Shown: positions 1-64,000 of the stretch, piece by piece
Position numbering within the stretch: the stretch's first letter is position 1
How the letters are laid out: every line of letters starts with the position of its first letter
DNA from: Symbiodinium sp. CCMP2592
Lineage: Eukaryota; Sar; Dinophyceae; Suessiales; Symbiodiniaceae
NCBI GenBank assembly: GCA_905221615.1
Contig: CAJNDT010002779.1
Span: 1,481,501-1,545,500 of the forward strand
Direction of reading: 5' to 3'
Length of the DNA: 64,000 bases
The notes under the pieces: model-generated
Seen by the model: the letters and a program-made list of their open reading frames with translations, nothing else
What the model was told of the DNA's origin: nothing
Databases searched by the model: none
Made by a program: the position numbers and the translations under genes

Positions 1-46
1 AAGTATAGTCCCCTACCCCCCTCCCCCCTAACCCCCCTAAGGGTCC

Positions 47-137
47 CTATCCAAAATAATCATCTACATAACTGCTATCCTAAGCCTAAGTACATGATTT
101 TGGGGCCCTTTGGACCCTTAGGGTCCCGTGGGGTATT
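47..137. repeat. Dispersed repeat family M, copy 1
   Basis: This stretch, with CTACATAACTGCTATCC followed by CCTTTGGACCCTTAGGG, recurs in diverged form at 58264-58345 (CTACATAATTACTATCC, then CCTTTGGACCTTTGGGG). Same order and similar spacing indicate one dispersed family. Confidence 0.55.
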
Positions 138-569
138 GGAGTCGTTGGCTTCTGGACAAACAGAGGTGGCCTACGTGGGCCACGCGAGACCAGGAAAAAA
201 CTCCTCTGTAGGATTTATATAAGGGGTCCATAGGGTCTAGGATTTAGGGGTTCAGGGGTTTGGGGGTTTAGGGGCAGAACCTAACGCATTACCATACTTT
301 TTTGCACATGTTCGGCGGAATGAAACACTATGACTATTCTAGATGTTGACCCTAATCTTCCTTTTAAGGCCTCTTCCCGCATCCTGGAGTCACCGTAAGG
401 GTTTCCGCAACCTGAAAAGACATGAAACCGCTGAAATCCTAAACCCTAAACCGCCGTAGTCACCAAAAATACGTCCCAGCTCCTTGCATCCCTCTGCCCT
501 TGCCCCTGGCGAGCAAGACGGCTTTCAAGCTTCCGGTTTCTGGGCTTCGGGCTGCCGGGTGTCGAATAT

Positions 570-678
570 CCCAGAGACTCCAATATCCTTTAATTAAGAT
601 TTATACCTTAAATAACAATGGGATCCTTAATATGGTTTAAGGAATATTCCTTAATTAAGGGGTATTGGAGTCTCTGGG
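570..678. repeat. MITE-like foldback element, family A copy 1
   Basis: About 109 bp with perfect terminal inverted repeats CCCAGAGACTCCAATA and TATTGGAGTCTCTGGG. The AT-rich interior itself is partly palindromic (TTAATTAAG to CTTAATTAA). It has no coding capacity. A second full copy lies at 1812-1914, so this is a dispersed family. Confidence 0.8.
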
Positions 679-1387
679 ACCAAGAGCCCGAAAACCCTAA
701 GCCCTGTACTAAGACCTGAACCCTCAAGGGATTTCAGGGCACGGGCTGTAGAACCCTATGGGATGGGCTAAGCAGCTTCAACTAAAGAGCGGTGCATCAT
801 GTCACCATCACTGGGTTGTGCTTTAAAGCCTTTGAAAACTATTTATGAAGAGGTTCCCTTTATAAGGAAATAAGGGATCATGATTGATAACAATGGCAGG
901 ATAGCAACGACACTCGCACAAACCGCAGCACCATGCGCTATCCATGTCTTTAGAATTCCGTGCGCTGCATGGCCACAAGCTGCGCACGGCAAAGAGAAAG
1001 CCAGACAACGAAAAGAGACGAATGGAGTGGGAGATGGGCATGGACAAGAGAGGGATGCGGAGGAGTGTGCATGTTCAAAGCTTAGCCACAGGCAGTACTG
1101 CCAGGAGCACATCATTGTCCTTACTACCCTGCTGCCATTATCATCATCGCCAGCACATGTTGCCATCATGACCAGCATGATCACAATGCCGGTCATCACC
1201 ATCACGAGTGCACTCAGCAGCATCAAGACCTTCATCAACAACATAATATTCTGGATTTCGGTCAAGGAATTTAATTTCAGTTGCCACAATAAGGATCTAT
1301 GGTAAGTAACATGGTGTCTGTATTCTGGTAATGCGAATTAAATCCTGTAACAAGAACCTGTTCTTCTGCTTCTACATCACCATCATC

Positions 1388-1514
1388 CCTAAACCCTAAA
1401 CCCTTAAACCCTTAAACCCTTAAACCCTAAACCCTAAACCCTTAAACCCTAAACCCTTAAACCCTTAAACCCTAAACCCTGAACCCTAAACCCTAAACCC
1501 TAAACCCTAAACCA
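1388..1514 (+). repeat. Interstitial telomere-like array (CCCTAAA strand)
   Basis: About 17 tandem heptamer-like units of CCCTAAA, with single-base length variants (CCCTTAAA) and one CCCTGAA. It is interstitial, since ordinary sequence lies on both sides, so it is not the chromosome end. Confidence 0.85.
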
Positions 1515-1577
1515 TGTTAGTGGTTCAAGGCCTGGTCGAGGTCACGTCGAGCTCTACATGCTTTATAGTCGGGTGCT

Positions 1578-1700
1578 TGGGGTTTAGGGGCTTAGGGGTT
1601 CTAGGGGGTTTAGGGTTTAGGGGTTCAGGGGTTGAGGGTTTTAGGGTTCAGGGGTTCAAGGGTTTAGGGGTTTAGGGGTGTAGGGCCTAGGGGGTTTAGG
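1578..1700 (-). repeat. Interstitial telomere-like tract (TTTAGGG strand)
   Basis: Degenerate GGGTTTAGGG / GGGGTTCAGGG units on the strand opposite to the array at 1388-1514, only about 60 bp away, so the two tracts are in inverted orientation. Confidence 0.75.
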
Positions 1701-1811
1701 ATCGAAGCTTCTACGAGAAGAAGCCCGACACTGCCGGGAAAGCTATATGCCCCCAGTCAAGATGCAGGTGTTGGTTGAAGGCCTGCGGCGGAGGCAAGGC
1801 TTCAAGTAGTG

Positions 1812-1914
1812 CCCAGAGACTCCAATATCCCTTAATTAAGGAATATACTTATAGTAGGATCCTTAATATGATTTAAGGTATATTCCCAAATTAAGGAATA
1901 TTGGAGTCTCTGGG
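1812..1914. repeat. MITE-like foldback element, family A copy 2
   Basis: About 103 bp with terminal inverted repeats CCCAGAGACTCCAATA / TATTGGAGTCTCTGGG identical to those at 570-678. The interior is also shared (CCTTAATATG-TTTAAGG). Partial right-end relatives (TTAAGGGGTATTTTGCTCT) occur near 30640-30690 and 54950-55000. Confidence 0.8.
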
Positions 1915-2780
1915 AGGGGCTAGAAGGCTCAACCGATGTCAAGGGAATGGGCAGGCAACCTCTAAAGTTTGCGCCTAAGCACTCAAAACTTGAGGACCCC
2001 TGCAAAAACATTAGCTACAAGAGGCCAACCCTAAAGCCTAAAACCCTAACCCTGAACACCGTGATTCCCCAAGCTCGCCAGGGCGGCTTCATAGCATAGC
2101 CGAACCTGTGGCTGACAGAACGGCTGCCGTTTAGGATTAGGGTTTTGCTTGGGGCTTTAGGGTTTATTGCTTGAGAGTTTAGGTTTCTGCATCGGAGCTT
2201 CTTGGGAATTGCTAGGACCTTCAATGAATGAGTTTAGCCTGGCAGGATTCGGCAGACTCAGCTCCGTAGTATTGGGCTTAGTGTTCTTTTGCACACGTGT
2301 TTTCCAGACCGGAAAGGGATGTTCATTGTACATATAAACTACAAGATACATACTCAGCCACGACCAATGTAACTTGAATTGCGAAGTTGAAGCCTAGTTG
2401 GAAGCTCTTCGAGCATCCTACTATTTGGGGTTCGGGACGCATTCCCAGGGTTCAGGACGACGACAACAATGTAAGCCTCTCTGTCTCGAACTCAAAGCTC
2501 CCCCGCTCATACCCCAAACCTTGCCGCAGGCTACCACGACCTCCTTGCTGTTCAGGGTTGGGGTTTAGGGTTTACCCAGAGGCCCCAGAGCAGTTCCTTT
2601 TTGGGATTCCGTTATAGGATTCTGAATGATATGAACCCCAAAGCGGAACTACTTTGGGGCCCTTGATTAGATGTTCAAAAATCTTAGATAGGTATACTGT
2701 GAGACCCTACGTGACAACAGAGACGAATGTACCGATCCAAAACCACTGGCTACGGGCGCAGCATGCTACGCCTGAGCCCC

Positions 2781-3062
2781 ACTTGGAGGTTCATGGGGTA
2801 CTTAAAAGGGTCCCTTTAGAGGGATCTATAGGGGTTCTATAAGGGTATAGGGTTTAGGGCCTACTTGGAGGCTCATGGGTACTTGTAAGGGTCCCTTTAA
2901 AGGGATCTTTAGGGATTCTATAAAGGTATATAAGGTTTAGGACCTACTTGGAGGTTCATGGGTACTCATAAGTAGGGTTTTGAGTAGGGTAACTATGCTT
3001 ACAACCCATATTAGTATTAGGGGACTCATAATCCCACTGAAAACTACCCGTGGACCTCCAAG
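2781..3062. repeat. Family E: tandem half-elements plus one complete foldback
   Basis: Three direct copies of ACTTGGAGGTTCATGGG-like sequence start at about 2781, 2863 and 2946, a period of about 83 bp. The third copy also has its inverted partner (GTGGACCTCCAAG, ending 3062), giving a complete ~117 bp foldback. No coding content. Confidence 0.7.
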
Positions 3063-3157
3063 CAGAACAAGAAAAAACCCCAAACCCTAAATCGTGGAAG
3101 ACGCAAACTCGTGACAAGATGAAACTCCAATGCTTCGGCACATAACTCTTAGGGTTT

Positions 3158-3235
3158 AGGGTTTCTAGACCCAAGAGTAACCTAGGAATAAAAAGGGTGC
3201 CCTTTTTGGAAGGGAATAAGGGCCTACTCTAGAAC
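3158..3235. repeat. MITE-like element, family F copy 1 (short)
   Basis: AGACCCAAGAGTAACCTAGG plus the AATAAAAAGGGTGCCC motif, then GGGAATAAGGGCCTACTCT. Longer relatives lie at 5362, 10343, 56297 and 60151. This copy lacks the middle. Confidence 0.65.
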
Positions 3236-3519
3236 CTAGGTTTAGGGTTTGGACTTGTCTTCCAAGAACCAACTAGCGATAAATTAGCTAAAGTACAACA
3301 CTGAACAATCCTAAACCCTAAACCTTTGAAAAACAAGACCGAGACCCCAAAACCCTAAACCGTAATCCCATATTATGTCTTGCAGGCTATTTTCCCTAAA
3401 CCTTAAACCCTAACCCCCAAACCCAACAACCTCACCAAAATCCACGCCAGGTCACCGAGGATAAATCGCCCGGCTGTACGCCGGATCCTTCAGGTCGTTG
3501 ATGCGCTCCTGGAGCCAGT

Positions 3520-3570
3520 TTTTCATACATACATACATCCGTGCATGCATACATGCATACATATAGGTAT
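3520..3570. repeat. CATA/CATG microsatellite
   Basis: Short run of CATACATACATA mixed with CATGCATACATG. Confidence 0.8.
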
Positions 3571-4044
3571 ATACATACAACATTTTGGGGCTTAGGGGTT
3601 TAGGGTCTTCGCAGCCACAGCTTTGCAGTTTACGGTTCAGCGCTATGGGTTTTTGGAGCTTACGGGTCTTGGGCTTCACATCTGTGACTACGTTTGGGGC
3701 TTCGGGCGCCTAGGACCCGCGGCATTTCGGATCTCATACCTTAGCTCGCCCCGCTGTCGGAAGCAGAAGCGCACGAATTCAAAAGGACTCATGAAAGAAT
3801 ATTCTTGATGGGGTACAAACTACACAGGTAGTTTAGCCTAAACCCGAAACAGCGGTAGTGTCTCGCATGTTTTTGCTCGCCCGCGTTCAGACTGGACACC
3901 AACATAGCCGAAGAAGAAGAAGAAGACCCTAAACCGTATGCTAGCCATCACGACACCCTAATACACGCCAAACCCTGAACTCAAACACGAACCCTCGACT
4001 CCAAAACCCTGAACTCCTAAAGACTTTGGCACATACAGGGAACT

Positions 4045-4129
4045 CCAGAAAGTTGGAATATGGTTTCACGGTAGGATACACTATAATTTACCATAGAAGG
4101 GTTAGGATAATCATATTCCAACTTTCTGG
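4045..4129. repeat. MITE-like foldback element, family B copy 1
   Basis: 85 bp with perfect terminal inverted repeats CCAGAAAGTTGGAATAT / ATATTCCAACTTTCTGG around an AT-rich centre (TATAATTTACCATAG). Further copies at 7915, 31468 and 39853. It is as long as a pre-miRNA-like hairpin. Confidence 0.8.
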
Positions 4130-4327
4130 CTTTTACCTTAAGAGGTCTGACTGACTCTTTTGTGTAACGTAAGCAGGACCAAGGAATAGCGTTCAAACTA
4201 TCAAGGACCCTGTGCTTCGTGCTTCAGGCTGGTGATCTCATAATAACGTAACATAATGTTACAGAAAAACTTGCATATTCCCATACAAGAAAATTTTGTA
4301 ACGTAACATGATATGCCACACCATAAT

Positions 4328-4554
4328 GTACAACAACCCCTAAACCCTAAACCTGAAACCCCTAAACCCTAAACCTGAAACCCCTAAACCCTAAACCCTA
4401 AACCCTAAACCCCTAAACCCTAAACCCTACACCCCTAAAGCCTAAACCTGAAACCCCTAAACCCTAAACCCTAAACCCTAAACCCTAAACCCTTAAACCC
4501 TAAACCCTAAACCCTTAAACCCTAAACCCGAAACCCCTAAACCCTAAACCCTAA
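4328..4554 (+). repeat. Interstitial telomere-like array (CCCTAAA strand)
   Basis: About 30 units of CCCTAAA with insertions of CCTGAAACCCCTAAA at nearly regular spacing, which suggests a higher-order unit inside the array. Confidence 0.85.
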
Positions 4555-4655
4555 CATGGTGAAATCTCCCACCCTTTCCGGGCTCCTGGGCAAGCTTGAG
4601 TTCCCTGGCCGCTCGTCGCTGCACAGTTTGCGGATCCTGTTGCAGCCGATCCCCA

Positions 4656-4787
4656 CTTGGAGGGTCAGGGGCCTTAGTAACTGGTTATTTTAGGGACTTA
4701 TAAGTACCATAACCCCAATTAGGGTCCCTTTTAGGGTGCTTATAAGTCTACTTACTACCTACTTACTAAGTCCCCCGACCCTCCAAG
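4656..4787. repeat. MITE-like foldback element, family E copy with altered arms
   Basis: Left arm CTTGGAGGGTCAGGGGCC and right arm ending GACCCTCCAAG. Compared with other family E copies the arm sequence differs, but both arms changed together, so the hairpin is kept. Confidence 0.7.
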
Positions 4788-4792
4788 CAAGG

Positions 4793-4879
4793 TCCCTTTT
4801 CGGGTCCTTATTATATGCAATACGGCACCCGCTATTTAGGGTACCCAAAAAGGGGCCATAATTTTGACAACCACCCATT
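4793..4879. repeat. MITE-like element, family G copy 1 (left end missing)
   Basis: The right end CATAATTTTGACAACCACCCA and interior TACGGCACC-TTAGGGTACCC match the complete copy at 37712-37812. The left terminal repeat is absent. Confidence 0.65.
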
Positions 4880-5361
4880 TAGGGTTTGGAGTTCAGGAAG
4901 GTTTGGGCTTGAAGGTTAATTAATGGGTTAGGGTTGCTTGTAGCTTTGCAAGACGTGGCCAGGCTGGGTCAGAGCTTTGAAATCGTCTTCCATCTCGACG
5001 AAGGTTCTGGCACCAGCTTTAAAGATCAGAGTATTATTATCGTTCACGACAATGGCACCCTTCTCTCGGCCACGGCGGCAAGCTTGGAAGCAATCGCCGA
5101 TTCTACGGCTAGTATTTAGACTAGAGTGCTTGGGTAAATCATGGTACACGATTACGTACTAATTTTATGAGTTTTCCGACCCCTGCAGTATCACATCAGA
5201 CATCCTCAACTCTTAATCCAAATATCCCGAACCTCGTATATCCGACAACGAAGCCGCAAACCCCTGATGGCCCGAACCGTGAATCCCTGAAGAGCCTCGT
5301 GAAACCTACAAAGAGGCTGCTTAGCAACTCGAAAGTCACACGATATGATTATGATAATCTA

Positions 5362-5471
5362 GGCCCAGTAACCTAGGAATAAAAAGGGCTCCCTTTTTGG
5401 TATTGGTTAACTTAAACTACAGTTTATAAGGAACCCAGGACTACAAAAAGGGAATAAGGCTACTACTGGGC
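5362..5471. repeat. MITE-like element, family F copy 2
   Basis: GCCCAGTAACCTAGGAATAA at one end, and AAAAAGGGAATAAGG-CTACTACTGGGC at the other. The outermost GCCCAGTA / TACTGGGC is an inverted repeat. Confidence 0.7.
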
Positions 5472-5737
5472 AGCCTAGCAGTTAATCCGGAACCCAGAGG
5501 AACAGTATTGATCCAGTACTTATCCCCATAGCACGCCCAACCTTAAACCCTAGCTCTACTCTTGTGGCCTCCACGACAGGGGCGTCCTCAGCGTCCACCT
5601 GCAGCAGCTTTGATTTCTTGCAAGACTCTTCCCGTCGGCAAAGAAACCCTTAAACAACCTGAACCTCAGTCAACCAACTGGACCCTGAATTGTCCTAACC
5701 TACATGCTAAACCCCAAGACCTGAACCCTTGACCCTA

Positions 5738-5845
5738 ATGTAGGGACCTGATTAAGAAACCCTGGACCTATAACCCCAAAATAGTAGTATTCATATGAGG
5801 AACCCTAATAAAGGCCCAAGGTTTCTTAATCAGGCTCCTACATTA
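5738..5845. repeat. MITE-like foldback element, family I
   Basis: About 108 bp with terminal inverted repeats AATGTAGGGACCTGATTAAG / CTTAATCAGGCTCCTACATT, 19 of 20 matching. The interior is AT-rich. No second copy was seen in this window. Confidence 0.7.
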
Positions 5846-5974
5846 AGCCTAGACTTAGACCCTCCTATACCGCATAAATAAACCCAAAATCGTAGATCTC
5901 GGAATTATCGACTTCTGCCTCGGGGGTTTCGGGCGCTTTGCCCGACTCACCGAAGATGCGGGCGCGAGCCTGGG

Positions 5975-6100
5975 ATAGGGTTTACGGATTTAGGGTTTCG
6001 GGGTTTCGGGGTTTAGGGTTTATAGGGGTTTAGGGTTCAGGGGTTTACGGGTTTACGGGTTTAGGGTTTAGGGCTTCGGGGTTTTAGGTTTCGGGATTCG
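5975..6100 (-). repeat. Interstitial telomere-like tract (TTTAGGG strand)
   Basis: Degenerate run of GGGTTTAGGG, GGGTTTCGGGG and GGGTTTACGG units. It is less regular than the array at 4328-4554. Confidence 0.7.
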
Positions 6101-6142
6101 GATACAGGGCTGTGTTTCAAGAGCTTGGAGCTTAGCTTTAGC

Positions 6143-6233
6143 CTCCATTGTAGTTCCTTTTCGGTTTAACCAAATATATAATTAGGATCCTATAAGGTAG
6201 CCCCAAAACCCTAAACCCTAAACTACAATGGAG
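6143..6233. repeat. MITE-like foldback element, family P copy 1
   Basis: Terminal repeats CTCCATTGTAGTTCC / ACTACAATGGAG. The internal string GGTTTAACC at about 6172 is the unmodified form of GGTTTAATTAACC found in the copies at 24448 and 24841. An end fragment with CTCCATTGTAGC lies at 7787-7806. Confidence 0.7.
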
Positions 6234-6336
6234 ACTTTCGGTATATTATAGGGCTTCTCTGGGCTTTCAGACCAGAAGGGTTCTCAGGGGCCCTTAAGGA
6301 TCCATAGAGCGAGCGGGACTTGGGACTCACCCGAAG

Positions 6337-6422
6337 CCCCAAAGTAAGTAGAATAATGGCCCTTTATAGGTATTGGGTCATTATTTTACTCACTTGGGGA
6401 GGGGGGGGGGGGGGGGGGGGGG
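6337..6422. repeat. Short foldback followed by poly-G run
   Basis: CCCCAAAGTAAGTAGAATAAT at 6337 is matched by the inverted ATTATTTTACTCACTTGGGG ending at about 6399. An uninterrupted G run extends to 6422. Confidence 0.65.
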
Positions 6423-6879
6423 TTAGACAGGGTGAAGGAAGGCGGATGTGGGCTCTGGAGTGGATCTAGGATTTGGACTGGATCAGGGTGAGCGCTGTGG
6501 GGCGTTGGTGCCCTGGACCCTGAACCCCCAAGCCCGAAGTGCTGCTTGTTCTGCTTCTTCTGATTTTCAGTTGACGGCACGGGAAGTGCAAAAGACAACG
6601 GAAAGTTCAGGGTTCAGGAACTACGATGGGGTGGAATGAGCGTGTTTAGGGAAAGTTTAGGGCATAGGGGTTGAAATAAACAGGTCTATGGTTTCCAATA
6701 TGATCAGGGATACGGGTTCAAAGTTGTAGGCTTGTAGGTTCGGGTTTTTGAAGCCACTTGAATTCCAGAACACGCGCCTGGAGGTAGTAGCGCTCGCGCT
6801 CTTCCAGGGGTAGCCTGGTCTCCAAAAAACGCGAGACAGAAGTGCAGGTGTATGTCCGTGTGCACATTAATGTAAAAAT

Positions 6880-7035
6880 TTGTATACATATATATATATA
6901 CATGTATACATCTGCATGTATGTATGTATGTATGTATGTACATTGGTAGGTATGTACATAGGTAGGTCGGTAGGTAGGTAGGTAGGTAGGTAAGTAGGGA
7001 GGTAGATAGGTAGGTAGGTATGTATATATAACTAT
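6880..7035. repeat. Compound microsatellite (TA, GTAT, GTAG)
   Basis: TATATATA is followed by GTATGTATGTAT and GGTAGGTAGGTA runs. The open frames over it on the minus strand (Tyr/Thr-rich) are products of the repeat, not genes. Confidence 0.9.
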
Positions 7036-7502
7036 GCGCGTGTAGATACGCACGTGTATACAATCATGCAGGCTTCTGTTTGGCTTGCTTGTTCGCAACG
7101 TCAACGGAAGGATCCTACGATCTACAGGGTGCTTGTCACTTTCCCAAGCTCCCCTGTTGGGTTTTGGGGTTTAGGATGTAGGAATTAGGGTTTAGCAGGC
7201 GGGCGTGCTGCAGCATCGGACTGCTTTCACTTGTGTGCGGTACAGGCAGGAAGGGTATAGAGCGGAAAAGAAATCGAACACTCAGACTCGACTGTTTCTT
7301 TGAGCTGGAAGACGATATGCAGTATGGCTCTATTGAAAAATACCCCACATGAACACAGCCCAACTGGACCCTCGCCGACATTCCTAATTTACAAGGAGCC
7401 CGCTCTACACTCACCGAAGACACGTATATAGAAGCGACTTTACAATACTACACGGACAGAGACAGGCGATGCATAATGCCAACCACACAAATTCAAATGG
7501 CA

Positions 7503-7595
7503 GTTTCCGAGAATTAGGGGTGCCTTATTCTGGGGTCCTTATAATAAGGATGTTACTATTTAGGTACTATATTGGGGTCCCCGATTTTCGGAAAC
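7503..7595. repeat. MITE-like foldback element, family C copy 1
   Basis: AGTTTCCGAGAATTAGGGG at the left and CCCCGATTTTCGGAAACT at the right, around CCTTATAATAAGGATG. Relatives at 30864, 34354, 41865, 44888 and 45071. Confidence 0.75.
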
Positions 7596-7914
7596 TCCCA
7601 AATACTGACACAACAAGTGCCGACAACGAACAGCACTGCCAAGTTGTGTGATACCCGTGGCTGAAAGGTCGGCAAACTCAGGAGAACGGCATACAGTTCT
7701 GAAGATCGTCGGAGGCTGACCGTAAACATGAGATCCTGAACCCGAAATTCCTGACACACCAAAAAGTACGAGACCGTACTTGTGGTCTCCATTGTAGCTC
7801 CTTTTCAGGTAGCCGGTCACCCAAACACACTCCGGCGACAAGAAGCCTGGGCCCTGTGAAGCCCTCACCACCTCAACCGTGAAATCCCTGAACCCTCAAA
7901 CCCTAAGGTAGAAG

Positions 7915-7999
7915 CCAGAAAGTTGGAATATGATTATCCTAATCCTTCTATGGTAAATTATAGGGTATCCTACCATGAAACCATATTCCAACTTTCTGG
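7915..7999. repeat. MITE-like foldback element, family B copy 2 (inverted)
   Basis: Same terminal repeats CCAGAAAGTTGGAATAT / ATATTCCAACTTTCTGG as at 4045. The interior (CCTTCTATGGTAAATTATAG) is the reverse complement of copy 1. Confidence 0.8.
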
Positions 8000-8214
8000 A
8001 GTTTCCTATGATCAAGAAAGACCCAGAACTCCAAACCGAAAGCCTCAAACACTAAACCCCAAATCCCAGACCGTAAATCTTATAAGCCTTACACTTACAC
8101 CCTGAAGCTGAAACCCTAAACCCTAAACCCCCATAGTCGGGTCACCCTTCTAAACCCCGTCTCCCACGAACCCCAAACCCCTATACATTCTATAAACCCA
8201 AACCGAAAGCCTCC

Positions 8215-8300
8215 ACCCTAACCCCTAAACCCCTAAACCCTAAAGCCCTAAACCCTAAACCCTAAAGCCCTAAACCCCTAAGCCCCTAAACCCTAATACC
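8215..8300 (+). repeat. Interstitial telomere-like array (CCCTAAA strand)
   Basis: Units of CCCTAAA mixed with CCCTAAAG and CCCCTAAA, about 10 copies. Confidence 0.75.
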
Positions 8301-8383
8301 CATAATAAGGAATATACCAATATAATTCCTATAGTCTAGAGTCCTTAAGGTAATGCAGGATTTATATCATCAACCGTATTCTA
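8300..8383. repeat. MITE-like element, family D fragment
   Basis: GGAATATACC-ATTCC-AGAGTCCTTA followed by the right end GGTAATGCAGGATTTATATC. The left terminal repeat is missing. Confidence 0.6.
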
Positions 8384-8820
8384 TAAACCCTAACAGATTG
8401 CCTCGACGGATCGATCTTGGCCGCGGTCGGCTCGGATTCGTCCCCGCTGCTCTTCGGGACCTCCTCGCCCTCGGCCTGACGAGGTTACTCGAAGGCAGGG
8501 GCCTTACAGTAAAAGCCCAAGAGTTGGAAACCCCATAGCCTCAATCCTTAAGGGAATCCCAGCACTATTTGGCCTTAATCCGGCTTCCAACTTTCTGGGG
8601 TTTATCATAATAATTAGAATAAGGGTTTGGGGGCGCATTATTACTAGAATGAGGCCCTGACGGATTTTCGGGTTATCTGGTTGAGAATAGAATGGGATTG
8701 TAGAGGGATTTCATATCCCAAAGAGGTTAAAGGTTACCTGCTCTACTGCTACTATAGGCTTTGTGGAGGGACGGCCTGACAGATCTCCCTAAGGGCCTTT
8801 AAATAGAGCGTCATACTGTT

Positions 8821-8912
8821 GATGGACAAAATCCTGCAGTACCCATTCTAATGAATATACCATAGTTCCCATAGTTTAGAGTCCTTAGGGTCATGCAGGA
8901 TTTTGTCCATCA
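8821..8912. repeat. MITE-like foldback element, family D variant arms
   Basis: Perfect arms TGATGGACAAAATCCTGCA / TGCAGGATTTTGTCCATCA around GAATATACCATAGTTCC. The centre matches other family D copies, but both arms share a replacement (GGACAAAA in place of TATAAA). Confidence 0.75.
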
Positions 8913-8918
8913 GCCGTA

Positions 8919-9031
8919 ACTTGGAGGTTCAGGCGTAGTTATAAGTGGGGCTATAAGTCCCCTACTATGGGCTATAGGTATAGTTACCCTACTTTTAACC
9001 CTACGTATAAGTACCCATGAACCTCCAAGTA
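8919..9031. repeat. MITE-like foldback element, family E copy
   Basis: ACTTGGAGGTTCAGG at the left and CCATGAACCTCCAAGT at the right. It abuts the family D element at 8821-8912 almost directly. Confidence 0.75.
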
Positions 9032-9114
9032 CGGTCCTTCATGGCGGGTATTTGGGGGATATTAGAGGGTACTTGGGGGGTCTAGGTATAGGCTTCTCTG
9101 GAGCTCGGGGTTTG

Positions 9115-9310
9115 GGTTTTTTTGGGGTTTTGGGGGTTTTCGGGTTTTCGGATTTTGGGGTTTAGGGTTTAGGGGCTGCTGGGTTATGCTGCGTTTTGGG
9201 GTTTTGGGTGTGGGTTTAAGGTTTTCGGGTAGGGGGGTTTGGGTTCGGGTTTAGAGCTTTGGGTTTTCGGTTCGGGCTTGGGGTTCAGGGTTTGAGGTTC
9301 AGGGCTTGGG
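9115..9310 (-). repeat. G/T-rich telomere-like degenerate tract
   Basis: Runs of GGGTTTTGGGG, TTTCGGGTTTTCGG and GGGTTTAGGG without a stable unit. Confidence 0.6.
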
Positions 9311-9351
9311 GCTTTAGAGTTTCGGCCGGACAGGGCTACTGTTTAGGTACT

Positions 9352-9426
9352 GCCCCCATACAGTAAGAGTAAGGTCCTAATACATCGATACTATGAATAT
9401 TGATCAACTATAACTGAGTGGGGGCC
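9352..9426. repeat. Dispersed element family K, copy 1
   Basis: GCCCCCATACAGTAAGAGT, GGTCCTAATACATC, TATGAATATTGATCAACTA and CTGAGTGGGGGCC occur in this order. The same order recurs at 53890-53983 with an extra ~25 bp. Confidence 0.6.
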
Positions 9427-10342
9427 GTACCCAAGCTACTGTAATGATCACATGAAGTAGAGCTACGAGGATCACTTTATTTGGAGTTACTCGGTTACGC
9501 GAAGCAGGGCTACTGTACGGGTGCGGGCGCACGGGGCGGCGCATTGCTTTCGTACAGAAAATTTGCGCGACAGAGTCTTGGCACGATTTCGGCCAAAAAA
9601 ACAAGTTTGCGGACATACTGCAAGGGCTACTACAAGCGCTACTGTAAGGGTTACTATAACAGACTATGTTAAGAGTTGCTTGAAGGGCGTACATTAGGGG
9701 TAATTCTAGCAAGGTTGACGACATTTCGAGCTACTATACGGTTTACCCGGTTACTTTGAAGAGGTTACCATGCGTGTGGTACTTTAGCTCGGCCCGAAAG
9801 GCTTATTTAGAGGCCGGGACAGCTAGAATAGGGTTTAGGGTTTATGCTTTAGCGTTTAGGGTGTAGGGGTTTAGGGTTTAGGTGCTACACCCGAAGAGCT
9901 GAGACGTCTGCACCCTAGAACCCTAAATCCCTGAATGCCTGATCTCCCAACCACATAAATACACCCTAAGATCCTACCACGCCCTGCAAACCCGAAATCG
10001 CCTAATACACCCTCAACCCCAAAATCCCCTGACCGAACATTCGTATCATAAACATCTACCATACTGGACTTACTGCCCTTGCCCCACACCCCCCGAACCG
10101 AACCCTTTCGTCTACCCTTCCAAATTCTAAATCCTGCACCCTACGACCCTAAAGCCTAAACCCCTTAAACCCCAAACAAACTCATTGAACCACCCCCTTC
10201 CTTTTGTCCCAGCCCTGGCCTGTCTCCGTTGCATCACCTGGTATGTAGCTCTTCGGTCTTTAGAACTCTAGTTTAAGGGCTTCGCCATTTTTGAGGCTGA
10301 AGCTGTTCGAGCTTGAGGGCTTTGGTGTTGATGTGGTTTCAC

Positions 10343-10440
10343 TAGACCCAAGAGTAACCTAGGAATAAAAAGGGTGCCCTTTTTGGTTTAAAGGGGCTTA
10401 TAAGGGAACCTGAACCCTAAAAAAGGGAATAAGGGCCTAA
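10343..10440. repeat. MITE-like element, family F copy 3
   Basis: AGACCCAAGAGTAACCTAGG at the start, GGGCTTATAAGGGAACCTGA in the middle, AAAAAAGGGAATAAGGGCC at the end. It lies immediately left of the central block. Confidence 0.7.
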
Positions 10441-10443
10441 TCC

Positions 10444-10530
10444 CTTCCCCTTAATATTAAAGGGTCGGGGCCCCCCCCCCCCTTCGCCCTAAATAAAAAC
10501 TCGAAAATGTTTTTATAATTAGGGGGGGTT
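10444..10530 (+). repeat. Block-edge repeat, left copy (family Q)
   Basis: CTTCCCCTTAAT at 10444 and GTTTTTATAATTAGGGGG at 10509 are 65 bp apart. The same two strings, same orientation and same 65-bp spacing, occur at 30293-30375. The two copies bracket the compositionally distinct central block. Confidence 0.6.
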
Positions 10531-10569
10531 GTTATCTCAATTCCTAGAAACACAGGTTCTACAAGTAAT

Positions 10570-10730
10570 TAAATGATGAAAATGATGACGATGAAAATGA
10601 TGATGACGATTACGGTGATGCTTGTTATGATGAAGATGGCGGTAGTGGTGGTGATGGTAATGATGACGATGATCATATGATGATGATGAAGAACATGATG
10701 ATGATGTTGTTGTTGATGATAGCAATGCTT
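10570..10730. repeat. ATG/GAT trinucleotide microsatellite
   Basis: GATGATGATGACGATGAAAATG-type repeat of about 160 bp. The His-rich and Ile-rich open frames over it are repeat artefacts. Confidence 0.9.
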
Positions 10731-10956
10731 CATGGTTGCACAAGTGCAGAAGAGCACATGTGGTGAATGCCAGAAGCTTGGAAATAACATGATAATTAAT
10801 CAAATATGATAGGAACTGATTAATTAATTAATGATGTTCCAAGATTCTGGCATTCGCTGCAAGTGCTTTGCTTCTGAAAGCTGTCAACAATCTGCCCGCT
10901 CCGCCACAGACAGGCAGCCTCAAGAAGAGGCCTTTGGGCCTCGCTTCAACAGGCTG

Positions 10957-10990
10957 TCACACACACACACACACTCACACTCACACTCAG
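10957..10990. repeat. CA microsatellite
   Basis: CACACACACACACACACTCACACTCACACTC. Confidence 0.9.
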
Positions 10991-11079
10991 ACAGACCAAC
11001 CGGAGCACTCAAACACAGACACCACTCACACACACTCACTGAGGAGGCAGACAGACAGCTGGAAGTGCTTCTTCGCTTC

Positions 11080-11116
11080 GCCGCCATGGGCGGCTGAGTG
11101 CCGCCATGGGCGGCGA
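11080..11116. repeat. Tandem near-palindrome GCCGCCATGGGCGGC
   Basis: GCCGCCATGGGCGGC occurs twice, separated by TGAGT. Each is one base short of a perfect palindrome. Function unknown. Confidence 0.6.
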
Positions 11117-11179
11117 GGAAGCCCACGACAAGGCGGGATCTTTTCTAAGACGGGCGTTAGTAATCCTTCAGACACAAAA

Positions 11180-11254
11180 ATGACGGGCCAGGGAATCGAA
11201 CCTCGGCACTATCCATTAAGAGTGTAGCACTACCCCCTCGGCTATCCTGTAGCA
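11180..11254 (-). repeat. tRNA-derived SINE-like element 1
   Basis: On the minus strand there is a polymerase III A-box-like TAGCCGAGGGGGTAG and a B-box GGTTCGATTCC, followed by CTGGCCCGTCATTTT. The acceptor ends do not pair, so it is not a working tRNA. The tail after the B box (GGCCCGTCATTTT) is shared with 22644-22724 and, diverged, with 16903-16977, which indicates a tRNA-headed SINE family. Confidence 0.6.
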
Positions 11255-11354
11255 TATCGAAGTAGTGCAATTCTGACCCCTAGCAGATTATCACGACCAC
11301 GATTCGCGGGCGCAAGGCCGAATGCAGTAATTACTGATAGCAAAGAACAGAGGA

Positions 11355-11910
11355 TTGTAGTACAAGCTTAGTACTGGAAGAGCCTCGTCTCGGATGCTGT
11401 CGGGATGATGTCGGTGCTAGAAGTGTCTCCTGTCCGATGCTGGCTGGATGGTGCTCAATTGTAGTACAAGCTTAGTACTGGAAGAGCCTCGTCTCGGATG
11501 CTGTCGGGATGATGTCGGTGCTAGAAGTGTCTCCTGTCCGATGCTGGCTGGATGGTGCTCAATTGTAGTACAAGCTTAGTACTGGAAGAGCCTCGTCTCG
11601 GATGCTGTCGGGATGATGTCGGTGCTAGAAGTGTCTCCTGTCCGATGCTGGCTGGATGGTGCTCAATTGTAGTACAAGCTTAGTACTGGAAGAGCCTCGT
11701 CTCGGATGCTGTCGGGATGATGTCGGTGCTAGAAGTGTCTCCTGTCCGATGCTGGCTGGATGGTGCTCAATTGTAGTACAAGCTTAGTACTGGAAGAGCC
11801 TCGTCTCGGATGCTGTCGGGATGATGTCGGTGCTAGAAGTGTCTCCTGTCCGATGCTGGCTGGATGGTGCTCAATTGTAGTACAAGCTTAGTACTGGAAG
11901 AGCCTCGTTT
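11355..11910 (+). repeat. 104-bp minisatellite array
   Basis: Five near-identical 104-bp units plus a partial sixth. Each starts TTGTAGTACAAGCTTAGTAC and includes GAGCCTCGTCTCGGATGCTG and GATGCTGGCTGGATGGTGCT. The unit shares its core with the 61-bp arrays further right. The core contains AGTAC-N7-GTACT, a small palindrome around a HindIII-like AAGCTT. The array stops about 55 bp before a good splice acceptor. Confidence 0.9.
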
Positions 11911-11932
11911 GGATGGTGCTGGCATGTTTCTT

Positions 11933-11963
11933 CTGATTGTTTCTTTTTTTCCCAAACGTGCAG
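11933..11963 (+). promoter_or_regulatory. Probable 3' splice acceptor
   Basis: GATTGTTTCTTTTTTTCCC is a strong pyrimidine tract followed by AAACGTGCAG and then an open coding-like frame. This is the best splice acceptor in the block and suggests that the 104-bp array lies in an upstream intron. The donor and any earlier exon are not identified. Confidence 0.45.
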
Positions 11964-12011
11964 GCCAAGCTGCGAGCCGCTTTGGAGAATGCTTTGGCCG
12001 AGCTTGACAAG
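11964..12011 (+). CDS. Probable short exon upstream of the transposase-protease gene
   Basis: This is 48 bases, 16 codons, reading AKLRAALENALAELDK, an amphipathic helix-like stretch. It follows the pyrimidine-rich acceptor at 11933-11963 and runs into stops about nine bases later (TGCTGATGA), so it must be spliced if real. Joining base 12011 to 12060 keeps the frame (phase 0) with the long frame downstream. I infer that it is part of the same gene; the true 5' end of that gene was not found. Confidence 0.4.
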
Positions 12012-12059
12012 GCGCAGGGGTGCTGATGAATGAATTGACCGAATTGCTCTAAACATCAG
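12012..12059 (+). other. Candidate 48-nt intron with GC-AG borders
   Basis: Begins GCGCAGGGGTG and ends AAACATCAG before GACGACGAG. It contains several in-frame stops (TGATGAATGAATTGA). GC donors are used by dinoflagellates, which fits the organism. 48 nt is short for an intron, so a frameshifted or decayed junction is the alternative. Confidence 0.35.
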
Positions 12060-13745
12060 GACGACGAGAGGGAAGCCAAAAGAAGGAAGACAGCCAAGAC
12101 AGTAGAGGTAGTTGACTTGAGCAAGGAAGAACCACAGGCAGTGGTTTGCAGGCAGAGCAGCCAAGACAGCCTAGACAGCAGCCAGACAGCTAGAGGAGTC
12201 AAGAGGCAGGCCAGCTTTCACACACCTTCGCCGAAGAAGCGTCTGTTCAGTCCTGACAGCAAGGGTGGAGACAGCCAGAGCCCAGGCAGCCAGAGCCCGG
12301 GCAGCCAGAGCCCAGACAGCAACCCTGTGCAAAAGAGAAAGATAGAACAGCTCAAAAAGACCTTAGGCCAAGGCAGTCCAGTCTACTACCGGCTAGACTA
12401 CCTTTGGGGCAAGGCAGCAGAGGCAGAGGCCAAGCCCGGCCTTTCGCCAGACACAGCTAGTGACAGACAGAAACAGCAGCAAGCTGAGAACATGCAAAAC
12501 CTGCAGCAGAAAGCCAGCCAAGCAGTGGAAAAGCTCGAACTGGAGCCAGCTCTTGGAGTTCTTAAAAAGAGACGGGGAGGCAGACCGCTAGGCAGTAAGC
12601 AGAAGACGAAAGCGGTGCCGCATCTTCGCAAGAAACGATGTGATGTGACAGCCAGAGGCAAGCTTTCCATGATGGAAGAGTTAGACAGAGCAGCTGTAAC
12701 TCACAAAAGCAAAACTGCAGCCAGGCAGCATGTCATGAGGCAGTATGGTGTGAGCAATTCTTTTTGCTTCAACCTGCAAAAAGACTATCACAGACAGAAA
12801 GTCACCAACTTTCTCGCCAGCACGGGGCGAGGACACAGTGCCAGACAGGCAGGCAGCCATTTGGGTCTCGTGCACCTCGTCAGCAAGTCAAATGGCCGAA
12901 GACTGCCTGACCCAGGCAAAGTGCTGGGTAGGCCAGACTTTCTCCTGCCAGTCTGGTCTGAGACCCGTGCTTGGGCCTTGAATGAGGAAGCCAGCCAGCA
13001 CGTCCTGACGAACGAAGACGTGCTGATGGACTTCCAAGAAAGGCTCGACAAAGCCATTGCAGTCAGGCAGGCAGAAAAGGAAAAGGGTCTTCTTGACCAG
13101 ACAGGTGAGAAGGAGCTGGCAGCCATGACGCAAAAGAAAGCCACGCTAGCCAGCAAGCCAAAGCAGAGGAGCAAGTACCAGATCCTGCTCCTGGCAAAGT
13201 GCGGTCTTCGAAACAGATCCTGCCAACAGACAGCCAACCTGAGCAAGGAGGATGAGAAAGCCAGGCTAGACTTGTCCTGGCGACTCTGGGACTTGCTTTT
13301 GGAACAGGCAGCCAGCAAGACACCACAGCCAGACTTGCCTGTAGCAAGCCCAGAGCAGTGGACGACAAAGCGAGCAGAGACAGCCATCACCATGTCAGAC
13401 CAAGTACCTGCTTGGCTCAAGCCAACGCCAGGGAAGGCGTTGACATCGGTGGTGCGCTTGAAGCTAGCCAGCGAGCAAAGCAAGGCCAGGCGAGAGAACA
13501 GGAAAGCCAGACAAACACAGCCAAAGGCCAAACCTGAGGCCAAAGCCAAGGCCGCACCTTGGCGGTTTTGTTGGGTGGATTCGAAGTGGACTTTCGGGTT
13601 TAGGGTTTCCTTAAACCCCAAACCCAAAAGCCAAAGCCTAAACCTTCATGCACCTTCATGCTTTCGAAACCAACCGAGGCACCGAGGCTGGCATGTGCTT
13701 CTCGAGCCCCAGGTGTGGCAGCAAGGTGGCGAGTCAGCTTGGTAG
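12060..13745 (+). CDS. pogo/Tigger-like transposase, N-terminal part (AT-hook, HTH, first catalytic Asp)
   Basis: The frame is open from 12039 to the stop at 13743-13745; coding character fades after about 13590. There is no convincing ATG; TTG at 12117 is only a numbering origin. Counting from there: Ser/Gln-rich basic start (1-70); AT-hook-like RRGGRPLGSK near 151-160; helix-turn-helix-like region 182-228 (KLSMMEELDRAAVTHKSKTA, then YGVSNSFCFNLQKDY) resembling the N-terminal DNA-binding part of pogo/CENP-B-type proteins; a second possible DNA-binding region near 250-310 (LPVWSETRAWALNEE, LTNEDVLMDF); then MSDQVPAWLKP with Asp428, which fits the first Asp of DDE_1 nucleases (family pattern N-x-D-[EQ]-x-P). 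The rest of the nuclease is in another frame from about 13658. Role by family: DNA binding and cut-and-paste transposition at TA. Whether it is an active element, decayed or domesticated is unknown. Codons are rich in CAG, GCC and AGC. Confidence 0.6.
   Translation, partial: DDEREAKRRKTAKTVEVVDLSKEEPQAVVCRQSSQDSLDSSQTARGVKRQASFHTPSPKKRLFSPDSKGGDSQSPGSQSPGSQSPDSNPVQKRKIEQLKKTLGQGSPVYYRLDYLWGKAAEAEAKPGLSPDTASDRQKQQQAENMQNLQQKASQAVEKLELEPALGVLKKRRGGRPLGSKQKTKAVPHLRKKRCDVTARGKLSMMEELDRAAVTHKSKTAARQHVMRQYGVSNSFCFNLQKDYHRQKVTNFLASTGRGHSARQAGSHLGLVHLVSKSNGRRLPDPGKVLGRPDFLLPVWSETRAWALNEEASQHVLTNEDVLMDFQERLDKAIAVRQAEKEKGLLDQTGEKELAAMTQKKATLASKPKQRSKYQILLLAKCGLRNRSCQQTANLSKEDEKARLDLSWRLWDLLLEQAASKTPQPDLPVASPEQWTTKRAETAITMSDQVPAWLKPTPGKALTSVVRLKLASEQSKARRENRKARQTQPKAKPEAKAKAAPWRFCWVDSKWTFGFRVSLNPKPKSQSLNLHAPSCFRNQPRHRGWHVLLEPQVWQQGGESAW
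13591..13657 (+). other. Telomere-like insert at the frame break (probable intron or part of one)
   Basis: GGGTTTAGGGTTTCC followed by TTAAACCCCAAACCC forms an inverted telomere-like pair exactly where the reading frame shifts. The coding composition (CAG/GCC-rich) is lost here and returns after about 13660. It lies between the first and second Asp motifs of the transposase. The exact splice sites cannot be fixed from sequence alone. Confidence 0.5.
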
Positions 13746-16144
13746 CTAGACAGGCAGTGCAGAACTTCTTTGCGCCAGACAGACAGCCAGTGGGTGTCGT
13801 TATGCCCACGATACTTGTCACATACGGCAAACACTGCAGACTTGAAAACATCAGCCAGGAAGGCACGTGGATCAAGTCCGAGTGCTTCCAGGTAGGCAGC
13901 CAGACAGTCAGGAGAAGGGCAGGCCAGCGAGTGCCAGGACAGGTCATGCGCACTTGGCGCAAACTGCGACAGACCCAGCCACACCTGTTTGATGGCAGTG
14001 TCAGGGTGTGGTGCCAGCCAGCCGCAGTGGTAGATAGCGTGATTTACAGATGGCAGCTAGAGCTCGAGTCAGAAGAGCACAGCCAGGCAGTGCAGCTCGT
14101 CGATATGTTCGGCGGAGCATGGACGACGGAGTCCATGCACGCCGCTGCACTCCTGCAGCGAGCTCAGACAGGCATTGCAGCCGGGTGCACCGGCTTGACC
14201 CAGGTGACAGACATCGGGTTCGCCCAGCCAGCCAAGGCAGCTCTCAAAAGGTGGCAGGAAGACTTGAAGCAGCGCATGCGAGAGAAAGCCAGACAGCAAA
14301 AGGTGCAGTGCACCTATAAGACAGGCCCGGCAGACATTCTGGAGGCAGCTAGACAGATGCACGCCAGGATGGTGCAGTTGAATGAGACAGAGAAGACAGT
14401 CCTTCGCTGCATGCGGCAGGGAGGCTGGTTCCACTTCCGTCCAGACAGTGAAGGCAGGCTTCAGGACTGTGGCAGCCAGGAATGGTGTCTGGACTTCCCT
14501 GAAGGCAATGCCAAGCTAGGCAGCGACCACCTCAGAGACAGGTCTCGTTGGGTGGACAAGACAGGCAAGGTGCTTCCGTGGACAGAGGCAGACAGCAAGA
14601 CATTTGATGAATCCAATGCATTCGAACCCGAGTCTACGTACCTGCTTGGCCAGACAGACATACACTTGAGCTTCCGAGCGAAGCCCAATCTCCTTGCTCA
14701 GTCAGAAAGAGAGCTCAGAGAGGTCATTCTGAGACAGGTCCACCCGAACGAGAGGAGACGGCTTTTCCAGGAACAGGTGGACCAGACAACCAGCCAGACA
14801 AAGACAGACAGGCAGCAGAGAAAGGAAAAAAGGATCAAGAACGCGAAGCAAGACAGAAAGAGGCGCAAACTTTTGAAAGAATGGAGACAGCAGCAAGCCA
14901 GCAAGACAAAGAAGCAGGCTCTGCAGTCTGTCGTGCCCAAAGTGGGCCAGAAAAAGAAGAAGAAGGCAGACAGAAAGAAGCCCAGCCAGGTCAAGAAGCA
15001 GCAAAAGAAAGACCAGGCGAAGAAGGCTCAAAGACGGGCAGCCGAGCCAGGCAGTGAGGGACACTTGCATGGCAAGCAAGCTCGAGTGATCGGTGACCTG
15101 GCTCCGCTGCTGGGCAAGATCGTGGTGTGTGGAAAGCAGACAGACAGCCAAGTCCTGATCAATGCTGACGGAGTTCATGAATGGGTCAGCCACACAGACA
15201 TTACGCTGGACGTCAGAGACAGACAGTTTCCGCTGGTTTTGGATTTGGAGTCTTTCCCCAGTGCTGCAGCCAGCGAGGAAGCGGCAGCCAGTGCAAAAGA
15301 TTTGCGGCTTTACAAGCACGAAGACCTGCTGACAGACAGCCAGCTCGAAGCTGGCATCAGGGAGATGGCATACCGACTCTCCCATGGAGCAGAGCCAGCC
15401 AGCCTGTGTGTTTTGCGGCCAGCAGAGGCCAAGCAACTTATCCAGACACATACACTCAAGGCAGCAGCAAAGACAGCCATGGACAGCCAGGCTGGTTTGG
15501 TCTTGGCAGTCGTGCAAAGCCAGCCTCCGAGACACTGGTCCTTGCTGGTGGTCGAGACAGTCAGAGACAGCCCCGAAGCGAAGGTCAGGTACTATGACAC
15601 GTTGCCCGGTGAGGCAGCCTACAAGGAAGCCAGTGCAGTTTTGAAGGTGCTGCTGCAGACAGCCAAGAAACAGGCCCAGCCTTTGCCTGCGCCAGTCAGT
15701 CTGCTCAGACAGACAGATGGCTTCTCGTGCGGCCTCTGGGTCTTGCTGTATATGGAGCAGGAGTGGCGGCGGTGGATGGGTGAGGCCCCGCAGCCACTTG
15801 TGAAAGACCTGCCAGCCAGAAGCAGCCAGCTGAACCGCTGGATTCAGCTGCTGCTGCGAGGCAAAGAGCTAGCCAGACAGAAAGAGAGTCAGCAGCAAGA
15901 CAGCCAGACAGCAGGAGACACCATCGTTTTTGGCTGTGCCCACTGCAGTTTTGCTCTGAGTGGCTGCCTTCGCTGCAACAGAACGCAGTTTTTGAAGTAT
16001 ATGAGTAACCAGGCACACAAAAAGGCAGAGGAGGCAGCAAAGGCACCCGAGGCCCAGGCCAAGACCAAGGCCAAGGCCAAAGCAAAGGTGAAGGCTCTTG
16101 GAAAGCCAGGCAGCTCAGGAGCCATCTCGTGCACAACTAATTAA
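13658..16144 (+). CDS. pogo-like transposase C-terminal part fused to Ulp1/SENP-type (C48) protease
   Basis: 828 codons in the frame open from 13604; the ATG at 13658 is for numbering, since this is probably a downstream exon. Residues 140-200 match the end of a DDE_1 nuclease: QLVDMFGGAW with Asp149 and QVTDIGFAQPAKAALKRW with Asp185, 35 residues apart. Residues ~375-470 are a Lys/Arg/Gln-rich coiled-coil and likely nuclear signal. Residues ~481-518 (LLGKIVVCGK...HEWVSHTDI) may be a small beta barrel. Residues ~555-720 form a Ulp1-like peptidase with the full catalytic set: His626 (RHWSLLVVE), Asp647 (RYYDTL), Gln685 and Cys691 (RQTDGFSCGLWVLLYMEQEW). A CxxC-x6-CxxC knuckle follows (Cys760, 763, 770, 773), then an Ala/Lys tail. 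The family removes SUMO or similar modifiers. Pairing with a pogo-type nuclease is unusual. The stop lies inside a TAATTAA motif. Confidence 0.7.
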   Translation: MLSKPTEAPRLACASRAPGVAARWRVSLVARQAVQNFFAPDRQPVGVVMPTILVTYGKHCRLENISQEGTWIKSECFQVGSQTVRRRAGQRVPGQVMRTWRKLRQTQPHLFDGSVRVWCQPAAVVDSVIYRWQLELESEEHSQAVQLVDMFGGAWTTESMHAAALLQRAQTGIAAGCTGLTQVTDIGFAQPAKAALKRWQEDLKQRMREKARQQKVQCTYKTGPADILEAARQMHARMVQLNETEKTVLRCMRQGGWFHFRPDSEGRLQDCGSQEWCLDFPEGNAKLGSDHLRDRSRWVDKTGKVLPWTEADSKTFDESNAFEPESTYLLGQTDIHLSFRAKPNLLAQSERELREVILRQVHPNERRRLFQEQVDQTTSQTKTDRQQRKEKRIKNAKQDRKRRKLLKEWRQQQASKTKKQALQSVVPKVGQKKKKKADRKKPSQVKKQQKKDQAKKAQRRAAEPGSEGHLHGKQARVIGDLAPLLGKIVVCGKQTDSQVLINADGVHEWVSHTDITLDVRDRQFPLVLDLESFPSAAASEEAAASAKDLRLYKHEDLLTDSQLEAGIREMAYRLSHGAEPASLCVLRPAEAKQLIQTHTLKAAAKTAMDSQAGLVLAVVQSQPPRHWSLLVVETVRDSPEAKVRYYDTLPGEAAYKEASAVLKVLLQTAKKQAQPLPAPVSLLRQTDGFSCGLWVLLYMEQEWRRWMGEAPQPLVKDLPARSSQLNRWIQLLLRGKELARQKESQQQDSQTAGDTIVFGCAHCSFALSGCLRCNRTQFLKYMSNQAHKKAEEAAKAPEAQAKTKAKAKAKVKALGKPGSSGAISCTTN

Positions 16145-16203
16145 ATAATGAATTACATCTCGAGTTTTACATTAATTAATTACAGTAATTACTTCTTCGT
16201 ACA

Positions 16204-16428
16204 GGATGTGCCTCGCTTCGCATGCTGGCTGGATTGTGCCAAATCGTAGTACAAGCTTAGTACTGGATGTGCCTCGCTTCGCATGCTGGCTGGATTGTGC
16301 CACATCGTAGTACAAGCTTAGTACTGGATGTGCCTCGCTTCGCATGCTGGCTGGATTGTGCCAAATCGTAGTACAAGCTTAGTACTGGATGTGCCTCGCT
16401 TCGCATGCTGGCTGGATTGTGCCAAATA
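16204..16428 (+). repeat. 61-bp satellite array, short (4 units)
   Basis: Four units, each with GGATGTGCCTCGCTTCGCAT, GCTGGCTGGATTGTGCCA and GTAGTACAAGCTTAGTACT; starts at 16204, 16265, 16326 and 16387. The period is not a multiple of three, so the open frames across it are not genes. It lies 60 bp after the end of the transposase-protease frame and runs straight into the 11-bp array. Confidence 0.92.
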
Positions 16429-16783
16429 ACACCTCCACAACACCTCCACAACACCTCCACAACACTTCCACAATACCTCCACAACACTTCCACAACACCT
16501 CCACAACACCTCCACAACACCTCCACAACACTCCACAACACCTCCACAACACTTCCACAACACTCCACACAACACTTCCACAACCTCCACAACACTTCCA
16601 CAACACCTCCACAACACCTCCACAACACCTCCACAACACTTCCACAACACTTCCACAACACCTCCACAACACTTCCACAACACCTCCACAACACTTCCAC
16701 AACACCTCCACAACACCTCCACAACACCTCCACAACACCTCCACAACACTTCCACAACACCTACCACAACACCCAAATCAGCA
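16429..16783 (+). repeat. 11-bp minisatellite array (CCTCCACAACA)
   Basis: About 32 units of CCTCCACAACA and CTTCCACAACA in irregular order. It ends CACAACACCCAAATCAGCAA. The same array with the same exit sequence is at 22047-22412. The WRCCGGVVEVL-like and HNTSTTPPQ-like frames over it are repeat artefacts. Confidence 0.92.
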
Positions 16784-16902
16784 ATGAGCTTGTCTGCAGC
16801 ACTCTCGACGCAGAGTGCCCAGGGCTTTTGGTCACCCAAAGTCTCGGTGCTCAAAGCTTTTGGTCACACAAAGTCTCGATTCCAGGCGGGGAAAGAGCTT
16901 AA

Positions 16903-16977
16903 ATGACGAGGCCGGGGATTGAACCGCGGACCTATTCCAATGAGAGTCGTCCGCCCACCCCTTAGGCTATCAGAGGA
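16903..16977 (-). repeat. tRNA-derived SINE-like element 2
   Basis: Minus strand: A-box-like TAGCCTAAGGGGTGGG and B-box GGTTCAATCCCCGG, followed by CCTCGTCATTT. This resembles elements 1 and 3 in the GTCATTT tail. Acceptor ends do not pair. Confidence 0.55.
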
Positions 16978-17162
16978 TTGGAACGGAGAGGGCGATGGAC
17001 CATCTTCAGTCACGGAGAGATCACAATTGTCGCAGCCCGGTGGGGTCTCCGGTGAGTGTTCCGAGTCGCCACCCCCTTTTGCTGAGCCTCCCAGTGCCGA
17101 TGCCCAGAAATTCTGGGAATTGCCATGTGTAAGGTCGGTCGCCAAAAACCTTGCCGGCAGGG

Positions 17163-17240
17163 TTTTCATGGTCTAGTGGTTAACGTCGTGCCTGCCAGGA
17201 GCTGGAAGGCTGCCCGACAGATCCTGGGCAGCATGGACGA
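17163..17240 (+). repeat. tRNA-like sequence (A-box head only)
   Basis: AGGGTTTTCATGGTCTAGTGGTTAACGTCGTGCC has the start of a tRNA (TGGTCTAGTGGTTAA) and CCTGCCAGG where the anticodon loop would be. No matching B box or acceptor stem was found. The same head (GGGTTTTCATAGCTCAGTGG) is seen in reverse near 23160-23200. Confidence 0.45.
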
Positions 17241-17347
17241 GCGACAAGGGCATCTTCGGAAATAGGGTGGATTGTGCTTTGGAGTAATTATTGGAGGTGC
17301 TTTCCGAAGGATGCTGCATGGACTCTAGAATCATACACTGAACAGAG

Positions 17348-17423
17348 GACCCCATGGTCTAATGGATAAGGCGCTCTGTGGGTAAACCACGGAAAGATGG
17401 GTGGTTCAAGTCCCCCTGGGGTT
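17348..17423 (+). tRNA. tRNA-like gene or pseudogene with intact acceptor stem
   Basis: 76 bases. GACCCCA and TGGGGTT pair as an acceptor stem with one G-T end. TGGTCTAATGGATAAGGC gives a normal D arm, and GTTCAAGTCC is a good B box. The anticodon arm is odd: the region between D and T arms is about four bases too long, and the best helix (CTGTG/CACGG) leaves loop GGTAAAC without the usual T33. The T stem has one mismatch. Arg- or Lys-type tRNAs have this D arm, but no anticodon can be assigned; probably a pseudogene. Confidence 0.45.
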
Positions 17424-17436
17424 GTTCTCATGCCAA

Positions 17437-17462
17437 GTCGCAGTACAAGCTTAATTAGTACT
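17437..17462 (+). repeat. Solo satellite core carrying a TAATTA change
   Basis: GCAGTACAAGCTTAATTAGTACTGG is the satellite core GTACAAGCTTAGTACTGG with TTAG changed to TTAATTAG. Confidence 0.7.
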
Positions 17463-17493
17463 GGAACCGCATCCTTCCCAACCCTGTGCGGCA

Positions 17494-17572
17494 GGGTCCC
17501 GGTAGCGTAGTGGTTAGTACATCCTCCCTTGACCCTACCAAGCAGGGAGTCCCCAGCGGGCCACTAAGAGGC
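17494..17572 (+). repeat. tRNA-like sequence
   Basis: GGTCCCGGTAGCGTAGTGGTTAGTACATCC has a clear A-box (TAGCGTAGTGGTTAG). Downstream CCAAGCAGGGAGTCCCC lacks a normal T loop. No acceptor pairing. Probably a decayed SINE head. Confidence 0.45.
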
Positions 17573-17595
17573 CAACGCGGCCGGGCCATTTCTGA

Positions 17596-17665
17596 CCATT
17601 GGAGGTGTTAGCCGCTGCTCTTTGTAGTTTTATTGTAGGCTAAAGTTCAGGGCTGTAGGCAACCC
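17596..17665. repeat. Solo right arm of long-arm foldback family O
   Basis: CATTGGAGGTGTTAGCCGCTGCTC and TAGGCTAAAGTTCAGGGC match the right arm of the complete element at 27044-27206. The left arm is absent. Confidence 0.65.
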
Positions 17666-17672
17666 TAAGCCC

Positions 17673-18230
17673 TTGCTTGGAAGCTTGTCCTGGCTGACTG
17701 GAAGCTGCCTTGAAGTGGACTCTGTTCTGAAGAAGCTGCCCATGGAGAACGACCTGATGTGGCGGCCACTCATCTGTGCAAGAGCAAAAAGCACTCACAG
17801 AGCCGGATCCGGCAGACCATGTGGACACTGGCAAATAATCAGTGACAGGGAGACTGGCGACAACTGCAACTCACCGAGAACTCCCCTCGGGCTGCGTCTT
17901 GTTTGGGTGGTTTCTACTGGCTGATGCCTGCTGATGCTGGATGAACTGGCTGGCTGCAACTTGCTCATATTCTCAGTACTGGAAGTGTCTCCTGTCCGAC
18001 TGCAGTGAGGCTTGCCCTGTGGCTTCCTCCAATGGTGGCCGCTGGACCCTGCAAGTCAAAACCAATTTTGGCTCAGTGGTTAAGAAGTGGGCTTGTTGCC
18101 CGAGCCAGAGATCAGAAGAATTACCTTTACTGGTAAATCAGCGCAAACCGCACGGCAGTAGGTTTTCGATGGTCTTCTGCTTAAGACTGGCGGGGCCTGC
18201 TTGCCTTGTTTCGCATGCTGGCTGGATTGT
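17673..18230. other. No gene seen; tRNA-like head near 18066
   Basis: No convincing gene. At 18062-18115, AATTTTGGCTCAGTGGTTAAG is an A-box-like tRNA head without a B box. The remaining sequence has no recognised domain in any frame. Confidence 0.4.
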
Positions 18231-18316
18231 GCCAAATCCTAGGACAAGCTTAGTACTGGATGTTCCTCGCTTCGCAAGCTGGGCAGGATGGTGCTGACTT
18301 GTAGTACGAGCTTAAT
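18231..18316 (+). repeat. Solo diverged satellite unit
   Basis: AGGACAAGCTTAGTACTGGA and TTCCTCGCTTCGCAAGCTGG, followed by GCAGGATGGTGCTGACTTG and TAGTACGAGCTTAATTCATT. Mixed features of the 61-bp and 104-bp units. Confidence 0.7.
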
Positions 18317-19161
18317 TCATTCATTATTTACTGAAACATAATCAGTTTCGTCCTTCATGCACCAGATAATTACTTGGTTAGTTTGAGTTTTATTTTTCAC
18401 TTAGTTCTACTTAGTTCTACTTCATTTGTTAATTATCTGGATTTCAACATCTCTCATAATTTCCACAGACCGCTCGCACCAGCCGGGAAGGAAAGCTGAC
18501 TTGAAAGGAAGTTCCGCAGGCAGGACTTCATTTGAGACGCTTGCACAGACAACCAGATCAATCAATTCAGTAATTAATTAACTTTACCAGCCGAGATCCG
18601 TCTTCCATTCTCAGTCTCCTTTTCCAACGAAACATGCAGGGCGGGTTTGCCGGAAGACAGCCAGCCGAGATGCCTGACAGCCGCTGCAGGCCGACTCTCT
18701 TCGATTGTGCAGACACCAGACGGCTTGTTCAGTGATATTAATTTGATAGACACGAACGACTTTCCGTCAAAGTTTGTTTCCTGCCGAAAAGAAGCATGCA
18801 GGCCGTCTTTTCCTGGGCAGACAGCAAGCCGCCTGACAGACGGTGCAGGCCGAATCCATTGCTGTGTTCATTTCAGCAGGCAGCCTGTTCAGTCATGCAA
18901 GGAGTGCTTTCATTTGCCATTCGACCTGCAAAGCAAGCTGCTCCAATCCAGGCAGCGAGCCTGGAACAGTACGTAGCAGCACAGGACTTACTTTCAGAAC
19001 ACAGCTAGAAGAGAGGCACAAACACACACTGGGCAGCGAGCCTGGAACAGAAAGAACAACACAGGATTTACTTTCAGAACACAACTAATTAGGTGAGAAC
19101 ACACACACACACAGACAAGTGGGAGACAGACAAAGGTAGCCAGACAGACAGACAGACAGCC
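18317..19161 (+). other. Non-coding stretch upstream of the Cys/His-rich gene
   Basis: AT-rich with a short direct repeat (CTTAGTTCTACTTAGTTCTACTT near 18400), then CAG-rich. Three spaced GCAGGCCG strings occur at about 18687, 18798 and 18845. The segment GGGCAGCGAGCCTGGAACAG is duplicated in part at about 18951 and 19031, each followed by ACTTACTTTCAGAACACA or a near copy. It may hold 5' exons or leader of the gene at 19162, but none can be defined. Confidence 0.35.
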
Positions 19162-19938
19162 ATGGCCTTGCAAGCCCTGGAGTACTTGTGCAAGTTCTCC
19201 GACAGCGACATCCAGACAGCTGGACGCCAGATAGACAGTGAGAAAGTCCGACGACTGTGTCACAGCTTGGTGGACTGCCTGGCCCAGCGAGTGACACAGA
19301 CGGACTCAGGGCAGACAGCCGCTGCATCTGCCGCACCTGCAGACAGCCAAGCCAGCCAGGCCTCTCCTCGGAAAAGGAGTGTGAGCAACAAGAGGGGCAA
19401 GGTGGACCCTTACAAGACAGACAGCGGTGCCGCTAAAGGTAGTGGCCAGCAGGCAGGCCAGGCAGGAGGTGCCGCTGCTGGTGGTGGCCAGCAGGCAGGC
19501 CAGGCAGGAAGAGACAAGAGCAGGCCGCCGACAAAGAACAAGCTGCCGAAAGACACTCAGGCAGACCAGGTAGCGCCACCGCCAGCTCCGCCAGCTCCGC
19601 CACAGACGAGCCAGTGGTCTGGCCAGAGTCAGAGCAGCCAGTCAGATTGGGGCAGCCAGTCAGACTGGTGGTCGACCAAACCTTGGTGGGAGTGGGAGAA
19701 AGAAAGCCAGACAGACAGCCCACCAATCCCGTCGACTGGACTGGTTGTGGCGAAAGGCAGACAGATCGGAGGCAGGGGCAGGTACAGCCATGCGCAGAAG
19801 ACGTACTTCTGCATTGTCCAATGCTTGAAATGCAAGGCCGAACCTTGCAACAAGAGGATGGAGGCAGAGGTGGACGGCCACTGGCCGCACTTCTGCCGTG
19901 CCTGCAAGCCCCACGGGGCGCCTGACCCTAAGTGGTAG
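19162..19938 (+). CDS. Unrecognised protein with Cys/His-rich C-terminus (putative zinc-binding)
   Basis: 258 residues plus TAG. The ATG at 19162 (MALQALEYLCKFSDSDIQ) was chosen because the frame upstream of it is only a CA and CAGA microsatellite. Residues 1-45 look like a helical domain (SEKVRRLCHSLVDCLAQR). Residues 60-190 are low complexity (Gln/Ala/Gly, then Pro and Ser/Trp/Gln, including QSDWGSQSDWWSTKPWWEW). Residues 214-258 carry Cys217, 221, 224, 229, His240, 243, Cys245, 248 and His251, arranged like a compact zinc site. I do not recognise the family. The neighbouring transposase-protease on the same strand, with the same CAG-rich codon use, makes an accessory protein of the same element possible, but this is only inference. 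The last part of the coding sequence is repeated in reverse just downstream (19957-19990). Confidence 0.6.
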   Translation: MALQALEYLCKFSDSDIQTAGRQIDSEKVRRLCHSLVDCLAQRVTQTDSGQTAAASAAPADSQASQASPRKRSVSNKRGKVDPYKTDSGAAKGSGQQAGQAGGAAAGGGQQAGQAGRDKSRPPTKNKLPKDTQADQVAPPPAPPAPPQTSQWSGQSQSSQSDWGSQSDWWSTKPWWEWEKESQTDSPPIPSTGLVVAKGRQIGGRGRYSHAQKTYFCIVQCLKCKAEPCNKRMEAEVDGHWPHFCRACKPHGAPDPKW

Positions 19939-19990
19939 GGCAGGCAGGCAGGCAGGCAGTGGCCGTCGACCTCTGCCTCCATCCTCTTGT
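19850..19990 (+). repeat. 34-bp inverted repeat linking coding end and 3' flank
   Basis: Bases 19850-19883 (ACAAGAGGATGGAGGCAGAG...) lie inside the coding sequence of the Cys/His-rich protein. Bases 19957-19990 (...CTCTGCCTCCATCCTCTTGT) are their reverse complement with 33 of 34 matching. The loop is 73 nt and contains the stop codon and a GGCA microsatellite. A transcript could fold into a long hairpin over the stop. Confidence 0.85.
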
Positions 19991-20149
19991 CAGCCAGACA
20001 GCTAGACAGACAAGGCAGTGGCCGGACAGCTAGACAGCCAGACAGAGACACACCCTTGCAGGCAAGAAAAAAAATCGCCTTCAGAGTGGGAATCGCTGAC
20101 TCATCAATCAAGCAGATAGAAGCAGATAGTGATTGTGCCTGTTGGCCAG

Positions 20150-20217
20150 GCGCCCGCGACCTGCCGCCAGACAGCCGTGTCAGCCCGCGACCTGCCGCCA
20201 GACAGCCGTGTCAGCAG
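20150..20217 (+). repeat. 31-bp tandem duplication
   Basis: Two exact copies of GCCCGCGACCTGCCGCCAGA plus CAGCCGTGTCA. Confidence 0.8.
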
Positions 20218-20455
20218 TGCAGCAGTGTACGGGCCCACAAAGAAGCTGTGGCTAGCAGAGTAATTAATTATTCGGTGGAAACCGTTCCGAACAAAACCTG
20301 CCTTAGCCTAAACGGCCCTAAACTCTGTGGGCTCTTCTATTCATGGATGTGCAGCCAAACCTAAACCTTTTGTGGTCAGAGAGAGGGGATTTGCAGTTTG
20401 CAGCGAGTCCGTGCCCCGTTTTTCAGAGAGGCAGGCAGTGCTGATTGCTCGCATT

Positions 20456-20523
20456 GCTCACGTTGTGGAAGCTCGCAGCCAGCAAGCAGCACACGTTGTG
20501 GAAGCTCGCAGCCAGCAAGCAGC
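20456..20523 (+). repeat. 33-bp tandem duplication
   Basis: Two copies of CACGTTGTGGAAGCTCGCAG plus CCAGCAAGCAGCA. The open frame across it is low complexity, and no gene is called. Confidence 0.8.
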
Positions 20524-20767
20524 AGACCGGAAAGCCCCTGTGAAGAAGACAGCCAGACCAGCAGGCCGGGCGACTCAAGAAAGCCCTTAAAATTCTTTCA
20601 CAAAGATGAATGCTGGCAGGCAGTCAGCATGGCCAGCCAGGAAGCAGCAGCAGCCACAGCCAGACAGGCTGATTCGAAACCTTCCTCCTCAACCTAAATC
20701 CTAAACCATAATTAAGAAATTAATTAATTACAAGGGTTTGGGGTTGTAATTAAAAGGGTTGCTTGAG

Positions 20768-20998
20768 AGGTTGGAAGGTGATTTCGGGCTCCGAGGCAGC
20801 CAGGCAGTGAGTGTGCAAGGCTTCAGGGAGTTCAGGGTTTCTTCGGAGGTTGGAAGGTGGGGTGGGGCTCAGAGGCAGCGAGGCAGTGAGTGCGCGAGGT
20901 TTCAGGGAGTTCAGGGCTTCTTCGGAGGTTGGAAGGTGGGGTGGGGCTCAGAGGCAGCGAGGCAGTGAGTGTGCAAGGTTTCAGGGAGTTCAGGGCTG
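20768..20998 (+). repeat. 79-bp minisatellite, three units
   Basis: Each unit has GAGGTTGGAAGGTG, GGGGCTC-GAGGCAG, AGGCAGTGAGTG and TTTCAGGGAGTTCAGGG. A related two-unit array (period about 88 bp) is at 25258-25420. Confidence 0.8.
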
Positions 20999-21029
20999 GG
21001 AAGTTGGGAGTAAGTACTTAGTAATTAAC

Positions 21030-21155
21030 TAATCAGTACTAGTAGTAGTAATAGTAGTAGTAGTAGTAGTACTAGCAGTAGTCATTGGCAGTCGTCGTCG
21101 TAGTAGTAGTAGTCGTAGTAATTAATTAGTTGTAGTAGTAGTAATTAGTGGTAAT
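21030..21155. repeat. AGT/GTC trinucleotide microsatellite with TAATTA interruptions
   Basis: TAGTAGTAGTAATAG-type repeat, interrupted by GTAATTAATTAGTTG and GTAATTAGTGG. Confidence 0.85.
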
Positions 21156-21160
21156 AGAAC

Positions 21161-22046
21161 TGGTTTCGCATGCTGGCTGGATTGTGCCACATCGTAGTAC
21201 AAGCTTAGTACTGGATGTGCCTCGCTTCGCATGCTGGCTGGATTGTGCCAAATCGTAGTACAAGCTTAGTACTGGATGTGCCTCGCTTCGCATGCTGGCT
21301 GGATTGTGCCACATCGTAGTACAAGCTTAGTACTGGATGTGCCTCGCTTCGCATGCTGGCTGGATTGTGCCACATCGTAGTACAAGCTTAGTACTGGATG
21401 TGCCTCGCTTCGCATGCTGGCTGGATTGTGCCACATCGTAGTACAAGCTTAGTACTGGATGTGCCTCGCTTCGCATGCTGGCTGGATTGTGCCAAATCGT
21501 AGTACAAGCTTAGTACTGGATGTGCCTCGCTTCGCATGCTGGCTGGATTGTGCCAAATCGTAGTACAAGCTTAGTACTGGATGTGCCTCGCTTCGCATGC
21601 TGGCTGGATTGTGCCACATCGTAGTACAAGCTTAGTACTGGATGTGCCTCGCTTCGCATGCTGGCTGGATTGTGCCAAATCGTAGTACAAGCTTAGTACT
21701 GGATGTGCCTCGCTTCGCATGCTGGCTGGATTGTGCCAAATCGTAGTACAAGCTTAGTACTGGATGTGCCTCGCTTCGCATGCTGGCTGGATTGTGCCAC
21801 ATCGTAGTACAAGCTTAGTACTGGATGTGCCTCGCTTCGCATGCTGGCTGGATTGTGCCAAATCGTAGTACAAGCTTAGTACTGGATGTGCCTCGCTTCG
21901 CATGCTGGCTGGATTGTGCCACATCGTAGTACAAGCTTAGTACTGGATGTGCCTCGCTTCGCATGCTGGCTGGATTGTGCCAAATCGTAGTACAAGCTTA
22001 GTACTGGATGTGCCTCGCTTCGCATGCTGGCTGGATTGTGCCAAAT
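21161..22046 (+). repeat. 61-bp satellite array, about 15 units
   Basis: Near-identical 61-bp units, fourteen GGATGTGCCT starts from 21212 to 22005. Units differ mainly at one position (GTGCCACATC or GTGCCAAATC), giving a two-state pattern. It runs directly into the 11-bp array. Confidence 0.95.
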
Positions 22047-22412
22047 CACACCTCCACAACACCTCACACAACAACTCCACAACACCTCCACACACACTTC
22101 CACAACACTTCCACAACACCTCCACAACACCTCCACAACACCTCCACAACACTTCCACAACACCTCCACAACACTTCCACAACACGTCCACAACACCTCT
22201 ACAACACTTCCACAACACCTCCACAACACCTCCACAACACTTCCACAACACCTACATCCACAACACTCTCCACAACACTCCACAACACCTCCACAACACC
22301 TCCACAACACCTCCACAACACCTCCACAACACCTCCACAACACCTCCACAACACCTCCACAACACCTCCACAACAACTCCACAACACTCCCACAACACTC
22401 CCACAACACCCA
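22047..22412 (+). repeat. 11-bp minisatellite array (CCTCCACAACA), second copy
   Basis: About 33 units, same composition as 16429-16783. Ends CACAACACCCAAATCAGCAATGA, as does the first array. Confidence 0.92.
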
Positions 22413-22509
22413 AATCAGCAATGAAGCTTGGCTCAAAGAATAAACCCCTGTGGTTTGCGCTGTTCTTAACAGGCGAAGGAATTCTCCTGATCTTTCTGGG
22501 CATCATGGG

Positions 22510-22548
22510 CCACACTACTAACCACTGAGCCAAAATTTGTTTTGGCTT
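22510..22548 (-). repeat. tRNA-like head with extended 5' end
   Basis: Minus strand reads AAAACAAATTTTGGCTCAGTGG. It matches AATTTTGGCTCAGTGG at 18062. The string ATTTTGGCTCA is also the end of the dinoflagellate spliced leader, but the tRNA A-box explains it equally well. Confidence 0.4.
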
Positions 22549-22643
22549 GAGGCCTCGGCCAATTCCCTTTTGGATCTGGCAAATCCTGTCTAGCTCGCTT
22601 GAGTCCCTTTGATGAACCTCAATCCGCATCGGGAAAACCAAAA

Positions 22644-22724
22644 TGACGGGCCCGGGAATCGAGCCCGCATACAATACATGAACCTGGCCGGAGTCGACGC
22701 CTTGCCCACTGAGCTACGGTGTCC
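22644..22724 (-). repeat. tRNA-derived SINE-like element 3
   Basis: Minus strand: GGACACCGTAGCTCAGTGGG is an excellent tRNA start with A-box. B-box GGGCTCGATTCCCGG is followed by GCCCGTCATTTT, the same tail as element 1. The acceptor ends do not pair. Any tRNA function is unlikely. Confidence 0.6.
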
Positions 22725-22865
22725 ATGTTATTCCAAGTCTCAAGGGCATATGATGGCTGGATTGCTGGGATGATGGTGAAAACTCGTAATTGCTGGAAGT
22801 GCAGCGTCTTTCAGGCTGGCTGGAATTTGCCAAATGAATCAAATTAATTAATTACGGTTTCTAGA

Positions 22866-22905
22866 CACCTTGCAAAATTTTTTTGCATCCATTTCGCCAA
22901 GCATG
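22866..22905. repeat. Short dispersed repeat, copy 1
   Basis: CACCTTGCAAAATTTTTTTGCATCC followed by TTCGCCAAGCAT. Repeated at 23336-23378. Contains the palindrome-like TGCAAAATTTTTTTGCA. Confidence 0.65.
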
Positions 22906-22969
22906 CTCCTCTAGCACACTGGTGGAAGGCTGGGTGTTGATACCACATGCCTCCACAATGGATGCTTTG

Positions 22970-23093
22970 GTTCAGGGGCCCTCCGCTGTGATCTTCGCTG
23001 TTGCCTCAGGGTCCCACCGAGTGATTGGTCACTCCCCCTGCAATACCGAGGAATAAACCTCACACCCTGAGGCACCTAAAAGGCTTGTGGATC
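22970..23093. repeat. Dispersed repeat of about 115 bp, copy 1
   Basis: CAGGGGCCCTCCGCTGTGATCTTC, GCCTCAGGGTCCCACCG and CCTGAGGCACC occur in order. The same order is at 26297-26399. In the reverse direction the second copy carries a B-box-like GCTCAATTCCC, so it may be SINE-related. Confidence 0.55.
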
Positions 23094-23129
23094 TCGTCCG
23101 GGTCGTCCTTGACCCGGTCTTCGTAGTCA

Positions 23130-23205
23130 TCCTTGTAGCCTGACAAGAGCCAGATCTTTAACCACTGAGCTATGAAAACCCTGGGGAGGTGGATTGAAGA
23201 ATCAT
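23130..23205 (-). repeat. tRNA-like head
   Basis: Minus strand CCAGGGTTTTCATAGCTCAGTGGTTAAAGATC has a clear A-box. No B box within normal distance. Confidence 0.4.
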
Positions 23206-23227
23206 TTGAACAAACATGCTGCCCCCG

Positions 23228-23280
23228 TGACCAGGGTGGGTTTGGCTTAGTGGTTAGAGCAACGTCTCTCGACAGGACGG
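23228..23280 (+). repeat. tRNA-like head, copy 1
   Basis: GTGACCAGGGTGGGTTTGGCTTAGTGGTTAGAGC; the same string with two changes is at 27566-27601. No B box follows. Confidence 0.45.
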
Positions 23281-23335
23281 ATGCTGGCTGGATTGTGCTG
23301 GATTGTAGTACAAGCCTCAAGGCCTAGGGTTTTTA

Positions 23336-23440
23336 AACCCCTTGCAAATTTTTTTTTGCATCGAATTCGCCAAGCATAATTACAAGCTTAGTGCATGCTG
23401 GCTGGATTGTGCCAAATCGTAGTACAAGCATAGGAATCAA
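23336..23440 (+). repeat. Short repeat copy 2 joined to a solo satellite unit with TAATTA
   Basis: CCTTGCAAATTTTTTTTTGC followed by TTCGCCAAGCATAATTACAAGCTTAG. The satellite core normally reads TAGTACAAGCTTAG, so the TA of TACAAG here is TAATTA. Confidence 0.65.
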
Positions 23441-24380
23441 TCCGGTAGGTGGAACTCCTCGAGCAGATCCTGTACACCTTACAGGAGATGCAGGCAGGCA
23501 GATCATCAATAATTAGCTCGCCTGAATTTTGACAGAATCCAGAGGTGGAACTTGGGCGCCTCGGCCAGAAGTTGGCCTGCATGGAAGGCAGACAGGCCCG
23601 CTCAAGCTTTGGCTCCGACGCATACCAGCCTCTATCGGCAATGGGGTAAAATATGATAATTTCATGCAGTGGGAGCGATAGATCTTTTGTTCCTTTGTAA
23701 ACAGGACAGACAGCTCTGCGACCCCATGGATGTGGAGCGCCATGCGGCCTCGGCAGAGAGCCACGCAGAAAGACAGGTAGTCAGACTGAACACGGTCCGG
23801 GCAAGGCTGCGGCAAGCAGGCCCACCGGTGTCGTGGGCCTTGCTGTGCTGGTGCCTGTGAGACAGGCAGCCAGCAAGACAGAAAGACAGACAGGCTGTCA
23901 GAACAGTACGTTAACCTTCAACCCTAAGCCCTGAACCTTAAACCTGAAACCCTAAACCCCAGACTCAGAAAGCCAGCCAGATCTGTCATCTGTCGATCTA
24001 TAGTCAGTGAGGCAGGCTAGGACAGCCAAGCTCACCAGCGAGACGGGTAACGGAAAAGTAGGGTTTGATTCCGGAGAGGGAGCCTGATGAACTAATTCGA
24101 TGCTGCGACAGTAATTAATCGAAATCAGTAATTACGAGAGGAACACTTCGTTCAGATTCTTGGTTAATTTTTGTGGCTTGCTGAAAAGCTAAGACCACGA
24201 AGCTATCATCCTGAGACCTGCAGCAGAAAGGCCCAAGCAGCCAGAGCCCCCAGACGGACAGCACACCGGCAGTGACGTGAAGGCCGGGCTATCTACGGGC
24301 TCGGAGAATCCAGGCAAGTAATTAGATCAAAAGCCTTCAACCCCGGGCTTGCAGGCCATGGAACGCCTGCCAGAAGAGAC
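23441..24380. other. CAG-rich stretch, no convincing gene
   Basis: A frame at 23669-23860 on the plus strand (LLFLCKQDRQLCDPMDVERH...) is short and matches nothing I know. Around 23920-23965 there is a short telomere-like run (CCTGAAACCCTAAACCCC). The rest is NCAG-rich. Confidence 0.4.
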
Positions 24381-24447
24381 CGCCAGCCAGGCAGCCAGCC
24401 AGGCAGACAGGTCGATCTCAAATGACTCCAATAATTAATTAATTAGT

Positions 24448-24525
24448 CTCCATTGTAGTTGCTTTTGTTGGTTTAATTAACAAGATTTAGAAATTAGGTA
24501 TTCCCAAAAAGGAACTGCAATGGAG
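24448..24525. repeat. MITE-like foldback element, family P copy 2
   Basis: CTCCATTGTAGTTGCTTTTG / GGAACTGCAATGGAG. Internal GGTTTAATTAAC where the copy at 6143 has GGTTTAACC. Confidence 0.75.
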
Positions 24526-24558
24526 ACTAATTAATTAATTAATTAGGTAATGGTCGAC

Positions 24559-24752
24559 AGGGATAGTTGAGGGCATTCGTATTTAACTGTCAAAGGTGAA
24601 GGCTCTTGGATTTGTTAAAGACGGACTAATTACTGCGAAAGCATTTGCAAAGGATGTTTTCATTGATCAAGAACGAAAGTTAGGGGATCGAAGACGATCA
24701 GATACCGTCCTAGTTTTAACCGTAAACTCTGCCAACTAGAGATTGGAGGTCG
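24559..24752 (+). pseudogene. Small-subunit (18S) rRNA fragment, copy 1
   Basis: GGGCATTCGTATTTAACTGTC, TTGGATTTGTTAAAGACGG, GCATTTGCAAAGGATGTTTTC, GAACGAAAGTTAGGGGATCG, AGACGATCAGATACCGTCC and AGAGATTGGAGGTCG are in 18S order from its central region. Changes from the conserved sequence (GTTTTAACCGTAAAC, GCCAACTAG, and an inserted AATT in GGACTAATTACTGCG) show it is not functional. Confidence 0.9.
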
Positions 24753-24840
24753 AAACCGAGCCAGCTGCTGAGCCGGCAGTCAGCCAGGCAGCCAGCCAGG
24801 CAGACAGGTCGATCTCAAATGACTCCAATAATTAATTAGT

Positions 24841-24917
24841 CTCCATTGTAGTTGCTTTTGTTGGTTTAATTAACCAGATTTAGAAATTAGGTATTCCCAA
24901 AAAGGAACTGCAATGGA
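24841..24917. repeat. MITE-like foldback element, family P copy 3
   Basis: Duplicate of the element at 24448-24525, with GGTTTAATTAACC inside. Confidence 0.75.
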
Positions 24918-24947
24918 GACTAATTAATTAATTAGGTAATGGTCGAC

Positions 24948-25228
24948 AGGGATAGTTGAGGGCATTCGTATTTAACTGTCAAAGGTGAAGGCTTTTGGAT
25001 TTGTTAAAGACGGACTAATTACTGCGAAAGCATTTGCAAAGGATGTTTTCATTGATCAAGAACGAAAGTTAGGGGATCGAAGACGATCAGATACCGTCCT
25101 AGTTTTAACCGTAAACTCTGCCAACTAGAGATTGGAGGTCGACACCCAGACGACTCCTTCAGCACCTTATGAGAAATCAAAGTCTGTAAGGATTGACAGA
25201 TTGATAGCTCTTTCTTGATTCTATGGGT
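24948..25228 (+). pseudogene. Small-subunit (18S) rRNA fragment, copy 2, extended and internally deleted
   Basis: Repeats copy 1, then continues with ACGACTCCTTCAGCACC, ATGAGAAATCAAAGTCT, and jumps to GTAAGGATTGACAGATTGAT and AGCTCTTTCTTGATTCTATG. In a normal 18S gene the last two blocks lie well downstream of the first two, so a large internal piece is missing. A pseudogene of rDNA origin. Confidence 0.9.
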
Positions 25229-25257
25229 GCAACAAAAAAGGGTCTGGAGTGGGTTCA

Positions 25258-25420
25258 GGGTCGTTTCGGTGGTTGGAAGGCAAGGGCTCCGAGGCAGTCA
25301 GGCAGTGAGTGCGCAAGGCTTCAGGGTTTTGGGGTTTTGGTTCAGGGTTGTTTCGGTCGTTGGAAGGCAGTAGGGGCTCCGAGGCAGTCAGGCAGTGAGT
25401 GAGTGCGCCAGGCTTCAGGG
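25258..25420 (+). repeat. 88-bp minisatellite, two units
   Basis: GTTGGAAGGC, GGGCTCCGAGGCAGTCAGGC, AGTGAGTGCGC and AGGCTTCAGGG occur twice. Related to the 79-bp array at 20768-20998. Confidence 0.75.
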
Positions 25421-25449
25421 TTCTTTTTTTTTTTGTGTGTTTTTCGTGC

Positions 25450-25625
25450 TGGATTGGAGTACTATGACTGGATTGCGCTGGATTGTAGTCTGGCTGCTGG
25501 CTGGATTGTGCTGGATTGTAGTACCTGCTGGCTGGATTGTGCTGGATTGTAGTACGGCATTAGTACTGGAAGTCGGATGCTGGCAGGATGGTGCTTTCTC
25601 GTAGTACAACCTTAGTACTGGAAGT
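25450..25625 (+). repeat. Irregular cluster of satellite half-units
   Basis: GGCTGGATTGTGCTGGATTGTAGTAC-type pieces about every 30-35 bp, then GGCATTAGTACTGGAAG and CGTAGTACAACCTTAGTACTGG. Looks like a seed or decay stage of the 61/104-bp satellites. Confidence 0.7.
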
Positions 25626-25794
25626 GGTGGTTGTATTTGGTTTTCTTGCAAGCTGGCAGGATCGAAGGCGGGACAGCCTCGCGCCCCACAGAAGCAAGCA
25701 GAGAAGCAGAAACAGAAGACGGCACAAGGCACAACAACGAGCGGCAAAAGGAAAAAAACAAATGAATTCCTTACATTGCCAACTTCCCCCGGCG

Positions 25795-25866
25795 GTGTGG
25801 TGGTGGCACAGCTGTGTAAGGGTGTGTCCCTGCACAGAGGTCCGGGTTCGAGTCCCGGTCGGGGTG
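25795..25866 (+). repeat. tRNA-like sequence with enlarged anticodon loop
   Basis: D-arm-like TGTGGTGGTGGCACA, anticodon-stem-like CTGTG/CACAG enclosing a 16-base loop (TAAGGGTGTGTCCCTG), and a perfect T arm CCGGGTTCGAGTCCCGG. The acceptor ends (CCCCCGG at the left, TCGGGGT at the right) pair at six of seven positions. The 16-base loop could hold a small insertion. Possible tRNA pseudogene. Confidence 0.45.
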
Positions 25867-25939
25867 TTTGGGCGATGCCATTGTGTTGACCCTTTATACG
25901 GAAAGTTCCAGAATGGATGAGTGTCTTCCCCGTAGCTTG

Positions 25940-26035
25940 ACCCAGGGTCTTGATGGTGTAGTGGTACATCACCTGGCTTCGTGACATTAGTACTGGATGT
26001 GCCTCGTTTCGATCCCCAGGGGTTTTGCCAGGCTC
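25940..26035 (+). repeat. Chimera of a tRNA-like 5' half and a satellite unit
   Basis: TTGATGGTGTAGTGGTACATCACCTGG is a good tRNA 5' half. It is followed by GACATTAGTACTGGATGTGCCTCG (the satellite sequence) and then GTTTCGATCCCCAGGGG, which is B-box-like where the normal satellite has GCTTCGCATGCTGG. Confidence 0.5.
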
Positions 26036-26051
26036 TGGAACGGGCTGGAGC

Positions 26052-26196
26052 AATTAATTACTGGATGTGGCCGGATTCTGGCTGAATTGTGCCACGAGCC
26101 CGAAAACATCGGAAGCTGTGCAAAATGCCATTTGCCAATCGTTGTGCCACGAGCCCGCAAACATCGGAAGCTTTGCAAAATGCCAATTGCCAAAAA
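26052..26196 (+). repeat. Solo satellite fragment and ~60-bp tandem duplication
   Basis: AATTAATTACTGGATGTGGC is a satellite piece with TA(ATTA). Then TTGTGCCACGAGCCCGAAAA, CATCGGAAGCT and TGCAAAATGCCA occur twice. Confidence 0.65.
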
Positions 26197-26296
26197 AATT
26201 TTTTCCTCCAGCTGCTCCCGGCCGCCAGAGGTTGATCCCATGCTCCTTGAAGCCGGTGCCAACACCAGCTTGGAGCCGAATGATGGGATCAAGTTA

Positions 26297-26399
26297 TTGC
26301 AGGGCCCTCCACGTGATCTTCACAAGCCTCAGGGCCCACCGGGTGGGAATTGAGCATCCACCCCCCTGCTCGAGGAAAACCTCGCTCCCTGAGGCACCA
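26297..26399. repeat. Dispersed repeat of about 115 bp, copy 2
   Basis: CAGGGCCCTCCACGTGATCTTC through CCTGAGGCACC, as at 22970-23093. Confidence 0.55.
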
Positions 26400-27040
26400 G
26401 TTTTGCACACCCTGGAGTCGCTTTGCCGCTCTGGATTGTTGTACAACCTTTGTGCTGCCTTGTATCGGGAGCTTGCAGCATAATGCTTTTCTCGTAGAAC
26501 AATCTTAATTAGTACTGGGACTGGCTGGATTGTGCTGGATTGTAGTTCCGCATCAGTTGGTAATTAATTAATTACAAGCACTGCTGCCGATTCCTGCAGC
26601 AGCAAGCGAAAAAGAGCTTGCAAATCATTCTTCCGATGCAAATGAAATCCAATGCTCACAATGATTTGATGCAGCCACCAGCTCCGATTCTACCCAATGG
26701 CCCGGAGGCACATCGTATGACTCGAGGTGCAGACAGCAAAGGTGCAGGGGCTCAATCCCCGGGGGTGTCATGGCAAGACGCAGGCCCGGTCGGGATCCGG
26801 GGAGTGGATGGAGTCGCCAGTCCCGATGCATGGTGAGGAGCTCGCTGCTCAATTGCAGGGCCACTGCCAGATTGCTGGTGGCAGGTATTCTGAGTCTCCT
26901 GTCGAACTCGAGACTCGAGCCTTCAATCGTATGTCCAGCGACGGCTCAGGTTCCAACTTGCCGGTGAACTCAGTGTTGTGGTGTGTGGCTGTCAAGCTGC
27001 CAGTCAAGCTTCCAGGCTTCAGATGGGTTTAAGGTTAGGG
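26400..27040. other. No gene seen; satellite and tRNA-like scraps
   Basis: At about 26493-26555, CAATCTTAATTAGTACTGGG and GGCTGGATTGTGCTGGATTG are satellite pieces, again with TTAATTAG. At 26755, GGGGCTCAATCCCCGGGGGTGTCATGG looks like a B box followed by a GTCAT tail. The open frames are unremarkable. Confidence 0.4.
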
Positions 27041-27043
27041 TGT

Positions 27044-27206
27044 GCCCTCCCTGAACTTTAGCCTATACCAACAAAAAACGGAGCAGTAGCTAACACCTCC
27101 AATGCTGGCAAGTGTTCGACTGACACAGGTGTCCGACTTTGCACCATTGGAGGTGTTAGCCACTGCTCCGTCTTTTTGTTGGTGTAGGCTAAAGTTCAGG
27201 GCAGGG
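27044..27206. repeat. Long-arm foldback element, family O
   Basis: 163 bp. CCCTCCCTGAACTTTAGCCT and the following ~45 bp are inverted at the right end (GGCTAAAGTTCAGGGCAGGG), giving arms of about 60 bp with roughly 90 percent matching around a short centre. The right arm alone is present at 17596-17665. Confidence 0.85.
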
Positions 27207-27700
27207 AAAACCCTAATTTAACTCTTCTGAAGTGCAGCCTGCAAGCTTGGATGGAAGACAGTGGACAACTCTTTCATCTGGATGACACCGGCTGCTGTGA
27301 ACAGAGAATCCAGCTTACCGGATTGGATGATGTACAACATTGGCGACAACAGCGATCAAGAAATGCAGGAGCTGAAGGCATACTTCTGCCAGAGCACTGA
27401 AATCGGGAATGGCGAGAACATCGACTCACCGGATCCCGCCGGGCCGCGACTTTTGCAAAAGAAATCCTAACCAAGATGCCATTGGAGATAATTACTGATT
27501 AGCCCTTGTCGGGTCAACTCAACATGTACCGTGTGGCAGCTACACATGGGGTCATTGGGTTCGCCCTGTGACTAGGGTGGGTTTAGCTTAGTGGTTAGAG
27601 CGCTGGCTCAAGTCACTTACGCGGCAGCTGAACCGCGAGGGAAAAGCCGAGATGAAGCTCCAAAGGGTTTTCTTGCATGTCGGCCTCCAATCGATTGTGC
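27207..27700. other. No convincing gene; tRNA-like head at 27560-27612
   Basis: The plus-strand frame at 27261-27470 (MDNSFIWMTPAAVNRESSLP...) is short and unrecognised. GTGACTAGGGTGGGTTTAGC followed by TTAGTGGTTAGAGCGCTGG is the second copy of the tRNA-like head at 23228. Confidence 0.4.
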
Positions 27701-27705
27701 CAAGA

Positions 27706-29453
27706 TTGTGCCAAATCGTAGAGCAAGCTAGTACTGCATGTGCCTCGCTTCGCATGCTGGCTGGATTGTGCCAAATTGTAGTACAAGCTTAGTACTGGAT
27801 GTACCTCGCTTCGCATGCTGGCTGGATTGTGCCACATCGTAGTACAAGCTTAGTACTGGATGTGCCTCGCTTCGCATGCTGGCTGGATTGTCGCAGCTTA
27901 GTACTGGGCTCGGCAGCCACATCGTAGTACAAGCTTAGTACTGGATGTGCCTCGCTTCGCATGCTGGCTGGATTGTGCCACATCGTAGTACAAGCTTAGT
28001 ACTGGATGTGCCTCGCTTCGCATGCTGGCTGGATTGTGCCAAATCGTAGTACAAGCTTAGTACTGGATGTGCCTCGCTTCGCATGCTGGCTGGATTGTGC
28101 CACATCGTAGTACAAGCTTAGTACTGGATGTGCCTCGCTTCGCATGCTGGCTGGATTGTGCCAAATCGTAGTACAAGCTTAGTACTGGATGTGCCTCGCT
28201 TCGCATGCTGGCTGGATTGTGCCAAATCGTAGTACAAGCTTAGTACTGGATGTGCCTCGCTTCGCATGCTGGCTGGATTGTGCCAAATCGTAGTACAAGC
28301 TTAGTACTGGATGTGCCTCGCTTCGCATCTGGCTGGATTGTGCGTACAAGCTTAGTACTGGATGCCTTCGCATTGTGCGTAGTACAAGCGTAGCTTCGCA
28401 TGCTGGCTGGATTGTGCCACTTAGTACGCAAGCTAGTGGCTGGACATGCTGGCCATCGTAGTACAAGCTTAGTACTGGATGTGCCTCGCTTCGCATGCTG
28501 GCTGGATTGTGCCACATCGTAGTACAAGCTTAGTACTGGATGTGCCTCGCTTCGCATGCTGGCTGGATTGTGCCAAATCGTAGTACAAGCTTAGTACTGG
28601 ATGTGCCTCGCTTCGCATGCTGGCTGGATTGTGCCAATCGTAGTACAAGCTTAGTACTGGATGTGCCTCGCTTCGCATGCTGGCTGGATTGTGCCAAATC
28701 GTAGTACAAGCTTAGTACTGGATGTGCCTCGCTTCGCATGCTGGCTGGATTGTGCCACATCGTAGTACAAGCTTAGTACTGGATGTGCCTCGCTTCGCAT
28801 GCTGGCTGGATTGTGCCAAATCGTAGTACAAGCTTAGTACTGGATGTGCCTCGCTTCGCATGCTGGCTGGATTGTGCCACATCGTAGTACAAGCTTAGTA
28901 CTGGATGTGCCTCGCTTCGCATGCTGGCTGGATTGTGCCAAATCGTAGTACAAGCTTAGTACTGGATGTGCCTCGCTTCGCATGCTGGCTGGATTGTGCC
29001 AAATCGTAGTACAAGCTTAGTACTGGATGTGCCTCGCTTCGCATGCTGGCTGGATTGTGCCAAATCGTAGTACAAGCTTAGTACTGGATGTGCCTCGCTT
29101 CGCATGCTGGCTGGATTGTGCCAAATCGTAGTACAAGCTTAGTACTGGATGTGCCTCGCTTCGCATGCTGGCTGGATTGTGCCAAATCGTAGTACAAGCT
29201 TAGTACTGGATGTGCCTCGCTTCGCATGCTGGCTGGATTGTGCCACATCGTAGTACAAGCTTAGTACTGGATGTGCCTCGCTTCGCATGCTGGCTGGATT
29301 GTGCCAAATCGTAGTACAAGCTTAGTACTGGATGTGCCTCGCTTCGCATGCTGGCTGGATTGTGCCAAATCGTAGTACAAGCTTAGTACTGGATGTGCCT
29401 CGTTTCGCATGCTGGCTGAATTGTGCTAAGCTGGCTGGATTGTGCCAAATCGA
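27706..29453 (+). repeat. 61-bp satellite array, about 28 units
   Basis: Same unit as at 16204 and 21161. Two disturbed zones (27888-27912 and about 28325-28460) contain truncated and scrambled units (GGCTGGATTGTGCGTACAAG, TTAGTACGCAAGCTAGTGGC). No 11-bp array follows; it ends at a TTAATTAATTAATTAATT run. Confidence 0.95.
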
Positions 29454-29455
29454 CG

Positions 29456-29478
29456 CAATTAATTAATTAATTAATTGG
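29456..29478 (+). repeat. TA(ATTA)n run
   Basis: CAATTAATTAATTAATTAA then TTGGG; the longest run of the TAATTA series in the block. Confidence 0.85.
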
Positions 29479-29490
29479 GTTGAAAGCTTA

Positions 29491-29784
29491 GGTAAGCCAG
29501 CTGCTGACAGCCATGAACAGCCAGACAGCGGCTCTCCAGGCACACAGCCAGAAACTTCCAATCTTTCAACAAGACAGACAGACATCAGCCAGGTAGTGGC
29601 AGACAGGTTGGCCACGCAGACGGATGTCTTGACAGACATCCAGGCAGAACAGCTCAAACCACCAAAACCCAACTCGACCCTGGCACCTGCGAAGGAAGAG
29701 CTGCACATGGTGGGCAAGGCAGTCATCTGTGCTGAGAGACGCCAGGCGGGGGGAATCACAGCCAAGGGAACGAGCTGGGGATAA
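29491..29784 (+). CDS. Possible exon or gene remnant, low-complexity NCAG-rich frame
   Basis: 98 codons from 29491 (after CTTAG, a possible acceptor) to the TAA at 29782-29784. The frame is open back to 29467. It reads Ser/Thr/Gln-rich then VVADRLATQTDVLTDIQAEQ and EELHMVGKAVICAERRQAGG. There is no ATG near the start. Composition resembles the transposase-protease gene, so it could be an exon or remnant of a related element. No domain is recognised. Confidence 0.3.
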   Translation, partial: GKPAADSHEQPDSGSPGTQPETSNLSTRQTDISQVVADRLATQTDVLTDIQAEQLKPPKPNSTLAPAKEELHMVGKAVICAERRQAGGITAKGTSWG

Positions 29785-29789
29785 TCAGC

Positions 29790-29825
<36 letters not shown>

Positions 29826-30290
29826 ACTTTGTGCGATGACTTAATTAATTAATTACCACTAATTAATAAACCATGAGCAGGACACCTGGATGGCGTTCTC
29901 CGCCGACGTCGGCCGCCACAGTGAGCAGGCTGAGACAGGCAGAGAGAAGAGACAGGTGTGGCTGCAGGCAGCACTTGCCAGAGCCAGACAGGCAGGTCCG
30001 CCCTTCAGCTGGGCACTTTTGTGCTGCTGCGCAGACTAATGTCTGCCAGACAGACAGATAGGCATGCCAGGTAGCTAGTTCGCAGACCCCTTAACCTTAA
30101 ACCCTAGTTTCTAAGACAGACAGGCAGTACAAACCCGCAGTGCACACAGGCAGCCTATCTGCAAGATCTATATAGCGAGGTAGGCTAGGCCAGCCAAGCT
30201 CGCAAAGACAGCAGCTGCACACAGGCAGACAGACAGCTGCCCAAAAAGACCGACGACTCAGCCAGCCAGCCTAAACCCTAAACCCCTTAA
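29785..30290. other. NCAG-rich stretch, no gene seen
   Basis: CAGACAGGCAG-type sequence with a TTAATTAATTAATTACCAC run at 29842. Short telomere-like scraps near 30088 and 30270. Confidence 0.45.
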
Positions 30291-30292
30291 AC

Positions 30293-30385
30293 CTTCCCCT
30301 TAATGATTTTCAGGGTTTAAAGGGCGGTGCTACTTCCGGGTGGATCGGGGGAAAAGTGTTTTTATAATTAGGGGGTCCTTTAATA
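30293..30385 (+). repeat. Block-edge repeat, right copy (family Q)
   Basis: CTTCCCCTTAAT at 30293 and GTTTTTATAATTAGGGGG at 30358, 65 bp apart as in the left copy at 10444. It ends near AAAAGGGGGAGGGG. Confidence 0.6.
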
Positions 30386-30863
30386 AAAGGGGGAGGGGAT
30401 TAAGGAGCTAAAGAGCCCAGGGAACCCCCAAAACCACTGGTTAGTGAATGTGCTGGTCTCTTCAAGTCTGTTCATGCCTCCGACCCACCAGACCCTAACC
30501 CGGCTCTGTGCAGTCTTTCAGAAGTTTAGGAACATCAACGGATATTGGGCCCCACGACCATGTAGACATGCTAGCTGATGTAGGACGTTCTACATTTTCC
30601 GGGCACTAAGGCCCTAGTTCCCTTAGATTATAAGGGGCTTCGTAGTATGATTTAAGCTATATTCCTTAAGTAAGGGGTATTTTGCTCTCTGGGTTCCTAC
30701 TCCGTCGCCAGGATCGGCCGCAGTCCATCAACGATCCCAACGATCCCGCGGTGTCCGTGTCGGGAAGCTTTACCAGCCCGGAGCCCAGCACCAGCACGGA
30801 ATAGCATAGAGGCCTTAATCATAGGAATAGGGTTTTGCGTTAGGTTATGCTGTATGAATTTGG

Positions 30864-30960
30864 AAGTTTCCGAAAATAGGGGGCCCTAATACAGTATCCT
30901 AAATCGTAGGATCCTTATTATAAGGACCCCAAAATAAGGTACCACTAATTTTCGGAAACC
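30864..30960. repeat. MITE-like foldback element, family C copy 2
   Basis: AGTTTCCGAAAATAGGGGGC / TAATTTTCGGAAAC around TAGGATCCTTATTATAAGGA. Complete. Confidence 0.8.
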
Positions 30961-31015
30961 CCAATATAGGGCCCCAGCAAATAGCACTAGTAGGTATTAG
31001 TGGTCAGTCCGATCT

Positions 31016-31124
31016 CCTACCTTAACCTACCAAACCCTACTTTTTGGTAGGTTCTTAATATACACCCTAATGTGGGATTTATAGGGACCCTACAAAAAAG
31101 GTAGGTTTGGGTTAGGTTAAGGTA
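31016..31124. repeat. MITE-like foldback element, family J
   Basis: CTACCTTAACCTACCAAACC at the left; TAGGTTTGGGTTAGGTTAAG-GTAG at the right. Only copy seen in the window. Confidence 0.75.
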
Positions 31125-31217
31125 GATTGCTTTTCAGAGGCAAGGCTGCTGAGTTTTGGGCTTTTCGAGTTGCAGGTTTTGGGGCTGCAACGCTGAGGTT
31201 TAAGGTGAGCTGGGCTT

Positions 31218-31338
31218 ACTTGGAGGATCATGGGACTTCGTAATTAGGGTTATAAACAAGGTAACTATAGTTATAACTAGTTATAACCAATTGGGGTACG
31301 TATAACCTTGCTTACTAAGTCCCGTGATCCTCCAAGTA
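31218..31338. repeat. MITE-like foldback element, family E copy
   Basis: ACTTGGAGGATCATGGGACT / AGTCCCGTGATCCTCCAAGT. Both arms carry GGATCA instead of the GGTTCA of other copies. Confidence 0.8.
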
Positions 31339-31467
31339 GGCTTGAGGTTATCGGTTCAGGGTTGGAGAGGATCTTGGCTGAGAGGGTCCTGCATGGGCTT
31401 AGAATAAGTTTCAGCCCAGAGTGGGAATGAATTTGCTCAGTGGCATCAAAATACATTAAAGGGAACT

Positions 31468-31552
31468 CCAGAAAGTTGGAATATGGATTAATGGTAGGAT
31501 CCCCTATAATTTACCTTAAAGGGGTTACGATAATGATATTCCAACTTTCTGG
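31468..31552. repeat. MITE-like foldback element, family B copy 3
   Basis: CCAGAAAGTTGGAATAT / ATATTCCAACTTTCTGG, 85 bp. Confidence 0.8.
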
Positions 31553-31681
31553 CTTCTACTGTAAATAAGTTCTATGAGTGCGAGGAAGCATTAAACACCA
31601 GCTGGAAGAAGTCCTGAGCTCTCAGGAGAAAAATTTCGAACCAGCCCTAAACCCCAAACCCTAAACCTTTGCAGCAACCCG

Positions 31682-31775
31682 TTTAGGAACCCCTCTATAC
31701 CCCTCTAGTAGACCCTGAATGCCCCTTACTTGGGACCATATACCCCTGTTTGAGGGTACAAGGAGGGTCCTGGTG
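31682..31775. repeat. Dispersed repeat family L, copy 1
   Basis: TAGACCCTGAATGCCCCTTA, TTGGGACCATATACCCC and GAGGGTACAAGGAGGGTCCTGG. Nearly the same sequence is at 58769-58854. Confidence 0.7.
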
Positions 31776-32466
31776 AAGAATCCGCAAAATAGCCTTTCAA
31801 GGCATTCTTGCAGGAACCCCGTTAAAGGACCCTTCGTCCCTTAAAGGAAACCTTACGCAAAAGAACCCTTGAAAGGACCCTGATAGATCATAGATCCCTT
31901 AAGGGTACTATAGGGTTCTATAATTGGGCTCCCTTTGAAGATTTTTGAGGGTTTTATACTAGGGTTCCCTTAAATGGTTTTCCTTTGAGTGTACTGCTTT
32001 CCATAATGCCTGCAAGGTGCTGTGGCAACGCTTGCGGAGCTGGAGCGACAGCGCGCTGCTGTCGCGACACGCGAGGCAGCGGGGAACCTCTTCTTGCATT
32101 TTGGGGTCTTCTTAAAGGGTTTAGGGGGTCAGGGTGTAGACATTAGAGTTTTGCGTATAGGTTTAGGTTTTAGGGTTCAGCGTTTCAGGAATCACGAGTT
32201 TGGTCGCTTTGTGCAAGTGCCACTCGCCCAGTGAGGTCCTCCAAAAGCAAACATCATCCAAATAATTCCCCTAAGCCATAAGCCCCAACCTAAACCCGAA
32301 ACCCTAAACCCTGAACCCCCAATTCCCTAGACCCTGAACCCAGCAGGCCGTGAAACCCCAAAAGCAGCCCTGGAAGCTTGTTACCAGCAAGGCCGCGGCC
32401 AGAAACGCTCAAGGGCTGTCAAGAGCAAACGACCCAGGGGCTCCCCCGCTCCCAATGGGAGCGTAT

Positions 32467-32581
32467 ATGGGCGGCTCTCAAAAGTTATGGGTCCCTTTTG
32501 GGTACCCTAAATATTAGGTGCCGTACTATATTAGGGACCCTGACCCAACAAAGGGACTATAATCTTGACAACCACCCATAT
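32467..32581. repeat. MITE-like element, family G copy 2
   Basis: GGGCGGCTCTCAAAAGTTAT at the left (decayed) and TCTTGACAACCACCCATA at the right; interior GGGTACCCTAAATATTAGG and GCCGTACTATATTAGGGAC. Confidence 0.65.
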
Positions 32582-34353
32582 GTGAAAGAGACGTCGAGGG
32601 TCTCGACATATTGGTCCTTGTGGTTGAGGGTCTATTCTGGGGGGGGGGGTTGAGGGTTTCAGAGGCGTCTGGGATTCGAGGAAAGGTTTGCGGCGTTGAC
32701 CCCAAGGCGATAGGCATCGTCAGGCAGTCTTCGCGCCTACAGGTTTGGACCGTGGATGACGGAAGTGCCATGAACCCTAAACCAACAACCCGAAGCCTTA
32801 TTCTTCGTGGTGAAATTGATAGAAAGCGATTGCAGGAAATGTTGAATACCTGGACCCCAAAAAGTGTGTAGAATGTCAGCAATTTTTTCGGTTTTGGGCT
32901 ATTATTTTACCTGCCTTCGGGGTTTGGGTAAGGCTCTTAAAGCAACCCTAAACCCTAAACCCCTCGCCCGAAACTTCTGTCCCAAAGCCAGTGCTGCTCT
33001 CCTCCTTGAGGCCCACAGCTGGAAGAGAAACTTGGCCGTGGCCTCATCAAACCAGCGCAGGTTGTGGTGGGAGGCTTTTGGGTGACTGCTTCATTCTAAT
33101 TCTACCCCTCTTTTTGTAGAAGCCCGAGAGCCAGTTCAAAAGCCAACTCAACGCAAACCCTAAACACTCAACCCTAAATCTTAACTTTTCCCCTAGACTC
33201 TAAGCGTTAAGCCGTTCAACGCTAAACCCCTTCTGTTTTGCTTTTTCGGAATGCGCGTTGTAGGGTGTTGTTCTCATTAAAAAGGTTTTACAGGGTTTGA
33301 CAAGCCGTGAAGCTTTTGAGGGGCCAGCATGCGGTTGAGCCACCCATGCCCAAAGCAAGATGCTGTCCCCCGCAGACCCACTGCGCTTTTCCGCTTGGTG
33401 TGGAGGCAAGGACAGGATTGACTCGAGGAGTCGCGAGAACGTCCAGGAGGAAGCCCACGGCCGACCAAAGGGGTGGAGTTTGCCATGGTTCCTGCTCCTA
33501 GGATAAGGGGTACCGCGCACAAGGCAGCTCCGCTTTGCGCAGCTTCGGTGTGTGCAGCTGGGCCTAACTTCCCCCGCCATCCGTCACCATCGTCACCATC
33601 GTCATCATCTTCATCTCCATGCGCTTCAGTGTGCGTCATCACTGTCATGGTCATCAGCAACAGATGTCATTTCATCCACCACTACCATCGAGATCTCCAT
33701 CTAATTGACCAGCAGCATCCTCACCAACATCATAACAAGGAGTGGTAATACCCAGCACTGCGAGAACATCAGTGAGAACCGTATCTACATAGTACATAGT
33801 AATTGCGAACGCAAAAGCCTGTCCGATTGCCGCAGCCTTTCGTGCTGGCGTTTCTGAGGTCTTGGCGATCTGCTTCGTAGGCCTGGGTTGCTCTGGGGAA
33901 AGCTTGTGCTTTTGCAGTGGTTACAGTAGGAGGCAGGGGGCGGAGAGTGGATAGGTTTCGGGGTAACGATGGTCACTGGGATTTTTAAAACCCGACACGG
34001 GGTGCTGGGATTCTGGCTACGGGCAGAGGAACGCAGCATCACAAACCCCAGCTCCGCAACCTGAGCCCAAGATTCGTCAGCGAAATGCCACACCCCAAAA
34101 TGCGGCATCCTAATTTGCAAATCCCGCACCCTAAAGGCCAGACACAGCACTCATAACCCTCAGCCCCAAGAGGCCATCAACATCCCAAAATCCAACACGA
34201 ACCCCAAGCCCCCAGACCATCAACCTTCATGTAGGGGCTTTAAAGCAATTTCAACAGGGTTTTGCGAGACACAGTATAAGCAATCAGAGTGTCTTCAGAC
34301 TGCTATAACAAATGCCCTGGCCGACACCCAAAGCCTCGACCTGAGCTCATGTG

Positions 34354-34422
34354 GGAGTTTCTGAAAATAGGGGACCCTAATGTAGTACCCTAAATAGTAG
34401 GATCCTTATTATAAGGACCTAC
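34354..34422. repeat. MITE-like element, family C, right end lost
   Basis: GGAGTTTCTGAAAATAGGGG through TAGGATCCTTATTATAAGGA; then unrelated sequence. Confidence 0.65.
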
Positions 34423-34486
34423 TGTCTTGAGGCATCTCCGTGCAGTCCGTCTACGCGGGGATCCAGGTCGCCTCTCATAGCATAGT

Positions 34487-34580
34487 TGACAACGACGATG
34501 ATGAAAATGATGAGGACGGCGATACTGAGGCCACTGATGATGCCGATGGGGATGATGATGCTGAAAGAAGACAATGAAGA
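34487..34580. repeat. GATGA-rich microsatellite
   Basis: GACGATGATGAAAATGATGA-type repeat. Confidence 0.8.
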
Positions 34581-35221
34581 TGCGCATCATTATGAAATGC
34601 TTGGGGGATTCCGTTTGTGGGTGGCATCACGCGGTGTTGCAGTTTGGAGCTCTTGGACGATGACCTGTTTGCTTCCAGTGTTCTTTATCTTCTTGTTGCT
34701 GCTGGTGCTGGCATTGTGCTTGCTCTCACTGTTCTTGTTGCTGATTTCGTCATGGTTGTCTCGGTTAGCACTGTTGGTGACTACTTCTACTGCTAGGGTC
34801 AGGAGGTTGTAGGGTTTGGAGTTGAGCGCCATGATCATGATTTATTGCTCTTATTGTTCTTGCTTTTTTTGGAAATGCACTACGACGACTACTGTGATCA
34901 TTCTGGCTGTTCATCTCGTTCTTGTCGTGATGTTGTCGCTGTTGCCACGACTGTGGTCATTGTTGCTACTGCTGATGTTTGGTCTGTAATGTCTTGGCTC
35001 ATCACACTGATAGCTGTGCCAGTTCTTTTTTTGGACTGCATTACGACGATCACTGTGGTTTTCGTTGTTGCTCCTACGGTTGCTGTCGCTCGACGTGATT
35101 CGTATCATTGCCACACTTGCCGTCTTTTATGCGGCTGCTCTTGTTGTTGCCTTCGTTGTCATGTTTATGTTCATTGTTTCTGTGGTTATTGCAGCAATAG
35201 TGTGATTGCCAAAGTGCGGCG

Positions 35222-35310
35222 ACTGTGGTGTTGGTGGTGGTGGTGGTGGTGGCGGTGGCGGTGGCGGTGGCGGTGGCGGTGGCGGTGGCGGTGGCGGTGG
35301 CGGTGGCGGT
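35222..35310 (+). repeat. GGCGGT hexanucleotide microsatellite
   Basis: GGTGGTGGTGGCGGTGGCGG repeated for about 85 bp. G-rich on the plus strand; the poly-Gly and poly-Pro frames are artefacts. Confidence 0.92.
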
Positions 35311-35725
35311 GACAATGATGATAGTCATGATGATTCAGATGATGGGGCTGCTACTGGTGATGATGCATGGTATTTTTCTGACTTACACCCTCCGGCTGTT
35401 CCTAGCAGACAGGTCTTGACATGGGCCGATGAGACACCTGTCGACGCCATCTGCTTTACTTTGGTCGTGGCATGCATGAATGCAGAAGCCTGGCGTGAGT
35501 TATTCATGGATTAGTAGAAGTCGTAATCATATGAGCGGATAGTAATAATTCTGAAATTCAAAAATGAGTCATGAGTGAGCTGATCCCTGAGCCTGAGCTC
35601 TTGGCCAAAGCTCGAACCCCACTGCCGGGGGGGGAAGGGCGGGGCGGACCTTAAGCCTTAAAACCCTGGACAATTGGCTAATATATTAGCCCAAATAAGT
35701 AATTTAGGGTTCGTTCGTGTGATGA

Positions 35726-35727
<2 letters not shown>

Positions 35728-35756
<29 letters not shown>
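35728..35756. repeat. TA dinucleotide microsatellite
   Basis: TATATATATATATATATATA. Confidence 0.9.
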
Positions 35757-36204
35757 GTATAGAAACCACCAGGCCTGTGTATTTGGGCCTTTGACTGGCC
35801 CCCAGGAATTTTTCCTTGTCAAGTTGCTGGTGGAGCGGCTGACAGAAGAGGAGACGCTGCAGAGTTTGGGTTTGAGTTTATGGTTAGGTGTTTCGGTTTA
35901 GGGTTTACGGTTTAACAGTTCAGGGTTTAGGATTCAAGTTTAAGGTTTGCGGTTCGGGGTTTAGGGTTTGGGGGATGGTGGGAAGGTGAATTTGAGAAAA
36001 GCTACCTGGCCAGAGACCTGACTTCGTAAGGCACGTGCATGTGACGCCACACAGCGATGCAGGCATGAAGTCATGCACTCAGAAAGCAGATGCAATGCAG
36101 CAAGTAAGCACTTTCAGCAGACAGCAACGGACCGACACTGTCAGTTACGGTCGGAACAACATCTAATGCTATCTCCTTGTAGTCCCACTGTGTGCATATA
36201 ACTG

Positions 36205-36252
36205 TATACCCCAGAACACCCCATTCTAATTATTGAGGCCCCTACAGTACTC
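36205..36252. repeat. Family H element, right end fragment
   Basis: CCCCATTCTAATTATTGAGG then CCCCTACAGTA. Complete or longer relatives at 40619, 43901, 47069, 57858 and 61973. Confidence 0.55.
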
Positions 36253-37139
36253 TCTCCGAGCTCACGGACCAAAATGCCACCTCGGACGCGAAACTTCTTA
36301 CATCTTTGAGTCCCCCAAGGGTTTACGGGATAGGGTTCAGGGCCCCAAATCTCAGAGTTGTCGGGTCCGAACTCTTAAAGCTGCTTTGATTTTGGGAAGA
36401 GTGGTGATCCTACGTAGTTTTGCCGTAATGCTTGCTGTCATGCTTGTGCCGAGCCCTTTTTTTGCCGCATGATGCTGCATTATTCTGCACATGATTTCTG
36501 CACTCACTCCTTAGGCCCTAAACCCTAAACCCTAAACCGTTTCTTTGAGCATACCAGGAGGGCGTTCTCCTCCAAGGTGTTCACGAACACAGGCGAAGGG
36601 GCTTCGGGATTTGCGTCTTTAAGCTTATTGGGCCTGAGCTGTAACCTTGGTAGTGCTATACCCTTTTGGTCCTGGACAATCTAATGCTACAACAGATCGC
36701 AACCTCTTTTTCGGTGGACTTTAACAGAGCTGTTCGAGGAGACCAAGGGTATAAAGTGCTCTGCAGATCCATTTCATTTTCGAGCCCCCGACTTCTCTAT
36801 AAACCCCAAGCCCTAAACCAGGCTGAGCCCCCAAAGCCATATGCCCAGTTCTACCCCGCAGGCTTTACTACCAGAAGGTCGCCGAGTCGCTTGGCTAAAA
36901 AAAGAACCTACGCCCGAACCTACTCAGTTGTCTGATCTACCAAGTCCCATGATCTACTAAGTACCCCTAAACTCCACTTTATAGACCCCGCATCGATCCC
37001 TCCTGAGGAACCCTTTCAGGAACCTGGTTGATAAGTCCCATTATCCTCTAAGTAGACCCTAAGCCCTAAAACCTACACTCTAAACTCCGTAAACTCTAAA
37101 CCTGCAGCCCTGAACCCAAGTCCTAGCCCAAGGCCTAAG

Positions 37140-37262
37140 CTTTACGCCCGAAGCCCCTGAACCCTCAACCTTAAACCCAAACCGACCCCTAAACCCCTCA
37201 GCCCTAAACCCTAAACCCCTAAACCCCTCAACGCCTAAGCCCTAAGCCCTAAGCCCAAAGGC
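37140..37262 (+). repeat. Telomere-like degenerate array (CCCTAAA strand)
   Basis: CCCCTAAACCCCTCAGCCCT-type units. Confidence 0.65.
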
Positions 37263-37406
37263 CTTGTCTGGGCCCCCCCCAAGGATCGCTCACTGCAAAG
37301 TCTGCCGTGAGCGGATCGGCCAACGGACCGGGGGCCACGAGGGATTCAAATGCCAGGGGCTGAGGGTTCAGGCTTTTGGGTTTAGGGTTTGGGGCTCAGG
37401 GTTTAG

Positions 37407-37547
37407 GGCTTCGGGTTGAGGGCTTAAGGCTTCGGGTTTAGGGCTTCGGGTTGAGGGCTTAAGGCTTCGGGTTTAGGGCTTCGGGTTGAGGGCTTAAGGC
37501 TTCGGGTTTAGGGCTTCGGGTTGAGGGCTTAAGGCTTCGGGTTTAGG
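37407..37547 (-). repeat. 35-bp minisatellite built from telomere-like words
   Basis: Four copies of GGGCTTCGGGTTGAGGGCTT plus AAGGCTTCGGGTTTA, embedded in a longer TTTAGGG-like tract (37375-37625). Confidence 0.85.
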
Positions 37548-37711
37548 GGGCTTCGGGTTTAGGGTTTTGGGTTTAGGGCTTTCAGTTTAGAGTTTCGGGT
37601 TTAGCTTTAGGGCTTAGGGGTTTCGGGGTCCAACTAGCCTGCAAAGTCATAAAGTGGGGTTTGTGCGAGGGGTCTTGATCGAAAGGGATCTATAAAGGAT
37701 CTGTAGGCATG

Positions 37712-37812
37712 TGGGTGGTTGTCAAAATTACGGTCCCTTTTTGGGTACCCTGAATAATAGGTGCCGTATTATAATAGGGACCCCAAAAGGGGCCTATTTT
37801 GACAACCACCCA
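37712..37812. repeat. MITE-like foldback element, family G copy 3 (complete)
   Basis: TGGGTGGTTGTCAAAAT / ATTTTGACAACCACCCA perfect arms around GGGTACCCTGAATAATAGG. Confidence 0.85.
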
Positions 37813-38884
37813 GGTATAAGGGAACTCAGTGATCTGTCTGGATCCAAGATGTTGAGGGCCTCATGCGCCTTGAATCAGGGCTTTTGGGCTTGAGTAAAGC
37901 TTCAGGATTTCGACAAAGGAACCCTGGAATTCGAGCCCGAAGCCCTTCACCCACAAGCCCTTGCGGTTTAGGGTTTAGGGTTTAGGATTCTGAAACGTTT
38001 GCATCCCCAGCTCAAGCCCGCGATGATTTCCAGCCTTCTTGTGAAGGTCAGAGAATCTCGTGCTAAACGTGACCCTAAAGGGGTTGACTGGGAGCTTAAA
38101 CCCTAAAGCCACGACCTAAACACTATTTCCTAACATCCTACATCCGAAAATCTTTAACCCTGAACCTGAGAATCACCAGCCCGCTTGAATTCCTGAACCC
38201 TGTAGTAAACCTTATGATCCCAGGCAGGCATGAATAGGTAGACAAGAAGCTTGCAAGCCAGGTGCTGCTTTAGGACTCGGGGGCCAGGCTGAGGGTCGTT
38301 TTCCGAAACCCTAAACCCTAAACCGTCATCCGCAGAGGTCGCGAGTGCGATTCGAGTGCGGGTGGTCGAGGTCCCATGGGTGCCTTGGCGAAGACTTCGC
38401 ACCCGAACTCTTTGGCTGATGCTTCGGATGCCAAACCTAGGGTTTATGGAGGGTTTAGGGTAATGTATCGGTTTGGGTTCAGGGTTTAGGGTTATAGTGT
38501 TATGAGGTTGGGAGTGGCTTGACGCCAGGTGGTCGCAAATAATTATTTTTAGGAAAATAATAGGGTTTGAATAGGATCCAGGGATTTCTGCAGAATAGGG
38601 GATAAATAGGATTTAGATAGGATTTGGGAATAATGGACCTTTAGGTAGGGTTTAGTTTGGAGTTAGGGTTTAGAGTTTTAGGCATCCAGACCTGCAAATA
38701 TGCCTCCATGAGGACGCCCAAATCTCACATTCAGGGTGCATGCGGTGTTTAGCGCATGTCATAGTACCAGAGATACGTGTAGATACGTTCACACAAGCAT
38801 TGCACATCTATATATGGAAACCCGGCAGTCCAGTGCAAGTGTCTCAGCTATTCTGGCTTCCGTAAGCTAGCGTTTGCTTCCTGG

Positions 38885-39425
38885 CAGGAGGTGCCCCCCC
38901 TCCACCCCCCTCCCTCCCCCCAGGAAAGAGGGTTGGCCCCCTGCCCCGACCCTCTCCAAGAGTGGATTATGGTGGAAATCTGGAAATTCCTACTTTTTCC
39001 CTACTTTTTCCTTACTTATTCCCTACTTATTCCCTACTTTTTCCCTACTTTTTTCCTACTTTTTCTCTACTTTTTCTCTATTTTAGGAGAAAAGTAGGAG
39101 AAAAGTAGGGAAACGGTGGGCCACGCCTGCCCTGCCCTGCCCTGTGCCCTGCCCTGCCTGGCCCTGCCCTTGCCCTGCCCCTGCCCCTCCCCTGCCCTTG
39201 CCCCCAGGCCCAAACAATAGGTTCACGGACGTGCGGTTGTGAACCTATTGTTTTGGGGGGGAGGGGGAGCGGGGCAGGGGGAGGGAGGGAGGGGGGGAGG
39301 GGGATAGAAGTCCAAGAATTGGAATAAAGTAGGTGGAAAGTAGAGGAAAAGTAGGAAAAAATAGGGAAAAAGTAGAGAAAAAATAGAGGCAGGTAAGAGG
39401 GGGGGGGGAGGGGGTGAAAGCCATG
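38885..39425. repeat. Large imperfect foldback (~540 bp)
   Basis: The left arm has CCCCCCTCC-type sequence, then CTACTTTTTCCCTACTTTTT, then CCTGCCCTGCCC. The centre is AACAATAGGTTCAC at about 39212 and GTGAACCTATTGTT at about 39240, a perfect 14-bp stem. The right arm has GGGGAGGGGGAGCGGGGCAGG, then AAAGTAGAGGAAAAGTAGG, then GGGGGGGGGGAGGGGG, the left arm in reverse order and complement. Confidence 0.75.
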
Positions 39426-39852
39426 GAGGCAGACGAAAAGGTCCAGGGATGATATTTTGTGATGGATCGGCTTCAGGTTTGAAGCGCCATGCGGACCCCC
39501 GCCACTGTGTCACTCAGTACAACAGCTCTCGAGCTCTTTTGTCCTTCGACGGCGTATCGACAAGGGACCTGAACATCGATTCTCACCGTACTCAAACAAA
39601 GCATCAACCAGAGATTGCGAAAATGAAGTTGTGCTCGCGCATCTGTCCAGTCCCAACAGCACGTCAAAGATGCCGGAGAATCCTTTAGGAAAGCATCAAA
39701 TTAGCAGCCTATTTATTTCCCATTCGCAGGCTACTTATTTCCTATCCAGGCAAACCCTGGAAACCTACTTAAATCCTATTATTTCTCTAAAAATAATTAT
39801 TGGCTAGATTGTGTGTGCGGCTGGACACCCCACGTCATAATTATAGTGAACC

Positions 39853-39947
39853 CCAGAAAGTTGGAACATGAGTTTAGGATGATTAGTGCTTGGACTCCCT
39901 CAACTTTGCCTGAAGGGAATGAGGACAATGATGTTCCAACTTTCTGG
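39853..39947. repeat. MITE-like foldback element, family B copy 4
   Basis: CCAGAAAGTTGGAACATGAG / ATGTTCCAACTTTCTGG. Both arms carry the same change (GGAACAT instead of GGAATAT). Confidence 0.8.
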
Positions 39948-40137
39948 CTTCTACTGTAGGGTTTAGGGTTAGGGTTTAGGGGTGGTCTCATCCAGTCTCA
40001 GGCCGTTCTCTCTGAATCTCGCAAGAAGAAGCCCGGCAGCCCACATGCAGGAGTCACCTCAAGCAGTCGTAGCAGTAGCAGTAGAGACCGTGCTTGTCAT
40101 ATGGGTTTGTGGCTTCGGGTCTAGGTGTAGGGGTAGG

Positions 40138-40250
40138 CCCTAAAGCCTAAACCCTAAGCCTTAGACCCTAACCCCTAAACCCTAACCCTGATACCCCTAA
40201 ACCCTATAAATCCTAAACCCTAATACCCCTAACCCCTAAAACACCCATAA
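40138..40250 (+). repeat. Telomere-like degenerate array
   Basis: CCTAAACCCTAAGCCTTAGA and CCCTAATACCCCTAACCCC units. Confidence 0.6.
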
Positions 40251-40396
40251 ACTCTGATATCTCCTAAGGTACCGGTGGCACCTTCTGGGTCTGTCTCCAG
40301 TGCTACCGAAAGCATCAAAACACGAACGCGCAGGACGCGGGAAGGGCCGATGGGCTGAGGTTCTTGCGCTTTTTCGGGGCTCCAGTTACCTAAATA

Positions 40397-40404
40397 AATA
40401 AACA

Positions 40405-40436
<32 letters not shown>

Positions 40437-40458
40437 GTATATATATATATGTATATAC
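40397..40458. repeat. TA/GTATA microsatellite
   Basis: ATATATATATATATGTATAT repeat. Confidence 0.9.
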
Positions 40459-40618
40459 ACATAGATAATAGTAGGTTAGTAACCATTCATCATATACCCC
40501 AATAGCCATTCTGAGGTTTTTGGGCTCATTAAGCTTTCCGGGATGTCTAGGGATTAGGGTTGAGGATCTTCGGCTTTTTTTGGGGGTGAGGATCTTGAGT
40601 TTAAGATGCTTAGGGGAA

Positions 40619-40725
40619 TACAGGTGCCTGAATACTTACCAATACGATTTTGGGGTGGGGGTTCTTCATTATAATAATAGTAGAATGGGCCCCAAGACGC
40701 TGTTCTAATTATTCAGGCCCCTGTA
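40619..40725. repeat. MITE-like foldback element, family H
   Basis: ATACAGGTGCCTGAATACTT / AATTATTCAGGCCCCTGTAT; interior TTCATTATAATAATAGTAG and GAATGGGCCCCAAGAC. Confidence 0.7.
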
Positions 40726-41864
40726 TTGGTTTGGGGTATCTATATAGATGGTTGGGGGAGTTCAGTGCGCCGAGTTGAAAGAGGAGGAAAGCTCCTAGAC
40801 TCTTGTCACAGCCTACGCCCAAACCCCCCTAAACCCTAAGCTCGTCGGTGACTTTTAACAGGATCCGTTACAGGAGCCCTTTGATGAGTAACCTTCACGC
40901 CATGAGCGTCCCCAGAAATACTAAACATGGGGGGGTGGGGTCGCAATGATGAGTGATCGCTTTTTTGTATTCAGGATCCTAGCTTTCTGGGTCTATCTGC
41001 GTGTGATTTAGATTCTGAAACTCTCTCTATCTAGGGGCTTAGACTACTCAGTCTATTTATCTTCTGGGTTTCCACATATCGTTATCGTAGAAAGCCGTCA
41101 AGACGCTTGTCTAGTCGTTGCAGCCTTATCGTTTATGCCTTCAACCTGCAATCCTCAACCTTGCACTGCGCCTCTGCCCTGCTAAAACCTGCCTTTTCCG
41201 GCTTCCTGCTACGATCCCAAACGTATGGCATAATGTATAGTATAGCCGTTTACGGTGGCCATCCAACAGCAAAGTTTCATCAGGTAACAGTGTGGTGTTA
41301 GCCTTGAAACTCTAAATCTAAAGCCCCGAGCCCTAAACCCTAAAGTCTGAAATGCCCAACCCTAAACTCATTGTTCCGAACGGTAAACCCTAACCCGAAA
41401 CCCGAGCCGGCATGCTCCCAGTGAGAGGGATGATTGTTTCTCTGCCTCCTTGGGTTTAGTTTAGGGTTTAATTAGCCGAAAGCCTAAAGCTTGAAGCTTA
41501 AGCCCTCAGCCGTGCGGACGCTAAACGCCTTAAGTTTCCAAGCGCCCGCTGGCCAGGAGGGTATCCTCCGTGGGGACAAAGGGCCCAAATATGCCGGGAT
41601 CTCGGTCGTCCTGGGTTCCGCCCCTCGAACTCCGCCCTCCTGAAACCCTAGACTCCATAAGCACCTGGGATCCCCACTTTTGCCCTTTTGACTCTAGGGC
41701 TCCAATTCAAGCAGCTGAAGGCCAGGAAAAGGCTACCGCCCTTGTTATTAAAGGGTACAGGGATACTGGTCTTTCGGGGGTGCGGGGTGGCACCGGGGCC
41801 CCGGGAAAGCATTGGCCTATCCTTTCAGGCCAAGTTCATCCAAAGCGCGGGTTTACCTTGGCGG

Positions 41865-41936
41865 GGAGTTTCCGAAAATACGGGACCCTAATAAGGTACC
41901 CTAAGCAGTAGGATCCTCATTTTTTGGACCCCAGCC
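41865..41936. repeat. MITE-like element, family C, right end lost
   Basis: GGAGTTTCCGAAAATACGGG through AGTAGGATCCTCATTTT. Confidence 0.65.
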
Positions 41937-42635
41937 CACTTTGTCCATTATTCTTACTCGCAGTGTGGAGGCCTTCGCGACATGCGCAGAAGATACAAGA
42001 ACTAATTTGTCTCCGAAGTTCCCAAGCAGTCATGCGCGAGATGCTGTTCTTTGTAAAGTGCCGGAAGACTCAGAGAGCTGCAAGTGGGTGAGGGACAAAT
42101 CTGAAGGCCCTCAGGCGCTAAAAGAGTGCTTCCGCTGGTCGCAGGTGGTTTGGAACTTCGGGTTTCGAGTCTTGCGGGGTGTAGGACAGGACTTTCGGGT
42201 GCGGTTTTTTTTTTTCGAGGTTCTGTGACTTGGGGTTTGGGGTCGCAGAAGAATGGCTTGAGGATTCAGAGGTTTCAGTGGTTATGGTGACTGGAGTTCA
42301 ACTTCTGACGGAGTCTGGTCCCTTAAAGCAACGGAGCCTTGCTCTAATTAGTAAGCCTACATGCGTTGCCGTGTTGTTGATGGGGGTTCGGCTCTGGGCT
42401 TTCCGTGTTTGGGGGCCCGGTGTGCGAGTATCTGGGGTGAAGGGTTCAGGGGCTTGGGGTTTAGGGGGCATTTTGAGAGTAACTTCAGGCCTTTTAGCCC
42501 GGCGAGTCTGGCTTGAGCCGAGGTACCGGAGCTCACCAGCTGGGAGTACTTCAAGCGCGCGCTGAACCTCTGCAAGCCTTTCCAGACGGTGCTGCAGTGC
42601 TATGGCAAAGTACACACGCAAGAGCCGCACATGTT

Positions 42636-42769
<134 letters not shown>

Positions 42770-43900
42770 CCGTCTCGCTCGTTATCGCGTCGCGACATCT
42801 ACAAGCGTTGGAGATTCCCTTGGGAAGTTTCCGTGAACTAGAGCACACAGCATCGTTTTCTTCTAAAGCATATGTTGCGCTGTAGTACTTGCAACAGGTT
42901 GTCGATGTGAATGTGCCCCGTTGTTGTGTGATAGAAACAGCAAAGAAGAGAGTAGAGATGACCGGAATGAGACAGGAAGAAGTGCAGCATGATCTGTGAA
43001 TCGAGAAAACGTTGCGCAAGTTGCACAGAGACAAACAGACAAACTGAAAAACACACCTGCATGCATGCAGCATACGTACGTAGGCATACATCATGTTTTG
43101 AGTCAAATCGTGGTCTCGTCTGATGAATCACAAGAGCCTTCAGCCCAAAACCCATGCGTCCTCATCCTTCCCGACCCCTGCCATGTCGGGCCGCTTTGAG
43201 GCCCAAATCTCACGACCCTAAGCTCTAACATAAGAACCCTTATATCTGCAGGCTCCGGAACCTCAGCTCCCTTCAGCCTGTAAGCCCTGAATAAAGGTGC
43301 GCCGTCATCTGCACCATTATCACCCAGGCACGGGCTTGGCAGAAACCGTCTCGAGGGTTTCGGGTTCGGGGTTTCGGGTTCAGGTGTGAGGGTATCAGAA
43401 GTGTTGCAATGCTTGTTCAACGGCTTCCAAGCGAGCCTATCCAATCTGAACCCATTTGCACACTGTGAGAGACCTCTTGCAGAAGACCCCAACCCTACAG
43501 TGATTTCGCAACTTTCGGTTCCTTCAGAACGGAGAATCTAGATCTTGAGCCCTACACGCAGGTCATTCGAGTTCTTCTTCCACGGTACCAGGGTGATATC
43601 ATCAACAGCCTCATCGACCAGGATCGTGAGGTGGGGACAGGGTGAGGTTTGGGGGCTCAGCAGGGGCGGTGGGGCCTGGGGTTTAGGGAATCTGGGGCCC
43701 TGGGGCTTATAATTTTTGGGGTCAACGTTCTTAAAGCCCGAATCCCGCAAAAGTGACGTTGTATGATTATCGGATGGTTCGGGTCTATGGGTTGCATGTT
43801 GGGTTTCGCTTTTTGTTGAGGGGGGCCCCGGGAGCAAACTTTGTCCGATTGAGCGGGCGAGCCCCGTCTCTGCAAGCCCGAACACATCGAGTGCAAATGC

Positions 43901-44015
43901 AGGGGCCTTAATAGTCACCTATGCTATTTGGGGGGTTCCTTATACCAATATCCCTCCCCAAAACCCTATTCTAATTATTAAGGCCCCTGTTCCAATTATT
44001 AAGCCCCTTACAGTA
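43901..44015. repeat. MITE-like element, family H
   Basis: GGGGCCTTAATAGTCACCTA, GGGGGGTTCCTTATACC, CAAAACCCTATTCTAATTAT and TAAGGCCCCTG; a second right end (AATTATTAAGCCCCTTACAG) follows directly. Confidence 0.65.
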
Positions 44016-44887
44016 ACTGCAAGCTCCCCGCCAACACAAGACGAGGGTCCCCAGTAATACCCAGCTCTGAAGCCAGAGCCCCATCTTGCCCACAGCATGA
44101 GGTAGGAATCCAGATCTGTGTAGCTCTTACCAAAAGAAGCCTTGATTCTTAATCCGAAACCTATGCCGCGGAAGGCCTTTTCATCCAAGCTGTTGCCCGG
44201 CACGCGAGGGTGTGAGGGATGAGGAGTCTGCAGATTTGGTCTGGAGCTATGTGGGTCTTTTCTGGATTGATTCTGGAGCTTTGGGCTGCCCAACGCTGAA
44301 ATCTAATCTCCTAGGTTAAGTTTGCTTTCCAGTGGATTGCTTTCTGGGCTTCGTGGAACGGAAGACGGCCCTCATGTGTCCCTACGTTTCTTAAAGCCGA
44401 GCTTAAGGGGGCTCCTCCAAAGTAGGGTCACTTGTGCCTTCAGGGTTGAGAACTTAGGCTCTTCGATGCCATCAACCGGACCTTGAGAGCAGGGTTGGTC
44501 CTGTGTATTCCTTGAGGAAAGGCTATAAGCAAATTGCCAAAGCTGTGGCCCGGCTATCTGCTTCAAGGACCCTAACTCCCCCCAAAACCTAGCAGACCTG
44601 ATGCCCGAAACCCTGAATCCAAAAGAAGGAATCCCAAAAGTCTTGAACCTCTAAACTCTAGTCTCAATCCTGCCCCCTCAACCCTTAGCCCTCGAATGGC
44701 CTCTTCCACAGGCTTGCTTACCTGCTCTTTTCCATCTTTACAATGCTTTTTGGATCCGTCCAGTGCCTGGGACAGGTTTGGCAGTGCAGATTCTAGGACT
44801 TGCATGTTTCGGGGGCTTTCTTGTCTTAAACGGTTCTGCAAGGGTCTTGTGACACCGTGAGGGCAGTGTCGACTTTTCCCGGTTTAG

Positions 44888-44973
44888 GGGAACTTAATAT
44901 AGTACTGTACTGTAAATAGTAGGATCCTTATTAAAAGGACCCCAAAATAAGGTATCCCTAGTTTTTGGAAGCT
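44888..44973. repeat. MITE-like element, family C, left end decayed
   Basis: AATAGTAGGATCCTTATTAA and CCCCAAAATAAGGTATCCC, ending TAGTTTTTGGAAGCTCCC. Confidence 0.6.
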
Positions 44974-45070
44974 CCCATATTGAGCTCCACATCCGAAACC
45001 CCTCCAGTCGTGCCGAGATTTCAGAGGCTTGAGCCGGTACTTGTCCTTTGAGGCCTGAGACTTTCGGACA

Positions 45071-45174
45071 GGGGAGTTTCCGAAATTAGGGGGGTACCTT
45101 ATTTTGGAGTGCTTATAATAAGGATCCTATTATTTAGGGTAATTTATTGGGGTCCCCTATTTTCGGAAATTCCC
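45071..45174. repeat. MITE-like foldback element, family C (complete, inverted)
   Basis: GGGGAGTTTCCGAAATTAGG / CCCTATTTTCGGAAATTCCC around CTTATAATAAGGATCC. Lies about 100 bp from the copy at 44888. Confidence 0.75.
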
Positions 45175-45454
45175 ACATGGTTGAGCAATCCTCATCATAC
45201 CTGTACCAAGTGGGCAGAGCTACACTACAAACACTAGTCAATGGTCATAACAAACTCACAACAATAAGATCAAGAACAAGAATCAGAACAAACCATGAGA
45301 GCACCTGTCAAGAAAGCATCGTAACAGAATGCATATGATAAATGATAAGAAATACTCTTACCCTTCCTGATATGAATAACATCAGAATTGCGTTGACACG
45401 TGCCAAGTTCCTTTCAGCGGAGCCCGAAAGCCGATCCAGAAGACTCTTTGTAAT

Positions 45455-45525
45455 GTAGGGGCCTTAATGATTAGAATAGGGTTTTGGAGCCCATGACTAT
45501 AAATATGATAAGGAACACTAAGACT
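45455..45525. repeat. Family H element, left end fragment
   Basis: TGTAGGGGCCTTAATGATTAG then AATAGGGTTTTGGAGCCC. Confidence 0.55.
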
Positions 45526-46665
45526 AAGAAATGGCATAGGTATTTATTTAGGTCCCTGTAAGGAACACCAAAAACTAGGATAGGTGATTATATAGGGCCC
45601 TATATGACAGTCTGACATCCGACCTACAGCCGACCAGCCTTAAACGATCGGGCGAGTTCTGGAAGCTGAGCACAGGAGCGTGTGCGTCGAGATCGTGCAC
45701 AGGAGGCCCGTTCCTAGGTCCTAGGAATTAGGGGTTGGGTATTGGGTTTGGGGTGTAAGGGTTTAGGGTGTAGGGTGTAGGAACTAGGGGTTGGGTTTCC
45801 TTTCGAGCGATTCTGGCAGCCCGAGGTTTCAAGATAAAGAACGTGAGCGTGAGCTGAACATAACGGGGGCTCAGGGATGATAGATGGTAGGGGTCGTCTA
45901 GAGCTCGGTGCGTAGTTATCGGTGGTGATGGTGAAAGTGAGGGTAACGATGGCAAGAACAGTCACAGTGGCAGGGACGGTGAACCTGGAAGGTAACTCAT
46001 CACCAAGTGTATGTTTTTTCGACATCTTGCGACCATGTGACGACGAGAGGTCTGCTGGCTCTGGCAGTCGTAAAGACAACCGCGATGGCCGTGTCCATGA
46101 CCTCGGCTGAAGTGATGCGAATCATGAGCCTGTCTTGTCCTAACGCCTAACCTTGCCCTGACCCTAAGCCTTAACCCTAAGCCAAAAACTGCAAGCCCCC
46201 AGGCCCCCAAGCCCAACCTCTAAACCCACAGCCAAAACGGAAGAGCCGGCCAGGATTACTTGCGACATGCGGACAGACGCTCAGCGATTAGACGGGTTTT
46301 GAATTCGAATTTCCTGGTCTTTACGGATGTTGAAGGGTTTGGGAGGGCCGCCAGAGTAACTAAGTTCAATTGCAAACCATATGCTGAAGCGCTGGGAATG
46401 ACAGTCACCTAAGTTATGGCTTTACTACAGAGGGTGCCAATCTCAATGATAGAAAGTGCTTTGATGTTGAACTATCGTGATAGTGACAGAGTCTAGTTCC
46501 AATACAGGCCAGATTTGCAGTAACCGTGGCACTTTGTGTAGGTTCTTGAAGGCCAGGTTGCTCATGGTGACGGTAATGGTCGTCCTGCATCCGGGACGAA
46601 ACACCGTAACGGACCGTAACGTGAGTTCTGCTTGGGGGTGTTGGTCTTGCGTTTGCAAACAACAG

Positions 46666-46725
46666 GTACATAGATAAATCTATGTACATCGATAAATATG
46701 CCTACACATATATATATATATATAT
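46666..46725. repeat. Short perfect hairpin and TA microsatellite
   Basis: GTACATAGAT-AA-ATCTATGTAC (46666-46687) is a perfect 10-bp stem. ATATATATATATATATAT follows at about 46708. Confidence 0.75.
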
Positions 46726-47068
46726 GTACTTATTTATGTGCATGCTTGTTCTTTATTGTTACAGCTGTTCGCAATACTTTTGCTATTACTAGTATCACTA
46801 GTATTCTGACTACGTTTCAAAGGCTGGGATCGCGGGTTTGGGGCCGAGGTTGAAGGGTTGGTTAGGTTTGAGGAGGTTCGCCGGTGCAGGATCTCTGTCT
46901 TTAGGGTTTAGGGCTTAGGGTTTAGGATTCAGGGTTTAGGGTTCAGGGAGCGTCCGACTTCAGGTGATGTTCGAGAGCCTTATCAAGCAAGACATCGCCT
47001 TCTTCGACGGCACGATGACAGGCGAAGCCTCGTGCAGGATAGGGTCGGAACAATCAGGAAGAGTAATA

Positions 47069-47180
47069 TAGGAGCCGTTATAATTACAGAAAGGGCTATA
47101 CCATTTTGGGGGTTCCTTATTATAGTTATAGTATCGCGGGCCCCAAAACCCGATTTTAATTATGAAGGCCCCTACAGTAA
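47069..47180. repeat. MITE-like element, family H
   Basis: GAGCCGTTATAATTACAGAA, GGGGGTTCCTTATTATAG and GGGCCCCAAAACCCGATTTT, ending TGAAGGCCCCTACAGTA. Confidence 0.65.
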
Positions 47181-47486
47181 GTATTCCCTTACAGTCTCCA
47201 TCTTGTGTAATATACCGCCGAACCCCGTTCCATAATTATTGAGGCGTCTTTCGTGTTGCACTTGGAGCGGTCTCCAACTGTATGAAGTACGGGAGCGCAG
47301 AACCAGAGCTACTGTGCGGTTTTATCAATGACAAAGGGATTGATAAAAAGAACACAGCCGGGCTTCAGAGTGAACACTTGCATTAACTTGAATGCAAAAC
47401 TCGCAGTATGAAAGTTCGCTTTGCTCCTAGTTTTGGATTCAGAACTTCCGGTGAACCACCTAAACCCGTGAGCTCTAAGCCCTAAT

Positions 47487-47600
47487 CTTAACAATTAGAA
47501 TAGGATTCTGGGGCCCATTATACTACTATAACTATAATAAGCAACCATTATACCACTATAACTACAACAAGGGCCCATTATACTACTAATGCTAGAGTGA
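47487..47600. repeat. Family H-related element with internal direct repeat
   Basis: AACAATTAGAATAGGATTCTG and GGGGCCCATTATACTACTAT; the ATTATACTACTATAACTA-like piece is present three times. Confidence 0.5.
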
Positions 47601-48139
47601 GGAACCCTAAAAACGCCGCGGCAGGTCAGCTGACCTCGAGGATGACGAACGACGTGGCAGCTGTTGTGCAGCCAGTGCGCCAGATTTTGCCGCTTGCTCT
47701 CATAGGAGGCCACAAGGGGTTTTAGCCTAAGGGGGTTTAGTAGGGATTAGGGTTCCCATAATGTGGTTCCTATTAAGGAATCCCTCAGAATCTTAAACCC
47801 CCCTTTTGGCCTCCCATCATGCTCCGCAGGCCCCAAAGCATGCCCCCAAAAACCCTAAAGCACCTTAAACCCTGAATCCTAGACCCAAGACCCTCAAAAA
47901 CCTCAAACCTAAACCCCAAGCCTTATAACAAACTTAAACCCCGAACCTGAGGTTTTGGGCAACACTCCCTAAAGGTCTCGAAATGTATGGGGATCGCAGC
48001 TCCAAGAGGTCCTGAGGGTAGTGAGCCTTGCAGAGACTGCGTTCTTAGGGTCTCAGTTCAGGGGGGAGGCCCAGGCTGGTCTAGCATGGAAGCCCGAAGA
48101 ATCACCGATATTATGTTTAGAGTTTAGGGTTTATCCTTA

Positions 48140-48315
48140 GGGCCTTGGGGGTTCCTTATTATGAGTATACTACGGTTGGTGGTATAAATCCTGCATTACC
48201 TTATGGACCCTAAACTATGGGAATTACGGTATATTCCTTACTATGGGTAATGCAGGATTTATATCATCAACCGTATAAACAGGCCCGGCAACCTCATTCT
48301 GATTAATTGTGAAGG
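48140..48315. repeat. Nested pair: complete family D foldback inside a family H element
   Basis: Outer family H left part GGCCTTGGGGGTTCCTTATT and right part CTCATTCTGATTAATTGTG-AAGGCCC are split by a complete family D element at 48172-48274 (ACGGTTGGTGGTATAAATCC / GGATTTATATCATCAACCGT). The D element is therefore the younger insertion. Confidence 0.75.
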
Positions 48316-49579
48316 CCCTACAACTAGGGATACTCAGTAGCGTGACAGCGACCGGTCCCTCCGTCATACCGGATGACCCGCTAAGCAAGTCCGGGCAAGT
48401 ATGCTTGCCTCTGTTCCCCGATTTCGAAGCATAACCACCAGACTTTGAGGATTATCATTAAGACGCTTTTCATAGTGATGTTTTGTAGTAATGATTGTGG
48501 GGAAGATACTGAGTGTGATTATGCTAGCTGAGTTGCAAGCGACGGGTGTGGCTATGATGTTGTGGTCATCATCAGTCGTGCTAGTTCCAGTCATGATGGT
48601 GCTGGTTAGGACGGTGATGAATATGCACCACATCCGTGAAGTGAATCACCCAATTTTGTCGAATTTACACAATCCGCTCCTGACGGTTGTTTCGGTCCCA
48701 GCCGAAAGCCTGAAAACTTAAAGTGGAAGTAACGTCCCGAGTGCTTCGGTACGTCAGGTCCGCGGTCTGGGATTACAACGTCCTCAACAATTGCTGGGCG
48801 TTTAGAGTTTAGGCTTTAGGAAGGATTGCGCCCCGCGCACAAAGCCTTTATCTGAACAGCTCTTCATCGCCCGAGGAACACCTTCTTGACGAGCATCCTC
48901 CGCCTCATCGGCGGGCTCTTTATGTGCTCGGACGGCATTTGCAATGAATGCATCGGTCTATCCGAGTCTATCCTATCCTGAGCCGTCAAGCCTCAAATCC
49001 TGCGAGGTCTTTGCGACATCAATGCTAAGCCTGATATTGCTGAGCCCGAGTATCGCCAGTCCCTTCTCTGTGAGACTCCACACCCAAAGCCCTGCGATAC
49101 TCTAACGGTCTAGGATGTAGTCTCTGTTTTGTGTATGCTCTGGAAGACGGGTAGTGTTTCGGGTTCAGGGGTTTGGACGTTTCAGGTTTAGATTCGCTAA
49201 ACGGCAAGACTCTTGGACAGAAGCTTCAACGCCTCCCCTAAGTCACAGGAAGTTCTTGATAGGAATCATATTCGGAGCCCGACACTATGCCTTGAGCCTC
49301 AGCCCTGAGGCTCCGCCCCCTGTCTCAAATGGGAAATTTATGAGTCAAGCTCTAAGCCCCTCACTTTTCTCTTATCTTACACATTGATCAGTTACTAGTT
49401 CCCGCTTTAAAGTAGCATCGGGCACGCTCTGAAATCAAAACCCTACATCCTGCCAGGCTATGTCCCAAACCTTGTCCGTAAGCCCCAAACACTGGCCGCA
49501 CGAGGTGCCTCTTCACCTCATGGAAGCTGACAGCGCCTTTGACATTTCGGGGTTGGCGTACAGCTTTTGGTGTCGGGTA

Positions 49580-49675
49580 AGGCTCGGGTTTAGGGTTTGG
49601 GGTTTAGGGGTTTAGGGTTTATGGGTTTAGGGTTTAGGGCTTAGGGGTTTAGGGTTTAGGGTGGGTAAGGTTCAG
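49580..49675 (-). repeat. Telomere-like array (TTTAGGG strand)
   Basis: GGGTTTAGGGTTTGGGGTTT and GGGTTTAGGGGTTTAGGG units. Confidence 0.75.
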
Positions 49676-50572
49676 GGGTTGAGGGGACTGTGGGGTTTGC
49701 GGGTTTGGGGCTGTGGGGCTCGCGGTTTGACGCTGTAGCAAAACCTTGTTCTTGTTGGTCAAACCCCGATACCGAGGGCTCGTTGAACAGAGTTCCGAGA
49801 CTCCCCACGGAAGTCGCGTGCAGGTTGTTGGGCTAGGCTGTTGCAGTGTAATTAGTAGCTTCTTATGGCGTTAGCACCCTGTTGGGTACTCAAGGTTTAG
49901 GGTGCAGGGGCCGTGCTCGGATGAGTGCAAGTTCCGCAGCTGCAGGTCCTTGCTGCCACGATGATTGGGCCTGTGGTGTACCTCACGGGTGTCTATGCCA
50001 AGTGGTCCAAGCTGCTTGCCGACGAAGAGGACGAAGGTGTGCTAGGTGCAAAAGGTGCGAGTTGGCGCATGCGCTGAACCCTATAGATAGACACGTATAT
50101 GGCGTGTTTACGGCTTAGTAAGCCTCCATATCTACAAGCGATCGGCTGAGGAAGAGCTTCGCGTGTCAGAACAGTTGCTAAATCTTTAACCCTCCGGGCA
50201 CCCCAAGCTGTGGAATGCGGGGCTTAGTTCTCTTGATTAGGGTCCCTTTTGAGGTCCTTTTCCTGAGGGTGCTGTACTAGCTTTGGAACCTAACCGGGGG
50301 CCCTAATTCAGAGACTACCCGAGTATTCACGCCCACCCGGAAAGATCGAGAAGCTCAGTTAGGCTCGCCGTCGCTATACAGCGACAGTATAGATTCCCAT
50401 TATATCGGAAAGTCGGGATCCCTAAACGCGACTAAGACCTACAGCCTCCGCCAAGCCTCAAACCCCGCCCTAAACCTGTACACCCTACGAATGAAACCTT
50501 AAACGCACACGCTATAAAGCTTAAACTCCTAGTCAGAAACCACATCAGGCCCTCAACCGCAATTTTTGGCTT

Positions 50573-50710
50573 CTGGTAACCCTAAAACCCTAAAACCCTA
50601 AACCCTAAACCCTAAACCCTAAACCCTAAAACCCTAAAACCCCTAAAACCCTAAACCCTAAAACCCTACAACCCTAAAGCCCTAAACCCTAAAACCCTAA
50701 ACCCTAAATA
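50573..50710 (+). repeat. Telomere-like array (CCCTAAA strand)
   Basis: About 17 units, CCCTAAA mixed with CCCTAAAA. Confidence 0.85.
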
Positions 50711-50829
50711 CCGTTTTGCCCAGGAAGCTGAACATGGCTATCCGGGTAAACATGGCCGATGCGAATGCGGTTTCCACCGAGGCATCCAGCGGCAGGTTCA
50801 GGTGTATATTGTGAGTTTACGCATAATAT

Positions 50830-51470
50830 ACATAAGTGTATATAATATATAATAACAATAATAATAATAGTAATCATAATAATTAATAATAAAAATAATA
50901 ATAAAAATAATAATAACAATAATATTAATAAGAATAATGAGAATAATAATAATGAGAATAGTAATAATAATAATCATAATCATAATCATAATCATCATCA
51001 TAATAAAAATAATAATGATAACAATAATATTAATATTAATAATAATAACAATAATAATAACAATAATAATAACAATAATAATAATAATAATAATAATAAT
51101 AGTAATAATAACAATAATAATAATAATACTAATAAAAATAGTAATATTAATATTAATATTAATAATAATAATAGTAATAGTAATAATAACAATAATAATA
51201 ATAAGAATAATGAGAACAATAATAATGAGCATAATAACAATAATAGTAATAATCATAATCATCATCATAATAATAATAATAAGAATAATAAGAATAATCA
51301 GAATAATAACATTGAGAATACTAAGAATTTTAAGAATAATAATAATAATAATAACAATAATAATAATAGTAATAATAATAATAATGATAATATTAATAAT
51401 AGTAATAATATTCACAATGATAATAATACTAATAATAGCAATAATACTAATAATTATTATTATTATAATT
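50830..51470. repeat. AAT-rich trinucleotide microsatellite, about 640 bp
   Basis: AATAATAATAAT with AAC, AAG, AGT and ATC variants; no recoverable gene. It produces Ile-rich and Leu-rich open frames on both strands that are not genes. Confidence 0.95.
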
Positions 51471-52404
51471 CAGTTTTCAAGAATTTTCGGGTTGAGGGTT
51501 CCTTCTGAAGGGTCCTATATGGGCGCGAAAACGGGTACGATAAGAGGGGTTTCGGGTTGAGGATCCAGCCACGGGTTCTGTTTTCAGGGGGTTTTGGGGC
51601 CCGTTTGAAGGGTCCTACAAGGACGCCGGAGGTTTAGGGTTGGTTCGTTACTTGAACAAAATCTTGTCGTTCATGATTCCGGACTCCAGGTATTCGGTGG
51701 TTTTCGGAATGCTGGAATGATTTCGCGAACTTTTTCAGCCGGCGGGGCTTTAGAAGGCTGTGAAGCTGGAGAGTTGGGAACGTCAGTCGCGATATACAAG
51801 AGAAATGGCACTTAGTGCCGTCATCTCCCAGATCTTACACCACTGGAGCACGAGGATTCAAGGAATCGTCCATTGAGCACCCTCAACCCTGAACCCCAGT
51901 GGTGGCAAACCCTGGGCCCTCAGTCCTAAACCCTCAAGACTGAGCTACGAAGGGTAACATCCTGAGCAGAGCGTTAAAATCTCAAACTCCTCAGCCCCAG
52001 AAACCCGAAACAGCCCCTAGAACCCCAAACCCGAAATCCAAGGCACTGCGGAACATCCGTACCGTGCGCTCGTTTGGGGCAGACTCCTTGGCTTCTTGGT
52101 GCAGTGGACCCCAAAACGAGTTTGGGTGTTCCTTATTAAGAACCTTTGTTTCAAGACAAGCTCAAGGGGCAATTTAAGGAAGTTTCGTGTTTTGGATCTG
52201 AAGGGCCTGCAGTAGTACGAAGAACACAAGCAAAGCTATATGACTGTTTTGACGGGTTGTGAGGGCCGCGCAGGAGGAAGAAGAAGAAGTATTAGAAGTA
52301 GTAGCAGCATCAGAGGTAGCAGTAGTTGTAGCATTCGCACAATAACGTAGAAGTGGCGTTGTTGTTGTTGTTGTGGTGGTGGCTGCTCTGGGTTCCCCAA
52401 CTGC

Positions 52405-52440
52405 CTAAACCCTAAACCCTAAACCCTAAACCTCTCTACC
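52405..52440 (+). repeat. Short telomere array
   Basis: Four units CTAAACC. Confidence 0.8.
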
Positions 52441-52462
52441 TATAGTAATTTAAACCCTAATG

Positions 52463-52812
52463 GCTTCGTGGCTTTTGATCAAAACTCGTGGCTTTTGATC
52501 AAAACTCGTGGCTTTTGATCAAAACTCGTGGCTTTTGATCAAAACTCGTGGCTTTTGATCAAAACTCGTGGCTTTTGATCAAAACTCGTGGCTTTTGATC
52601 AAAACTCGTGGCTTTTGATCAAAACTCGCGGCTTTTGATCAAAACTCGTGGCTTTTGATCAAAACTCGTGGCTTTTGATCAAAACTCGTGGCTTTTGATC
52701 AAAACTCGTGCTTTTGCTCGAAACTCGTGGCTTTTGATCAAAACTCGTGGCTTTTGATCAAAACTCGTGGCTTTTGATCAAAACTCGTGGCTTGATCAAA
52801 ACTCGTGGTTTT
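52463..52812 (+). repeat. 20-bp minisatellite, about 17 units
   Basis: Unit CGTGGCTTTTGATCAAAACT, almost perfectly conserved; variants are CGCGG (once) and a shortened GTGCTTTTGCTCGAAAC unit. Each unit contains the palindrome TTTTGATCAAAA. Confidence 0.95.
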
Positions 52813-52864
52813 TGACGTTTTTCCAGCGTTTAGCGGCCTCGGGTTTTAGCGGCCTCGTTTAGGA

Positions 52865-52980
52865 CCCACCCTCCCACCCCCCCCCCACCCCACCCCACCC
52901 CACCACACCCACCACCCCACCCCTCCACCCACCCCACCCACCCCACCCCACCCACCCCACACACCCACACCCACCCCAAG
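52865..52980 (+). repeat. C-rich CCACC/CCCCA tract
   Basis: CCCACCCCACCCCACCCCAC-type polypyrimidine-like run of about 115 bp. Confidence 0.9.
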
Positions 52981-53230
52981 CGGCTCCTGGTTTAGGGCCC
53001 CAGTGTTTAGCGGCCTAGGGTTTAGGGGGCCAGTGTTTAGCGGCCTAGAGTAGCGGCCTAGAACTTAGGCCCCAAAATTCAGCGGCGATCCTGAGTTTAG
53101 GGCCCCTTCAGGGCCCAGCCGGGTTTAGGGCCCCTTAGGGCCGTAGTGTTTAGCGGCCTAGGGTAGTGTTTAGCGGCCTAGGGTTTAGGGCCCCAGTGTT
53201 TAGCGGCGTTGGGTTTAGGGCCCCAGTGTT
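52980..53230 (+). repeat. TTTAGCGGCC degenerate repeat
   Basis: GTTTAGCGGCCTAGGGTTTA and GGGCCCCAGTGTTTAGCGGC recur about eight times at irregular spacing. A telomere-like word fused with GCGGCC. Confidence 0.7.
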
Positions 53231-53231
53231 T

Positions 53232-53570
53232 AAGTCGATGCATAGCAGTGGACACAGTCCGATGTGGAAACATTGAAAGACATGAAATCGAATTCGATAG
53301 CTGTAGTTGCTATCGTAAAGCGATGGCGTGACCGCCGCCTCGGTTGATTGCGGCAATGCCTTCTTTCTACAGTCGATGCATAGCAGTGGACACAGGCCGA
53401 TGTGGAAACATTGAAAGACATGAAATCGAATTCGATAGCTCCGCAGCCTCAGCTGTTTGAAGGAATATCGTCCTGCTACAGTCGATGCATAGCAGTGGAC
53501 AGAGTCCGATGTAAAAACATTTGAAGACATGAAATCGAATTCCACGGCTGTGGTTGCTATAGCAACCACG
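53232..53570 (+). repeat. Three-unit tandem repeat ending in a 20-bp palindrome
   Basis: GTCGATGCATAGCAGTGGAC, CCGATGT-GAAACATT and GACATGAAATCGAATTC recur at about 53232, 53373 and 53481 (spacing ~140 and 108 bp). GTGGTTGCTATAGCAACCAC at 53550-53569 is a perfect palindrome. The minus-strand frame across it is an artefact. Confidence 0.8.
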
Positions 53571-53744
53571 AACTGTATGAAAATTCTTGGAGTTGTATGT
53601 AAGTTATTATTTAATAATTCATGTCAAAAGAAATAAAACTTTTAATTCTAATGTGAGGGGATTCTCTGGGCGGGTGGGGTTTCTTCTTGAAGATAGCTTG
53701 ACTAAAATAAGCTTGACGTGAAATCTTCAAAGTCAGAACTGCTG

Positions 53745-53800
53745 AAACCCTAAACCCTAAACCCTAAACCCTAAACCAACCCTAAACCCTAAACCCGAAG
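53745..53800 (+). repeat. Telomere-like array
   Basis: CCCTAAACCCTAAACCC with one CCAACCCTAAA interruption. Confidence 0.8.
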
Positions 53801-53889
53801 CCTCAAGCATCGCACGCTCGAGTGCGAAGCCGAGAGTCCGAAGGAAGTTGCAGCCTTCCGCGGGCACATGGACCAGGCGCTTCATGGAG

Positions 53890-53983
53890 GCCCCCATACA
53901 GTAAGAGTCTATAACAGGGCTACTATTAAGGTCCTAATATATCTATATTATGATTATGAATATTATTCAACTATTACTGAGGC
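53890..53983. repeat. Dispersed element family K, copy 2
   Basis: GGCCCCCATACAGTAAGAGTC, GGTCCTAATATATC, TATGAATATTATTCAACTA and CTGAGGCC; compare 9352-9426. Confidence 0.6.
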
Positions 53984-54237
53984 CACACGGGCCACACGCA
54001 TCACGGATCTTTGGGAAAGTGTCTCTTCGGTTCGTGGGTTTGGGATTTGAGTTGCAAGGTTTAAGGGTTTAGACATCGGGATGATGAAGGTTCAGGGCTC
54101 GTGGATTCAGGATTGAAGCTTTGCGGTCTAGGGTTCACAGTCATAAGGTTGACGTTTGAGGTTTGGATTCGCATGGTTGCATGAACAGGATGTGTCGCCA
54201 AAAGTAAGTACAAATATGTATACCTAATGTGTATATA

Positions 54238-54335
54238 CGTAGGCATGCATGCATGCATGCGTGCATGCGTGCATGCGTGCATGCATGCATTCATGGCTGG
54301 CTGGCTGGATGGATGGATAGATGGATGGATCGATG
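54238..54335 (+). repeat. GCAT and GGAT microsatellites
   Basis: GCATGCATGCATGCATGC then GGATGGATGGATAGATGG. Confidence 0.9.
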
Positions 54336-54357
54336 GTTGCAGATACCTCTCCATACA

Positions 54358-54362
54358 GCTAG

Positions 54363-54393
<31 letters not shown>

Positions 54394-54430
54394 TGTCTCT
54401 CGCGCTCTCTCTCTCTCTCTCTGTCTCTCG

Positions 54431-54466
<36 letters not shown>

Positions 54467-54712
54467 ATCTCTCTCTCTCTCTCTCTGTGTCTCTCACTCT
54501 CACTCTCTCGCGCTGTGCCTCTCTCTCTCTCTCTGTCTTTGTCTCCGTCCTCCGTTCTCCGTCTCTCTCTCCGTCTCTCTCTCCACCTCTCTCTCTGTCT
54601 CTCCCTGTCTGTCTCCTTGTCTGTCTCCCTCTCTGCCTCTCACCCTCTCTCTCTGTCTCTCTCTATGTCTCTGTGTTCTGTCTCTCTGTCTCTCTCTCTC
54701 TCTCGCTCTGTG
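54358..54712 (+). repeat. CT-rich microsatellite, about 355 bp
   Basis: CTCTCTCTCTCTGTCTCTCT with interspersed CGC and CCGTCTC. Ser/Leu-rich frames are artefacts. Confidence 0.95.
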
Positions 54713-55822
54713 TGTTACCGCAGAGCACCATGTTAATAGGTTTTTGTTTTCTACCGACGTATGTTCGTCTGCGCAGAGGTATGAAGGATGCCTATGCGTC
54801 AGCCGGGGTCTCTGCCATAACGCAGCTGCTTGCCTGATATCTCAAAGCTTTGGGAGTTCTTTTCGAAAGTAGCAGTAGCATCTTGCATATTAACTTTGGA
54901 CCTGAATCCCAGACCCTGACAGGCCCCAGGCCCGAGACTTTGAGGGTCCTTCAAATTTTGATTTAAGCAATATTCCTTCATTAATTAAGGGGTATTTTGC
55001 TCTATTACTGGGTACCTCTCACTCCAGACTCCAGTCCTGCAGCTAGTACCCCACCCGTATGCCCACCACCACGGCTGCTTCTGACAGCTCCACTCGCCTT
55101 ACTGCCAGTACTAGCAGCAGCATGCTAGTGCGAATTGCAAGAAGATGAGTCCGCAATGCAATAAGCCAAAATCAGACTCACAACCAACCTCTCAGCCTTG
55201 CCCCCTGTACCATTGTTGACGACAGGGGACTCGAGAATTCGATTCTGCTTCTTCCAGGATTGGAACGTTTCTGGTCCCACAGGTCAGCGTTTGAGTCAGA
55301 CAGCACACAATCCCTCGAGCGTTTCAGACATTCCCGAGGTCTCATGTCGATTTGAATCCATAGCTTGGGCTTTCGGGCATATGTTTGTACAATCTTTGTG
55401 TTTTTAGTGTCAAGTCAAGGCCCCAGCATTTGTGGCACAGCTACTTCACAACACCACAGCCCAAGCATCTGAGACACGCAACCCAGGTATCTCGACTTTG
55501 CAGCAACGATCCTCATCCTTTGGTATGGCGGCTTTGCCGTGCTTGGAAGCGGTCAACATGGTCTTTCGCGCCTGGGTCGATAAGCAACTTCGTGCTCGGT
55601 ATAAAGTTTCGGGGTGCGGGCTTTGGGGCGTACAGGGTTTAGGCAGTTTAGGGCTTTGGGTCAAAAACCAATTGCATTTTCGGGTTTGGGGAAAAGGGCT
55701 TCTGATTGGGGGGGGCTGTATGGTTTATGACACCCAGACGCTGCTTGTGTTTTGGGCCCAGGGCCATACCAGGGCCCTCGAAACCTCCAAGTCTTCTTTA
55801 TAATACTTAGTCAGAGTCCTCC

Positions 55823-55900
55823 TTGTAGGGGCCCTCATTCTAAGTATAGAGTAATACACCCCAGCACCCTAATCAGTAATGATTATGGAGGCTCCCCGTG
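55823..55900. repeat. Family H-related fragment
   Basis: TGTAGGGGCCCTCATTCTAA and CACCCCAGCACCCTAATCAG, ending ATTATGGAGGCTCCCC. Confidence 0.45.
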
Positions 55901-56296
55901 TGAAGGCCGACGCTGCTTCGTCCTTAGTCTGTGTTGATTTCGCGAGCTCTTGAAGGCATGGCTCATCTCTGTTCCGTCTTTCCTTCTTCATTACCAATCA
56001 TTACCCATCAGGCAATCAGAACTAAATATGAGTATTCGATGCCCGGATGATGTCGGCAGGATCCAAGTTCCCATTGAACACATGCTATCAACACAAGTCA
56101 GCATTTCACCTCTCTCCAGAGTTTCCTGGATGTGATCCCGGTTTCTTGCTTGTCTTTCATGTTCTCAGGAGCATCCAGGGTACCTTAAACGTTGCCCTGC
56201 ACCCTGACCCTAAACTTGACCGAAAAACCCTAGCTAGACCACGGCCCCAGGAACCGGACGACCGACCATCCCCTTCAGCCCCAAGCTTTAGATCTT

Positions 56297-56407
56297 CTAG
56301 GACCCAGAGTAGGCCCCTATTCCCTTTTTTAGGGTTTAGGTTCCCTTATAACACCCTTTAAACCAAAAAGGGCACCCTTTTTATGCCTAGGTTACTCTTA
56401 GGTCTAG
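56297..56407. repeat. MITE-like element, family F (inverted)
   Basis: CTAGGACCCAGAGTAGGCCC, TTAGGTTCCCTTATAACACC and ATGCCTAGGTTACTCTTAGG. Confidence 0.75.
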
Positions 56408-56689
56408 TCTTAAGATACCCCTGTCCTGCAATTGCCTCCCGCGGCTCCTCAAAGCTTACATAAGCACCAAAACTACTAAGCCCTGGTCCTTACCCCGCCG
56501 AACCTCAACGGCCTAATTACAACTCTCTACAGCTCCTAGACCCTGAAGCCGAAAACCCCAAGACCAGGAACCCTAATTAAACCCCATAACCTCTAAAGCC
56601 GAACTTCACATTGCTGAAGCCCAATTTAGGCTTTAGGGTCTAAGGTCGTAAGGGTTGGTCAAAGCATCACCTTCAACTTCTGAACCTCA

Positions 56690-57090
56690 AACCCTAAACC
56701 CATAACCCTAAACCCTATACCTGAGCCTTATAAGTCCTAAACCCTTAACCCTCAAGCCTAAACCCTTAAGTCCTAAACCCCTAAACCCCAGAGGATTGGC
56801 CACCTTATCACCTTCAACCTTTACTGGAACATGCTGAATGCCGCCGGCTGAGCGGCTCTTGGGGTTTTGGGTTCACTAAGGCTTAGGGTTTAGGGGGCTT
56901 AGGGCTTAGGGGGCTTAGGGTTTTGGGTTTAGGGTTTTAGGGTTTTGGGTTTAGGGGCTTACCGGGTTTAAAGATTTAGGTACAGGGTTCTTGGGAACTT
57001 ATATTCAAACTTCCAGGGGTTTTGGGTTCACTAAGGCTTAGGGTTTAGGGTTCAGGATTTAGGGTTCAGGGTTGGGTGGTTTCGAGGGTT
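56690..57090. repeat. Telomere-like tracts on both strands
   Basis: CCCTAAA-type at 56690-56790, then TTTAGGG-type at 56870-57090, the latter with a duplicated GGGGTTTTGGGTTCACTAAGG piece. Confidence 0.65.
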
Positions 57091-57287
57091 TCAAGGGTTT
57101 TTTGGGTCCTTGAGCTTGTTCGTTTATGAAGGCTTCCTACGAGGGTATTAGTAAGGGCTGTACAAGAATGTCAGCTAGCCAAAATCACGGTACTTCCTCG
57201 CAGGTATCCTCAAACAAAGCGCCCTGCCAGTTCAGCCCCTCTATTCTGAGAACTCTGTGACCCTCGTGCACGGATCCGTAAACTTTG

Positions 57288-57385
57288 TCTTAAACTCTAA
57301 ACCTTAAACCCTAAAACCCTAAACCCTAAAACCCTAAACCCTCAAACCCCAAAACCCTAAACCCTAAACCCTAAGCCCATCTAAG
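57288..57385 (+). repeat. Telomere-like array
   Basis: CCCTAAAACCCTAAACCC units with CCCTCAAACCCC. Confidence 0.75.
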
Positions 57386-57451
57386 CCCTAAACCTTCAAC
57401 CCTCCCCAGCTGAGAGACGCCGGCGCGTTTTTGGGGAGAAGCCTAGAACAT

Positions 57452-57576
57452 GCACCCTTACGGAGGTGAAGATATAAATCCTGCATTACCGTAATGACCC
57501 GAGGCTATGGGAATTATGGTATATTCCTTATTATGGGTGATGCAGGATTTATATCAGCACCCTTATGGAGGTGAAG
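57452..57576. repeat. Family D foldback flanked by 20-bp direct repeats
   Basis: GCACCCTTACGGAGGTGAAG (57452-57471) and GCACCCTTATGGAGGTGAAG (57557-57576) flank a family D hairpin (ATATAAATCCTGCATTACC ... GATGCAGGATTTATAT). Confidence 0.8.
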
Positions 57577-57789
57577 AGTCGGTGGCTCTTGGCTTTCAGA
57601 CCTGATGCCGAATCTCACTAACTCCCACCCACCTGCACGCAGCTGGGTCTTTAACCCTTAGCTCTTACCTAAAACCCTACAGAGGCCACAGCCCGAAATC
57701 CTGAAACCCTGAAGCCTTAGACGTCCTAAGCCCTACCCCTGAGTGTCTTGAAGAATGCAGTGAACATAGTAATGACCAATATCATGCCT

Positions 57790-57962
57790 TGGGGTTCCCC
57801 GGCTACACTTGTACTTTACAAGGAGTCCAAAACCCTATTCTAAGTATTGCGGCCCCCAATGTAGAGGCCTAAATGATTACCCATACTAATGTGGGGGGTT
57901 CCTGGTGTAATTATAGTATAATGGGCCCCAAAACACTATTCCAAGTGTTACGGCCCCGACGT
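57790..57962. repeat. Two adjacent family H elements
   Basis: A left-decayed copy (CAAAACCCTATTCTAAGTATTG-CGGCCC) ends at about 57862. A fuller copy follows (GTAGAGGCCTAAATGATTAC, GGGGGGTTCCTGGTGTAATT, GGGCCCCAAAACACTATTCC, TTACGGCCCCGACG). Confidence 0.6.
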
Positions 57963-58263
57963 TGATCCCACACGCCCATGACCTGGCCAAGACTTCCATC
58001 ACCAGCTTGAACGGCATGCTCAACACTCTCGCAGCTTGGACTGACGGGTTCCTTGTGATGAGGAATTTTGCTCGAAGAGAGAAGAAGGACATGATGTTGG
58101 ACATGATGTTATTCATTATGGGTTCCTAGTATGGTAGCATAAGCTAAGTCCCTTACATAGAGCTCAGACTTTCGGGATTTTTGGCGTTAAGGCTTTGGGA
58201 CAAAGCGCCTGCACCGGCTTTAGCCCTAGGTGTCCACGTACCGACTTGTGATATACTCACCAA

Positions 58264-58345
58264 AACAATAACCTACATAATTACTATCCCTAAACCCATG
58301 CAACCCAAGCACCTAACTATTGGGTCCTTTGGACCTTTGGGGTAG
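58264..58345. repeat. Dispersed repeat family M, copy 2
   Basis: ACCTACATAATTACTATCCC to TTTGGACCTTTGGGGTAGGG; compare 47-137. Confidence 0.55.
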
Positions 58346-58533
58346 GGTTTCAGGGTGTTACGGTTGTGGGATGTTGGGGTTTTGGGAGTTAGGATTTAGG
58401 GTTTTGGCGATTCTGGGAGGTTGGGGATGTCGGCTGAGAGCCTCGGTTTGTGGGTCGAACCCTGAAGCTCAAATTCTGAACCCCGAAAAGTAGCCCTAAA
58501 CCCAAATCCTAAAGCCGCTTAGCCCTAAAGCCC

Positions 58534-58654
58534 GCTTGGAGGATCGAGGGACTTAGTACGTAAGGCTATAAGTAGGGTATAAGTAGGATAACCCCACTTA
58601 GGGGACTTTCGCCCGAATTATTTCCTACTTACTAAGTTCCATGATCCTCTAAGT
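58534..58654. repeat. MITE-like foldback element, family E copy
   Basis: GCTTGGAGGATCGAGGGACT / AAGTTCCATGATCCTCTAAG around TAAGTAGGGTATAAGTAGG. Confidence 0.7.
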
Positions 58655-58768
58655 ATAATCCTAAACCCAGAACCCAACGCCCTAATCCTTTCTAACTGTA
58701 ATTCAATGCCAGGGCTGGACCTTCCATTGATCCTGAACTGAAGATCTGAGCCTCAAACCACCTAGACC

Positions 58769-58854
58769 CTCCATCTACCCTCTATTAGACCCTAAATGCC
58801 CCTTATTTGGGACCATATACCCCCATTTGAGGGTACAAGGAGGGTCCTGGCAAA
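58769..58854. repeat. Dispersed repeat family L, copy 2
   Basis: TTAGACCCTAAATGCCCCTT and GAGGGTACAAGGAGGGTCCTGG, as at 31682-31775. Confidence 0.7.
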
Positions 58855-59399
58855 GTTTAGGGTTTCAGGTTCCGAGGTCCCAAGCTACAGCTTTCCTTGA
58901 TGGAGGATTCAGCACTTCGGGTTCCAAAGTTTTGGGGGGTAGACCCGGAGAGTAAGCCTAACATGCGACAATCTGGAGGTTTTAGGTTTTCTAGGTTGAC
59001 AAGATTTGCGTGGGCTGTGTTTTTTTTGGGGTCGGCATTCGGTGTTCGAAAGGCTTTGGTTGTAGGGCTGTGCGGCTTAGTGGACACAGTGTCCACTGTT
59101 TGTGACAAAGGCTTGTGACTCCGAAGCCGTAGACCATAGACCCTAGACCCGACCCCTCTGGGTCGCATCGAAAGGTATAAGCTAGACTGCAAACTCTCCA
59201 AGCTTATACCCTTGCCGAGCCCATAAACCCTACCACGAGCACTCCAATCGAACCATTACGAAATCCTTCGAAGCGATGCACATACGGAAACCGTGGCTGG
59301 CTGCTGGAAGCTGACCGAGCACTCCTGTGTGGAGCGCATGGGAGCTACAATCGCATCGGGGGGCCTGTATATTCAGGATAGAGCTTTGGGGAAGTCTAG

Positions 59400-59475
59400 T
59401 TAATTTAGGAGCCGTATCCGAGCATTATAGTATCGTACACCCCAAAATCCCATTCTGATTACTAAGGCCCCTGTT
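59400..59475. repeat. Family H-related element
   Basis: GAGCCGTATCCGAGCATTAT and CACCCCAAAATCCCATTCTG, ending ACTAAGGCCCCTG. Confidence 0.5.
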
Positions 59476-60150
59476 TTATAGAGGGCATACTACTACTTGT
59501 TGCCTCGAGCTTATACCTTTTGTCCTGATGCTTTCGACTTCACTAGGTCAAGGCTGCTTCAGCAGCGCAGCGCGTGCCCGGAGCACAGCAGTGGAGGGCC
59601 TTCGATGTGTTGCGGCTTTTATTCGTAACTTTGAGCGCGGTGCACATCGATCTAAAGGTGGACCGTACCGTGTTTCGATAGGGGCATCGGTTTAATCAGG
59701 AAATCAAAGACCTCCAAGCTGTAGCCCAGCTTCCGGTTAATGGTCTGCTTGTGGACGTCTCCTCGTCCTCGGCTGTGGGCTTTTGGATTTGGGGTTCTGA
59801 AGATGAAAGGTTCGGGGATAAATTCAAAACCTTGGAGCATGGCCAAGAACCTAAGCCCATAGCTAAGAAGATAAAGCCTCTGAGCCCAACACCCCAAAGT
59901 TGAAAGCCCGGAGGCCCGAAGCTCCAATCAAAGCCTCGAAGCCCCAGGGCGACACCGAGCAAACTCTCAGTTCACCTTCAGACGAAGCGGTTCGAAGTAC
60001 ACCCTAAGGCCCAAGACGCTGAACCTTTAAAACTATGACAAAGAGCTTCAACCCTGGCCCTAAACCCCAAGCCCTAAACCCTACACCCAAAAAGAAAAAC
60101 CTACACCCAAAACTGTCAATTCCTAAACCCTAAACCGCAGTCTCACCTTT

Positions 60151-60260
60151 GACCCAGAGTAAGCCCTTCTTCCCTTTTCTAGGGTTCAGGTTCCCTTATA
60201 GCTCCCTTTAGGCCGGGCCGTGCGCCCTTTTTGTTCCTACTAGGCTACTCTTAGGTCTAG
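60151..60260. repeat. MITE-like element, family F (inverted)
   Basis: GACCCAGAGTAAGCCCTTC, TAGGGTTCAGGTTCCCTTAT and TAGGCTACTCTTAGGTCTAG. Confidence 0.7.
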
Positions 60261-60344
60261 AAACCCAAAGAGGTTCGAAGTTATCGACCTCGAGCCGGAT
60301 ATTCCTGACGCTGAGGGCGACGTGGACCTTGCGCCCGTAGAGTT

Positions 60345-60425
60345 TAGAGTTTAGGGTTTAGGGCTCTAGGGTTCTATAGGGCTTCAGGGTTCTAGGGTTT
60401 TAGGGTTCTAGGGTTCTAGGGGTTT
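60345..60425 (-). repeat. TCTAGGGT degenerate repeat
   Basis: GGGTTTAGGGCTCTAGGGTT and AGGGTTCTAGGGTTTTAGGG; telomere-like words with TCTAGGG. Confidence 0.6.
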
Positions 60426-61129
60426 GAAAATTGAAAGTTTCCGGTTTACCAAACAGTCTTAATCCAGGCAGGATCAATGGCGAAGTGAGGGTGCGGTAAA
60501 CAAAGTCCTTACTCAGTCACAATATGTGATAATGCGCCCCAAATCCTAACGGCTTTAGGGTTTGGGGTTGAGGATACAACTGTGCCATGATATCCCCGAA
60601 ACCAAACCCTAAACCTTAAACCATATTCTCGTTTCTAAAGCCCCGCAAAGCCCCGAAACGTGACTCCCGTGTCCGGTGACCTGCGAGGACCTGGTCCGTG
60701 GACGGCCCTGCAGTATTGACTTTCAGGCCGAACTTGGGGTAAACATGGGTAAACGTTTACGATTTTAGGGCTTCGGGTTCCAGCTAAAAGTTAAGGTTTA
60801 GGTCTGCAGGGTTTCCGGGTTTTTTAAGATGTTTGGTTGCTACGTTCTAGGTTTTTGGGCTTTATGTTTGCAGATTTGGTGGGGTTTGGGGGTGTATGGT
60901 TTGGGGTTAAGGTTTAGGACCAGGGCTTAAAGTCTAAGGGTGAGGTACCGGGTGCGGGGTTTAGGCTTTTTTCGATCGGTAACTTTGTGTTATGTCTTAT
61001 GTCTCTGTTTACTTTACTATACTTTCTTAGGGGGTGGGGGAGTTGAGATGTAAGGGCGAAGGTTTAGAGAGTGTTTTAGGGGTAGAACTTAAATTTTTAT
61101 TGAAGACGTAGGGTTCAAAAACAAACGCA

Positions 61130-61295
61130 GGCAGAAACACGGACAGACAGACGAACAGATAGACAAACAGGCAGACAGACACACAGACAGTCAGTCCCAC
61201 AGACCGAAAGACAAACCAGCAAGCAAGCAAGCAGAGAAACAAACAGATGCACAAACGGACAAACAAACAGGCAGACAAAAAGAGAAACAGGATTT
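61130..61295 (+). repeat. ACAGACAG/ACAAACAG microsatellite
   Basis: GACAGACAGACGAACAGATAG-type repeat. Confidence 0.9.
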
Positions 61296-61972
61296 GTTGT
61301 TATCCTGCGTTGCTTTTTCTAGAAAGCATTGCTGAGTCCGGATGGTTTCCCGGTGACTCGTTTACCCGCGTTTAAGAACGTCTAAGCTGCGCAGCGGGCC
61401 TGTCAATGCAGGGTGTCCGGTTCATCTATCCGATGCGTCCGGAGAACGTGGTCCTTCACGCCTGCAGCTTCAGTATAGGCACGGCCGGTTAGCCCTAAAC
61501 AGCCAGTCCACAGCCCAATGTCGAGTGAAGGAAACCAGGTTCGAGGGTTTAAGGCCAGCAGTCATTGGGTAGGGCTTGTGTTAGTTCGAAATCGGTTTCT
61601 TAAGCATTTGAGTCGTGGTGGCATGCGAATTGAATAGCTTTGTGCCCCCACTCGCCGTCCCCTAATCCTTTCGAGTTGTGTGGTTGGACCAGCAAGTAGA
61701 GGGGATCGGAGGAATGTAGGTAAAGAGGGAGCAGCAACAGAAGAGATGGCAACCGATCTCCTCCGACTTCATCGGGTTGTTCAAGAAAGGACGTAGCTCC
61801 GAAGCCCTGTCATTGAAGAAGGTGAGGTTCGATAGATTCCAAATCCCAAACCATATTAGCAGCCGTACAAGCAAGACCTTATATACTCTAGACGCCATGC
61901 CTTGTTGTGAAGCCGAAACCCTGAACCCCAAACCAAAAAGAAGCTTGAATCGGGAACCTGGTAGACAAAATA

Positions 61973-62076
61973 TAGGGGCCTTAAGAATTACCTATGCTAT
62001 TTTGAGGGGTTCCTTATTGCAGCTCTAATATGTGGGGCCCCCAAAACCTGTTCTAATATTTAAGGCCCTAATATTA
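61973..62076. repeat. MITE-like element, family H
   Basis: ATAGGGGCCTTAAGAATTAC and TTGAGGGGTTCCTTATTGC; GGGGCCCCCAAAACCTGTTC, ending TATTTAAGGCCCTA. Confidence 0.7.
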
Positions 62077-62209
62077 TATTTGACTTGTAGCCCAGAGCCG
62101 AAAAACATCAAATCCACCCGAGCCATCAGGTCTCAAAGGGGCGAAATAGGGAAAAGCAGACCGGGGCACTACATGGAGGGTTTAGAAAAGGAGGCGTATT
62201 TATTTTAGG

Positions 62210-62245
62210 ATTTTTTTTTTTGGGGGGGCGGGGGGGCATTTTTTT
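62210..62245. repeat. T and G homopolymer runs
   Basis: TTTTTTTTTTGGGGGGGCGG then TTTTTTTTTTT. Confidence 0.85.
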
Positions 62246-62379
62246 TTTTTGGCTTGTGTGCGCGCTTGGCTTGGCTTCTCGGCTTCCCTGGCTTCTTGGC
62301 TTCTGGCTTCTTGGCGGGCCTTGGTTTTCTTTTTCCAAGGTGCGGCCAACCCTTGTTGGCGAGGTGCGGCCAAGGGTCC

Positions 62380-62565
62380 CTGGTGCATGCGGTCCCCTAG
62401 TCCTCTGGTCCTTGGTCTTGTGGTCCCCTGGTCCTCTGCTCGCGGTCCCCTAGTCCTCTGGTCCTTGGTCCTGTGGTCCCCTGGTCCTCTGGTCTGCTGG
62501 TCCTCTGGTCCCGTGGTCTCCTGGTTCCCTGGTGCATGCGGTCCCGTAGTCCTCTGCCACAACCA
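62380..62565 (+). repeat. CCTCTGGTCC minisatellite
   Basis: CCCTAGTCCTCTGGTCCTTG and TGGTCCCCTGGTCCTCTG recur; outer duplicates of GGTGCATGCGGTCCC at both ends. Confidence 0.85.
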
Positions 62566-62689
62566 CAACCACAACCACGGGATAGGGGTTTAAAACAAAT
62601 CAAATAAGAATCAAAAACATAAAATAAGGATCACACAGAAATTAAATAAGGATCAAAAAATAAACAGGTATCCACGAAAGGAGGGGGGG

Positions 62690-62995
62690 GTAACGGAGGA
62701 AAGAAAGACAGAGAGAGAGAGAGATCAAAAGAGAAAGAAAGAAAGAAGGAAAGCAAGAGGGACAGAGAGAGAAAGAAAAAGAAAGAAAGAACGAAACAAA
62801 GAATGAGCGGAAGAAAGCAATAAGGCAAGAAGAAAGAAATACACAAAAATAGTTATAAGGAAAGAAAGAAATCAAAAATAAACAAATAGACAAATAAGGA
62901 AAGCTATAAGGAAAGACAAAAGAAAACACAAGGAAAGGACGAAATAGAGTCAGAAACAAAGAAAAACAAACAATAAAGACATAACGAAATAACAA
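62690..62995 (+). repeat. GAAA/GAGA purine-rich microsatellite
   Basis: AAAGAAAGAAAGAAGGAAAG-type run. Phe/Ser/Leu-rich minus-strand frames are artefacts. Confidence 0.9.
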
Positions 62996-63019
62996 AAATG
63001 GAGAAAGAACGACGAAAGG

Positions 63020-63215
63020 ACATAAATTAACTAATATGTTGTTTTGTTCTATGTTATCTTCTGTTATATTGTATTGTCGTCTTTTGTTATGTTATTAGAT
63101 GCTACATGAAGCAAGGTTCTGTTATATCAGATAATGTCACACTATTTTTGTGATGTCGAACCATCTTATGTCGTTCTTATGGTTTACTATGTTATATTAT
63201 GTTATAGAGTGTTAA
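63020..63215. repeat. TTATG/TGTTAT-rich tract
   Basis: GTTCTATGTTATCTTCTG, TGTTATATTG and GTTATGTTATTAG recur. Low complexity, no gene. Confidence 0.6.
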
Positions 63216-63539
63216 CGGAAGAAGAGACACGAACAGGCACGGAAGAACGAAAGACCCACCGCCGCGCTTTTCGAGCTGCGCAAGCTTGATTCAAAGAGTG
63301 TTTTCGAAACCCATCATGTGAGCGTTGTGTCTGCAAATGGGGGGGGGCTGCCAACCCCCCCGCTAACCAGAATCGCCAAATGAGGGGGTGTGTTTAAGAT
63401 AGGTGATGAAGCGGAATACCAGCAAGAGCTACAACACGAAATCCGTCCTAAATGCGAAATTGTAACGAAAATTTGATTTTCCCGAGGAACAAGCAAAGAT
63501 AACGTATGTTTTCCTTCTGAAAACCTGAAGAAATGACAC

Positions 63540-63680
63540 GAACGCCATAGGTAATAGACAAATGGTGTTTTTCCCAGGAAAAACCAAGGAAAACTTGGAA
63601 AATACAACGGAATCCGTGGGAAAATCATGTCTTCCCTAGGAAAAACCAAGCAAATCCTTAGGAAATGAAAGAGAATCCGT
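63540..63680 (+). repeat. Degenerate ~60-bp repeat
   Basis: CCCAGGAAAAACCAAGGAAA, CCCTAGGAAAAACCAAGCAA and CCCTTGGAAAAATTCAAG recur, with GAATCCGTGGGAAAA / GAATCCGTAGGAAAA between them. Confidence 0.65.
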
Positions 63681-63727
63681 AGGAAAACAGTGTTCTCCCT
63701 TGGAAAAATTCAAGATTTGCTGTATCT

Positions 63728-63960
63728 GAAAAGAAAGAAAGAAAGGAAGACAGGACGAAAGAAAGAAAGGACGAGAACAAGAACGAAATAAATGAAAAAG
63801 AAAGAAAGCAAGAAAGAAAGGAAGGAAGGGAGTATGAAATGAATAAAGAAAGCACACCAGAAAGAAATAAAAGAAATGAACGAGCGAAAGAAAGAAATCA
63901 ATCCAGAAAAAAACAGGCAAAATTGGAAAATACGAAAGAGAAAGAACATGAAAGAAACAC
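63728..63960 (+). repeat. GAAA purine-rich microsatellite
   Basis: GAAAGAAAGAAAGGAAGACA-type run extending towards the window end. Confidence 0.9.
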
Positions 63961-64000
63961 AGAAACAAAGATACAAGCAATAGGATACTACATAGTCCAA

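Follow-up and report, generated by a model that had tools for sequence, protein, structure and literature searches.

Results

The region analysed, referred to as the window, is a 64,000-nt stretch of contig CAJNDT010002779.1 from the dinoflagellate Symbiodinium sp. CCMP2592 (GCA_905221615.1). Its central block, marked by the hexamer TAATTA, is one copy of a DNA transposon of 19,961 bp (positions 10440–30400, plus strand), delimited by paralog alignment and right-end matches. The boundaries read TA/ATCCC...GGGAT/TA. The 24-bp terminal inverted repeats at 10440–10463 (plus strand) and 30377–30400 (minus strand) both begin with AT and agree in 20 of 24 bases. The TA target-site duplication is present at both ends of both full copies. 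In the window it lies at 10438–10439, as given by the two-copy alignment, and at 30401–30402; TA follows 21 of 22 aligned right ends, and the exception (L043) has TG. Beyond the right TA the flanks of these 22 ends are all different except in three pairs (L041/L042 and two others), each of which may be a single locus.

The second full copy is inverted and lies 81 kb away (C2779:1592966–1612306); beyond both TAs its flanks are unrelated to those of the window copy. The two longest aligned stretches are 98.9% (10.5 kb) and 97.7% (6.4 kb) identical. Relatives occur on many contigs: genome-wide, 205 left ends with at most one mismatch and 120 right ends were found, and right-end matches other than the window and internal pieces stop at query positions 922–927, one at 934. 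Distances were taken from a listed 100 of the 120 right and a listed 100 of the 205 left ends, with C5218, C1528 and C2520 added by hand. Among the ends listed, 36 of 50 pairs are 4–6 kb apart, so shorter relatives exist. The initial annotation had confined the TAATTA change largely to 10.5–30.3 kb; this holds for the window itself, although copies of the block, a repeated element, are also found elsewhere. A piggyBac-type element (TTAA target, seamless excision) was ruled out, as the flanks have only TA in common and most new scars (ATTA at a previously bare TA) lie outside TTAA.

Three reading frames are found on the plus strand. ORF1 (12117–13745, 542 aa) gave no profile match above the cut-off and ORF3 (19093–19938, 281 aa) no profile match; neither contains TAATTA. 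ORF2 (13658–16144, 828 aa) is weakly similar to Ulp1/C48 proteases in its C-terminal part and contains DDE-like motifs, read by eye, which we take to resemble those of pogo-superfamily enzymes. A protease-like part is, to our knowledge, not a feature of pogo. No transposase profile was found for the element's proteins in Pfam (E up to 10), and sequence searches of PDB and of viral contigs gave no match to a transposase of the IS630-Tc1-mariner-pogo type. A single-sequence fold of the putative transposase was useless (mean pLDDT 40). The pogo-like transposase frame proposed earlier is thus confirmed by no profile.

The element contains 64 TAATTA hexamers, compared with a mean of 1.4 (maximum 5) in 200 dinucleotide shuffles, which bears out the reported excess. 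The remaining 44,035 bases of the window contain 26 (shuffle mean 15, maximum 28). A sample of 20 regions of 10 kb from this genome (195,000 readable bases and 5,000 N) contains 61; 11 of these are from a stretch of L012 belonging to a second element copy and 50 lie outside it. Within the element the hexamers form 43 distinct TA(ATTA)n runs; n is 1 in 29 of these, 2 in eight, 3 in five and 4 in one. The coordinates given in the initial annotation are correct within 11 bases, but its description of longer runs as TA(ATTA)2-5 should be 2–4, as the largest n is 4. None of the 71 TAs in reading frames carries a run, compared with 43 of 366 elsewhere in the element (p = 7 × 10−4); one TAATTA starts at 16138, at the stop of ORF2. 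Runs are also missing from the satellite and short-repeat arrays (0 of 218 TAs), including the 61-bp satellite at 21165–22047 (plus strand), 16195–16427 and 27704–29426 and the 104-bp unit array at 11354–11915. By conjecture we attribute this to array homogenisation.

Several individual sites can be compared with an uninterrupted form. An SSU rRNA-derived fragment, present as a duplicate at 24574–25191 (plus strand; Rfam RF01960), has ATTA scars at 24627 and 25016, and the Rfam alignment of its second copy shows auua inserted, relative to the consensus, into the conserved motif that precedes CUGCGAAAGC. Scars also lie in the satellite core CTTAGTACTGG (17452–17457), in a second satellite-like core (26506–26511) and adjoining the core ACAAGCTTAG (23377–23382); 695 exact uninterrupted satellite 24-mers are present in the genome. 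The rRNA and satellite examples of the initial annotation therefore stand. Its third example, a family P MITE at 6172, was dropped: few letters agree between this place and 24472 or 24867, the flanks are dissimilar, and position 24472 reads GGTTTAATTAACA. Among the longer runs, the longest is TA(ATTA)4 at 24528–24545; for TA(ATTA)2 at 18571–18580, the paralog and C613 each have a single unit. TA(ATTA)3 at 29842–29855 corresponds to two arrays 25 bp apart in older copies. The scar at 29860–29865 is present in eight right ends, the subgroup of the window copy; five others without it read CCACTAATAAACC, and in one the place is deleted.

Comparison between copies, which the initial annotation had proposed, showed exact ATTA insertions at unmodified TAs. 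Among the 22 aligned right ends we found six gains at TAs without prior ATTA, each exactly ATTA and two of them at neighbouring TAs. They lie at GTCGC-TA-CAACTT (one of eight subfamily-2 ends), at GCTGCCT-TA-AGG (two of eight), at the second and first TA of TATAACAGC (two and one of eight), at CATCGTAG-TA-CAAGC (seven of eight) and at CCAC-TA-ATAAACC (eight of the 13 first-family ends that retain the site). In alignments of at least 60 columns and at least 70% identity, 47 distinct 4-nt indels were counted between element copies, and 15 of them consist of ATTA at TA; for 246 kb of non-element DNA the figure is 0 of 71 (p = 2 × 10−7). Excluded from the non-element set were L020 (half N), L001–L004 and those stretches of L012, L027 and L028 that belong to the element. 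Five of the 15 are at bare TAs and alone give p = 0.009.

These data bear on tetranucleotide slippage, in which replication errors grow or shrink ATTA arrays. Unit changes in existing arrays make up the other ten of the 15 indels and six of the ten runs in which the paralog differs from the window copy, and an ATTA microsatellite dissimilar to the window occurs elsewhere (L001). Slippage probably contributes to arrays with at least two units and may also account for one-unit differences where an array already exists. An ATTA microsatellite should, however, gain or lose complete units only where an array is already present, and the gains at TAs without adjacent ATTA contradict slippage as the sole cause; as the general explanation we regard it as very unlikely.

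Insert length provides a further argument. In a genome-wide scan of one satellite TA (site 1), 24 of 26 insertions of 1–12 nt are exactly ATTA and two are not. By their common context, which includes the ACCGC following the scar at 17452, 18 of the 24 represent one inherited site; six lie outside it. At a second satellite TA (site 2), four of seven insertions are ATTA, one is a double ATTA and two are different. A non-TA satellite site has one insertion, of a single base. In a high-copy repeat adjoining the element (40 scored of 1,244 first-look candidates), 21 insertions at TA have lengths of 1–11 nt and only one is ATTA. With the inherited site counted once, the ATTA share is seven of nine in the satellite versus one of 21 in the outside repeat (p = 1 × 10−4). 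Insert lengths varying freely as in slippage had been named as a sign against footprints; such freedom is seen in the outside repeat, whereas satellite inserts are near-locked at four, which together with the single-base insertion at the non-TA site again speaks against slippage. The one ATTA in the outside repeat (C5310) indicates that scars are not strictly confined to the element.

Assembly or consensus error is an extremely improbable source of the insertions. The paralog contains a gap of 100 N, and C853 combines the left flank of the window copy with the right flank of C5007, so that sequence joins made across the element may be incorrect. Identical insertions, however, appear on many contigs (18 places for one site), and their letters at TA are fixed.

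Discussion

The exact ATTA at bare TAs and the AT ends of the element support well the earlier proposal of serial footprints of a TA-targeting element; a vacated donor site is the part that was not found. In a search with the joined flanks of the window copy, none of 40 scored matches spans both flanks, all falling in the left flank (query 1–111), and no donor-site footprint was found. The initial annotation had also suggested looking for a TA-flanked element with terminal bases that leave AT; the block is such an element. We therefore consider it probable that the TAATTA sites are footprints left by excision of members of this family and, less certainly, that the insertion preceding each scar was mostly self-directed, through autointegration and re-excision.

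The transposase would, like that of ISY100, cleave precisely at each 3′ end but two bases in from each 5′ end. Both sides of the vacated TA would then bear a 5′-AT-3′ overhang. As AT is self-complementary, the ends could join untrimmed and give TA-AT-TA. This product holds two TAs and can be struck again, so a second strike on a healed site would yield TA(ATTA)n. Selection would purge copies in which reading frames were struck.

A different, unseen AT-ended TA-inserting element could have made such scars, favouring the block by chance, since a scar by itself does not identify its maker. The block, however, has precisely the ends needed, and among the ends listed 26 of 29 scarred satellite places have a known family end on the same contig within 25 kb, though the satellite is largely element-borne. 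Such an outside source would be a highly improbable coincidence.

It is rather unlikely that the footprints arose in trans, from other family members, 4–6 kb non-autonomous or full, that entered element copies at TA and left TA-AT-TA. Shorter relatives do exist, and the chemistry of the scar would be identical to that of a self-inflicted footprint. This explanation would have to assume that such members strongly favour element DNA, as TAATTA is near the shuffle level outside the element in the window. Among the family ends listed for both strands, no further one falls inside the seven longest pairs. Satellite site 1 was never found occupied, compared with 24 scars: a genome search for the joined pattern gave no family end starting ATCCC there. 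A 15-mer match at C4893 was rejected as a family end in a satellite TA because it has no satellite context; a reversed control pattern also gave one match.

Since scars are strongly enriched in element DNA and our search found no occupied site, we infer that the preceding insertion was mostly self-directed; the element may target itself, perhaps by autointegrating and then being excised again. Less certainly, the excised element would attack one of its own TAs in the inversion form; its two ends would then be cut free again, restoring the linear element with one ATTA added. A string model of these steps yields an element with TAATTA and then TA(ATTA)2. Two points speak against the reading: re-excision from an inversion circle requires both ends to be paired in direct orientation, and short pieces of three 4–6 kb relatives, which are tandem repeats or TA-poor, show no scar beyond the common subterminal TAATTA (37, 37 and 9 TAs). 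Only tentatively, and with some doubt, do we propose that a self-complementary terminal dinucleotide makes autointegration survivable: own TAs would be attacked, re-excised and resealed without loss, at one ATTA per failed jump.

The footprints that cut-and-paste transposons leave are usually studied at host sites, and sites vacated by Tc1 and Tc3 consist of TA, two to three terminal bases and TA. Here, the putative footprints accumulate inside the transposon, in a single length and sequence that its ends predict. Of the features of the IS630-Tc1-mariner-pogo superfamily, the element has the TA target-site duplication and terminal inverted repeats; of the superfamily footprint (2–3 nt between TAs at donor sites) only internal TA-AT-TA scars were seen. 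ISY100 is described as cutting two bases inside, and vector ends ligate to TATATA (PMC2170065). The element resembles it in target and duplication and in its inverted repeats, and TAATTA would be the counterpart of the palindromic TA-NN-TA. Unlike ISY100, it spans 20 kb and includes satellites and rRNA pieces, its scars are internal, its presumed cut position is deduced, and its putative transposase is without a profile match and has the additional weakly Ulp1-like part. Pogo is described as a group of IS630-Tc1-mariner elements (Passer, PMC9976928), from which our element differs in that its proteins have no Pfam match.

For Sleeping Beauty, two footprint versions are reported, CAG or CTG between TAs, as are inversion circles from autointegration that carry the TA duplications and both ends (PMC3952818). 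As in Sleeping Beauty and Tc1/Tc3, terminal bases would lie between two TAs, but AT ends would give one footprint rather than two. As in the autointegration described, the excised element would strike its own target sites, and inversion products would retain ends and duplications. The described process is self-destructive; here the proposed rescue by re-excision would leave a heritable scar. If the scars are self-inflicted, an event called suicidal in other transposons becomes a heritable record, which would go some way towards explaining the survival of large elements after autointegration. The non-coding DNA of the element would then log each attempt to transpose, and the scar count would be an activity clock. 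A general test would also follow, in that any similar TA transposon should bear internal scars spelling its own terminal bases. CAGACAG-type tetramers in the element were also considered as a second kind of footprint; the intact reading frames are full of them.

The element and its family

BLAST comparison of the window with the neighbouring region revealed that about 10438–30402 has a second, inverted copy on the same contig (C2779:1592966–1612306; C plus a number denotes a contig of this genome). In their two longest stretches, of 10.5 kb and 6.4 kb, the two copies are 98.9% and 97.7% identical respectively, and the sequence outside them is unrelated. Both have imperfect inverted repeats at their termini, TA followed by ATCCC(C/T)TCCCC... 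on one side and ...GGGGGAGGGGAT followed by TA on the other, with 20 of 24 bases identical in the window copy (10440–30400). TA follows 21 of 22 aligned right ends. The flanks beyond it differ, save for three pairs with common flanks, each of which may represent one locus. The left flank of the window copy (10338–10437) is a repeat of roughly 100 bp; the 40 scored of 1,244 first-look candidates are 94–100% identical, and in all 40 the repeat stops no more than about one base from the TA of the element.

The genome searched comprises 1.098 Gb in 5,383 contigs. A search with the right end, scoring 40 of 148 candidates, yielded 58 matches: 14, including the window, are nearly full length at 93–100% identity, a second subfamily appears as pieces near 72–81%, and matches reaching the terminus stop at query position 922–927 (one at 934). 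Genome-wide, there are 120 exact copies of the right subterminal 20-mer and, allowing up to one mismatch, 205 left ends. Among 100 listed of each end, at least 50 same-strand pairs lie within 40 kb; 36 of 50 are spaced at 4–6 kb and seven at 13.9–20.6 kb. Three loci read for comparison (L050, L051, L053) are family members of 4–6 kb; two of the pieces have the same right end and the third is minisatellite interior. All this makes the block a DNA transposon of large size that also has shorter relatives. The second subfamily is known from about 1.2 kb per copy and 9.1 kb of C613. Of the loci C853:3927–24675 and C5007:423394 (L031, L036), the one on C853 has the left flank of the window copy and the right flank of C5007, reflecting either recombination between elements or a misjoin.

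TAATTA runs in the element

The element contains 64 TAATTA words (shuffle mean 1.4), the remaining 44 kb of the window 26 (shuffle mean 15). The element has 86 TA-NN-TA words, 64 of them with a central AT, against 26 of 241 in the rest of the window. Of the 366 TAs in element DNA that is neither coding nor array, 43 carry runs of the form TA(ATTA)n; such runs occupy none of 71 TAs in the reading-frame regions (12012–16135 and 19141–19938; p = 7e-4) and none of 218 in the satellite and short-repeat arrays inside the element. Because 4-base insertions break frames, their absence from reading frames is most simply read as purifying selection on copies that transpose; their absence from the arrays is assumed to reflect homogenisation. 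A dense ATTA microsatellite at L001:1394–1620, without BLAST similarity to the window, indicates that ordinary ATTA arrays are also present in the genome.

The window copy and its inverted paralog agree at 33 of 43 runs. The ten others comprise six unit changes, two counting effects of neighbouring runs, one run at a 35-bp difference and one 0-to-1 difference (29860). A comparison with C613 (1.6% divergence over 7.4 kb) took in 16 runs, of which nine agree. Four of the others are counting effects and two are shorter by one unit in C613; the last, 18430, is missing from C613, where an adjacent base has also changed.

Insertion is clearest at the subfamily 2 right ends. Four of the eight keep GGCTGTATAACAGC unchanged, two have TATAATTAACAGC instead, one has TAATTATAACAGC and another TTTAACAGC; these variants are two separate insertions at neighbouring TAs. 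ATTA was also gained at GTCGCTACAACTT in one, at GCTGCCTTAAGG in two and at CATCGTAGTACAAG in seven of the eight, and first-family right ends carry CCACTAATAAACC in five and CCACTAATTAATAAACC in eight. None of the gained right-end sites in either group had an ATTA array beforehand. Element copies differ by 47 distinct 4-nt indels. ATTA at TA accounts for 15 of them (five at bare TAs), as against 0 of 71 in non-element repeats (p = 2e-7); the remaining 32 between element copies are of many kinds. One right end, L033, carries a CTGG duplication. At 29842–29865, two ATTA arrays separated by 25 bp are present in older copies, and in the window's subgroup one array and the spacer are lost, as would be expected from recombination between scars.

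Genome-wide, satellite TA site 1 (TACAAGCTTA^GTACTGGA) shows 26 insertions of 1–12 nt, 24 of them exactly ATTA and two single bases. ACCGC follows 18 of the 24; judged by this context we take these as one inherited site, so that six lie elsewhere, possibly related to one another by ancestry. The seven insertions at TA site 2 are four ATTA, one ATTAATTA, one GTA and one A; a non-TA position has a single one-base insertion. There are 695 uninterrupted satellite 24-mers, and most of the 100 that were listed share a contig with family ends, so that for the most part the satellite belongs to the element. The repeat adjoining the left end served as outside control (40 of 1,244 first-look candidates scored; insertions counted). 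Of its 21 insertions at a TA, nine are single bases, three are 2 nt long, one is 3 nt and four are 4 nt, one of these four being ATTA; the other four are longer. Counting the inherited site once, ATTA makes up 7 of 9 insertions in the satellite and 1 of 21 in the control (p = 1e-4); the near-lock on ATTA is thus a property of the element.

A possible origin of the scars

The initial annotation had proposed footprints of a TA-targeting element; the signal is real and its nature was guessed well, and the AT-ended, TA-flanked element it sought is the block itself. This raises the question of why the scars lie inside the element. ISY100, placed in the same superfamily by its target, makes its cuts exactly at its 3' ends and two bases inside its 5' ends, the vacated vector ligating to TATATA (PMC2170065). 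Such a cut of an AT-ended element would leave 5'-AT-3' overhangs on both sides; as these could pair together, the healed site should read TAATTA. This would explain the letters and length of the scars and their growth by serial hits. Alone it does not account for their position in element DNA.

Once excised, Sleeping Beauty attacks TAs of its own and can give rise to inversion circles in which both ends and TA duplications are kept (PMC3952818). The element might likewise attack its own TA and form an inversion circle, from which both ends would be cut out and the AT overhangs joined. In a string model, this restored the starting element with TAATTA where the TA had been attacked; repeating the steps gave TA(ATTA)2. 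Inside satellite TA site 1, which has 24 scars, the search for family ends that begin with ATCCC found none, nor do the seven longest end pairs contain any other family end among those listed. Against re-excision from a circle, its ends are directly oriented, which mariner-type enzymes may disfavour. Searching with the window copy's joined flanks (40 of 1,244 first-look candidates scored) gave no donor-site footprint.

Among titles and abstract starts of the matches listed, literature on TA footprints with overhangs and autointegration, and on dinoflagellate pogo/mariner MITEs and Symbiodiniaceae inverted-repeat transposons, contained no footprints inside a transposon, and a search for autointegration with re-excision scars found no paper; this is not proof of absence.

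Reading frames and cargo

The candidate transposase, in ORF2, is read as pogo-like from motifs picked out by eye. Pfam has no transposase profile match for ORF2, and structure prediction was uninformative. Its Pfam matches are weak and below cut-off, Peptidase_C48 (E 0.06–0.07) and Acetyltransf_6 (E 0.05), and the PDB search adds XopD (E 0.012), which covers the protease-like region as well. This weak Ulp1 (C48) protease-like part, at 14600–16141, shares its reading frame with the candidate.

The transposon also contains a piece of an SSU rRNA gene, tandemly duplicated with a 389-bp period (24384–25146), beside which an inverted repeat was noted by eye. Two tetramer words fill the plus strand of 10440–30400, in coding and non-coding DNA alike: CAGACAG occurs 62 times, against 0 on the minus strand, and CAGGCAG 46 times, against 2.
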